Assembly (NCBI GenBank): GCA_013287475.1 | Contig: JABDDT010000022.1 | Coordinates: 1 to 38,278 of the forward strand | DNA from: Bacteroidota bacterium | GTDB lineage: Bacteria > Bacteroidota > Bacteroidia > Chitinophagales > Chitinophagaceae | Reading direction: 5' to 3' | DNA length: 38,278 nucleotides | Shown here: one piece after another, positions 1 through 38,278 of the stretch | How positions within the stretch are numbered: the first letter of the stretch is position 1 | How the letters are laid out: every line of letters starts with the position of its first letter | Position numbers and translations under genes: made by a program | Notes under the pieces: model-generated | What the model saw: only the letters and a program-made list of their open reading frames with translations | Database searches by the model: none | Told to the model about the DNA's origin: nothing

Positions 1-1636
1 TGGAATAGGAATTCATGCGTTGATTGATTCGGTTATCGTAGTCTGGCCTGACGACAGAATGCAGAAAATCAGAAGGGTGAAACCTGATCAGTCTTTGATT
101 CTTGACTGGCAAAATGCTATTCACTTTTGGAAATATGATTCATTGTCAACAGGCAGGAAATATTTTACGGCCGACCAGGGACCTGACTTTACCCATATTG
201 AAAATGAATTCAATGATTTCTCAGTGCAGAGTTTAATGCCGAATTTCCTTTCCAGACAGGGACCTTGTATAGCCGCTGAAGATATTAACGGAGATGGAAG
301 AAAAGATCTTTTTATTGGAGGTGCAAAAGGTCAACCCGGCCGGATTTTTATTCAAGAGATCAATGGAGATTTTGCAGCCAAATCAGAACCTGCTATTGAA
401 AAAGATTCTGCAAGCGAAGATGTTTCAGCTGCTTTTTTTGATGCCAATGGGGACGGCTTTCCGGATTTATATATTGCAAGTGGAGGATACGAATTCAAAG
501 ATGGAGATTCCGCATTACAGGACAGGATATATTTTAATGACGGTAAGGGAAATTTCAAGAAAAATCTGCAATCATTACCACAACTGAGATTTAGCAAAAG
601 TTGTGTGAAATTTGCTGATATCAATGGGGATGGTGCTCCTGATATTTTTCTTGGCGGGAGAGTAGTTCCTGGAAAATATCCTCTTTCACCGGGAAGCCGA
701 ATCCTGATAAATGATGGGAAAGGGAATTTCAGGGACGCAACAGCAGAAATTTGTCCGGCCCTTTTACAACTGGGTATGGTGACCGATGCATTATGGATCG
801 ATTTAAATGGTGACCATCAAATGGATCTGATCGTAGTCGGCGAATGGATGCCTATAAAAGTTTTTATTAATAATAGGGGTAAACTTGAAGACAAATCTTC
901 TGATTTTATCAAATTCCCTTCATCCGGATGGTGGAACTGTATTATTGCAGAAGATTTTGACGGTGACGGAGATCTTGATCTCGTTATTGGCAATATGGGA
1001 TTGAATACACAATTCAAGGCAAGTGAAAAAGAACCGCTCTCCCTTTACTATAAGGATTTTGAAAATAAAGGGACGATGGATCCCATTTTGTGTTATTATA
1101 TCAACGGTATCTCATATCCCGCCGCTTCAAGAGATGACCTTACTGACCAGTTACCAACTCTGAAGAAAAAATTTCTGGAATATAATTCATATGCTGATGC
1201 AACTATTCACGATATTTTTTCAGAAGACCAACTGAAAGGATCCGGATTATTAAAGGCAGAAATGATGCAAACGATTTATCTTGAAAATCGGGGGAAACAG
1301 GGTTTTGTTTTAAAACAATTGCCACTTCAGGTGCAATATGCTCCTGTATATGCTATAAGTGTGGTCGTTGCAAATCATGATGGTAAAAAAGACCTTGTAT
1401 TATCCGGTAACAATTCGTGGACAAGGATAAAATTCGGTCGTTACCGTGCAAATCATGGAGAATTATTGATCAATGATGGCAAAGGAAATTTTACCTATGT
1501 TCCCCAGGCAAAGTGTGGCTTAAATATAAGAGACGATATCCGGAGTTCACAGATCATTTTATGCGGCAAAAAAATTAAGGCCTTATTTGGTGCAAATAAT
1601 GATCGAATTATAACCTATACCCTTAACAAAAATTAG
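1..1636 (+). CDS. FG-GAP/VCBS repeat protein with UnbV (ASPIC) domain, 5' truncated
   Basis: The reading frame is already open at base 2 and runs to a TAA at 1636 (544 residues visible), so the N-terminus lies outside the window. The first visible residues (GIGIHALIDSVIVVWPD) match the end of an ASPIC/UnbV domain. They are followed by integrin-type FG-GAP/VCBS calcium-loop motifs: DINGDGRKD (about bases 281-307), DANGDGFPD, DINGDGAPD, DLNGDHQMD and DFDGDGDLD, plus a weaker NHDGKKD near the end. Such proteins are usually large, secreted or outer-membrane-linked beta-propellers in Bacteroidota, often near SusC/SusD genes, and bind ligands or surfaces. The ligand cannot be told from sequence. 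The gene converges with the transporter at 1653-2645, leaving only 16 bp and no visible terminator. Confidence 0.85.
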   Translation, partial: GIGIHALIDSVIVVWPDDRMQKIRRVKPDQSLILDWQNAIHFWKYDSLSTGRKYFTADQGPDFTHIENEFNDFSVQSLMPNFLSRQGPCIAAEDINGDGRKDLFIGGAKGQPGRIFIQEINGDFAAKSEPAIEKDSASEDVSAAFFDANGDGFPDLYIASGGYEFKDGDSALQDRIYFNDGKGNFKKNLQSLPQLRFSKSCVKFADINGDGAPDIFLGGRVVPGKYPLSPGSRILINDGKGNFRDATAEICPALLQLGMVTDALWIDLNGDHQMDLIVVGEWMPIKVFINNRGKLEDKSSDFIKFPSSGWWNCIIAEDFDGDGDLDLVIGNMGLNTQFKASEKEPLSLYYKDFENKGTMDPILCYYINGISYPAASRDDLTDQLPTLKKKFLEYNSYADATIHDIFSEDQLKGSGLLKAEMMQTIYLENRGKQGFVLKQLPLQVQYAPVYAISVVVANHDGKKDLVLSGNNSWTRIKFGRYRANHGELLINDGKGNFTYVPQAKCGLNIRDDIRSSQIILCGKKIKALFGANNDRIITYTLNKN

Positions 1637-1652
1637 ATTATTGATCAATTTC

Positions 1653-2645
1653 CTAATGAGAAAGAATGATCATGACAAGGCCGATAATATAACAAACCAG
1701 CATACTGCTTAAAATGACTTTAACACCCTTTGCCTCTTTGAATTCTTTCCAAACATAAATTCCCCAAATCGCTGCCACTACGGTGGCTCCCTGACCTAAA
1801 CCATAAGAAATGGCCGGTCCTGCTTTGCCCGATGCGATGATACTGAATGACATGCCAATGCACCAGATAATTCCACCCAGTATACCCGTTATATGATTTT
1901 TAAAACCCCCTTTGAAATAATCTTTATAAGTCACGGGGGAACCGGTAAAAGGCCTCCGCATCAAAACTGTATTGAACAAGAAATTACTGGCCAGGATTCC
2001 CATTGAAAAAAATACGATGGCGGTATAGGGGCTTAATTTTCCGGATTCCGGTACCGTAAAATTGGGGAACATGGATGCAGCAACATATTTATAGAACAAG
2101 CCCATCAATACACCGCTTACAATAGAAAGAATCAGCCCTTTGGATGTTGGGTTTTTATTTCCAGATTGCATCTTTCGATATGCAAAAGCATTTAAAAGGA
2201 TTGCAAGGACTATCAGTATTACCCCTCCAAAAAGTAAAATTTTATTCCCCAGAGGATGATCTATATAATTCACAATAACTCCGATCACTAATGCCAGCCC
2301 AATTCCGACAGGAAAGGCAACCGACATGCCCGCGATTGCGATAGCGGCACACAGCAAAATATTAGCTGCATTGAAAATTATTCCTCCTGTAATGGCAGAA
2401 AATATACTTGCTTCACTTGCCTGTTTGATATCTTCAATAAATCCCCTTCCTTCAATTCCGGAATTTCCAAGCGTAATAGCGAATATCAGGCCGAGGAGGG
2501 CGATTCCGATTACATAATCCCAGTAAAATAATTCGAAACGCCAGGAGGATGCCGCAAGTTTTTGCGTATTCGCCCATGAACCCCAGCATAACATCGTAAT
2601 TATACAAAAGAATACTGCAAGCGGATAACTATCAATAATGAACAT
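1653..2645 (-). CDS. GRP/RhaT-like sugar transporter (DMT superfamily)
   Basis: This 330-residue protein has about ten hydrophobic segments over its full length and short polar loops, as in the drug/metabolite transporter superfamily. The N-terminal MLCWGSWANTQK and the glycine-rich membrane segments (GGIIFNAANILLCAAIAIAG, GQGATVVAAIWGIYVW) resemble the glucose/ribose-uptake (GRP) and RhaT group of inner-membrane sugar:proton symporters. It starts 17 bp after the ribokinase stop on the same strand, so the two are probably co-transcribed. That pairing makes ribose or another pentose/nucleoside sugar the most likely substrate, which is inference from context. Start: the ATG at 2645 places a membrane segment directly at the N-terminus. 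Confidence 0.8.
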   Translation of the reverse strand: MFIIDSYPLAVFFCIITMLCWGSWANTQKLAASSWRFELFYWDYVIGIALLGLIFAITLGNSGIEGRGFIEDIKQASEASIFSAITGGIIFNAANILLCAAIAIAGMSVAFPVGIGLALVIGVIVNYIDHPLGNKILLFGGVILIVLAILLNAFAYRKMQSGNKNPTSKGLILSIVSGVLMGLFYKYVAASMFPNFTVPESGKLSPYTAIVFFSMGILASNFLFNTVLMRRPFTGSPVTYKDYFKGGFKNHITGILGGIIWCIGMSFSIIASGKAGPAISYGLGQGATVVAAIWGIYVWKEFKEAKGVKVILSSMLVCYIIGLVMIILSH

Positions 2646-2662
2646 GCGATTGTTTTAACCTT

Positions 2663-3598
2663 CTATTTGGGTGTAATTTCATTTACATTTAAAGCTTCCA
2701 TTTCATGTTTGTAAGGAATGGATGCCTGTGCACCGTTCCGTGTAACAGATATTGCGGCAGCCTTACACGCAAAAGCAGTTGCCTGTAAAATATCTTTACC
2801 TTCTGATAATGCTACAACCAATGCTCCATTGAATGTGTCGCCGGCGGCAGTAGTATCAACAGCTGTAACCAAATTGGCCGGGATATGCGTAAAGACATCT
2901 TCATTCAGAATAAGGGCACCATTATTTCCAAGAGTAATGATGACTGTCCGCACCCCTCTGTCTTTGATTTTCTGTGCAGCTTTTTTTGCAGATTCCATAT
3001 CATATATACTGATCCCGCTGAGCATAACAGCTTCTGTTTTATTTGGCGTCAGAATACTGATATGGCGAAGTAATTCATCTGGAAGAACGCAGGAAGGAGC
3101 AGGATTTAAAACGACGGGAATGTTTTTTTCATGCGCCAATGATGCAGTATAAGAAACCGTAGCCAAAGGGATTTCCAGCTGCATCAGAATTATAGATGAT
3201 TGAAGAATCAAATTCCGGGCCTTCGCCAAATCTGGAGGGTTTAAAGCCGCATTGGCGCCTGATGCGACCACAATACAATTCTCGGCCTGTTTATCTACGG
3301 TAATAAGGGCAACACCTGAAGGATGGGCCGAATCTGTTATAATAAAAGAAGTATCAATTCCCTCTTCCTTAAATTGCAGCAGGGATTGTTTGCCAAATAT
3401 ATCATCACCTGTTTTACAAATAAAACTAACCTTACCTCCAAGTCTTGCAGCCGCTACAGCCTGGTTCGCACCCTTGCCACCGGAATTCATAAAAAAAGTA
3501 CCTCCAAGAATGGTCTCACCCGGCTCAGGGAGATGATCAGCTTTTATAACCATATCTGTATTGGAACTGCCAACAACTGTTATAATGGGTCTTTTCAT
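2663..3598 (-). CDS. rbsK: ribokinase
   Basis: PfkB-family sugar kinase of 311 residues, the usual length for ribokinase; it phosphorylates D-ribose to ribose 5-phosphate in the cytoplasm. The N-terminus has the ribokinase motif VVGSSNTDMV and the substrate-binding NSGGKGANQAVAAARLGG. The C-terminal PfkB signature DTTAAGDTFNGAL carries the catalytic aspartate (GD) and anion-hole glycines; the ATP-site stretch TLGNNGAL precedes it. A TTG three codons upstream (3607) is in frame, but the ATG at 3598 fits family N-termini better. It leads an apparent operon with the sugar transporter 17 bp downstream. The divergent intergenic region holds a perfect 14-bp palindrome of LacI-operator type at 3742-3755. 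Confidence 0.93.
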   Translation of the reverse strand: MKRPIITVVGSSNTDMVIKADHLPEPGETILGGTFFMNSGGKGANQAVAAARLGGKVSFICKTGDDIFGKQSLLQFKEEGIDTSFIITDSAHPSGVALITVDKQAENCIVVASGANAALNPPDLAKARNLILQSSIILMQLEIPLATVSYTASLAHEKNIPVVLNPAPSCVLPDELLRHISILTPNKTEAVMLSGISIYDMESAKKAAQKIKDRGVRTVIITLGNNGALILNEDVFTHIPANLVTAVDTTAAGDTFNGALVVALSEGKDILQATAFACKAAAISVTRNGAQASIPYKHEMEALNVNEITPK

Positions 3599-3741
3599 GA
3601 AGGTCAATCGTTTCTAAAATAATCGAATTGAATCTAAGTCGAAATAATGAGAATCCGAAGTTTTACTTGTAAAAAGAATGACCCATTTAATAAGGAATTT
3701 TAACAGGCAGATTAACAATTGAAATCTCCTGTCAATAATAG

Positions 3742-3755
3742 ATAAAACGTTTTAT
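3742..3755. promoter_or_regulatory. perfect 14-bp palindrome, LacI/GalR-type operator candidate
   Basis: ATAAAACGTTTTAT is a perfect inverted repeat with a central CG, the typical form of LacI-family operators. It lies in the 180-bp region between rbsK (minus) and the CBM48-like gene (plus), and directly precedes a near-consensus -7 element (TATCTTTT, 3759-3766). A repressor bound here could block the plus-strand promoter and perhaps also the ribose operon, whose start is 144 bp away. No regulator gene lies nearby, so the assignment is inference. Confidence 0.4.
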
Positions 3756-3778
3756 GTGTATCTTTTATCAAAATAACA

Positions 3779-4258
3779 TTGAGCATTCATAATACCATTT
3801 TTAGTAGAAGCATCTTTTTATTAGCAACAATTCAGCTGTGTTTTTTATTCAAATATGAATTACAGGCGCAGGCAACTGTGTCAAAATCAGATCAAAATAT
3901 TGCAGGATTCGGTTACGCGGAAAAAGGCGACTCCGTGGAGTTTATATTTGGTCAGCAGAAAAAAATGATAGTCAGCGGAGTTGAAGTTATTCTGGAAAAA
4001 AGAATGAATGAAATTAACCAGGTGAATGTTGCTGGTGATTTTAATGCCTGGAATCCTGATGTTGCTAAATTCCAAATGAAAAAAGTTGATGGAACATTAT
4101 TTACTCTAACGGTGAATAAATCAGCTATCGGGAAAAAAGGAGAACTAAGGCAGTTTAAATTTGTACTGAACCATAAGTATTGGGTTGAACCTCCTTCGGA
4201 AGCTCAAAATAAATTCACAGGTAAGGATGGATACACGAACCTTACGCTGAGACTTTAA
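3779..4258 (+). CDS. small secreted protein with CBM48/AMPK-beta-like glycogen-binding domain
   Basis: 159 residues with a TTG start at 3779; no in-frame ATG exists before residue 63, and the TTG start gives a good signal peptide (hydrophobic run about residues 10-24, likely cleavage after LQAQA). The mature part contains VNVAGDFNAWNPD around residues 84-96, the hallmark of the early-set/CBM48 fold found in AMPK-beta glycogen-binding domains and at the front of starch-debranching enzymes, followed by LRQFKFVLNHKYWVEPPSE, which matches the later strands. No catalytic domain is attached, so it is probably a periplasmic or surface glucan-binding protein. It faces away from the ribokinase operon and converges with the DUF3667 gene (33 bp apart). 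Confidence 0.7.
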   Translation: MSIHNTIFSRSIFLLATIQLCFLFKYELQAQATVSKSDQNIAGFGYAEKGDSVEFIFGQQKKMIVSGVEVILEKRMNEINQVNVAGDFNAWNPDVAKFQMKKVDGTLFTLTVNKSAIGKKGELRQFKFVLNHKYWVEPPSEAQNKFTGKDGYTNLTLRL

Positions 4259-4291
4259 ATATTTCTTTTTTTCATACCGGGAATACTCTAA

Positions 4292-5329
4292 TTATAAAAA
4301 AGAGCTAATTATTAATAAGACGTATCCGGTTAGTATGAGAATCGAATACAATAAAGTCAACGCGATCGTTTTAATAATCGTTATAAAAGAAGACTGACGA
4401 TACGTTTTGCGAAGAGCTATTCCTAAATAAATAATCGCCAGGAGAGATTCAAAATTCTGGGCATCGTTTTTAAATGAGGGAAAGAGCAGGCTAAAAATGG
4501 TAAAAACCAAAAATATAAGGAAGGCAGCCGTATGAAAATGAAGCGAGAAAATCACATGATCAGAATAAAAATATTTCTTTTTGTCATAGAAAAGTTTCAA
4601 TAACAGAGCAAATAAAGGCAATAAAATAAACATCAATTTGGGTACAAAGTGGTCTGTACGATCCACTACTCTGAGTTTCATTCCTTTCTTTCCATACAGG
4701 TTTATGGTATTCAGCCAGCGGTTATATATCCAGGGTTTAAGACCTTTTTCCCTTTTTTGTTCTGGTAAAAGTCGTTGTGCAGAATCAAAAGCAATCAGAT
4801 CCTGATAACTAACATCAAATAAAAAAATAAAATCTGAATTATGAACTGCACCTGTATCGATCCTGGTTAAGATATTTTTAATGATCGAATCTTTTAATTT
4901 TCCACCGGTCGAATTTTTTTCTCCTGTTGATAGCATGGTACGCAAGCTGTCAGCGATCTGATTCCTGGTATTTTGCGCGGCAGTTTTCGCAATAGCTTCT
5001 TCAGTTTTGGATTCAAGGCCATTAAAGCTCAATGTTACCAGGAAATATAAAAATGAAACAAAGACATACATCCGGATAGGATGAAGATAATTTGCCCTTC
5101 TTCCTGCCAGGTATTCATTCGTTAGAAAACCTGGCTTGAACAGCAGGTCTTTCAGGGTAATAAAAAATTTCGAATCATAGTGCGTCAGGTCAGAAAAAAA
5201 ATGACCTATTAAATGACGGAAAGATTCTTTAATCTCAACATTTTCCTGTCCGCAATGTGTACAATATCGTTCCTCCACATAAGCTCCGCAATTCAGGCAA
5301 TTCTTTTCACTGCGTACAGGTGGATTCAT
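4292..5329 (-). CDS. DUF3667 family membrane protein with N-terminal zinc ribbon
   Basis: 345 residues. The N-terminus has two CxxC pairs (NCLNCG and YCTHCGQ, about residues 16-31), forming a small zinc ribbon. A conserved block follows (FFSDLTHYDSKFFITLKDLL, then KPGFLTNEYLAGRR), and several membrane segments (about residues 88-103, 226-240, 255-275 and the last 60 residues). This order defines DUF3667, a family almost limited to Bacteroidota with no established function. The central part (about residues 120-215) is a soluble loop between the first and second membrane regions. No partner gene is evident: the downstream gene is convergent, and upstream is a gap leading to tRNA-Ser. Confidence 0.8.
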   Translation of the reverse strand: MNPPVRSEKNCLNCGAYVEERYCTHCGQENVEIKESFRHLIGHFFSDLTHYDSKFFITLKDLLFKPGFLTNEYLAGRRANYLHPIRMYVFVSFLYFLVTLSFNGLESKTEEAIAKTAAQNTRNQIADSLRTMLSTGEKNSTGGKLKDSIIKNILTRIDTGAVHNSDFIFLFDVSYQDLIAFDSAQRLLPEQKREKGLKPWIYNRWLNTINLYGKKGMKLRVVDRTDHFVPKLMFILLPLFALLLKLFYDKKKYFYSDHVIFSLHFHTAAFLIFLVFTIFSLLFPSFKNDAQNFESLLAIIYLGIALRKTYRQSSFITIIKTIALTLLYSILILTGYVLLIISSFL

Positions 5330-5570
5330 CGAATAACTTTAATGAAATTAGATCTGGTGGTTTTGATGAAATCTAAATACCGGAGTGCCGATATAAATAT
5401 ATCAAACATATCGTTTGGTTGTTGCCGTTATGATTTCAATGATAAGTGAATTCAACCTGATTTCTGCGATAAATCACTTTCAAAATGAAAAAACCATTCT
5501 ATAGGTTTGAAAAAAATATTTTTTTCTTATTAGGTATGGATTACCTGCGGTGATCTTTTTGGAGGGCTGG

Positions 5571-5596
5571 CAAAAGAAAAACGCCCCTCGCGGAGC
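5571..5596 (-). terminator. rho-independent terminator downstream of tRNA-Ser
   Basis: On the minus strand GCTCC-GCGA-GGGGC forms a five-pair stem (one G-T wobble) capped by a GNRA-type tetraloop. It is followed by GTTTTTCTTTT, a classic terminator just after the tRNA 3' end. A longer A-rich/T-rich inverted repeat (GCAAAAGAAAA against TTTTCTTTTGC) encloses the same hairpin. Confidence 0.75.
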
Positions 5597-5611
5597 ATTC
5601 ATTTTCTTTTG

Positions 5612-5702
5612 CGGAGAGGGAGGGATTCGAACCCTCGATACAAGTTTAAGCTCGTATAACGGTTTAGCAAACCGGCCCTTTCGGCCACTCAGGCACCTCT
5701 CC
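5612..5702 (-). tRNA. tRNA-Ser (anticodon GCT)
   Basis: The minus strand folds as a class II tRNA of 91 nt. The acceptor stem is GGAGAGG paired with CCTCTCC, the discriminator base is G (usual for serine), and the T-arm is GAGGG-TTCGAAT-CCCTC. The anticodon loop TTTGCTAAA gives GCT at 5666-5668, and there is a long variable arm. The 3' CCA is not encoded. A 7-nt word array starts just upstream of the tRNA 5' end, and a terminator follows its 3' end. Confidence 0.95.
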
Positions 5703-5708
5703 GTTTTA

Positions 5709-5743
5709 GGCGTAACGCCAAACGCTTAAAGCTAAACGCCATA
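5709..5743. repeat. heptamer word array 1 (NGCNNAA, 5 units)
   Basis: Five consecutive 7-nt units: GGCGTAA, CGCCAAA, CGCTTAA, AGCTAAA, CGCCATA. Each keeps the core NGCNNAA with variable middle bases. It begins 6 bp from the tRNA-Ser 5' end and precedes the tiny ORF pair at 5878-6143. Confidence 0.85.
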
Positions 5744-5877
5744 AAGGGAGGCAAAAATAAAGATTAAATGAACAGGATCCGCATTTTTAGGGGTCTAATC
5801 AAAAACCCTTAGTTCTAAACAATAAAAAGTCCATGAGGGAGTTAAATATTCAGTCCATTACCCATTAAAAACCCCGT

Positions 5878-6039
5878 ATGAAAACTTTTCTGACGGCTGT
5901 ATTTGAAAACACACGCCCACTTTCTAAAAAGCTTTTGTTTTCCTGTTTTATGGCCGGTTATCTCCTGGCAACCCTGCTCTTCGCTTTATTCAGGCCCCAG
6001 GTGCATCATTTTATTAATTCAATTTTTCAGGGATTATGA
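5878..6039 (+). CDS. putative 53-residue membrane miniprotein
   Basis: ATG at 5878 to TGA at 6039 encodes a 53-residue peptide: a short polar N-terminus with basic residues (RPLSKK), one hydrophobic segment (about residues 20-38, LLFSCFMAGYLLATLLFALF), then a polar tail. It overlaps the next tiny ORF through ATGA, which suggests translational coupling. Both sit between heptamer arrays 1 and 2. I do not recognise the family. It could be a real single-pass miniprotein; the coupled arrangement and absence of other genes in this 500-bp space support it, but there is no homology evidence. Confidence 0.5.
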   Translation: MKTFLTAVFENTRPLSKKLLFSCFMAGYLLATLLFALFRPQVHHFINSIFQGL

Positions 6040-6143
6040 ATTTACTCCAGGCCATCATTAATATCCTTCAAAGAGACAGGAAAAGGTCCATTGCTCTTTT
6101 TGAGCTTAAAAGGAAATTTTATCATTCAAGGCTTAAGGCGTAA
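6036..6143 (+). CDS. putative 35-residue basic peptide, coupled to the preceding ORF
   Basis: ATG at 6036 overlaps the TGA of the preceding ORF and ends at TAA 6143. The product is short and strongly basic (RDRKRS, LKRKFYHSRLKA), predicted largely helical. Its last three codons and its stop lie inside heptamer array 2, so the array supplies the C-terminus (LKA, stop). No family is recognised. The weakest point is the small size; the strongest is the ATGA coupling. Confidence 0.4.
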   Translation: MNLLQAIINILQRDRKRSIALFELKRKFYHSRLKA

Positions 6144-6220
6144 CGCACAACGCGTAACGCTTAATGCCGAACGCGTAACGCCAAACGCGTAACGCCAAAC
6201 GCGTATCGCGTAACGCCGAA
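6130..6220. repeat. heptamer word array 2 (NGCNNAA, 13 units)
   Basis: Thirteen consecutive 7-nt units in register. Most are CGCGTAA, CGCCAAA, CGCTTAA or CGCCGAA, with a few first-base variants (GGCTTAA, GGCGTAA, TGCCGAA) and one CGCGTAT. It has the same orientation as array 1. The second unit contains the stop codon of the tiny ORF ending at 6143. Confidence 0.9.
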
Positions 6221-6238
6221 CGCAACTCAGGTGAAATA

Positions 6239-6266
6239 AAAAAGCCCACTGCTCAGTGTGCTTTTT
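6239..6266. terminator. hairpin terminator after dnaA
   Basis: AAAAAGC (6239-6245) pairs with GCTTTTT (6260-6266), and inside it CACT pairs with AGTG around a GCTC loop. A- and T-rich flanks on both sides allow termination in either direction. It lies 32 bp beyond the dnaA stop. Confidence 0.65.
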
Positions 6267-6296
6267 ACTTTAAAATTTTTACTTTTTACTTTAATG
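6262..6296. repeat. TTTTTAC heptamer array
   Basis: Five in-register 7-nt units directly before the dnaA stop: TTTTTAC, TTTAAAA, TTTTTAC, TTTTTAC, TTTAATG. It keeps the 7-nt step of the neighbouring array but with a different, AT-rich word. It overlaps the right arm of the terminator. Confidence 0.55.
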
Positions 6297-6297
6297 A

Positions 6298-7731
6298 TCA
6301 CATCGCCGCCAGCTGCACTTTCTGCTGCAACTCGGTTACGTTTTCGCGGAACAGGCTATCGGTATCCATCAGGTCTTTCACGGTCTGGCAGGAATGTATG
6401 ACCGTGGTATGATCCCTTCCTCCAAAATGTTCACCTATCGTTTTTAATGAATTCTTAGTAAATGCCTTTGCCAGGTACATAGTGATCTGACGCGCCTGCA
6501 CAATTTCCCGTTTTCTCGTCTTCTGTAAAAGCTTATCATAAGGCAGATCAAAGTATTCGCAAACCATTCGCTGGATGGTTTCTATTGTTATTTCCTTACT
6601 GCTCGTTTTGACAAAGTTTCTCAGCACTTTCTTGGATAATTCCAGATCTATTTCTCTCTTGTTAAGCGAAGACTGTGCCAGAAGGGATATCAATGCACCT
6701 TCCAGTTCGCGGACATTGCTGTTGATATTGTAAGCCAGGTATTTTACCACTTCTTTAGGCATTTCAAGACCATCATTCTTCATCTTGCGTTCCAGGATTT
6801 CAATCCGGGTCTCATAGTCAGGAACCTGAAGGTCGGCACTAAGCCCCCACCGGAAACGACTCAATAGTCTTTCCTGTACCCCTTCCAGATCCTTTGGTGG
6901 TTTATCAGAAGTCAGTATCAGTTGTTTGCCGCTCTGATGAAGATGGTTGAAAATGGCAAAAAAAGCGTCCTGGGATTTTTCAGCCCTGTTAAAGAATTGT
7001 ACATCGTCGATGATCAGTACATCTACCATCTGGTAAAAATGGATGAAATCATTGATCGCATTATTCCGGCTGTGATCTATAAACTGGTTGATGAATTTTT
7101 CAGAACTGACGTATAATACCACTTTATTATGAAGAGTCCGTCGTACCTCATTCCCGATAGCCTGCGCAAGATGGGTTTTCCCAAGGCCGACACCTCCATA
7201 TATAACCAGGGGATTGAAGGAATTGGCGCCTGGTTTTTCCGCTACAGTCTTTCCTGCCCTGCGGGCTACCCGGTTGCAGTCACCCTCAATAAAGACGTCA
7301 AAAGTATAGACAGGATTCAGCTGGGAATCAATCTGCATTTTCTTCAGGCCGGGTATCACGAAAGGATTTTTAACCGGATTGTTAATGATCAGGGGGAAAT
7401 CCATTTCATTATTGGAAATCGTCTTGTAAGTATGTGCAGGTACATCCATTGTCAAAGGTTTATTTTGCTGGTTGCCACTGTCAACCATGATCCGGTACTC
7501 AAGCCTTGCGTCTTTGCCAAGTATCCTACGCAAAGTCTTTGCCAATAAATTCACATAATGCTCTTCCAGATACTCATAAAAAAACTGACTCGGAACCTGG
7601 ATGACCAAAACATTCACTTTCAATTCCACCGGACGAATGGGTTCAAACCAGGTTTTATAATGCTGCCACTCAACAATATCTTTTATGATCTCTAGACAAT
7701 TGGACCAGACTTTTTCAAAGGTTTTCGGCAT
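6298..7731 (-). CDS. dnaA: chromosomal replication initiator DnaA
   Basis: 477 residues, full length. Domain I (about residues 1-80) has the helicase-loading W-x-x-H-Y-x-T-W pattern (WQHYKTWFEPI). Domain III has Walker A GGVGLGKTH and Walker B VLIIDDVQFF, plus the arginine-finger region RLLSRFRWGL. Domain IV carries the DnaA-box-binding signature GEHFGGRDHTTVIHSCQTV. DnaA-ATP opens the replication origin. The gene stands alone, without dnaN or gyrB alongside, as is common in Bacteroidota. Its 656-bp upstream region lacks a clear DnaA-box cluster, so this is not shown to be oriC. Downstream are a T-rich heptamer array and a hairpin terminator. Confidence 0.97.
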   Translation of the reverse strand: MPKTFEKVWSNCLEIIKDIVEWQHYKTWFEPIRPVELKVNVLVIQVPSQFFYEYLEEHYVNLLAKTLRRILGKDARLEYRIMVDSGNQQNKPLTMDVPAHTYKTISNNEMDFPLIINNPVKNPFVIPGLKKMQIDSQLNPVYTFDVFIEGDCNRVARRAGKTVAEKPGANSFNPLVIYGGVGLGKTHLAQAIGNEVRRTLHNKVVLYVSSEKFINQFIDHSRNNAINDFIHFYQMVDVLIIDDVQFFNRAEKSQDAFFAIFNHLHQSGKQLILTSDKPPKDLEGVQERLLSRFRWGLSADLQVPDYETRIEILERKMKNDGLEMPKEVVKYLAYNINSNVRELEGALISLLAQSSLNKREIDLELSKKVLRNFVKTSSKEITIETIQRMVCEYFDLPYDKLLQKTRKREIVQARQITMYLAKAFTKNSLKTIGEHFGGRDHTTVIHSCQTVKDLMDTDSLFRENVTELQQKVQLAAM

Positions 7732-8387
7732 TACAAAAAAAGCAGTTTAAGGCTGGTTAAAAATCTGTTTTAAAATGTGATTTTCTTAGGATTTTAAAAG
7801 TTAAATTTTTGCGGGGGGACGAATATCAAGATTAATTTCTGAATAAAAAATTTTTTATTAATTGTTACGTTCGGAGAGCCTTCAGAAGCATAAGGGACAT
7901 AAAAAATAATTTCTTCAGTAATTAAAAATTAGCTAATTGGCAGTAGAAAAGATGATGTCTTTTTAGCCCGTACTTCGTCCATCTATACTTCGTGGCGGAC
8001 ATCGGTAGTCTGCCTTACCCCGGTTAAGGACATTAAGAGATGGATCAACAAGACACAATAGGAACGCAGGTTTAGAAAGAAACAAAATGGAGAGGCGGAT
8101 AATTGAAAATGTTGATTTAAAATATTTCTCCATATGATGTTATTGTGACGCGATTGAAGATACAGATATTTTGACAGCATTTTGTTTTAAGCAAAGATTT
8201 TTTAAAAAAAAATTTAGCCCCTTCAGGAGCCCATAATTTCACCTTTGAGTAAAGCGCGGTGAACCAGTTAGTTCAGAGAAACTACCTGATCAAAAATTAC
8301 ACTGAAAATTTTTTTTGAAATTTAGTTATCATAGTTTTACGAACTAGAAAAATTTTTAGTACTTTCTGCAAGTCCCCCTTATCCAGG
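7732..8387. other. 656-bp gene-free region between dnaA and the COG2509 gene
   Basis: The region is AT-rich, with several long A/T runs (for example around 7843-7862 and 8200-8214). No RNA gene, terminator or convincing ORF was found. A 65-codon minus-strand frame (7983-8180) has no recognisable features. No pair of good TTATNCACA boxes was found; the nearest is TTATCCAGG at about 8369. TACTTCGT occurs twice within 20 bp near 7970-7993. It must hold the divergent promoters of dnaA and the FAD enzyme, but I could not place them. Confidence 0.6.
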
Positions 8388-9986
8388 ATGCAAAAAAAAA
8401 TTCAGATTAAGATCCCGGTAAGCGGGTCAGCAAATGAGCAACTGGTAAAAAGCCATCTGGCTAAAGAAGCTGGCTGTTCCGAAAAAAATATCACCGGTTA
8501 CAACCTGATTAAACGTTCCCTGGATGCACGTTCCAAATTCCCTCAAGTACTTTTAACTGCAACTGTATTCATAAATGAACCCTTTCATCCCCGCGTATTG
8601 TTTCAGCAAACCCGACAGGATGTTTCACGTGCGAATAAATCTGTCATTATAATAGGCGCAGGACCTGCCGGTTTATTTGCAGCACTCAGCCTGATTCGTT
8701 CCGGCCTCAGACCCATTATTCTTGAAAGAGGGAAAGATATCCGTGCACGTCGCCGGGATATTGCAAGGTTGAATAAAGAGGGCATCATCCATCCGGAAAG
8801 TAATTATTGTTTCGGGGAAGGTGGCGCAGGTACTTACAGTGACGGTAAACTCTATACCAGGAGTAACAAAAGAGGCAATATCCATCGGATTCTGGATCTC
8901 TTTGTACGGTTTGGCGCTGAAGAAAACATTCTCTACGAAGCCCATCCCCATATCGGAACAAACAAACTCCCGGGTATCATCGGGGCTATGCGTGATTTTA
9001 TTATCGAATGTGGAGGTGAAATACATTTTAATAAGAAAATGACCGGCTGGTCTGAGTACAGGGGAAAAATAACTGAAGTTCAAACAGCAGATGGTGACAG
9101 ACTAAGGGCAGACGCAGTGATCCTGGCTACGGGTCATTCTGCGCGGGATATTTTCCGGATGCTTGATCAGAATAAAAAAGAAATACAAGCCAAACCATTT
9201 GCCCTTGGAATTCGTGTGGAGCATCCACAGGAACTTATTAACTCGATTCAATATCATTATGAATCTGAAGCGGATTCCCGTACACCTAACCTGCCGGCAG
9301 CTTCTTATCAGCTGGTACATACTGAAAATAACCGCTCGGTCTTTTCATTTTGTATGTGCCCTGGTGGAATTATCGCACCGGCGGCAACGAATGAAGGAGA
9401 AATCGTTGTAAACGGATGGTCACCATCCAAACGTAATAACCCTTTTGCAAATTCAGGTATCGTTGTAAATGTAGAAGAGAAAGACTGGCAGGCCTGGTCG
9501 AAATATGGCCCGTTGGCTGCAATGTATTTTCAATCTTCTATAGAACAAAAAGCATTTGCTATGGGTGGGGGTTACTTTAAAGCGCCGGCGCAAAGAATGA
9601 CCGATTTTGTAAAAGGCATCATTTCCACAACGCTTCCACCATGCTCCTACACTCCCGGTCTCAAGTCAGCCGACGTTCCTTCTGTATTTCCAAAATCTAT
9701 CAGCCAAAGCCTGCAACGTGCTTTCCTTTCATTTGGATTAAAAATGAATGGCTATTTTACACAGGAGGCAGTGATTGTTGCAACAGAATCCAGAACTTCA
9801 TCCCCAGTGCGTATTCCCAGGGATGATAAAACCCTGGCACACCCACAAATAATAAATTTATTTCCCTGCGGCGAAGGGGCTGGTTACGCTGGCGGCATCA
9901 TGAGTGCTGCTATGGATGGTGAACGCGTGGCCGAAAAAATCGCTGAAATTTTTTCATCCAAACCGACTATTCATGTCAATGCTTGA
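8388..9986 (+). CDS. NAD(P)/FAD-dependent oxidoreductase, COG2509 family
   Basis: 532 residues. A family-specific N-terminal domain of about 85 residues precedes the Rossmann dinucleotide motif IIIGAGPAGLFAALSL, then ILERGKDI. The block CFGEGGAGTYSDGKLYTR (about residues 144-161) is typical of the COG2509 'uncharacterised FAD-dependent dehydrogenase' group. ILATGHSARD and a C-terminal FPCGEGAGYAGGIMSAAMDG complete the FAD site. The substrate is unknown in the family; it is predicted to be cytosolic. The start at 8388 is an ATG followed by a long A run. Its 3' end overlaps the start of the ABC ATPase by 14 bp, implying translational coupling. Confidence 0.85.
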   Translation: MQKKIQIKIPVSGSANEQLVKSHLAKEAGCSEKNITGYNLIKRSLDARSKFPQVLLTATVFINEPFHPRVLFQQTRQDVSRANKSVIIIGAGPAGLFAALSLIRSGLRPIILERGKDIRARRRDIARLNKEGIIHPESNYCFGEGGAGTYSDGKLYTRSNKRGNIHRILDLFVRFGAEENILYEAHPHIGTNKLPGIIGAMRDFIIECGGEIHFNKKMTGWSEYRGKITEVQTADGDRLRADAVILATGHSARDIFRMLDQNKKEIQAKPFALGIRVEHPQELINSIQYHYESEADSRTPNLPAASYQLVHTENNRSVFSFCMCPGGIIAPAATNEGEIVVNGWSPSKRNNPFANSGIVVNVEEKDWQAWSKYGPLAAMYFQSSIEQKAFAMGGGYFKAPAQRMTDFVKGIISTTLPPCSYTPGLKSADVPSVFPKSISQSLQRAFLSFGLKMNGYFTQEAVIVATESRTSSPVRIPRDDKTLAHPQIINLFPCGEGAGYAGGIMSAAMDGERVAEKIAEIFSSKPTIHVNA

Positions 9987-10905
9987 ACTCTCCCACCTGA
10001 AGAAATATTTTGCTACCCAGAAAGCGGTGGACGATATCAGCTTTACAGTGGAAAAGGGAACCATCTTCGGATTACTTGGCCCCAATGGTGCAGGTAAGAC
10101 AACCCTGATCCGGATGATCACCGGAATTTTTTACCCGGATGAAGGAAATATTCTCCTCAATGGTAAGAATTTCAATGCAGACGATGATTCTGCGCGAATC
10201 GGATATATGCCCGAAGAGAGAGGTCTTTATAAGAAAATGAAAATTGGTGAACAGGCACTCTATTTCGCCAGACTGAAAGGTCTCACAGCTTCTGAAGCAA
10301 ATAAACAGGTAAAAGACTGGTTCGTTCGTTTTGAGATGCAGTCCTGGTGGAATAAAAAAATTGAAGATCTGAGTAAGGGAATGGCACAAAAACTTCAGTT
10401 CGTCATAACCGTTTTACACCGGCCTGAACTTATCATTCTGGATGAACCATTCAGTGGCCTCGATCCCGTAAACGCCAACTTGATTAAAGATGAAATCTTC
10501 CGGCTCGCAGCCAATGGTTCATCCATAATATTCAGTACACACCGTATGGAACAGGTAGAAGAAATATGTAATCATATTATTCTGATAAATAAAGGCAAAA
10601 AAATTCTGGATGGTACGGTCGTTAATGTAAAACAGGATTTTAAAGAAAACCTCTTTCGCATTTCAGCGAGTCCACTCCCTGCAGTTTTTCCGGAAGAACT
10701 TTTCGAAGTGCTCTCAGGAAAAGAAGAAGGTCTGACCATCCGGATAAAAAATGGTCATAAGCCAAATGAAGTACTGAAATATTTTATTGATCAGCAGTCG
10801 AACGTCTTGTCTTTTACAGAATTGCTTCCATCCTTAAATGAAATTTTTATCAAACTGGTGGAAGGCACTTCCCTTTCCAGACAGTTTCAACCCATTCAAT
10901 CTTAA
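9973..10905 (+). CDS. ABC transporter ATP-binding protein (NatA-like)
   Basis: 310 residues. Walker A is GPNGAGKTT (about residues 38-46), the ABC signature is LSKGMAQKLQF, Walker B is LIILDEPFSGLDP, and the H-loop is STHRM. The C-terminal 80 residues match the DUF4162 extension of ABC-2 exporters. It energises the permease that starts 3 bp downstream, most like the NatA/NatB class of ABC-2 exporters; the exported substrate cannot be predicted. ATG 9973 (MSMLEL) is chosen; ATG 9979 is an equal alternative. Either overlaps the preceding FAD gene. Confidence 0.92.
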   Translation: MSMLELSHLKKYFATQKAVDDISFTVEKGTIFGLLGPNGAGKTTLIRMITGIFYPDEGNILLNGKNFNADDDSARIGYMPEERGLYKKMKIGEQALYFARLKGLTASEANKQVKDWFVRFEMQSWWNKKIEDLSKGMAQKLQFVITVLHRPELIILDEPFSGLDPVNANLIKDEIFRLAANGSSIIFSTHRMEQVEEICNHIILINKGKKILDGTVVNVKQDFKENLFRISASPLPAVFPEELFEVLSGKEEGLTIRIKNGHKPNEVLKYFIDQQSNVLSFTELLPSLNEIFIKLVEGTSLSRQFQPIQS

Positions 10906-10908
10906 ACA

Positions 10909-12240
10909 ATGAATAAGATAGGTCTGATCATACGCAGGGAATATATTACCCGTATAAGGAACAAAACTTTTCTAATCTCTACTTTTCTTTTACCTATCAT
11001 AATTGTTCTGGGTATTGCAGGTACTGTATACCTGGCCATCAAGGGCAAAACCAATCACCGGATCGCAGTTTCGGATCAGAACGGTTATTTCAAAGACTAT
11101 CTGAAAAGTGATTCTACCATTTTCTTTGATTTTTCTCCTGGCATTGACACCTTAAACTATGCAGATAAAAATTGCAGCGCGGTATTGATCATTCCTGTAC
11201 TCAACGAAGGACAAAAAACTATCTACCGGCTTAAATACAAAAAGCAACTGGGACTTGCCAATATCGACGATCTCGAAAAGCGAATTAATTCTGCGATTAC
11301 GGATCATATGATTTTTACTAAAACAAATATTACGAGGAGCCGTCTCGATTCCATCAGAGCTGCATCTGATCTGGGAGAACTAAAAAGTTTTTCTGATGAA
11401 GGTAAAAAATCACAGGCTTCCAGTCAGGGACTTTCATATGCAATCGGATATACATGTGGATTCCTGATCTACCTGCTAACATTTATTTATGGTGCAATGG
11501 TGATGCGTGGTGTAAGTGAAGAAAAAACCAGCAGGGTGGCTGAAGTCATCGTAAGTTCTGTAAAACCTTTCCCATTAATGCTGGGGAAAATAATCGGAAT
11601 CGGCGCTGTAGGACTAACGCAATTTCTACTCTGGATCGTATTGGGTATCGTTCTGTTTACAGTGGCTCAGGCTTTTCTTCCTCACGAATTATTGCAGGAA
11701 GTTAATAATATTCAACAAGCCAATGCAATGGGGAATGCTCAGATGGCACAGACCAGTGAAGCCGCCCGTCAAATCTTTGAATTCAAACAATCCGTACAAA
11801 ATACAAACTGGCTTCTTATCATCGGATGCTATATATTTTATTTTACCGGTGGCTATTTATTTTATGCTTCTTTATTCGCTGCTGTGGGTTCTGTAGTTAA
11901 TGAAGATCCACAGGAAGCACAGTCACTTTTGTTGCCCATCACAATGCCCATTATTTTTTCATTTATTATAATGTCCATTGCCATCCAGGATCCAGGCGGA
12001 TCGCTTGCCGTATGGGCCAGCATGATTCCCTTTAGCTCGCCCATTGTAATGATGGCCAGGATTGCTTATGGTGTTCCCACTACTGTACCTTACTGGCAGC
12101 TCTTTTTGAGTATGGCTCTTCTTGCAGGGGGATTTTTATTCACAACATGGATTGCCGGAAGAATTTACAGAACGGGGATTCTCATGTACGGTAAGAAACC
12201 TACATGGAAAACAATGTGGAAGTGGGCGTTTAAAGCTTAA
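10909..12240 (+). CDS. ABC-2 type permease (NatB-like)
   Basis: 443 residues. A first membrane helix near residues 20-42 (TFLISTFLLPIIIVLGIAG) is followed by a large extracytoplasmic domain of about 130 residues, then five or six helices from about residue 178. The segment MVMRGVSEEKTSRVAEVIVSS is the conserved coupling region of NatB/COG1668 permeases. It pairs with the ATPase just upstream (gap 3 bp). The final codons and the TAA (12238-12240) run into heptamer array 3, whose first unit AGCTTAA contains the stop, so the last residues (FKA) may be array-derived. Confidence 0.9.
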   Translation: MNKIGLIIRREYITRIRNKTFLISTFLLPIIIVLGIAGTVYLAIKGKTNHRIAVSDQNGYFKDYLKSDSTIFFDFSPGIDTLNYADKNCSAVLIIPVLNEGQKTIYRLKYKKQLGLANIDDLEKRINSAITDHMIFTKTNITRSRLDSIRAASDLGELKSFSDEGKKSQASSQGLSYAIGYTCGFLIYLLTFIYGAMVMRGVSEEKTSRVAEVIVSSVKPFPLMLGKIIGIGAVGLTQFLLWIVLGIVLFTVAQAFLPHELLQEVNNIQQANAMGNAQMAQTSEAARQIFEFKQSVQNTNWLLIIGCYIFYFTGGYLFYASLFAAVGSVVNEDPQEAQSLLLPITMPIIFSFIIMSIAIQDPGGSLAVWASMIPFSSPIVMMARIAYGVPTTVPYWQLFLSMALLAGGFLFTTWIAGRIYRTGILMYGKKPTWKTMWKWAFKA

Positions 12241-12303
12241 CGCTTAACGCCTAATGCTTAACGCTTAAAGCTTAACGCGGAACGCTTAACGCGGACCGTG
12301 TAA
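12234..12303. repeat. heptamer word array 3 (NGCNNAA, 10 units)
   Basis: Ten in-register 7-nt units from AGCTTAA (12234) to CGTGTAA (12303), mainly CGCTTAA with CGCGGAA, CGCCTAA and TGCTTAA variants. The first unit includes the TAA of the ABC permease. Array 4, on the other side of the four-helix-bundle gene, is in the opposite orientation. Confidence 0.92.
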
Positions 12304-12396
12304 CATACAGAATCTCCAAGTGTTTTTCTCCTGCAAAAAAGGTAATGAGATCATGTATTTAAAAGTTCTATGCGCTTTATTTGTTTAAAGTTTATC

Positions 12397-12762
12397 ATGA
12401 GGAACTATAAAAAATTTAGCGTCTGGTTAATATCACATGAACTGGTCCAGAAAATCTATAAAGAAATTGTACCGGGGTTTCCCGAATCAGAGAAATATGG
12501 GCTATCGAGTCAAATCAGGCGGGCCGCATATTCAATACCGCTTAATATTGCTGAAGGATGTGGAAGAACTTCAGAAAAAGAATTTGCTCACTTTCTTGAA
12601 ATAACCCTTGGGTCAGTACATGAATTGGAGTACTGCATCTTACTGATCAGAGATTTAGCATTCATCGAAGAAGAACAATACTTGATTTTTTACGAAAAAA
12701 TTAATATGATTAAAGCAATGATCATTAACTTAATTAAAAAAATCCGCTCAGAAACGCCTTAA
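12397..12762 (+). CDS. four-helix-bundle protein (S23 / 23S rRNA intervening-sequence type)
   Basis: 121 residues from ATG 12397. An upstream in-frame ATG (12370) would add nine residues, but MRNYKKFSVWLISHELV matches the usual N-terminus of the family. The central SSQIRRAAYSIPLNIAEGCGR followed by EFAHFLEITLGSVHELE is the hallmark of the small four-helix-bundle proteins first described in 23S rRNA intervening sequences and related to Avd of diversity-generating retroelements. Function outside rRNA is not established; binding of structured nucleic acid is plausible. No 23S rRNA or reverse transcriptase is present. The gene lies between two inverted heptamer arrays, and its TAA is part of array 4. 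Confidence 0.85.
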   Translation: MRNYKKFSVWLISHELVQKIYKEIVPGFPESEKYGLSSQIRRAAYSIPLNIAEGCGRTSEKEFAHFLEITLGSVHELEYCILLIRDLAFIEEEQYLIFYEKINMIKAMIINLIKKIRSETP

Positions 12763-12870
12763 GCGTTAAGCGTTCCGCGTTCCGCGTTAAGCGTTAAGCG
12801 TTCCGCGTTAAGCATTAAGCGTTCCGCGTTAAGCGTTCCGCGTTAAGCGTTAAGCGTTCCGCGTTAAGCG
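12759..12870. repeat. heptamer word array 4 (TTNNGCG, 16 units)
   Basis: Sixteen gapless 7-nt units, all TTAAGCG or TTCCGCG apart from one TTAAGCA (unit 8). It fills exactly the space between two convergent genes: the TAA of the four-helix-bundle gene (12760-12762) is inside unit 1, and the complement of the lipoprotein's TAA (12871-12873) begins right after unit 16. It is the reverse-complement orientation of array 3. Confidence 0.95.
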
Positions 12871-13656
12871 TTACTGAGTAAGTCTAACCGGCGGTGTGCT
12901 GACCGATGCACTTGAAAAATAATAAACCCTTTTACGGGAAAGTGGAAGAATGGCTTCATTTTGTGTTCCGCGAGCGATGGTAATTCCTATAAATGCATTA
13001 CAGGGAAATGAAGAAAGATCATTTTTCGTCAGAAAATAGCTTCCGTTATCAGGAGTGGTCAGGCTTATGGTTGAAATATTTGAAGGCAGTGTTGAATCTG
13101 CTTTTTGGCTGAGCAGACGGAAATAATATAACTGGATCAAAACATTTCCCCAGGTATTTTGATTATCAGGCGTCCATTGTAACTGGATTCCTTTACTAAG
13201 AGAAAGATTATTCGGATAAGCAGCAATTGTTCCCGAAAGTTGCTTTGGAACATATACAGAACTGGTTACGGTGTCTGCATCATCCATGCCCCGGATAGTT
13301 ACTAAAACCTTTGATCCAAAAAGATCAGAACCCTTATTGAATTCACCCGAAGTAAAATTATAATTATAGCTGTATGTAGAATCCCCATCGGGTTGGATGA
13401 GCTGATTATTGACCAGTAAAGTCCGCACAACAGTCACCTGGTGGTTATTACTGTCTATGAAAGCAGCACTTACCCCAATGTGTAATTCTTCGCTGTCAGA
13501 ATTACTGAGTACCTGATTGGCATTGATTAAAACATAGTTATAAACAGTGCTGTTCTGCGTACCGAACCAGGTCCAGTTATTGGCCGGATTTGACGCTTCT
13601 TTATGGCAGGAAACCATGCACCCTGCACTTATAAGAAGCAGCAAAGGTTTGTTCAT
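12871..13656 (-). CDS. putative lipoprotein, unknown function
   Basis: 261 residues with an N-terminal lipoprotein-type signal: a short hydrophobic run (LLLLISAG) and a likely lipobox cysteine at residue 17 (MVSC, followed by HKE); another cysteine sits at residue 13. The rest is rich in S, T, N and aromatic residues and looks all-beta, as in surface-exposed lipoproteins of Bacteroidota. I do not recognise the family. The stop codon directly abuts heptamer array 4 (TAA followed by CGC). The gene is divergent from the nitronate-monooxygenase-like gene. Confidence 0.65.
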   Translation of the reverse strand: MNKPLLLLISAGCMVSCHKEASNPANNWTWFGTQNSTVYNYVLINANQVLSNSDSEELHIGVSAAFIDSNNHQVTVVRTLLVNNQLIQPDGDSTYSYNYNFTSGEFNKGSDLFGSKVLVTIRGMDDADTVTSSVYVPKQLSGTIAAYPNNLSLSKGIQLQWTPDNQNTWGNVLIQLYYFRLLSQKADSTLPSNISTISLTTPDNGSYFLTKNDLSSFPCNAFIGITIARGTQNEAILPLSRKRVYYFSSASVSTPPVRLTQ

Positions 13657-13743
13657 CCAGTGGGCTTGAGTTGTTACATAAATATAGTTTTTTATAAAGA
13701 ATTAAAAAAAACTAACTACCCACCGGCCTTACCTTTAAAAACT

Positions 13744-14706
13744 ATGGAATTCTCCAATTTAATTACCCGTTTATTTGGGATCCGTTATCCTATCATACAG
13801 GCAGGGATGGTCTGGAACAGTGGCTGGCGTCTGGCTTCAGCAGTGAGCAATGCAGGAGCCCTCGGGATGATCGGCAGCGGTAGTATGAATCCCGATATTT
13901 TAAGAGAACATATTCGAAAATGTAAAGTGGCAACTTCTAACCCTTTTGGGGTAAATATTCCCCTGATGTATCCGGATGTTCAAAAACATATTGAAATCGT
14001 ATTGGAAGAAAAAGTTCCCATAGTATTTACTTCAGCCGGTAACCCTTCCAGCTGGACAAGCGTCTTAAAGGAAAAGGGTATCAAAGTAGTACATGTGGTG
14101 AGCAGCAGCCGGTTTGCCCGCAAGGTTGAAGAAGCGGGTTGTGATGCAGTGGTAGCGGAAGGGTTTGAGGCTGGCGGTCATAATGGGCGAGAAGAAACCA
14201 CTTCGATGGTTCTGATCCCCTCGGTTGTGGATGCAGTAAAAATCCCGGTGATTGCTGCCGGCGGAATAGGAACCGGCCGGCAAATGTTTGCAGCGATGGC
14301 CCTTGGAGCTTGTGGAGTACAAATCGGTACCAGATTTGTGCTAAGCGAAGAGTCATCATCCCATCCGGATTTTAAGAATTATGTACTGAAGGCAGGAGAA
14401 GGTGATACCATACTTACTATGAAATCACTGATGCCTGTGAGAATGCTCAAAAACTCTTTTTTCAAACAGGTTGCAATTGCCGAGCAAGCTGGCGCTTCGG
14501 CAGAAAATATTAAATCCCTATTGGGAAAAGGAAGAGCGAAAAAAGGCATGTTTGAAGGGGACCTGGAAGAAGGTGAACTGGAAGTCGGACAAGTAAGTTC
14601 CATGATAAAAGATATCCTCCCTGCGGGGGGAATTATAGAAAATTTATGGATTGAATTTAGGAAAACCTGGGCTGAACCATTATCTTGTAAATTGCAAATC
14701 ACATGA
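13744..14706 (+). CDS. nitronate monooxygenase / FMN-dependent 2-nitropropane dioxygenase-like
   Basis: 320 residues from ATG 13744; an open extension further upstream has no homologous look and was not used. TIM-barrel motifs of COG2070 are visible: PIIQAGMVWNSGWRLASAVS near the N-terminus, NPFGVNIPL, VVAEGFEAGGHNG (the histidine is the proposed catalytic base), and the FMN phosphate-binding IPVIAAGGIGTGRQM with ALGACGVQIGTRF. Members oxidise alkyl nitronates or act as enoyl-ACP reductases (FabK), so the exact reaction is uncertain. Its TGA overlaps the ATG of the next gene (ATGA), showing translational coupling. Confidence 0.87.
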   Translation: MEFSNLITRLFGIRYPIIQAGMVWNSGWRLASAVSNAGALGMIGSGSMNPDILREHIRKCKVATSNPFGVNIPLMYPDVQKHIEIVLEEKVPIVFTSAGNPSSWTSVLKEKGIKVVHVVSSSRFARKVEEAGCDAVVAEGFEAGGHNGREETTSMVLIPSVVDAVKIPVIAAGGIGTGRQMFAAMALGACGVQIGTRFVLSEESSSHPDFKNYVLKAGEGDTILTMKSLMPVRMLKNSFFKQVAIAEQAGASAENIKSLLGKGRAKKGMFEGDLEEGELEVGQVSSMIKDILPAGGIIENLWIEFRKTWAEPLSCKLQIT

Positions 14707-15113
14707 AAGTTTCTTTTTACCTTACGCTATTCCTTTTCTCCTGTCTGGTTTCATGCGGACTATATGCCAGTGATGGAAATCCCGAACCCCTGATCAAAGG
14801 ACAGGTGTTGGATGCCGTTACCAAAAAACCTGTTTCTGGTGTGGTTGTTTCAGCCATGATTCCCGGCGATCAGACTTATAAGGAAGCTGTTACGGATGTT
14901 GATGGTTACTACTTTTTCAAACAACTTCCTTCATGTCACGTAAACCTTCGGTTTGAGAAAAAGGGTTATCAGAAATACAAATACCAGGAACTGATCGAAA
15001 TACAGGAAAAGAAAACTGTAAAAGTAAATGTCGAAGTTTCCCCTGATAATGATTCTGAACTCCAGCCTGATGATTCGGAATACCCCTTACTTAGAATTTT
15101 GGGGATGAAGTAA
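14703..15113 (+). CDS. small lipoprotein with carboxypeptidase-regulatory-like (CarboxypepD_reg) domain
   Basis: 136 residues. The N-terminus has a hydrophobic signal ending in LVSC (cysteine at residue 18), a good lipobox. The mature part from about residue 30 reads IKGQVLDAVTKKPVSGVVVS then DVDGYYFFKQLP, the transthyretin-like CarboxypepD_reg fold that also opens many TonB-dependent receptors. Here it is a stand-alone domain with an acidic tail (PDNDSELQPDDSEY). It is coupled by ATGA to the flavoenzyme upstream, an unexpected pairing of a cytosolic enzyme with an exported protein. Downstream, array 5 separates it from a convergent gene. Confidence 0.75.
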   Translation: MKVSFYLTLFLFSCLVSCGLYASDGNPEPLIKGQVLDAVTKKPVSGVVVSAMIPGDQTYKEAVTDVDGYYFFKQLPSCHVNLRFEKKGYQKYKYQELIEIQEKKTVKVNVEVSPDNDSELQPDDSEYPLLRILGMK

Positions 15114-15118
15114 TTTTA

Positions 15119-15195
15119 CGCTTAAAGCTAAACGCCGAACGCTTAACGCTAAACGTCGAACGCTTAACGCTAAACGCCGAACGCTTAAAGCTATT
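15119..15195. repeat. heptamer word array 5 (NGCNNAA, 11 units, 21-bp superperiod)
   Basis: Eleven in-register 7-nt units. The variable bases cycle TT, TA, CG so that three units form a 21-bp higher-order repeat (CGCTTAA, CGCTAAA, CGCCGAA), seen three times with small changes, before a final CGCTTAA and a degenerate AGCTATT. It lies between two convergent genes. Confidence 0.9.
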
Positions 15196-15239
15196 ATTAA
15201 TTTGTAAATTATCCTTTTTACAAGTTTTACGCTTTATCT

Positions 15240-15271
15240 CGACTCCCATACTCCCATATTCCCATACTTTC
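15240..15271. repeat. 8-nt word array (ACTCCCAT type)
   Basis: ACTCCCAT, ACTCCCAT, ATTCCCAT, then ACTTTC, ending next to the stop of the nucleotidyltransferase. The reverse complement (GAAAGTATGGGANTATGGG) reappears at 31810-31826. Confidence 0.65.
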
Positions 15272-16270
15272 TTAAGATTCCCCAAGATCGATTTCAGTAT
15301 TATCCCCGATATTCAGGCTTCTGCTTTCGCCTTTGACTTCCGTATCACTGCCGATGAGGGAATGGGTGAGCACAATATCAGTGAGGTTGGCGAATGATCC
15401 GATTATAGAATCTTTTAGTATTGAATAATTGATATTTGTTTTTTCTCCGATGGCCACATTGGGACCAATAATTGAATTTTTTATAGTACAACCTGAAGCG
15501 ATATTGACGGGATGAATAACGATCGTATTTTCAAGGTTATGATCAGGTGAAATATTACTTCCGAATTTTTTCAACAGCTTGGCATTTGACTCCAGCAGGG
15601 TATCTTTCTTTCCAGCATCAAACCAGTTCTGCACTTTAAAGGATTCAAATTTTACTTTGTTTGTGATCATACATTCGATCGCGTCCGTCAAATTGTATTC
15701 TCCATAACTCGTAAGCTGATTACGGATATTATTTTCCAGGCAGGAAAACAATGCTTCAGTTTCTCGGATCTTATAAATACCAACCAGTGCCATATTTGAC
15801 TTGGGGATCTGAGGTTTTTCCACTACCCGGCTTATGATTCCATCTTCTTCAATTTCAGCTACCCCAAAGTCCCGCGGATCGTCTACCCTTTTTACTCCCA
15901 GCATAGATACGGGTTTATCAAGGATCGGCTTGACATCATACTCACAAATCGTATCACCCAGAACAATGAAAATTTCATCATTTGCCACCAGTTCCCTGGT
16001 TTGCAAAATCGCATGACCGATACCCCGCCTTTCATTCTGGAAAACAAAACTTGTTTTCAGATGGGGATATTTATCTATGACATAATCCTGAATTTTTGTT
16101 CCCAGGTATCCGACGATAAAAATAAATTCTGAAATGCCGCCTTCAAGTAACTGATCAACGATAATGCTTAAAATCGTTTTTCCGGCGAGCGGAATCAGTG
16201 CCTTTGGCTGGGTGTATGTATGAGGCCTTAATTTAGTACCAGCGCCTGCTACGGGAATAATTGCTTTCAT
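15272..16270 (-). CDS. sugar-phosphate nucleotidyltransferase with C-terminal left-handed beta-helix
   Basis: 332 residues from ATG 16270. The N-terminus AIIPVAGAGTKLRPHTYTQP followed by KALIPLAGKTIL is the nucleotide-binding signature of the RmlA/GalU/GlmU superfamily (G-x-G-T-x-L-R-P...PK). VLGDTICEYD holds the metal-binding aspartate, and GVAEIEEDG and VEKPQIPKS are the standard sugar-site blocks. From about residue 255 a hexapeptide-like repeat (IHPVNIASGCTIKNSIIGPN) forms a short left-handed beta-helix. It likely makes an NDP-sugar for cell-surface polysaccharide; glucose-1-phosphate thymidylyl- or uridylyltransferase is the closest general label. Downstream is an 8-nt word array. Confidence 0.85.
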   Translation of the reverse strand: MKAIIPVAGAGTKLRPHTYTQPKALIPLAGKTILSIIVDQLLEGGISEFIFIVGYLGTKIQDYVIDKYPHLKTSFVFQNERRGIGHAILQTRELVANDEIFIVLGDTICEYDVKPILDKPVSMLGVKRVDDPRDFGVAEIEEDGIISRVVEKPQIPKSNMALVGIYKIRETEALFSCLENNIRNQLTSYGEYNLTDAIECMITNKVKFESFKVQNWFDAGKKDTLLESNAKLLKKFGSNISPDHNLENTIVIHPVNIASGCTIKNSIIGPNVAIGEKTNINYSILKDSIIGSFANLTDIVLTHSLIGSDTEVKGESRSLNIGDNTEIDLGES

Positions 16271-16423
16271 AATCAGTATTTGCCGTCCCGCTAAAACAAA
16301 ACTTTTTCGTTTTGTTCCGCAATGATGGCTGATCCTGTTGTGGTAAAGTTCAAGAAAAACAGTCAAACTAACGAAAATTCTATTTTCTGTCTTAAATTAA
16401 ATGTTCCAAATCAATTTATAAAT

Positions 16424-17632
16424 ATGAAAGTCCTGTACCCCTTTTTAATTTTACATTCTTTTTTTTTCAGCGGGTTCGGACAGTCTGATGTAAATCGGAT
16501 TGACTCACTGATGAAGTCATTGTATCAACCCACTGCACCGGGAGCCGTGATAGCAATAGAACTTCACCATAATATAATTTTCAAAAAGGGTTATGGATTG
16601 GCAGATATCAATTCTCAGAGACCCGTTACAGCGGATGACAATTTTAATATCGGATCGCTCACTAAACAATTTACTGCTTATGCATTGCTGGACTTATGCT
16701 ATACGGGAAAATTGTCATTGAATGACAGCATAGGTAAATTTTTTAAACTGCCGGATCCACTGTCAACCATCCGAATCAGTCAGCTGCTTAGTCATTCATC
16801 CGGTATTCCTGACCATTATAATTTAACAGATACTATCAAAGTAAAACACGCAACAGACAAAGATGTGCTGACGGCTTTGCAGCTTGCTGATTCCCTTTAT
16901 TTTATTTCAGGTACCCATTACCGTTATAGTAATACAGCCTATTGCCTTCTTGGGCTTCTGATAGAAAAACTCAGTGGTATGACCTATCCCGCTTTTCTTC
17001 AGCAGCAAATATTCGGACCGCTTGGAATAAGGAATGCCACTGTATTCCAGATCAACCGGCACATTCCACACCGGGTTACTGGTTATGACCTTGATAAAAA
17101 TGGAAAATTCAAGCGGTCGGACGCAGGAGAATCCATTTTCTTTTCAACGGAAGCAGACGGCGGAATTTATATTTCAATGAACAATTACATGAAATGGTGT
17201 GAGGCTATTGAAAATGGAAAACTTTCTAAATCGAAAATGATCCGTTATTCCTGGCAGGGACACACTTTTGTCGGAACGCGACAGGGATTATGGTATGGAT
17301 GCGGGTGGTTCATTCAACAGACGAATAATAAAATATCTCCCGAAATTATTTACCATACGGGTTTTAACGGGGGTTTCAGAACAGTTGTTTTAATGATCCC
17401 ATCGCAGGAATATTGCATAAGCATTTTTTCAAACCGTTCCGATATAGATCCGGAGAACCTGGTTTCAGAGATCAATAATATTCTTTCTGTCGATGATAAT
17501 TCTTTTATCAAATCAGGACCTCTTGAATCTTTTATTCATAGTTGGCCTATTTTTGTGCCATGCAAAGAGACCAGATCGTTTTCGACCTCATTCAAAAAGA
17601 ACTTGAACGCCAAAGACATGGTATTGAACTGA
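16424..17632 (+). CDS. secreted serine hydrolase, beta-lactamase/class C family
   Basis: 402 residues from ATG 16424, which gives a clean signal peptide (hydrophobic run about residues 3-17, cleavage near GFG-Q). Active-site motifs of the class C beta-lactamase/penicillin-binding fold: SLTK (SxxK, about residue 84), YSN within YRYSNTAYC (YxN), and HTG within HTGFNGGF. It is likely a periplasmic esterase, D-aminopeptidase or carboxypeptidase-like enzyme; the exact substrate is unknown. The frame overlaps the first 73 bases of glyA. The final 35 residues or so are poor in recognisable fold features and probably a read-through extension. Confidence 0.82.
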
Positions 17633-18837
17633 TTGCCTCTGAAAATTTTACATCCATTCAGGTGATGCAGGCCATGGGCAATGTAATGACCAACAAATAC
17701 GCAGAAGGTTACCCGGGCCGCCGTTATTATGGCGGATGTGAAATTGTAGATCAGTCAGAACAACTGGCCATCGACCGCCTGAAGAAAATATTCGACTGCG
17801 AATATGCCAATGTACAACCACATAGTGGTGCGCAGGCCAATGCGGCTGTTTGCCTGGCTGTATTGAAGCCCGGTGACAAAATACTGGGTCTCGACCTGAG
17901 TATGGGCGGTCATCTTACACATGGATCTCCCGTGAATTTCTCCGGCAAACTTTATCAACCCCATTTTTATGGCGTGAAGAAAGAAGACGGGCGAGTAGAC
18001 TACGATGGCATGGAGAAAGTTGCTATTGCAGAAAAACCAAAGATGATCATATGCGGTGCTTCGGCCTACAGTCGCGACTGGGATTATCCAAGGATCCGCC
18101 AGATCGCAGATAAAGTTGGTGCCCTCGTAATGTGTGATATGGCACATCCGGCAGGTCTTATCGCGAAACAATTATTAAGTTCCCCATTCGAATATTGTCA
18201 TTTTGTAACTTCTACCACACACAAAACACTTCGCGGTCCACGAGGGGGCATTATATTGATGAAGAAAGACTTTGACAATCCTTTCGGATTGAAGGATAAT
18301 AAAGGAAATATCCGTCCTATGAGTAATCTGATGGATATGGCTGTTTTTCCTGGAATTCAGGGAGGTCCGCTTGAACATGTCATTGCAGCAAAAGCAATCG
18401 CCTTTGGTGAGATCCTGACAGATGAATTTACCGGTTACGCAAAACAGATTATTGTGAATGCCCAGGCCATGAGTGCCTGCTTTACAAAAAAAGGATATGA
18501 TATCGTATCGGGCGGAACTGATAATCATTTAATGCTGATCGACCTGAGAAATAAAAATATCAGCGGAAAAAAAGCTGAGATCGCTTTAGGTAAAGCTGAT
18601 ATTACAGTAAATAAAAACATGGTCCCGTTCGATGATAAAAGTGCATTTGTTACTTCCGGAATACGCGTTGGCGTGCCTGCCATCACTACCCGGGGTATGA
18701 AAGCCGGGGATATGAATGAACTGGTTGATTACATTGATGAAGCAATCCGGCACGCGGACGATGAAGCCTTACTTGGAGAAATCAGAAAAAAAATAAACAC
18801 CCGAATGAAAGAATTTCCACTATATCCGGAATGGTGA
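17560..18837 (+). CDS. glyA: serine hydroxymethyltransferase
   Basis: 425 residues from ATG 17560 ([18 protein letters not shown], followed by the family block IELIASENF). It converts serine and tetrahydrofolate to glycine and 5,10-methylene-THF in the cytoplasm. Visible signatures are [15 protein letters not shown] (substrate and dimer contact), [20 protein letters not shown] and the PLP lysine in [14 protein letters not shown]. Length and motif order are complete. The start codon lies within the serine hydrolase frame (73-bp overlap), so it probably depends on readthrough or on an internal promoter. It is followed by heptamer array 6. Confidence 0.97.
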
Positions 18838-18841
18838 AGAA

Positions 18842-18890
18842 CGCTGAACGCTGAACGCTTAACGCTGAACGCTGAACGCTGAACGCTAAA
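18842..18890. repeat. heptamer word array 6 (CGCTGAA, 7 units)
   Basis: Seven units, five of them CGCTGAA, plus CGCTTAA and CGCTAAA. It starts 4 bp after the glyA TGA and ends 10 bp before the DUF4293 start. It is the only array in the window dominated by a TGA-containing word, and it follows the only array-linked gene with a TGA stop. Confidence 0.9.
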
Positions 18891-18900
18891 TTATAAAATT

Positions 18901-19326
18901 ATGTTACAACGAATGCAATCTGTATGGCTCCTGCTCGCAGCCATTTGCGCTTTTCTTACAATCAAATACTCTTTTTACAGCGGGAATATTGTGGTACCCG
19001 GCCAACCGGTCAGTTACCAGGATCTTACGGCCAGCTTTAATATCTGGATACTCATTGTTACGATTGCCATGGTATGTATTGCGTTAATTGATATCTTTCT
19101 TTATAAAAACAGGAAATTGCAAGGCCGGCTGGCAATCCTCGGCATTTTATTATCGCTGCTGAATATTTATCTTTATCTGAATGCAATTCACCGATTTGTA
19201 GAAAATCAGGGCCGTCATACCATTACTGCTGTTTTCGTTTTTGCCATTCCAATTTTATTTTTTCTCGCGGCACGCGGAATTTACAGGGATCAGAAACTCG
19301 TTAAAAGTCTCGACAGGCTGAGGTGA
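18901..19326 (+). CDS. DUF4293 family membrane protein
   Basis: 141 residues with four hydrophobic helices (about residues 7-22, 45-66, 76-94 and 107-126). The N-terminal MLQRMQSVWLLLA is characteristic of DUF4293, a small Bacteroidota-specific integral membrane family without known function. The first loop is periplasmic-looking. It is enclosed by heptamer arrays 6 and 7a/7b and converges with uvrA. Confidence 0.8.
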   Translation: MLQRMQSVWLLLAAICAFLTIKYSFYSGNIVVPGQPVSYQDLTASFNIWILIVTIAMVCIALIDIFLYKNRKLQGRLAILGILLSLLNIYLYLNAIHRFVENQGRHTITAVFVFAIPILFFLAARGIYRDQKLVKSLDRLR

Positions 19327-19337
19327 GAAACCATTAA

Positions 19338-19358
19338 CGCGGAACGCGGAACGCGGAG
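19338..19358. repeat. heptamer word array 7a (CGCGGAA, 3 units)
   Basis: CGCGGAA, CGCGGAA, CGCGGAG in register, preceded by a degenerate CCATTAA. It is in inverted orientation to array 7b, 44 bp away, across a convergent gene junction. Confidence 0.8.
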
Positions 19359-19402
19359 GTAGTTTGTTTAATTTATAAAACTTAAAATAAATACTTATTG
19401 CG

Positions 19403-19437
19403 TTACGCGTTCCGCGTTAAGCGTTAAGCGTTAAAGG
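19403..19437. repeat. heptamer word array 7b (TTNNGCG, 5 units)
   Basis: TTACGCG, TTCCGCG, TTAAGCG, TTAAGCG, TTAAAGG. The first three bases of the last unit (19431-19433) are the complement of the uvrA TAA stop codon. With 7a it can form a hairpin. Confidence 0.85.
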
Positions 19438-22265
19438 TACTTTCCCGTAAAACTTTCCTTTACTTTCTTCAATCCCTGCGGTACGCCTTCATAGACCAGA
19501 TTTCCACCCGCATCGCCTGCTCCGGGCCCCAGATCAATAACCCAGTCTGCTGAATTAATCACATCTGTATTATGCTCTACCACGAGCACAGAGTGGCCTT
19601 GTTCAATCAATGCATTAAAAGAATTGAGCAACTTTTTTATATCATGAAAATGCAGACCCGTTGTGGGTTCATCAAAAATAAAAAGGATATGTCCGAGACT
19701 CCTGCCTTTACCGAGGAAAGAAGCCAGTTTAACGCGTTGCGCCTCACCACCGGATAAGGTGTCGGATGATTGACCAAGTTTAATATATCCGAGTCCCACA
19801 CTGCTTAAAGGTTTTAATTTTTGAAGAATTTCTTTTTCATCCTTAAAAAATTCCAGGGCATCATCCACACTCATTTCCAAAATGTCGTGGATATTTTTAT
19901 TCCGGTATTGTACATCCAGCACTTCTTCTTTAAAACGCTTTCCTCCACAAACTTCGCAGGTAAGATGCACATCTGCGAGGAATTGCATTTCCACTACCTG
20001 TTCACCTTCTCCCTTGCAGGTATCACAACGGCCGCCATCTACATTAAATGAAAAATGTTTGGGTAGAAAACCGCGCAATTTGCTCAATGGTTGTTTCGAA
20101 AATAAATCACGGATCTCATCGTATGCTTTTACATATGTTACGGGATTACTGCGGGACGACTTCCCGATTGGATTCTGATCCACCAATTCAATCTGACTTA
20201 TCAAATCCACTTCACCTGTAATGGACAGATGCATCCCTACCTTGTCGGCGTATTCCCCTTTCATTTTTTGTAATGCAGGATACAGGATTTGCTTTACCAG
20301 TGTCGTTTTCCCACTTCCGCTCACCCCGCTTACAACACAGAGAACTTTTAAAGGAAAAGCAACTGTGATATCCCGTAGATTATGCTGCCTGGCACCATTG
20401 ACTGTAATAAAATGCTTCGGTTTCCTTAATTGATCGGGCGGTTCAATTTTTAAATCACCGCGCAGATATTTTCCGGTAAGACTGTTTTCATTTTCAATAA
20501 TGGCCTCATAATTTCCTGCAGCCACAACTTCTCCTCCAAGGTGACTCGCCAGCGGTCCCATATCAATAATATAATCTGCTTCGCGCATCATCATTTCATC
20601 GTGTTCCACTACAACCACGGTATTTCCCAGGTCGCGCAGTTCTTTTAAAACACCTATCAGCCGGCGGGTATCCCTTGCATGAAGTCCGATAGAAGGTTCA
20701 TCTAATATATAAAGTGAATTGGTGAGATTGCTTCCCAGTGAACGCGTCAGTTGAATACGCTGGCTCTCTCCACCACTGAGTGAATTGGCCAGCCTGTTAA
20801 GGGTCAAATAGCCAAGACCCACATCCAGTAAGGTTTTCAGCCGGTTATTAATTTCAATCAGTATACGCTTTGCCACTTTCTGTTGAAAATCTGATAAAAC
20901 AAGATTTTTGAACCATTCATTGAGCCTGCCAACTGGCAATTCGCAAAGCTCACCAATATGCTGTCCCCCAATCTTAACATACAGTGCTTCAGGCCGAAGA
21001 CGGTAACCTTTACAATCCGGGCAAATGGTGCGACCACGATACCTTGATAATAAAACTCGATATTGAACCTTATATAAATTTTTTTCAACTTCTTTAAAGA
21101 AATCATCGATCCCGTTCACCTCTTTATTTCCTTCCCAGAGCAATTGATTTTGTGCTTTGGTGAGATCAATGATAGGTTTGTGAATCGGAAAGTCGTATTT
21201 TTTGGATGTTTTTATAAAGTGATCTCTCCAGGCACTTAGCTTCTCACCTTTCCAGGGGGCTACAGCACCTTCGAACAGGCTAAGTCTTTTGTCGGGAATT
21301 ACAAGATCTGAGTCAATACCAAGTACCTGACCGAAACCTTCACATGTTGTACAGGCACCATAGGGATTATTGAATGAAAAAAGATTGGGCACTGGTTCTT
21401 CAAATCTCATCCTGTCCATTTCAAATCGATTAGTGAATGACAACTTTTCTTCACCATTGATTTCGAGTTGCATCTGTCCTTCCCCTTCATAAAAAGCGGT
21501 GCCAATAGAATCAGCCAGTCGATGCTGATCGTCTTCATCAAAATCTTTAACTAAAATCCTGTCTATAAGAAGAAAAGAATTGTCTTTAGGCAGCTTTGGT
21601 TCAGCCTTTTTCGTTTTACCGTTAGTTGCAGATGCTGTTAAGAGATCTTCTATCCGCACAGTTTCCCGGTTAACATAAAGACGGCTAAATCCCTTCTGAA
21701 GAAGGATATTCAGCTCTTCTGTAGTATTCCGGTTGGGATGTTGTTTAAATGGAACCAGGATAAGAATCTTATCACCGGTGGTCCTTTCCTGCATGGCTTT
21801 TATTACATCCTGGACATCATGCTTCTTTACCTCTCTCCCTGAAACGGGAGAATATGTGATACCCACCCGTGCATAAAGTAACCGGAGGTAATCATACAAT
21901 TCGGTCATACTACCAACAGTTGACCGGGGAGTCCTGGTGGTCACTTTCTGTTCGATAGCGATAGCAGGACAAAGTCCTTTAATGTAGTCTACGTCTGGTT
22001 TATCCATCCTTGCCATGAACTGTCTTGCATATGCACTCAAACTTTCTGCATAACGACGCTGACCTTCCGCAAATAATGTATCAATCGTCAACGAAGATTT
22101 TCCAGAACCAGATACGCCGGTGACTACAATAAATTTATTGCGTGGAATGTTGACCGATATATTCTTCAGATTATGGACCCTGGCACCTTTTATTTGGATG
22201 GAATCCAGGGGTGAATGGAGGGCAGTTTTAGAAGAAGTCTTTTTGTCTTTGATCGTTGATGACAT
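19431..22265 (-). CDS. uvrA: excinuclease ABC subunit A
   Basis: 944 residues from ATG 22265; an upstream in-frame ATG would add 18 unrelated residues. UvrA is the damage-recognition ATPase of nucleotide excision repair. Two ABC modules are present: Walker A GVSGSGKSS near the N-terminus and GVSGSGKTT in the second half; signatures LSGGESQRIQLTRSLG and LSGGEAQRVKLASFLG; Walker B ILDEPSIGLH and IFDEPTTGLH. Zinc-finger cysteines occur in CTTCEGFG, CPDCKGYR, and the pair CDTCKGEG / CEVCGGKR. Full length. The stop codon lies in heptamer array 7b. The gene is divergent from the ECF sigma factor. Confidence 0.97.
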   Translation of the reverse strand: MSSTIKDKKTSSKTALHSPLDSIQIKGARVHNLKNISVNIPRNKFIVVTGVSGSGKSSLTIDTLFAEGQRRYAESLSAYARQFMARMDKPDVDYIKGLCPAIAIEQKVTTRTPRSTVGSMTELYDYLRLLYARVGITYSPVSGREVKKHDVQDVIKAMQERTTGDKILILVPFKQHPNRNTTEELNILLQKGFSRLYVNRETVRIEDLLTASATNGKTKKAEPKLPKDNSFLLIDRILVKDFDEDDQHRLADSIGTAFYEGEGQMQLEINGEEKLSFTNRFEMDRMRFEEPVPNLFSFNNPYGACTTCEGFGQVLGIDSDLVIPDKRLSLFEGAVAPWKGEKLSAWRDHFIKTSKKYDFPIHKPIIDLTKAQNQLLWEGNKEVNGIDDFFKEVEKNLYKVQYRVLLSRYRGRTICPDCKGYRLRPEALYVKIGGQHIGELCELPVGRLNEWFKNLVLSDFQQKVAKRILIEINNRLKTLLDVGLGYLTLNRLANSLSGGESQRIQLTRSLGSNLTNSLYILDEPSIGLHARDTRRLIGVLKELRDLGNTVVVVEHDEMMMREADYIIDMGPLASHLGGEVVAAGNYEAIIENENSLTGKYLRGDLKIEPPDQLRKPKHFITVNGARQHNLRDITVAFPLKVLCVVSGVSGSGKTTLVKQILYPALQKMKGEYADKVGMHLSITGEVDLISQIELVDQNPIGKSSRSNPVTYVKAYDEIRDLFSKQPLSKLRGFLPKHFSFNVDGGRCDTCKGEGEQVVEMQFLADVHLTCEVCGGKRFKEEVLDVQYRNKNIHDILEMSVDDALEFFKDEKEILQKLKPLSSVGLGYIKLGQSSDTLSGGEAQRVKLASFLGKGRSLGHILFIFDEPTTGLHFHDIKKLLNSFNALIEQGHSVLVVEHNTDVINSADWVIDLGPGAGDAGGNLVYEGVPQGLKKVKESFTGKYL

Positions 22266-22369
22266 AAATTGGAACGGTAAATATATTGGAAGTGAACAAA
22301 TTATAAAAGGCTTTCCCAATCAGGGAAAGTCATGTCTGATGCCTAAGAACAATTTATTTTCCCAAAATG

Positions 22370-22398
22370 TTGTTTTTTCCAAAAATTGTATATCTTTA
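22370..22398 (+). promoter_or_regulatory. candidate promoter for the ECF sigma gene
   Basis: TTG at 22370-22372 and TATCTTTA at 22391-22398, 18 bp apart, resemble the Bacteroidota housekeeping promoter (TTTG ... TAnnTTTG) with one mismatch in the -7 element. It would give a leader of about 115 nt before the ATG at 22522. Confidence 0.45.
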
Positions 22399-22521
22399 AA
22401 CACTGATTAACATTTAATAACACAATAAAAAAGTTTTATAGAGTAAGCACTTCTACACAGAAAAGCCAAGCGTTCAAAAATCCAACATATATCCTATCAC
22501 CTTTAAAAACCGTAGAAGTTT

Positions 22522-23103
22522 ATGAATTCGCTACGTACGAAAACCGATCATGAATTAATCCATTCGTTTCGCGACGGCGATTTACTGGCTCTTGAAGCTC
22601 TTGTAATCCGCCACAAGGACAAGCTGTACACTTCCATTCTCTTCCTCGTCAAGGACAAGTATCTGGCCGAGGACATTTTCCAGGATGTTCTGATTAAAAT
22701 TATCGACACCATACGTGGTGGACGGTATACAGAAGAAGGCAAATTCCTTCCCTGGGCAATGCGCATTGCACACAACCTCTGCGTGGACCATTTCCGCAAG
22801 GTGAAAAGAACGCCTGCCATCAAGACCAGCGATGACAGGGACATTTTTGAAGTCATCAATTTTACAGAAGATGGCGCCGATGTTAAAATCATGAAAAGGC
22901 AAAGCCACGACCGCGTCAGACGCATGCTTGACCTTCTTCCTGAGGATCAGCGCGAAGTCATCATTCTGAGGCATTATGCCGACCTGAGTTTCAAGGAGAT
23001 CGCTTCCCTGACCAACTGCAGCATCAACACAGCCCTGGGTCGTATGCGGTATGGGTTGATCAACCTGCGTAAAATGATGGTGGAAAAAAAGATTGCCCTC
23101 TAA
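22522..23103 (+). CDS. ECF-type RNA polymerase sigma factor
   Basis: 193 residues. Sigma-70 region 2 covers about residues 25-95 (YTSILFLVKDKYLAEDIFQDVLIKI, with WAMRIAHNLCVDHFRK for -10 recognition). Region 4 covers about residues 135-185 (LLPEDQREVIILRHYADLS, then FKEIASLTNCSINTALGRMR) with a helix-turn-helix for -35 contact. No anti-sigma gene is adjacent: the next gene is convergent and unrelated. It therefore looks free-standing rather than a FecI/FecR-type pair. Base composition is visibly more GC-rich than in neighbouring genes, which may reflect high expression. A strong terminator follows at once. Confidence 0.92.
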   Translation: MNSLRTKTDHELIHSFRDGDLLALEALVIRHKDKLYTSILFLVKDKYLAEDIFQDVLIKIIDTIRGGRYTEEGKFLPWAMRIAHNLCVDHFRKVKRTPAIKTSDDRDIFEVINFTEDGADVKIMKRQSHDRVRRMLDLLPEDQREVIILRHYADLSFKEIASLTNCSINTALGRMRYGLINLRKMMVEKKIAL

Positions 23104-23121
23104 CGGAACTTTACACTATTA

Positions 23122-23152
23122 AAGAAGGCTGTCTCCTAAAGACAGCCTTCTT
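23122..23152. terminator. rho-independent terminator after the sigma gene
   Basis: A perfect 13-bp stem (AAGAAGGCTGTCT with AGACAGCCTTCTT) around a 5-nt loop (CCTAA), followed by a moderately T-rich stretch, 18 bp after the sigma-factor stop. Confidence 0.88.
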
Positions 23153-23229
23153 GCTTTAGTATTGTTTTGTTCTTAATCCGTTAAGAGCTTATTCGTAGTT
23201 TGACCGTTCTTTCTTCGCAGAGCTATCCC

Positions 23230-23282
23230 AACGATATACGAACGATATACGAACGATATACGAACGATATACGAACGATATA
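23230..23282. repeat. 11-bp tandem repeat AACGATATACG, about 4.8 copies
   Basis: Exact copies of an 11-bp unit containing ATAT, ending close to the dsbD stop (23296). Eleven bp is close to one helical turn, so identical faces repeat along the DNA. It sits at a convergent junction after the sigma-gene terminator. Confidence 0.9.
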
Positions 23283-23295
23283 TGCTCTGAATCCT

Positions 23296-25224
23296 CTATT
23301 TGTGGAAAGCAGCCAGACCACAATCCAGCCACTGCGTAAAATCCTGAGCTTTAGGAGTGTATCCCTTAGTATAAGTAAGAATTTTCTCGTCCGGGCTGAT
23401 CAGGGCGTATTGCGGCTGGGAAACCGCATTAAAGTTCTCTGACTGGAAAGTAGCCCATTTATCCCCTACCGTAATAATATTCTTCTGTGCACCATCCCGG
23501 GTGGCATATACCGTCTGTGATGCTGCGGGTAGAAGTCGGCGTTCATCCACATATAATGAAACAACCACAAAAGAATCAAGCATCCTTTTTCTTACTTCGG
23601 GATCAGTCCAAACGTTCTCCTCCATCCTACGGCAGTTTACACAGGCCCATCCGGTAAAATCGATCAGTACTGGTTTATTCAATTTCCTTGCCAGTGTAAT
23701 GGCCTGCTCATAGTCTCTTAAAGGTTCTACGCCTTTTGAGCAGTTAACAGGATTTTTATAAACTGAATAACAGAGGGGTGGTGGAAATCCGCTGATCAGG
23801 GTCAGGTTTGCCGCTTTTGTATTAGTTAGTCCCGGAATCAGGTAAATGGTTGCAATACCAAAAAAAACCAGAAATCCAATACGTGAGGTGCTGAATTTTT
23901 TAACAGGGCTGTCGTGCGGAAACCTGATTTTACCCATCAGATAAAGTGTAACCAGGATGCCGATAATCACCCAGAATGCAATAAAGACTTCCCTTTTGAC
24001 CAGTCCCCATTGCTCTACCAGGTCGGCATTTGAGAGAAATTTAATAGCCATAGCCAATTCCAGGAATCCCAATACCACTTTTACAGAACCCAGCCAGCCA
24101 CCAGATTTTGGCAATGATCCAAGCCATCCGGGGAAAAGGGCAAAAACTGCAAAAGGAAGCGCAAGACCGAGACCGAATCCACCCATCCCGATAGTCAGCT
24201 GAATCGCCCCTCCATTATTCGAAAGTGCCCCAACAAGCAGAGAACCGAGAATTGGACCCGTACAGGAAAATGAAACAATGGCCAGCGTAAGGGCCATGAA
24301 AAATATTCCCAGTAAACTGGTGCCACCTGATTTACTGTTTACAGAATTTGCAACACTTCCCGGCAAAGTGATTTCAAAATACCCGAAAAATGAAATCGCG
24401 AATACTACGAAAATCAGAAAAAAGAATAGGTTGAGCCATATACTGGTGGAGATTGTATTAAGTATTTCCGGGTTAACGTGATCAAGAAGATAGAAAGGAA
24501 GGCTCAGTAAAACATATATCAGGAAGATAAAAAATCCATATAAAAAAGCATGTGCTTTCCCTGAGCTGCTGCTTTTTGTAAAGAATGAAACAGTAAGCGG
24601 GATAAGCGGAAATACACAGGGTGTTAGCAGCGCAATGAAACCACCCAGCAATCCCAGTAGAAAAATACTAAGTAGTCCCTTTCCTGCTGTACCGGAATCA
24701 CCACAGGGATTCACGGGATGTTTCAGATCAAAACTGTTGATCCTTATCCTGGAAGCTGAATTCACTCCGCCTTCCAGCGCTGTATTGAATGAATAGTTTC
24801 CGGAATAAAAAGAATCTTTTTTTCCGTAGAAATAATTTAGTGATCCGAAAATGCGTGAAGGAATAGTTCCTTTGATCTGCAGAGGAATAGAAAATTTAGC
24901 TTCAGCGGTAAACAAAAAAAACGAAACATTATTAAACAGTGCCACGGGGCGCTTTTCAGATCTGCCTTCTATAATAAACGGGGGTTTTAAAGAAATTGAA
25001 CTGTCCTGAAAGTTAAGTTCCACAGAAGTCGTCCCACTCAGATCCTGGTTTGGTGCATATAACTGCCATCCGGGTTTAACTTGTACATTAAAAATAATTT
25101 GAAATTCACCATTCCCGGATTTTTCAGTATGTGTCTGCCAGGTAATTGCGGTACTATCCTGACTATTAACTTTCGAGAAAAACAAACTGAGAAGAAGAAG
25201 TAATAATCCGGACCTTTTGTACAT
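23296..25224 (-). CDS. dsbD: thiol:disulfide interchange protein DsbD
   Basis: 642 residues in DsbD order. Signal peptide, then an N-terminal immunoglobulin-like periplasmic domain (about residues 25-165, with KPGWQLYAPN). Next a CcdA-like eight-helix membrane core from about residue 185 with GGFIALLTPCVFPLIPLTVS (membrane cysteine after P) and SFSCTGPILGSLL (second cysteine). Last a C-terminal thioredoxin domain with FTGWACVNCRRME (CxxC). It passes electrons from cytosolic thioredoxin to periplasmic proteins. It starts 14 bp downstream of purQ on the same strand, so the two may share a transcript although the functions are unrelated. Confidence 0.93.
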   Translation of the reverse strand: MYKRSGLLLLLLSLFFSKVNSQDSTAITWQTHTEKSGNGEFQIIFNVQVKPGWQLYAPNQDLSGTTSVELNFQDSSISLKPPFIIEGRSEKRPVALFNNVSFFLFTAEAKFSIPLQIKGTIPSRIFGSLNYFYGKKDSFYSGNYSFNTALEGGVNSASRIRINSFDLKHPVNPCGDSGTAGKGLLSIFLLGLLGGFIALLTPCVFPLIPLTVSFFTKSSSSGKAHAFLYGFFIFLIYVLLSLPFYLLDHVNPEILNTISTSIWLNLFFFLIFVVFAISFFGYFEITLPGSVANSVNSKSGGTSLLGIFFMALTLAIVSFSCTGPILGSLLVGALSNNGGAIQLTIGMGGFGLGLALPFAVFALFPGWLGSLPKSGGWLGSVKVVLGFLELAMAIKFLSNADLVEQWGLVKREVFIAFWVIIGILVTLYLMGKIRFPHDSPVKKFSTSRIGFLVFFGIATIYLIPGLTNTKAANLTLISGFPPPLCYSVYKNPVNCSKGVEPLRDYEQAITLARKLNKPVLIDFTGWACVNCRRMEENVWTDPEVRKRMLDSFVVVSLYVDERRLLPAASQTVYATRDGAQKNIITVGDKWATFQSENFNAVSQPQYALISPDEKILTYTKGYTPKAQDFTQWLDCGLAAFHK

Positions 25225-25238
25225 AGCCGTTGTATAAC

Positions 25239-25943
25239 CTAAGGTAATGCCAAAACAGATTGCCTGTTTACTGAATGAAGGGTCCTGCTGTTAAAGATCT
25301 GTTGAAACAATTTTCGACCGTCAGTATTTGCAAGACTTTCTGAAACTGCTCTTTCAGGATGGGGCATCAGGCCAAAAACATTCCGTTCTTTATTGCAGAT
25401 TCCTGCGATACTCCGGGTACTTCCGTTCGGATTCGATTCAGGTGTTATATTTCCCTCTGCGTCGCAATATTTCCATATCACCTGGCCACCTGACTCCATT
25501 TCGTCCAGTAGTTTGTCATCTGCATAATATCTTCCTTCTCCATGAGCAATTGGTATTTTCAAGGGCTCCCCTTTTTCTGTTTTCATGTAAATATTTTTCC
25601 CGATAAACTGCTGATTGGAGTTTCTTAATAATACGCCGGGCAGTAGATGGGATTCACATAAAATCTGGAATCCGTTACAAACGCCAAGGACCATGCCTCC
25701 CTTTTCAGCAAATCGTATCAAAGGCTGCATCAATGGACTGAATCTGGCGATAGCACCACATCGAAGATAATCTCCATAAGAAAACCCTCCGGGAAGCACT
25801 ATGCAATCCTGAGTAGAAAACATCGAAAGATCAGTATCCTTGTGCCATAACATGACCACTTCATAACCCAGTTCATTCTGCAGAGCAAATTGCATGTCCC
25901 TGTCACAATTAGAACCTGGAAATACGATAACACCAAATTTCAT
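25239..25943 (-). CDS. purQ: phosphoribosylformylglycinamidine synthase, glutaminase subunit
   Basis: 234 residues, class I glutamine amidotransferase. FPGSNCDRD at the N-terminus and [16 protein letters not shown] are PurQ-specific. GVCNGFQIL holds the nucleophilic cysteine, and IAHGEGRYY and LMPHPERA complete the active site. It supplies ammonia to PurL for FGAM formation in purine synthesis. A TACCTTTG -7 element lies 18 bp upstream (25961-25968). No other pur gene is in the window. dsbD follows after 14 bp. Confidence 0.95.
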
Positions 25944-25960
25944 TTACAATGTTTGAGCTA

Positions 25961-25968
25961 CAAAGGTA
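25961..25968 (-). promoter_or_regulatory. -7 promoter element for purQ
   Basis: TACCTTTG on the minus strand is a full match to the Bacteroidota TAnnTTTG element. The expected transcription start is about 10 nt before the purQ ATG. The same eight bases occur before the FkbM gene (31786-31793). Confidence 0.6.
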
Positions 25969-25974
25969 ATTCTT

Positions 25975-25995
25975 TAAGCCTAAAGCTTAAAGCCT
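25975..25995. repeat. heptamer array B1 (AAAGCNN, 3 units)
   Basis: TAAGCCT, AAAGCTT, AAAGCCT in register, just upstream of the purQ promoter element and 7 bp from the TATGNNN array. It belongs to the AAAGCNN flavour also seen at 35.4-35.6 kb. Confidence 0.7.
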
Positions 25996-26002
25996 TTTGA
26001 TG

Positions 26003-26072
26003 TATGGGTTATGGGATATGAACTATGAGATATGGGTTATGGGTTATGAACCATGAGATATGGGTTATGAGC
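26003..26072. repeat. heptamer array C1 (TATGNNN, 10 units)
   Basis: Ten gapless 7-nt units: TATG followed by three variable bases (GGT four times, AAC twice, AGA twice, GGA, AGC), with a single CATG variant. It has an inverted partner at 26133-26174, so the pair can form a hairpin with a loop of about 60-70 nt. Confidence 0.9.
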
Positions 26073-26132
26073 TATTGTCAACGATTTTTAAATACGATGA
26101 CTAAACCTATAAATTATAATTTATGACTTGTA

Positions 26133-26174
26133 ACCTACATCTCATAGTTCATATCTCATAGTTCATAACCCATA
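26133..26174. repeat. heptamer array C2 (NNNCATA, inverted partner of C1)
   Basis: TCTCATA, GTTCATA, TCTCATA, GTTCATA, ACCCATA in register after a degenerate ACCTACA. These are the reverse complements of the TATGNNN words of C1. It lies 12 bp beyond the DUF6427 gene's stop. Confidence 0.85.
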
Positions 26175-26186
26175 ACCAAATTACGT

Positions 26187-27167
26187 TTATACAAAATAAT
26201 TAATGGCAATGGCTACGCTAAAACAAAGCCAGTGCAGGAGCCCGACTAAAAACCTATTCTGCGGATAATAATAAGCAGCTGAATGAAAAACTGCAAAGGG
26301 AACGGCAGTTACTATCCAGTTCTCGTACGAGTCGGCTTTATTGATAATGATTACAAAGATTGCTGTTACAAGAAAAGCAAGCAACAGGCTCCAGCTTTTC
26401 CTGGCCTGAATAAGCATTTTATTCAGGTTATTCTGAACGTAAATTCCACCAATTATAAAGGGAATTACCAACAGGCTCATGGCTGCAACTACCCAAACAG
26501 ATCCCGGGAAGGTGGGAAAAGTGAAACTAATGTGAGGAATCAGGTTGTTCGAATGTAACTGATGAACAAAATATAGTATCAGAATTAGAAAATAATAAGG
26601 AGAAGTAAATCCAATGAAACCTACGAACCATTCCTGAATTCTAAATGGTCGCATGATAAGCAACGAAAAAAACAATAATAACAAAAATGCAAGAGCGGGG
26701 ATATATAGCAGGGTAGCAAGGCCCAGAAAAACACCGATATTAAATATAGAGGATATCGGATTGGGGCTATTATATAAAGCTACCATCCGGTACCAGCACC
26801 AGATCATAATGGAATTTATCAGGAGCGGGGCCGAGAAATGTCCCAAGTCAGGCAATAATGAAGTCACCAATATATAGCACATGCCAGGAAGATAATTGGC
26901 CTGTGGCAGCATCTTATGATAGTTACAAATGCTGTTAATCAGGGTCGCCTGTGAAAATAAAATGATAAAACTAAGTATCGAATATGGAAGAGCCGCGTGG
27001 CCGAAAAGAGCTCCGAGGACTGTTAATACAAATCGATATAAATAGTTGTCTCCTGCGTGCAATACCGGCAGAAAGGGATGCAGGAAAAGTGAAAACTTCA
27101 GAACTAAAGCGTATAGGAAGAGTATTAAAGCATTGGCGGATGCTTTTTTTTTGAAAATACCAATCAC
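26187..27167 (-). CDS. DUF6427 family integral membrane protein
   Basis: 326 residues with about nine hydrophobic helices spread over the whole length. Motifs such as NALILFLYALVLKF and FRIQEWFVGFIGFTSPYYFL fit the Bacteroidota family DUF6427 (sometimes wrongly labelled beta-carotene monooxygenase). No catalytic residues or function are known. It begins 10 bp after the stop of the upstream secreted-protein gene on the same strand, so the two are probably one operon. Confidence 0.75.
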   Translation of the reverse strand: MIGIFKKKASANALILFLYALVLKFSLFLHPFLPVLHAGDNYLYRFVLTVLGALFGHAALPYSILSFIILFSQATLINSICNYHKMLPQANYLPGMCYILVTSLLPDLGHFSAPLLINSIMIWCWYRMVALYNSPNPISSIFNIGVFLGLATLLYIPALAFLLLLFFSLLIMRPFRIQEWFVGFIGFTSPYYFLILILYFVHQLHSNNLIPHISFTFPTFPGSVWVVAAMSLLVIPFIIGGIYVQNNLNKMLIQARKSWSLLLAFLVTAIFVIIINKADSYENWIVTAVPFAVFHSAAYYYPQNRFLVGLLHWLCFSVAIAINYFV

Positions 27168-27177
27168 CGGAGGGGTT

Positions 27178-28677
27178 TTAAAAATCTATTTTTGCAAAGC
27201 ACAGATAATTCCTGTACTGGCAAGGTATTACAATTTGATTACTCGACACCTGTTTTCCTATGCGGGGCATAAATGTATATCCTTTGTCGAGGTTATGAAA
27301 GGTAGGTAGCCTTGTAATTTTCCCGTCAGCTGATATACTCTGATCCATCAGTAACATAGTTCTTTTATCAACCTGATTGTATAAAAAATGTAATTCTCCT
27401 CCGGTATTCATTGTTTGATAGGAGAGCAGCGCTGAACTTTCATCATCAAACTGACTCTTCGGAATCACATTACTCCATTCCATATTACTATTCTTGTCGA
27501 AAGACAGTACCAAAATACTTTCCGCGCTATACCTGTTAACAGACCCCATCCCATACCGGTTATAGGGTGAATATGGATTATAGTATGGAGAATAATAATC
27601 GATCGGACTCATGGGTCCATACAAATAGTCTGACCTGCTAAATGCAGACCCGCGGCTTGTAGTAAACTCAGATTCTGAAATCACAAGGTATCCCCCATCT
27701 TTCTTGGGTACAATCCTCTTTAAAAAATAGTCATTAAATGCCATCTTCATATTTGATTCGGAGCTTTTGGCGAGAGTCCGCAAATCTTCATTGAAAATGG
27801 TTATGGATTCCTTTAATTTGGAATCGGACGTTTTATCCCAGATCACCGTGTAAATTCCTTCGATATTTCCCCTCCTTTGTGTGTAATAGAACGCCGAAAG
27901 AAGGTATCGCTTATTGTAATTGTCAACCTTAAGCTTTAATTCATCAAGTATGCGGTCGCTGGCACCAACGTCACGAATAGCAAAAGTATCTGCAGCGGGT
28001 CCCTTTATAACAAATGAAACATGGGTCAGGTATTCGCCACTGCCAGTTCGTGCAAAACGTGTAAATACAAGTTGACCTTCGTTGTCCAATTCGAAATTTG
28101 CGAACATGTCAGCATGATCCTGTACCAGCATGGAAATGCGGTGGCGGTCCTGTAACTCGAGCGTTTTATTGAACAGAAAAGAAGTGAAAGTATAGGTTTT
28201 CGGATTTTTAGTATTGATCTTAAGGGCCATAAGCCACTGTTTATCCTCGCTCTCAATATTGGTATATATCTTACCATTATTCGAACCACTAACCTGTGTA
28301 GTATCCAGATCAACCGGTTCGCCCATGGTTCGGGCCTGGCCATCCATTTTATAAGCTGTCAGATGAACGATATTCTTTTTCTGGTATTCACACAGTAAAT
28401 AGAAGAAATCCGGGTATTGTACAAAATCAATGTTCGTATATTTTTCCGGTAAAAAAGGGAGTTGAATCCTCTGAATCAGTTTCATTTCGGTATTGTAAAT
28501 TGAAATGAAACTGGTGGTACGATTATTCTTAAAAATCAGGATATTTCCCTCAATCCGGCCAATGATTTCAAAATCTGTTTTACGCGTATCGTCCTGTTCA
28601 GGTTCGGTATAAACAATGTGTTGGGCTTGGATCAGTATGGGAAGGAATAGCAGCAGGCCGAGTATTCTTAAATTCAT
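27178..28677 (-). CDS. secreted protein of unknown function
   Basis: 499 residues from ATG 28677; this start gives a proper signal peptide (hydrophobic residues 4-16, cleavage near IQA-Q), whereas an earlier in-frame start would bury it. The mature protein is rich in beta-type segments with repeated short hydrophobic strands. Near residue 360-380 there is a tyrosine/proline/asparagine-rich loop (YYSPYYNPYSPYNRYG). No catalytic motif is visible. I do not recognise the family; a beta-propeller-like periplasmic protein is possible. It is transcribed with the DUF6427 gene downstream. Confidence 0.75.
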   Translation of the reverse strand: MNLRILGLLLFLPILIQAQHIVYTEPEQDDTRKTDFEIIGRIEGNILIFKNNRTTSFISIYNTEMKLIQRIQLPFLPEKYTNIDFVQYPDFFYLLCEYQKKNIVHLTAYKMDGQARTMGEPVDLDTTQVSGSNNGKIYTNIESEDKQWLMALKINTKNPKTYTFTSFLFNKTLELQDRHRISMLVQDHADMFANFELDNEGQLVFTRFARTGSGEYLTHVSFVIKGPAADTFAIRDVGASDRILDELKLKVDNYNKRYLLSAFYYTQRRGNIEGIYTVIWDKTSDSKLKESITIFNEDLRTLAKSSESNMKMAFNDYFLKRIVPKKDGGYLVISESEFTTSRGSAFSRSDYLYGPMSPIDYYSPYYNPYSPYNRYGMGSVNRYSAESILVLSFDKNSNMEWSNVIPKSQFDDESSALLSYQTMNTGGELHFLYNQVDKRTMLLMDQSISADGKITRLPTFHNLDKGYTFMPRIGKQVSSNQIVIPCQYRNYLCFAKIDF

Positions 28678-28760
28678 AATAAAACACTTATAGGGATTGG
28701 TTTGAAAGACAAGGTACTCAAAACTCCCTTTAGAATCTGTTAATTTCATCCTATTCCCTA

Positions 28761-28768
28761 TATCTTTG
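28761..28768 (+). promoter_or_regulatory. -7 promoter element for kup
   Basis: TATCTTTG matches the TAnnTTTG consensus. The predicted start gives a leader of about 75 nt before the GTG at 28852. The -33 element is weak. Confidence 0.55.
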
Positions 28769-28851
28769 TGCCGATTGCTTTTTCATGAATGCCATTGTTT
28801 GCCATATAGACAATCCCTGTCCGCTTTGACACCAACTTAACATGCACTGTA

Positions 28852-30813
28852 GTGAGCAAACAAATTGACAAGGTCACAGTAGGCAACCTGGTTATTGCTT
28901 TAGGTATTATTTACGGAGACATCGGAACTTCTCCGCTCTATGTACTCAATGCCATCATCAATGGTCGCGTTATCAGCGAATTATTAATTATTGGAAGTCT
29001 CTCCTGTATTATCTGGACACTTACTCTTCAAACAACAATTAAGTACGTCTGGCTTACCCTGAATGCCGACAACAAAGGAGAAGGTGGAATATTTTCTCTT
29101 TATGCGCTGGTGCGCAGACAACGACGCTGGCTTGTGTTACCTGCCATGATCGGGGGCGCCGCACTTCTTGCCGACGGAATGATCACACCTCCCATCTCTG
29201 TTACATCAGCCATTGAAGGTCTCAGGCAATTACCCAGTCTGAATTATATTCCACAGGATACGATTGTTTATATCGTGTTGGGAATCATGCTGATTCTTTT
29301 TTTCCTTCAGCAATTTGGCACAGATTCCATTGGAAAACTATTCGGACCCATTATGCTATTATGGTTTGGAATGATGGCTGTTTTAGGATCGGGACATCTA
29401 CTGGATGATCTCCATATTTTCAAAGCCCTGAGTCCTGTATATGCTATTGAGATATTGACTATATATCCCAAAGGATTCTGGTTACTGGGTGCTGTATTTC
29501 TTTGTACAACCGGAGCTGAGGCTCTTTATTCAGACCTGGGACATTGCGGCAAAAGTAATATCCGCATATCCTGGATTTATGTGAAAACCTGTCTTATTTT
29601 AAATTATCTCGGCCAAGGTGCATGGCTCCTGCATAACCAGATGGGCAAAGTATTCGATACAGCCCATAATAGTGTATTTTTCAGTATCATGCCTGACTGG
29701 TTCCTGATTCCGGGTATCCTGATTGCGACCGCGGCAGCCATTATCGCCAGCCAGGCTCTGATCAGCGGATCCTTCACGCTGATAAGTGAAGCTATGCGGC
29801 TGAACCTTTGGCCCAAGTTCCGTATCAGTTATCCCACAGAACAGAAAGGACAATTGTATATTCCGGCCATTAATTTTCTTTTATTTGTCGGATGTTGCGG
29901 CATTACCATTTATTTCCGTTCTTCTTCTCATATGGAAGCCGCATACGGACTGGCCATCACGTTATGCATGCTGGCAACTTCCATTTTATTTTCCAACTTT
30001 CTCATATCCCGACGTGTCCCAACGGCATTAATCTATCTGTATCTGACCGTATACCTGATTATAGAATTCAGTTTCCTTTTTGCAAATCTTGAAAAATTTC
30101 CTCATGGTGGTTTCGTAACTCTGATTGTAGGAGGGGCTTTATTCGGGGTCATGTATGTATGGTACCGCTCACGAAAAATTAAAAATCGTTATGTTGAATT
30201 CGTTCGATTGGAAAATTATATTCCGCAGATCCAGGAGCTGAGTACAGACCGCAGTGTTCCAAAATTCGCTACGCATCTGATGTATATGACGAGTGCGAAT
30301 AACCCCAAGGAAATTGAACATAAAATAATTTATTCAATACTAAATAAAAAACCCAAACGCGCAGATATCTACTGGTTCGTTCATATAGATACACTGGATG
30401 AACCATATATTTCTGAATACTCGGTAACGCATATTATTCCCAATGACATCATTCGTGTGGAATTCAGGCTTGGTTTCAGGATTGAACCCAGAATTAATCT
30501 GATGATCCGGAAAGTAGTGGAGGACCTTGTAAAAAACAGGGAAGTCAATATTACCAGCAGGTACGAATCGCTGGAAAGAAATAATGTTGTCGGTGATTTT
30601 CAGGTGGTAGTAATGGAGAAATACCTGAGCCAGGATAATGAACTCTCATTTTTCGAAAGAGTAATCATGAAATTATATTTCTGGCTGAAAGAAGCCAGTT
30701 TATCTGAGGAAAGGGGATTCGGACTGGATCCGTCCAATGTCCTTATTGAGAAATTCCCACTGATAGTTTCACCCTTGCCTGATTTAAGTTTAAAAAGAAT
30801 TGGAGAAAACTAA
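28852..30813 (+). CDS. kup: KUP-family potassium uptake protein
   Basis: 653 residues. The N-terminus ALGIIYGDIGTSPLYVL is the KUP/HAK/KT signature; NADNKGEGGIFSLYALVRR and GAALLADGMITPPISV follow. About twelve membrane helices cover residues 10-440, then a cytosolic C-terminal domain of about 200 residues. It is an inner-membrane K+ (H+-coupled) importer. The start is a GTG at 28852; a nearby ATG (28842) is out of frame. It is a single-gene unit with its own -7 element upstream, and converges with the FkbM gene across hairpin-forming repeats. Confidence 0.95.
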   Translation: MSKQIDKVTVGNLVIALGIIYGDIGTSPLYVLNAIINGRVISELLIIGSLSCIIWTLTLQTTIKYVWLTLNADNKGEGGIFSLYALVRRQRRWLVLPAMIGGAALLADGMITPPISVTSAIEGLRQLPSLNYIPQDTIVYIVLGIMLILFFLQQFGTDSIGKLFGPIMLLWFGMMAVLGSGHLLDDLHIFKALSPVYAIEILTIYPKGFWLLGAVFLCTTGAEALYSDLGHCGKSNIRISWIYVKTCLILNYLGQGAWLLHNQMGKVFDTAHNSVFFSIMPDWFLIPGILIATAAAIIASQALISGSFTLISEAMRLNLWPKFRISYPTEQKGQLYIPAINFLLFVGCCGITIYFRSSSHMEAAYGLAITLCMLATSILFSNFLISRRVPTALIYLYLTVYLIIEFSFLFANLEKFPHGGFVTLIVGGALFGVMYVWYRSRKIKNRYVEFVRLENYIPQIQELSTDRSVPKFATHLMYMTSANNPKEIEHKIIYSILNKKPKRADIYWFVHIDTLDEPYISEYSVTHIIPNDIIRVEFRLGFRIEPRINLMIRKVVEDLVKNREVNITSRYESLERNNVVGDFQVVVMEKYLSQDNELSFFERVIMKLYFWLKEASLSEERGFGLDPSNVLIEKFPLIVSPLPDLSLKRIGEN

Positions 30814-30893
30814 TACTACAATATTTTTAAATTCTTAACGAAACAGGAAAGGCTGATTTTCACAATGTGGAAAACGTGAAATTGTGGAGATCT

Positions 30894-30946
30894 AGAATGT
30901 AAGAATGAAATTAAAAATTAAATTATAAATTTCATTCCTCCATTCT
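30894..30946. repeat. imperfect inverted repeat of GAATG/CATTC words
   Basis: Two 19-nt arms (30894-30912 and 30928-30946) match at 17 of 19 positions as reverse complements around a 15-nt AT loop. Within the arms GAATG or CATTC recurs every 8 nt. It lies at the kup/FkbM convergent junction. Confidence 0.6.
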
Positions 30947-30951
30947 AACAT

Positions 30952-30972
30952 AATAATTGCTCTGCAATTATT
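30952..30972. terminator. bidirectional hairpin between kup and the FkbM gene
   Basis: AATAATTGC and GCAATTATT form a perfect 9-bp stem around a TCT loop. The position 20 bp from the FkbM stop suits termination, but the stem is AT-rich and no long T-tract follows. Confidence 0.5.
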
Positions 30973-30992
30973 TACAATCCCACATTTCTACA

Positions 30993-31769
30993 TTATGAAA
31001 TCAGGTGGGATAAATTTTGTAAACGTCTTTCAGGTATAAAGTAGTGATTGTGTGATACCGGGGCAACTGTACTTTCAGGTGAGAAGGATCTTAATTTTTT
31101 ATTTTCCAGGTAATACATCTTATAATTAAACGGTGAAAAAAGATCCAGCAATCTTTTTCTTTCCTGGGGATCTCCGAGCTCACATAGGATCACGGGGCGG
31201 TGTTTATCTATGATTTCAACGAAAGACTGAAATACAGCCAGTTCCAGACCTTCAACATCACATTTTATAAAATCCACCCTGGATAAATCGCAAAATATCT
31301 CATCACCCGTTACATTTTTAACTTTCTCAGATTCCACATATTCAAGAAAAGTACTGGTTCGAATCACTCTTGCATAAGCGAATTTTTTGACTTTATTCAC
31401 TCTGGGAATGCCCATTTCTACAAAGGCTTCTCCTCCACCCATCGCATATTGAAAGAGGGTGATATTCCCGTTTTTAATATTTGATACTAAAACTTTCAGG
31501 GTATTGAAGAATTTAGTCATCGGTTCAATCGCAAATACATGTCCGTGATTCCCGGCCAGGCGACTCATTTCAACTGTAAAATATCCGAGATGCGCACCAA
31601 TGTCAATGCAATAGTCCCCCTGATTGATAATATTTTTCAAAAAATAAATATCCTGGTAATCCACACTCAAACGGCCGGTTTTATATAATTTCTGAAATGA
31701 ATTGGCCAACAGCCGTAAATAACGTTTTTCACCCAGCGCATAAAGAAGAAATTTTCTGATAATACTCAT
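30993..31769 (-). CDS. FkbM family methyltransferase
   Basis: 258 residues from ATG 31769 (a TTG codon just before it is in frame). Methyltransf_21 motifs: YCIDIGAHLGYFTVEMSRLA is SAM motif I, VFAIEPMT is motif II, and VDFIKCDVEGLELAVFQSF is the conserved motif of the FkbM family. Such enzymes O-methylate sugars or other hydroxyl groups, often in polysaccharide or glycolipid synthesis. No glycosyltransferases are adjacent, so the acceptor is unknown. A TACCTTTG -7 element lies 17 bp upstream. Confidence 0.88.
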   Translation of the reverse strand: MSIIRKFLLYALGEKRYLRLLANSFQKLYKTGRLSVDYQDIYFLKNIINQGDYCIDIGAHLGYFTVEMSRLAGNHGHVFAIEPMTKFFNTLKVLVSNIKNGNITLFQYAMGGGEAFVEMGIPRVNKVKKFAYARVIRTSTFLEYVESEKVKNVTGDEIFCDLSRVDFIKCDVEGLELAVFQSFVEIIDKHRPVILCELGDPQERKRLLDLFSPFNYKMYYLENKKLRSFSPESTVAPVSHNHYFIPERRLQNLSHLIS

Positions 31770-31785
31770 CAAAAGAAATTATTTG

Positions 31786-31793
31786 CAAAGGTA
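31786..31793 (-). promoter_or_regulatory. -7 promoter element for the FkbM gene
   Basis: TACCTTTG on the minus strand, identical to the element before purQ and a full TAnnTTTG match. The leader would be about 10 nt. Confidence 0.6.
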
Positions 31794-31809
31794 TGTTATA
31801 CGCTTTAGG

Positions 31810-31877
31810 AAAGTATGGGAGTATGGCACTATAAAAGTGTGAGAGTGTGAGAGTGTGAGAGTGTGAGGGTGTGAGGG
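31810..31877. repeat. 8-nt word arrays (AGTATGGG and AGTGTGAG)
   Basis: First GAAAGTATGGG with AGTATGGC (the word found inverted at 15240-15271), then five in-register 8-nt units of the AGTGTGAG type, the last GGTGTGAG. It lies between the FtsX permease stop (31891) and the FkbM promoter region. Confidence 0.75.
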
Positions 31878-31890
31878 CAATTCAGGTCTC

Positions 31891-34329
31891 TTATTCGGAC
31901 CGCAGGCTTTTTACCTGATTGCCGATCGCCGCTCTGATTGCCTGAAAACTGACGGTAACGAGTGCTATTAATATCGCAAGAAAACCAGTGATTGCAAATA
32001 TCCACCAGCTGACGGGAGTTCTGTAAGCAAAACCCTCTAACCATTTATTCATAAAATACCATCCGATCGGAGCGGCAACAACTATGGCTACTAAAACCAT
32101 TCTGATAAAATCTTTGGACAATAATCTTACAATGCTGATTACTGAAGCGCCAAGCACTTTTCTTACACCTATTTCTTTAAAGCGTTGTTCAGCGGCAAAT
32201 GCAGACAAACCAAATAATCCAAGGCAGGCAATCAGGATTGCAATCACTGTAAAGCTCCAGACAATTCCGGATGCCCGCTGGTCTTTTTCATAATTCTTTT
32301 GAAAATCTTTGTCAAGAAATGAATATACAAATGGCATTCCGGGATTGATTCTACTCCAGGATGTTGCAATTCCCTGTAAGATGCCGGCATAATTTTTTGT
32401 TGAAATATTGGCTATTACGTAGGCATGCTTATTCCCCATCAAAGTATTAAATGCAAAAGGTTTAATTCTATTATACAGGCTTTCATAATTAAAATTTCTA
32501 ACGACTCCTATGATTTGCATTGTATTGTGACTTCCCTGGAAATCAAAATAAATTTTCCTGCCGATTGCAGTTTTTACCGGATATCCCAAGTCCCGCAGAG
32601 CAGTTTCATTTAGTACGATATTGTTAGAATCTGCAGTAAATTCTTTTGAAAATCCCGTGCCTGCAATTACTTTCAATCCCAAAGTTTCGAAATAGTCGTT
32701 ATCAATATTGGCCAGTTTAATATCTATCGCTTCTTTTACGGATTTTCCCTCAGCATAAAAAACCATATCATCTACACTTGAAATACCGGGATATGTGGAT
32801 CCACTGGTAACATTCTTCACCCCTGGTTTTTTCAACAACTCAGTTTTCAATACCTCGTAATTTTTAATGACAGACGGACTCTGTAAAGGCAAAATGAGTT
32901 GCTGGTTCTTATTAAATCCAAGTTGCTGGCTATCCATATATTGCAATTGCCTTTGTATTATTATAACTCCCAGAATAAGGCAAATAGAAATAACAAACTG
33001 AAATACAACAAGACCCTTACGAATCGCGGCACCTGAAAAATTATTCAGCAATTTTCCCTTTAGAACCGTTATGGGTCTGAATGAGGAAAGATAAAATGCA
33101 GGATAGACTCCCGACAATAATCCGGTTCCTGCAGTGAGTAAAATAATCCAAACCCAGATACTCGACTGATCAAAAAGCGTAATATTCTTTTGAGTGAGAT
33201 TGTTAAATAAGGGTAATATTAAATAAGCAATTATCAACGCTGTCAACAATGCAAGACAACTCATCAAAATTGATTCACCCAGAAATTGATATACCAGTGA
33301 TTTTCTTTCCGCTCCAAGTACTTTTCTTACACCGACTTCTTTTGCCCGTTTTAAGGAACGGGCAGTTGAAAGATTCATAAAATTAATGCAGGCTATCAGC
33401 AAAACAAATAAAGCGATGCTTCCGAGAATATACAAATATGTAATATTTCCGTTTGGAGCAATTTCATTGTCCAAATCGGAATGAAGATAGATATCAGGTA
33501 CTGGTTGAATAAATAATTGTCTGAGAATTCCTAATTCTTTCTGATCTTTTCCTCCTCTGCGATCGATGAATGCCTGCAGCTTTCCTTCAAAATTCCCAGC
33601 GTTTACACCTTCTTTTAATTTCACGTAAGTATGAAAAATATTGTTAGTGGCCCAGTTTGTTTGAATTTGGACCCAGGTACCCACATCCCCGTTCTTCATG
33701 GAGAGGAAGAAATGGGCTGGTATGTGAGATTTTATTTTTGAATCATCAAAAACTCCTTTAACTGTATAAATGAAATCGCCATATGGTAATCCAACAGTGA
33801 TTGATTTATTTACTGGGTTTTCATTTCCAAATATTTTACGGGCTATCTGGTTTGAAATTACAATACTGTTGGGCTCATTCAGTGCAGTTTGAGAATTTCC
33901 AAAAATAAAGTCATATGTGAAAATCTGGAAAAATGTAGAGTCTACATAATATCCATTGCTTTCATAAAATGATTTTTTATCGTTCCCATGTTCATATTTC
34001 AGGAGCATTTTATCCAATGAGGGAAATTTGAGCAGCCTGGTTGATTGTTCTACTTCAGGCATATCTGATTTAAGTCCCCAGGCTATGGGTGCAGAAGTCG
34101 ATGCCCAGGATTTATCTTCAGGGTTAACTTTTTTAACTGCTTTATATGCAATCCTGAATATGCGATCGGCATTTTTGATCTGCTTATCATATCCCAGTTC
34201 ACTAAAAATGTATTGTATCATCAACACGCAGGTAGCCAGACCCACAGCTAAACCAAGAATATTTATAAAAGAAAAAGCTTTATTTCTGGTCAGATTTCTA
34301 TAAGCAATTTTAAAATAGTTCTTCAGCAT
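31891..34329 (-). CDS. ABC transporter permease, MacB/FtsX type, orphan
   Basis: 812 residues with the duplicated FtsX layout. An N-terminal helix (NILGLAVGLATCVLMIQYIF) leads into a MacB-like periplasmic domain (about residues 45-270), then three helices with ARSLKRAKEVGVRKVLGAER. A second helix and periplasmic domain (about residues 420-660) follow, then a second three-helix module with AEQRFKEIGVRKVLGASVIS. The two EVGVRKVLGA/EIGVRKVLGA motifs mark the coupling helices for an ATPase, but none is adjacent. These proteins are abundant in Bacteroidota and thought to extrude lipophilic compounds or transmit mechanical force. The transported substrate is unknown. Confidence 0.88.
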   Translation of the reverse strand: MLKNYFKIAYRNLTRNKAFSFINILGLAVGLATCVLMIQYIFSELGYDKQIKNADRIFRIAYKAVKKVNPEDKSWASTSAPIAWGLKSDMPEVEQSTRLLKFPSLDKMLLKYEHGNDKKSFYESNGYYVDSTFFQIFTYDFIFGNSQTALNEPNSIVISNQIARKIFGNENPVNKSITVGLPYGDFIYTVKGVFDDSKIKSHIPAHFFLSMKNGDVGTWVQIQTNWATNNIFHTYVKLKEGVNAGNFEGKLQAFIDRRGGKDQKELGILRQLFIQPVPDIYLHSDLDNEIAPNGNITYLYILGSIALFVLLIACINFMNLSTARSLKRAKEVGVRKVLGAERKSLVYQFLGESILMSCLALLTALIIAYLILPLFNNLTQKNITLFDQSSIWVWIILLTAGTGLLSGVYPAFYLSSFRPITVLKGKLLNNFSGAAIRKGLVVFQFVISICLILGVIIIQRQLQYMDSQQLGFNKNQQLILPLQSPSVIKNYEVLKTELLKKPGVKNVTSGSTYPGISSVDDMVFYAEGKSVKEAIDIKLANIDNDYFETLGLKVIAGTGFSKEFTADSNNIVLNETALRDLGYPVKTAIGRKIYFDFQGSHNTMQIIGVVRNFNYESLYNRIKPFAFNTLMGNKHAYVIANISTKNYAGILQGIATSWSRINPGMPFVYSFLDKDFQKNYEKDQRASGIVWSFTVIAILIACLGLFGLSAFAAEQRFKEIGVRKVLGASVISIVRLLSKDFIRMVLVAIVVAAPIGWYFMNKWLEGFAYRTPVSWWIFAITGFLAILIALVTVSFQAIRAAIGNQVKSLRSE

Positions 34330-34457
34330 GATGAATATTTTTTGGAATTTCTTTTTAAGTGGCTAAAGGAATGCCAGTAATCCAAAATGTTCTTTTTCAA
34401 TAATTTAAACGAGTATCCTTATTTGTGATGTCCGGTTTTGATACGCTCACTGTTCGT

Positions 34458-35372
34458 TTAAATTTCCTCCATCGAAACCTTTTCTTTACCTACTCTCAGC
34501 TTATATTCCACGCCACATTTCAGGGCAAAATTATCTTTTACATGACCGACCGGAAATCCGTAACAAACCGGAAAGTCATATTCTGCAAGTACATCGCGGA
34601 TTATTTCATAAGCATCCTGTCCGAAAGGCCTTTCTGTATCTTTCATATCTGTAAAACTTCCAATCACGAGCGCTGCAGGTTTATTGAATTTTCCGGCTCT
34701 CTTTAACTGATGAAGCATCCGGTCTACATTGTATAAATATTCCCCTATATCTTCAATAAAAAGGATGAGGTTCTTGGTTTTAAAATCCGATGGGCCTCCT
34801 ACGGTATGCGCAAGTAAAGTAAGATTGCCACCCATAAGCACTGCTTCCACATCTCCTCTCCGGTTAAAAGGATGCGGTTCACAGAAAAATTGCAACTTTT
34901 TACCTGTCAGGAGATCCCGAATGGAATGTATAAATGGATCATCAGGTCCCGTATCAAGAAAAGCACCGGCCATTGCTGTGTGCCCGGTAGCAATTTCATA
35001 ATTTGAATATATATGTGCGTGCAATAAAGTGATATCACTATAGCCCAGGATCCATTTAGGTGATTTACGGAATCTCTTAAAACTGATCTTTTCAATAATT
35101 CTGCTCAATCCATATCCTCCCCTCCCAAATAAAATCGCCGCTACTTCATCATCATCCAGCATTTCCTGCAGATCCTCCAGTCTTTCCGCATCAGTACCTG
35201 AAAAATAATTGGAAGAAGTGCCACCGACTGTTTTTCCGATCTTAACCCGGAAGCCCCATGATGTCAAAGTATTTACACAGGGTACAATTCTTTCGGCAGA
35301 CATAAAACCGGCGGGGCAAACAATGCCGATGGTGTCGCCACTTTTTAAGTAAGGAGGGGTTGTATTTGACAT
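34458..35372 (-). CDS. LD-carboxypeptidase (peptidase S66), cytosolic paralogue
   Basis: 304 residues, no signal peptide. It opens SGDTIGIVCPAGFM, a conserved S66 start. GYSDIT (about residue 110) holds the nucleophilic serine; the catalytic glutamate is in the FIEDIGEYLYNVDRML segment and the histidine in PVGHV. It cleaves the L,D-bond that releases D-alanine from the tetrapeptide of murein, in cell-wall recycling. It is closely similar to the gene upstream on the same strand, from which an inverted pair of AAAGCNN arrays separates it. Confidence 0.9.
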   Translation of the reverse strand: MSNTTPPYLKSGDTIGIVCPAGFMSAERIVPCVNTLTSWGFRVKIGKTVGGTSSNYFSGTDAERLEDLQEMLDDDEVAAILFGRGGYGLSRIIEKISFKRFRKSPKWILGYSDITLLHAHIYSNYEIATGHTAMAGAFLDTGPDDPFIHSIRDLLTGKKLQFFCEPHPFNRRGDVEAVLMGGNLTLLAHTVGGPSDFKTKNLILFIEDIGEYLYNVDRMLHQLKRAGKFNKPAALVIGSFTDMKDTERPFGQDAYEIIRDVLAEYDFPVCYGFPVGHVKDNFALKCGVEYKLRVGKEKVSMEEI

Positions 35373-35385
35373 GGTTGACCTTTTT

Positions 35386-35434
35386 AAAGCCTAAAGCTTA
35401 AAGCCCAAAGCCCAAAGCCTAAAGCCGAAAGCCT
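35386..35434. repeat. heptamer array B2 (AAAGCNN, 7 units)
   Basis: AAAGCCT, AAAGCTT, AAAGCCC twice, AAAGCCT, AAAGCCG, AAAGCCT in register, between the LD-carboxypeptidase start and a 100-bp spacer. It is the inverted partner of B3. Confidence 0.92.
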
Positions 35435-35541
35435 AAAACTAGATTGGAAATAATAAAAATTGAATGTGATTCAAATCTGATTTTTATAATTCAAACTTAT
35501 AATATTCATTATTCAGGATTCTAAACAACCACTAAAGTTTT

Positions 35542-35618
35542 AGGCTTTCGGCTTTAGGCTTTAGGCTTTAAGCTTTAAGCTTTGGGCTTTGGGCTTTAAG
35601 CTTTGGGCTTTAGGCTTA
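35542..35618. repeat. heptamer array B3 (NNGCTTT, 11 units)
   Basis: Eleven in-register units (AGGCTTT, CGGCTTT, AAGCTTT and GGGCTTT types). The outer 27 nt (35536-35562) match the reverse complement of the end of B2 without mismatch, and a further 21-nt block matches after a three-unit insertion. The last unit AGGCTTA includes the stop codon complement (35616-35618) of the second LD-carboxypeptidase. Confidence 0.93.
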
Positions 35619-36650
35619 AGTGATTTCTTTAAAACTAACGCTAACCGAATCAATATTTAATTCATGCTTCACACCACATTTCAATGCATAATTTGTTTTT
35701 ACGTGGCCAACGGGGAAATTAAAACAAACCGGATATTTATATTCAGCTACCTGTTCCAATACGATATTGTAAACACTTTTTCCAAACTCATCTCCGGGGT
35801 CATCGGGTTTAACACGGAATGCCCCAATCAACAACCCTTTTAGATTTTCAAGCTTGCCCGTGCGCTTCAGATTATAAAACATACGGTCAATACTATATAA
35901 ATATTCCCCGGTATCTTCCAGGAACAGGATCATCCCTTCGGTACGCAGATCTGATGCAGAACCGGCAAGGGTCTCGATCGTTTTAAGATTTCCACCAGCC
36001 AGTATTCCCTGTCCAAATCCGGATCTGTTACCCTCATCATATACGATTGGATATTCAATCCTCTTACCTGTTAATGCAGCTTCAATGGATAAAATACTTT
36101 CCCATTGACCTTTTTCAATCTGTTCAGAAACCTCCGGAAAACTATTGCACATTTTTGAATGAATGGAAGCTATATGAAACTGATGATTAAGTTGTGCATG
36201 AATAACCGTAATATCGCTGAATCCTATAATCCATTTTGGCCTTTCTATGAATTTCTTCCAATCCAGCTGATCAATAATCCTGACACATCCGTAACCCCCC
36301 CTTGCACACATGATAGCCTGGATAGAAGGATCATCCAGCATTTGCTGCAGGTCTGCCAACCTTTCTGCATCTGTTCCCCCAAAAATGAAATCGCGGGCTC
36401 CTACGGTCCTGCCTATGCGCAGATTAAATCCCCAGCTTTTTATCGTCTGCACTGCCGGCAGGATTTCTTCCGGTGTCATAAATCCTGCGGGACAAGTAAT
36501 TCCAACTGTATCTCCTGCTTTCAGATAAGACGGAATACGCCAGGGTATTCCATCCAAAATATTGTTATCCTCAATATGCGAAGACTTAAAATTCGCCGAT
36601 GCCAGCAAAGGGCCACCCAACAGGGATCCCAGGAAAGACTTTCTCTTCAT
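35616..36650 (-). CDS. LD-carboxypeptidase (peptidase S66), exported paralogue
   Basis: 344 residues from ATG 36650 (a TTG codon before it is in frame). An N-terminal extension of about 40 residues, MKRKSFLGSLLGGPLLASA, looks like an export signal; it resembles Tat-type leaders but lacks the twin arginine. The catalytic part has AGDTVGITCPAGFM, GFSDIT (serine), LEDTGEYLYSIDRM (glutamate region) and PVGHV (histidine), like its neighbour. The signal suggests action outside the cytoplasm, unlike the downstream paralogue. The TAA stop is contained in heptamer array B3. Confidence 0.9.
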   Translation of the reverse strand: MKRKSFLGSLLGGPLLASANFKSSHIEDNNILDGIPWRIPSYLKAGDTVGITCPAGFMTPEEILPAVQTIKSWGFNLRIGRTVGARDFIFGGTDAERLADLQQMLDDPSIQAIMCARGGYGCVRIIDQLDWKKFIERPKWIIGFSDITVIHAQLNHQFHIASIHSKMCNSFPEVSEQIEKGQWESILSIEAALTGKRIEYPIVYDEGNRSGFGQGILAGGNLKTIETLAGSASDLRTEGMILFLEDTGEYLYSIDRMFYNLKRTGKLENLKGLLIGAFRVKPDDPGDEFGKSVYNIVLEQVAEYKYPVCFNFPVGHVKTNYALKCGVKHELNIDSVSVSFKEIT

Positions 36651-36658
36651 CAAATAAA

Positions 36659-36687
36659 GTTAACTGTTAACAGTAGACAGTTAACAG
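36659..36687. repeat. heptamer array (GTNNACA, 4 units)
   Basis: GTTAACT, GTTAACA, GTAGACA, GTTAACA in register, with internal palindromes (GTTAAC). It lies 8 bp upstream of the exported LD-carboxypeptidase ATG. Confidence 0.6.
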
Positions 36688-36711
36688 CATTTAATTCAAA
36701 GATTCGCTTAA

Positions 36712-36753
36712 AAATGCGTTAGGCGTTAGGCGTTAAGCGTTAGGCGTTACGCC
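36712..36753. repeat. heptamer word array 8 (TTNNGCG, 5-6 units)
   Basis: A degenerate AAATGCG, then TTAGGCG, TTAGGCG, TTAAGCG, TTAGGCG and TTACGCC in register. It ends 10 bp before the metG -7 element, so it overlaps the expected -33 region of that promoter. Confidence 0.85.
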
Positions 36754-36762
36754 TCTTTAACG

Positions 36763-36770
36763 TATTTTTG
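36763..36770 (+). promoter_or_regulatory. -7 promoter element for metG
   Basis: TATTTTTG fits TAnnTTTG and lies 17 bp before the metG ATG, giving a leader of about 10 nt. The -33 position falls inside the heptamer array. Confidence 0.5.
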
Positions 36771-36787
36771 CAATCCGTCATCAAATT

Positions 36788-38278
36788 ATGAAAGAATACA
36801 ACCGCATCCTGGTTACTGCCGCCCTTCCTTATGCAAACGGACCTATTCATATCGGCCATCTTGCAGGCTGCTATATTCCTGCAGATATTTATGTGCGCTA
36901 TCAGAGAGCCCGCAAAAAAGACATCCTTTTTATCGGAGGCAGTGATGAACACGGTGTTCCAATAACGATCCGGGCAATGAAAGAAGGAATTACACCACAA
37001 CAGGTGGTTGACAAATACCATGCTCTTATTAAAAAAAGTTTCGGGCAGATGTTTATCTCTTTCGACATTTACTCCCGTACAACCAACCCCGTACATCATG
37101 AAACAGCATCTGCGTTCTTTAAAAAATTGTACGATGATCATATTTTTGAAGAGAAAGAAACAGAACAGTTCTATGATGAGCAAGCAAAAATTTTTCTGGC
37201 CGACCGATATATCACCGGCACCTGCCCGATCTGTGGCAATCCAAATGCTTTTGGTGACCAGTGCGAACGTTGCGGATCTTCACTAAGTCCCGACCAGCTG
37301 ATTAATCCGCGAAGTACGCTCAGTGATGCTGTCCCGGTTAAGAGAAAAACCAAACATTGGTATTTTCCGCTCCAGCATTATGAAAAATTTCTGAAAGAAT
37401 GGATCCTCAATGGCCATACAGAATGGAAGAATAACGTTTATGGACAGTGTAAAAGCTGGCTCGATAACGGTTTACAGTCCCGCGCCATGACACGTGATGG
37501 TAACTGGGGAATTAAAGTGCCCCTGCCGAATGCCGAAGGAAAAGTATTGTACGTATGGTTCGACGCTCCCATCGGTTATATTTCTGCTACAAAAGAGTTA
37601 ACCCCAAAATGGGCAGACTACTGGCAACAGACTGATACCAAACTGGTACACTTTATTGGTAAAGACAATATTGTATTTCATTGTATTATTTTCCCTGCTA
37701 TGCTGGAGGCTCATGGACATTTTGTTTTGCCTGACAATGTACCAGCCAATGAATTTCTGAATATTGAAGGAGAAAAGGTCTCTACAAGCCGCAACTGGGC
37801 TGTCTGGGTACATGAATACGTGGAAGATTTTCCCGGATGTGAAGATGTTCTCCGTTACGTTCTTTGCGCGAACGCTCCTGAAACCAAGGATAATGATTTT
37901 ACATGGAAGGATTTTCAGGACCGGAATAACAGCGAACTCGTGTCCATTTTCGGAAATTTTGTAAACAGGACTTTTGTACTGATGCATAAACTTTGCAAAG
38001 GAAAAGTTCCTTTCTGGCATGAGAATATTAAAGAGGCTTCCGATGATGAACTGATACGCCAGATTGAACAGACAAAAATTACTGTTGAAAACCTGCTCGA
38101 ACAATATAAATTCCGTGATGCCCTTTATTCAATTGTTGACCTTGCAAGAAAAGGAAACAAATATCTTCAGGAAAAAGAGCCATGGAAAAAAGCAGGTAAA
38201 GAAACGACCACACCTGAAGATCAGGAAAAAATCGACAATTGTTTATATCTGTGTCTGCAACTGACGGCTAATCTTACC
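36788..38278 (+). CDS. metG: methionyl-tRNA synthetase, 3' truncated by window end
   Basis: The frame from ATG 36788 is open to the window end: 497 residues, no stop. Class I synthetase motifs: [18 protein letters not shown] with HIGH, and [15 protein letters not shown] as the KMSKS equivalent (here KVSTS). The zinc-knuckle region has CPICG and [16 protein letters not shown] and [13 protein letters not shown] are the methionine/adenylate blocks. It charges tRNA-Met with methionine. The anticodon-binding domain begins near residue 400; the C-terminal part, including any tRNA-binding extension, lies outside. No other gene is encoded on the opposite strand here. Confidence 0.97.

Follow-up and report, generated by a model that had tools for sequence, protein, structure and literature searches.

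The STRR of heterocystous cyanobacteria are tandem heptamers that lie between genes, and we know of no description of them that includes inverted pairing or a gene for the 23S rRNA intervening-sequence protein (IVP). A second kind of 7-nt direct repeat, TAACTGA, is mostly intergenic and occurs in cyanobacteria and some Bacteroidetes (MacGregor, 2015; PMC4679880), and heptamers including TAACTGA have been reported from Gramella forsetii, A. sublithincola and Elizabethkingia anophelis (PMC4679880). In Maribeggiatoa the repeat is one invariant word that mostly precedes start codons and occurs as 169 direct sets and a single indirect repeat, and the available portion of that paper makes no link to IVP (PMC4679880). 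The GGGNATC repeats of Xanthomonas and Nostoc, which overlap stop codons or lie within 50 bp of them on the coding strand, have been explained by G-quadruplexes, and inverted pairing is absent from the accessible part of that account (Rehm, 2015; PMC4692102). A different element, the 23S rRNA intervening sequence (IVS), has been called selfish and occurs in just a subset of isolates and rrn copies; its terminal inverted repeats form a stem whose loop carries an IVP-family gene, S23p (PMC4990558). The Avd proteins of diversity-generating retroelements belong to an IVP-homologous family (PMC10053308). Heptamer repeats and inserts in rRNA genes have both been described before, the heptamer repeats of several phyla having so far received separate explanations (translation, quadruplexes, slippage), and a literature search found no paper in which heptamer arrays are joined to IVP. 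Also comparable are the REPtrons, which combine REP, BIME and REPIN sequences with RAYT, an HUH-type tyrosine transposase, the REPs being short palindromes.

The stretch of DNA analysed here (the window, 38,278 nucleotides) comes from a soil bacterium, a Chitinophagaceae MAG, and carries tandem arrays at many places (Table 1). The sequence-only reading had described AANGCNN-type arrays as a single intergenic 7-nt family, AAMGCNN; every one that it listed was found, with starts within a few bases of those claimed, and the arrays are mostly intergenic as it had said (16 of 168 lie mostly within ORFs of at least 90 aa). The 7-nt arrays are real but the description was too narrow, since many 7- and 8-nt words occur and the same window also carries another inverted-pair word (TATGRGN) and octamer arrays; the reading had also missed that arrays pair in inverted orientation, that they have a polarity towards stop codons and that the largest pair of the window holds the IVP gene. 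It was right that these are not simple microsatellites: the core is kept while two positions vary, and in place of one unit with no inverted partner there are varying spacers and 76 inverted neighbours versus 5 direct. Some inner units have a broken core (AATGC, AACGT). Its remark that it knew of no named element like this in Bacteroidota was incomplete, as heptamer arrays have already been published there (PMC4679880).

Table 1. Arrays, arms and the IVP gene in the window, numbered from its first base
Feature	Position	Strand	Remarks
AANGCNN array	5714-5745	+	no called partner; beside tRNA-Ser (5611-5702); also delimited as 5714-5739
AACGCNN array	6128-6223	+	no called partner
Left arm of IVP element, ~10 units (T)TAANGCNN	12230-12304	+	stop of upstream gene inside (12238-12240)
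IVP gene, 130 aa, PF05635 23S_rRNA_IVP / TIGR02436 four helix bundle protein	12370-12762	+	
Right arm of IVP element, inverted, 16.4 units	12756-12873	-	stops of IVP gene (12762) and convergent gene (12871) inside
AACGCNN array	15118-15193	+	just past stop of gene 14703-15113
Octamer array ACTCCCAT	15242-15268	.	strand unassigned
GAACGCT array	18839-18890	+	between glyA and DUF4293 gene
AACGCGG x3, left arm of gene-less inverted pair	19336-19357	+	fold z -5.5
Right arm of 19336 pair, x5	19400-19434	-	flush with uvrA stop codon (19431)
AAAGCNN array, short	25972-25993	+	
TATGRGN, left arm of inverted pair	26003-26075	+	arms compared by eye
Right arm of TATGRGN pair	26139-26177	-	by eye
Octamer array AGTGTGAG	31836-31877	.	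strand unassigned
AAAGCCN x7.6, left arm of gene-less inverted pair	35385-35437	+	fold z -12.1
Right arm of 35385 pair, x11	35539-35620	-	flush with stop of gene 35616-36653
GCGTTAN array	36716-36752	-	overlaps stop end of called ORF 36740-37183

Across the source genome (G000), the three-unit AACGCNN pattern AACGCNNAACGCNNAACGC has 308 matches and the reversed pattern 0. In 838 kb, 120 arrays of period 7 were observed versus 0.0 in dinucleotide-shuffled intergenic DNA, together with 48 of period 8, while periods 5, 6, 9-13 and 15 gave 0-3 arrays each (shuffles at most 0.2); in G005, 7 arrays of period 6 are also present. The G000 arrays use many different 7- and 8-nt words.

The largest pair of the window encloses a gene that matches PF05635 (E 1.9e-35) and, in the NCBIfam scan, the corresponding family (E 2.1e-34), as well as PDB 2gsc (E 2.1e-18), and the whole element (12230-12873) folds as a single stem (z -6.2, 20 shuffles). 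PDB 2gsc is an IVP homologue carried by X. campestris. Like the 23S rRNA IVS (PMC4990558), the element has terminal inverted repeats able to pair as a stem, with an IVP-family gene in its loop; unlike it, it sits between two protein genes and not inside a 23S rRNA gene, each arm is a tandem array with a 7- or 8-nt unit, and gene-less pairs prevail. Tandem heptamer units are shared with STRR, which are set apart by host phylum, the present host being no heterocystous cyanobacterium. TAACTGA is not among the 45 commonest G000 array words, and the arrays do not follow its upstream-of-start placement. Like GGGNATC, a heptamer with one free base, they tend to lie near stop codons, but AANGCNN words are not G-rich. 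A gene between inverted repeats and many dispersed gene-less inverted pairs recall the REPtrons; the gene, however, is PF05635 and not a tyrosine (HUH) transposase, and IVP is a four-helix bundle for which we know of no nuclease activity. As to diversity-generating retroelements, no reverse transcriptase was found among the 30 window ORFs scanned against NCBIfam, and the NCBIfam Avd match of the IVP (E 7e-4) falls below the family cut-off. An Rfam scan of the window returned tRNA only, with no other RNA family at the gathering threshold.

Where two arrays of the same word are inverted, they form the arms of a hairpin, and these often abut stop codons. Several arrays of the window pair in this way (19336/19400, 35385/35539 and, around a gene, 12230/12756), and in three genomes 76 of 81 same-word neighbours at most 250 bp apart are inverted and 5 direct, random same-word pairs being about 1:1; neighbours of another word within this distance number 35. 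An inverted complement within 250 bp was found for 186 of the 341 arrays examined (null, 60 of about 1200), and gene-less pairs stand to gene-bearing ones as 76 to 2-3 in the stretches examined.

The IVP gene between inverted arms is not peculiar to the window. At z>5, such arms flank 45 of 64 Bacteroidota loci (28 of 34 at genus and 17 of 30 at phylum level) and 10 of the 18 plasmid loci tested (9 of 17 cyanobacterial and one from Azospirillum, a proteobacterium), with 6 genus, 13 phylum and 8 plasmid loci below this threshold. Loci L115, L261 and L265 pass once truncated loci are correctly placed, and L250 stays below 5. Non-IVP control ORFs had inverted arms in 3 of 147 cases, a figure from an earlier flank test that misplaced truncated loci, whereas the IVP counts use corrected positions; the Fisher value for IVP versus control (5e-27) treats loci as independent, which some orthologous loci are not. 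In a 50-kb Nostoc stretch picked without regard to IVP, the IVP gene scored z 15.5, and none of the 23 other small genes exceeded 5.0. The best flank period at IVP loci was 7 for 55 flanks, 8 for 18 and 9 for one, with 54 giving no score. The parallel with cyanobacterial heptamer repeats drawn by the sequence-only reading is apt; IVP lies between inverted heptamer or octamer arms on cyanobacterial plasmids too. Compared genome by genome, the 8 with AACGC triplets all carry IVP versus 5 of 25 others, and 17 arrays were counted in 422 kb of IVP-positive genomes (three rich ones left out) versus one in 417 kb of IVP-negative ones, a link that is confounded with phylogeny and GC and drawn from many incomplete genomes; the glyA tree yields only 4 independent IVP/AACGC-array pairs, with a median of 2 that agree, 0 that oppose and 2 undecided, and a phylogeny-corrected test of the association had no power. 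Carriage of IVP by phage was rejected, with no match in 50,697 phage records.

We lean, with a little more than even confidence, towards reading the arrays, with their 7- and 8-nt units, as a genome-wide family that supplies the arms of selfish hairpin elements, which would spread as DNA and have their arms recognised by the IVP protein. That they are arms of IVS-like hairpin elements, mostly gene-less and mobile, is likely, and the same arrangement in other bacterial groups makes a selfish mobile element the likely explanation; from these patterns we infer both the mobility of the elements and the binding of their arms by IVP. The long form (arm, IVP, arm) would be the autonomous element, IVS-like but between protein genes, and short-loop pairs and lone arrays would be its non-autonomous or decayed forms. 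Arms may stay alike through template switching or conversion across the palindrome, and the 7- or 8-nt step could equal the subunit spacing of a ring-shaped IVP oligomer on the arm, in which case words could change freely while the step stays fixed. Arm lengths, for which a pentamer would predict five units, have medians of 4.2-7.3 units with a broad spread.

At one IVP locus in six genomes, the arm word differs between genomes and both arms still match in five of the six (own-arm scores 27, 23, 46, 18, 19 and 10; cross-genome scores 7-13, or 7-23 among three genomes with a common word), which would offer a natural case of two palindrome arms changing sequence together. In favour of mobility, the window IVP is missing between the same flanking genes in G003, G008 and G016, the genes within 1.5 kb of its G005 relative are unrelated to those in the window, another site has IVPs of opposite orientation in G000 and G005, and one loop 18-mer has 5 copies in G000, one in G005 and 0 in 31 other genus genomes. 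One further locus, whose neighbours we take to be MoxR-like and DUF58-like, is common to seven genomes, which indicates that some copies are old and vertical.

It is rather unlikely, in our judgement, that passive mutation produced all of this, with slippage (preferring 7-8 nt) building the arrays, template-switch correction of palindromes making the partners, IVP genes merely sitting inside and nothing mobile. The glyA array looks grown from a seed, as G008 has one AACGCTAAA where G000 has the array at 18839-18890, which fits expansion in place and not insertion. Most loops are also unrelated: among 47 gene-less loops of at least 25 nt (1081 comparisons), few share sequence (top scores 20, 19, 16 and 15 versus a shuffled maximum of 14), so that only a few of the pairs speak for having been copied whole. 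The arms have no wobble bias, and in most of the genomes that Mrazek et al. surveyed, heptamers outnumber every other category of long repeat, with polymerase slippage proposed as the cause (as reported in PMC4679880). Such a process, however, does not sit well with words shared at hundreds of places in one genome and no arrays in 218 kb of its close relative G003, with the concentration of IVP genes between arms, a position rare for ordinary small genes from those stretches, or with the same IVP element at unrelated sites.

We consider it improbable that the inverted arrays work instead as hairpins in the 3' UTR, terminating or protecting transcripts, a role proposed for REP elements. Among 101 tandem gene regions holding arrays, the block lies at most 15 nt from the upstream stop in 67 and at most 15 nt from the start in 24, arrays occupy 42% of convergent versus 10% of divergent regions, and the three window pairs fold strongly, all of which would suit such a role. 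Yet 155 of the 341 arrays have no found partner, the depletion before starts is also explained by simple harm to promoters, and a separate stem with a T run, seen by eye at about 6239-6265, lies downstream of the 6128-6223 array. Arm mismatches lack a G-U excess (G-U 39 versus A-C 32 in one count, 35 versus 42 in another), which points to arms acting as DNA. That the arrays bind a protein or the ribosome and so affect translation, an idea put forward for TAACTGA, is very improbable, for although a fixed 5-nt core with a 2-nt spacer, a strict polarity relative to the gene (59 cases along it, 3 against it) and stops in all frames from a TAA in the unit would agree with it, TAACTGA sets precede start codons in Maribeggiatoa (PMC4679880) while these arrays mostly follow stops, and words vary between loci and genomes, several having no stop codon. 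The supply of stop codons in all three frames suits TTAACGC, but was rejected as the function on account of the many words (ACTCCCAT, AGTATGGG, GCCTCCT) that contain none.

If the arrays are arms of selfish IVP elements, the arrangement may explain a class of repeats seen in several bacterial groups, and the anatomical link to a single gene family would give heptamer repeats a common, testable cause. IVS/S23p would then be a widespread family of intergenic elements, beyond an rRNA-gene curiosity, and the 'four helix bundle protein' genes, which 153 of the 198 searched genomes of the phylum carry, would gain a role. We put forward more tentatively, as possible but short of probable, a novel class of mobile element in Bacteroidota, Cyanobacteria and at least one proteobacterium, in which an IVP gene lies between palindromic arms of interchangeable 7- or 8-nt words, accompanied by swarms of gene-less copies; the STRR, TAACTGA and GGGNATC heptamers would be its footprints, and the word would be swapped at many loci in concert.

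Besides IVP, the ORFs checked in or beside arms were tgt, a DUF2804-like ORF, an RRM protein, a hexapeptide transferase and an HTH-like ORF, as well as a regulator of the HxlR type, a thioesterase and one NikA-like ORF; no second family recurs among them, and the flanks of the HxlR regulator, thioesterase and RRM protein genes are also complementary.

Tandem arrays of 7-nt units are found well beyond the window, and most near neighbours with the same unit sequence (word) face each other as inverted arms. The arrays listed in the sequence-only reading were all located, and its expectation that such runs would recur genome-wide and exceed shuffled intergenic DNA was borne out in the window's own genome, G000, a Chitinophagaceae MAG (3.16 Mb, 137 contigs, 74% complete) whose glyA has its relatives in Chitinophagaceae MAGs, Puia and Flavitalea: AACGCNNAACGCNNAACGC gave 163 + 145 matches, the reversed pattern gave none, and 120 period-7 arrays were counted in 838 kb (the window and the leading 40 kb of each of contigs 1-20), where dinucleotide shuffles of intergenic DNA gave at most 0.2 for any period. 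Three-unit AACGCNN matches (AACGC triplets) occur in 8 of the 58 genomes searched, G000 included; all eight belong to the window's genus, and 0 of 25 genomes outside it carry any. They number 308 in G000, 392 in its relative G015, 188 in G005, 108 in G016, and 1-10 in G006, G019, G020 and G025. The same 838 kb holds 48 period-8 arrays, and periods 5, 6, 9, 10, 11, 12, 13 and 15 gave 0, 1, 0, 0, 3, 0, 1 and 0 (14 and 16 being harmonics). Periods 7 and 8 gave 39 and 22 arrays in G015 (389 kb), 61 and 23 in G005 (400 kb, with 7 of period 6), 3 and 0 in both G008 (114 kb) and G002 (169 kb), and none of either in G003 (200 kb). Heptamer words include AACGCNN, AAAGCNN, AACCGYC, AATTGNN and ATAACCC, and octamer words include ACTCCCAT, AGTATAAG and AGTGTGAG; G005 and G015 have words partly in common, and each also has private ones.

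In the three array-rich genomes (G000, G015 and G005), arrays at most 250 bp from a neighbour formed 76 same-word inverted pairs, 5 same-word direct pairs and 35 pairs of different words, with inverted to direct ratios of 39:2, 20:1 and 17:2, respectively, against about 1:1 for random same-word pairs. When weak, uncalled partners are also counted, an inverted complement lies no more than 250 bp away for 186 of the 341 arrays, compared with 60 of about 1200 when another array's flanks are used. No inverted neighbours were found at gaps of 251-450 bp, three were found at 451-700 bp (two around a gene for PF05635, the 23S rRNA intervening-sequence protein or IVP, and one around a DUF2804-like ORF). 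Beyond 700 bp, inverted neighbours numbered 14 and direct ones 10.

Coordinates of inverted pairs and nearby features in the window and in stretches of the relative G015
Stretch	Coordinates	Feature	Observation
Window	12230-12304 / 12756-12873	Inverted pair around a 130-aa gene, PF05635 23S_rRNA_IVP	Whole element folds at -200.3 kcal/mol, z -6.2 (20 shuffles)
Window	35380-35622	Inverted pair	Strong fold, z -12.1
Window	19330-19440	Inverted pair	Strong fold, z -5.5
Window	6239-6265	Intrinsic-terminator-like stem and T run	Between AACGC array and dnaA stop codon
Window	23230-23282	11-mer AACGATATACG x4.8, perfect tandem	3' of ECF sigma factor gene; differs from the 7/8-nt arrays
L168	4371-4754	HxlR control	z 29; each side has a local hairpin of the same GAGCGGAGA-like word
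L171	1953-2003 / 2132-2182	Perfect 51-bp inverted repeat	128-bp loop; graded octamers GATGTG.. to GTTGA..
L184	19790-19965	Octamer arms	Core changes in the same order in both arms, outer GTTGA, inner GTCGA; arms look as if copied from one another
L185	16078-16284	Octamer arms	As L184

The window IVP is homologous to the five-chain PDB entries 2gsc and 2rld. With complementarity between the two 250-bp flanks rated against 40 shuffles per locus, z exceeded 5 at 28 of 34 genus IVP loci (a subset of 66 genus matches that includes all 7 from G000) and at 17 of 30 high-scoring loci from the phylum. Among control ORFs of 95-180 aa from array-rich stretches, 6 of 150 passed, of which three were themselves IVP genes. 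The other three, out of 147, encode an HxlR regulator, a thioesterase and an RRM protein. The Fisher value for the contrast is 5e-27, with loci treated as independent though several phylum loci are mutually orthologous. The best period of IVP flanks was 7 in 55 cases, 8 in 18 and 9 in one, and in 54 no period reached score. IVP genes are also found in 26 plasmid records, of which 16 belong to Nostocales judging by the genus given, and 10 of 18 plasmid loci tested (17 cyanobacterial, 1 Azospirillum) had z above 5, with arm heptamers that include GTAGGGA, GGGAACA, GGTGACA and AAAAGCT. A 50-kb Nostoc plasmid stretch, picked regardless of its second IVP gene (the plasmid's first was already known), has that second gene flanked by inverted octamer arrays (z 15.5), compared with z of at most 5.0 for 23 other small genes in two stretches. 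Among cyanobacterial plasmid loci L303, L305, L317 and L306, IVP genes lie within CRISPR-Cas operons (cas6/cas4 twice, cas10/cmr3 once) and between two ribonucleotide reductase subunit genes.

In PMC4990558 the intervening sequence of 23S rRNA is called a selfish element; it carries the S23p gene in the loop of its stem, and its mobility is proposed but unproven. PMC10053308 relates PF05635 to Avd of retroelements. The elements found here share the anatomy of the intervening sequence, but lie in intergenic DNA and occur in many copies. On this anatomy, the arrays are taken to be the arms of intervening-sequence-like hairpin elements, together with decayed or gene-less copies, and the IVP may drive the spread of the elements or bind their arms. 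Neither heptamer arrays tied to IVP genes nor arrays as inverted arms were found among the matches listed in the open-licence PMC literature.

At the genome level, IVP is present in 8 of 8 genomes with AACGC triplets versus 5 of 25 others (Fisher 9e-5). In the stretches examined, IVP-positive genomes have 330 arrays in 2.06 Mb, 313 of them from the three rich genomes and the remaining 17 in 422 kb; IVP-negative genomes, which tend to higher GC, hold 1 array in 417 kb, half of that DNA being from G003. On the glyA tree IVP changes five times and AACGC six times, and independent pairs (median) gave 2 for, 0 against and 2 undecided, too few for significance. G003, with no IVP found and no arrays, is nested in the rich clade; G002, nested in the poor clade, has one IVP and few arrays, and those seen carry its own IVP-arm word.

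The arms appear to change together. At one IVP locus with the same neighbours in seven genomes, left-right arm match scores within the six having both flanks were 27, 23, 46, 18, 19 and 10, as opposed to 7-13 for left arms against right arms of other-word genomes and 7-23 among three genomes with a GTTGRCN-like word. The score of 10, from G020, is no better than between-genome scores; in the other five of six, therefore, the word shifts as the palindrome persists. Selection at the RNA level would be expected to tolerate G-U, and mismatches oriented by gene direction showed no G-U excess over A-C, either in 33 of the 76 gene-less pairs, those whose two neighbouring genes run the same way (39 versus 32), or in 34 IVP elements chosen for clear arms out of 82 loci (35 versus 42); 37 further gene-less pairs that could not be oriented gave 23 versus 22. 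The lack of such an excess points to DNA.

Between the genes that flank the window IVP, no IVP is present in G003 (about 150 bp), G008 (about 20 bp) or G016 (about 105 bp); the last has a different array word there and, at the same stop, also a short GCGTT array. An alignment of 575 bp joins the window IVP and its left arm to a G005 copy whose neighbours are unrelated within 1.5 kb. At a second G000 site (loci L110/L261), flanking genes match G005 at 87 and 80%, and the IVPs match at 63% in opposite orientations; the inverted arms could allow the segment to flip. At a third, G000 and G005 alone have an IVP no more than 100 bp from a shared gene (by coordinates), with no IVP match within 5 kb in 27 other genomes where that gene is near full length, although contig ends or incompleteness may hide some. 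A loop 18-mer beside AAAGCC arms has five copies in G000, two of which directly adjoin TTTAGGC, and a single copy in G005; the 31 other genus genomes have none. Most of the 47 gene-less loops of at least 25 nt are unrelated to each other, which counts against copying.

Of the intergenic regions of at least 60 bp in the three rich genomes, arrays are present in 56 of 132 that are convergent, 101 of 409 that are tandem and 19 of 181 that are divergent; these position counts are approximate, as the gene calls come from a simple ORF script. Of the 101 tandem-region blocks, 67 are no more than 15 nt from the upstream stop and 24 no more than 15 nt from the downstream start. Where one of the 131 AANGC arrays abuts a stop, its direction follows the gene in 59 cases and opposes it in 3, and in 30 of the 59 the start of the array coincides with or includes the stop codon; the same location and strand are reported for GGGNATC repeats in PMC4692102. 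Just 3' of glyA, where G000 has an AACGC array, the G015 locus L126 has a long palindrome with arms of about 40 bp, and hairpins of other sequence are seen by eye 3' of glyA in G022, G020 and G025, so that this end seems a favoured palindrome site.
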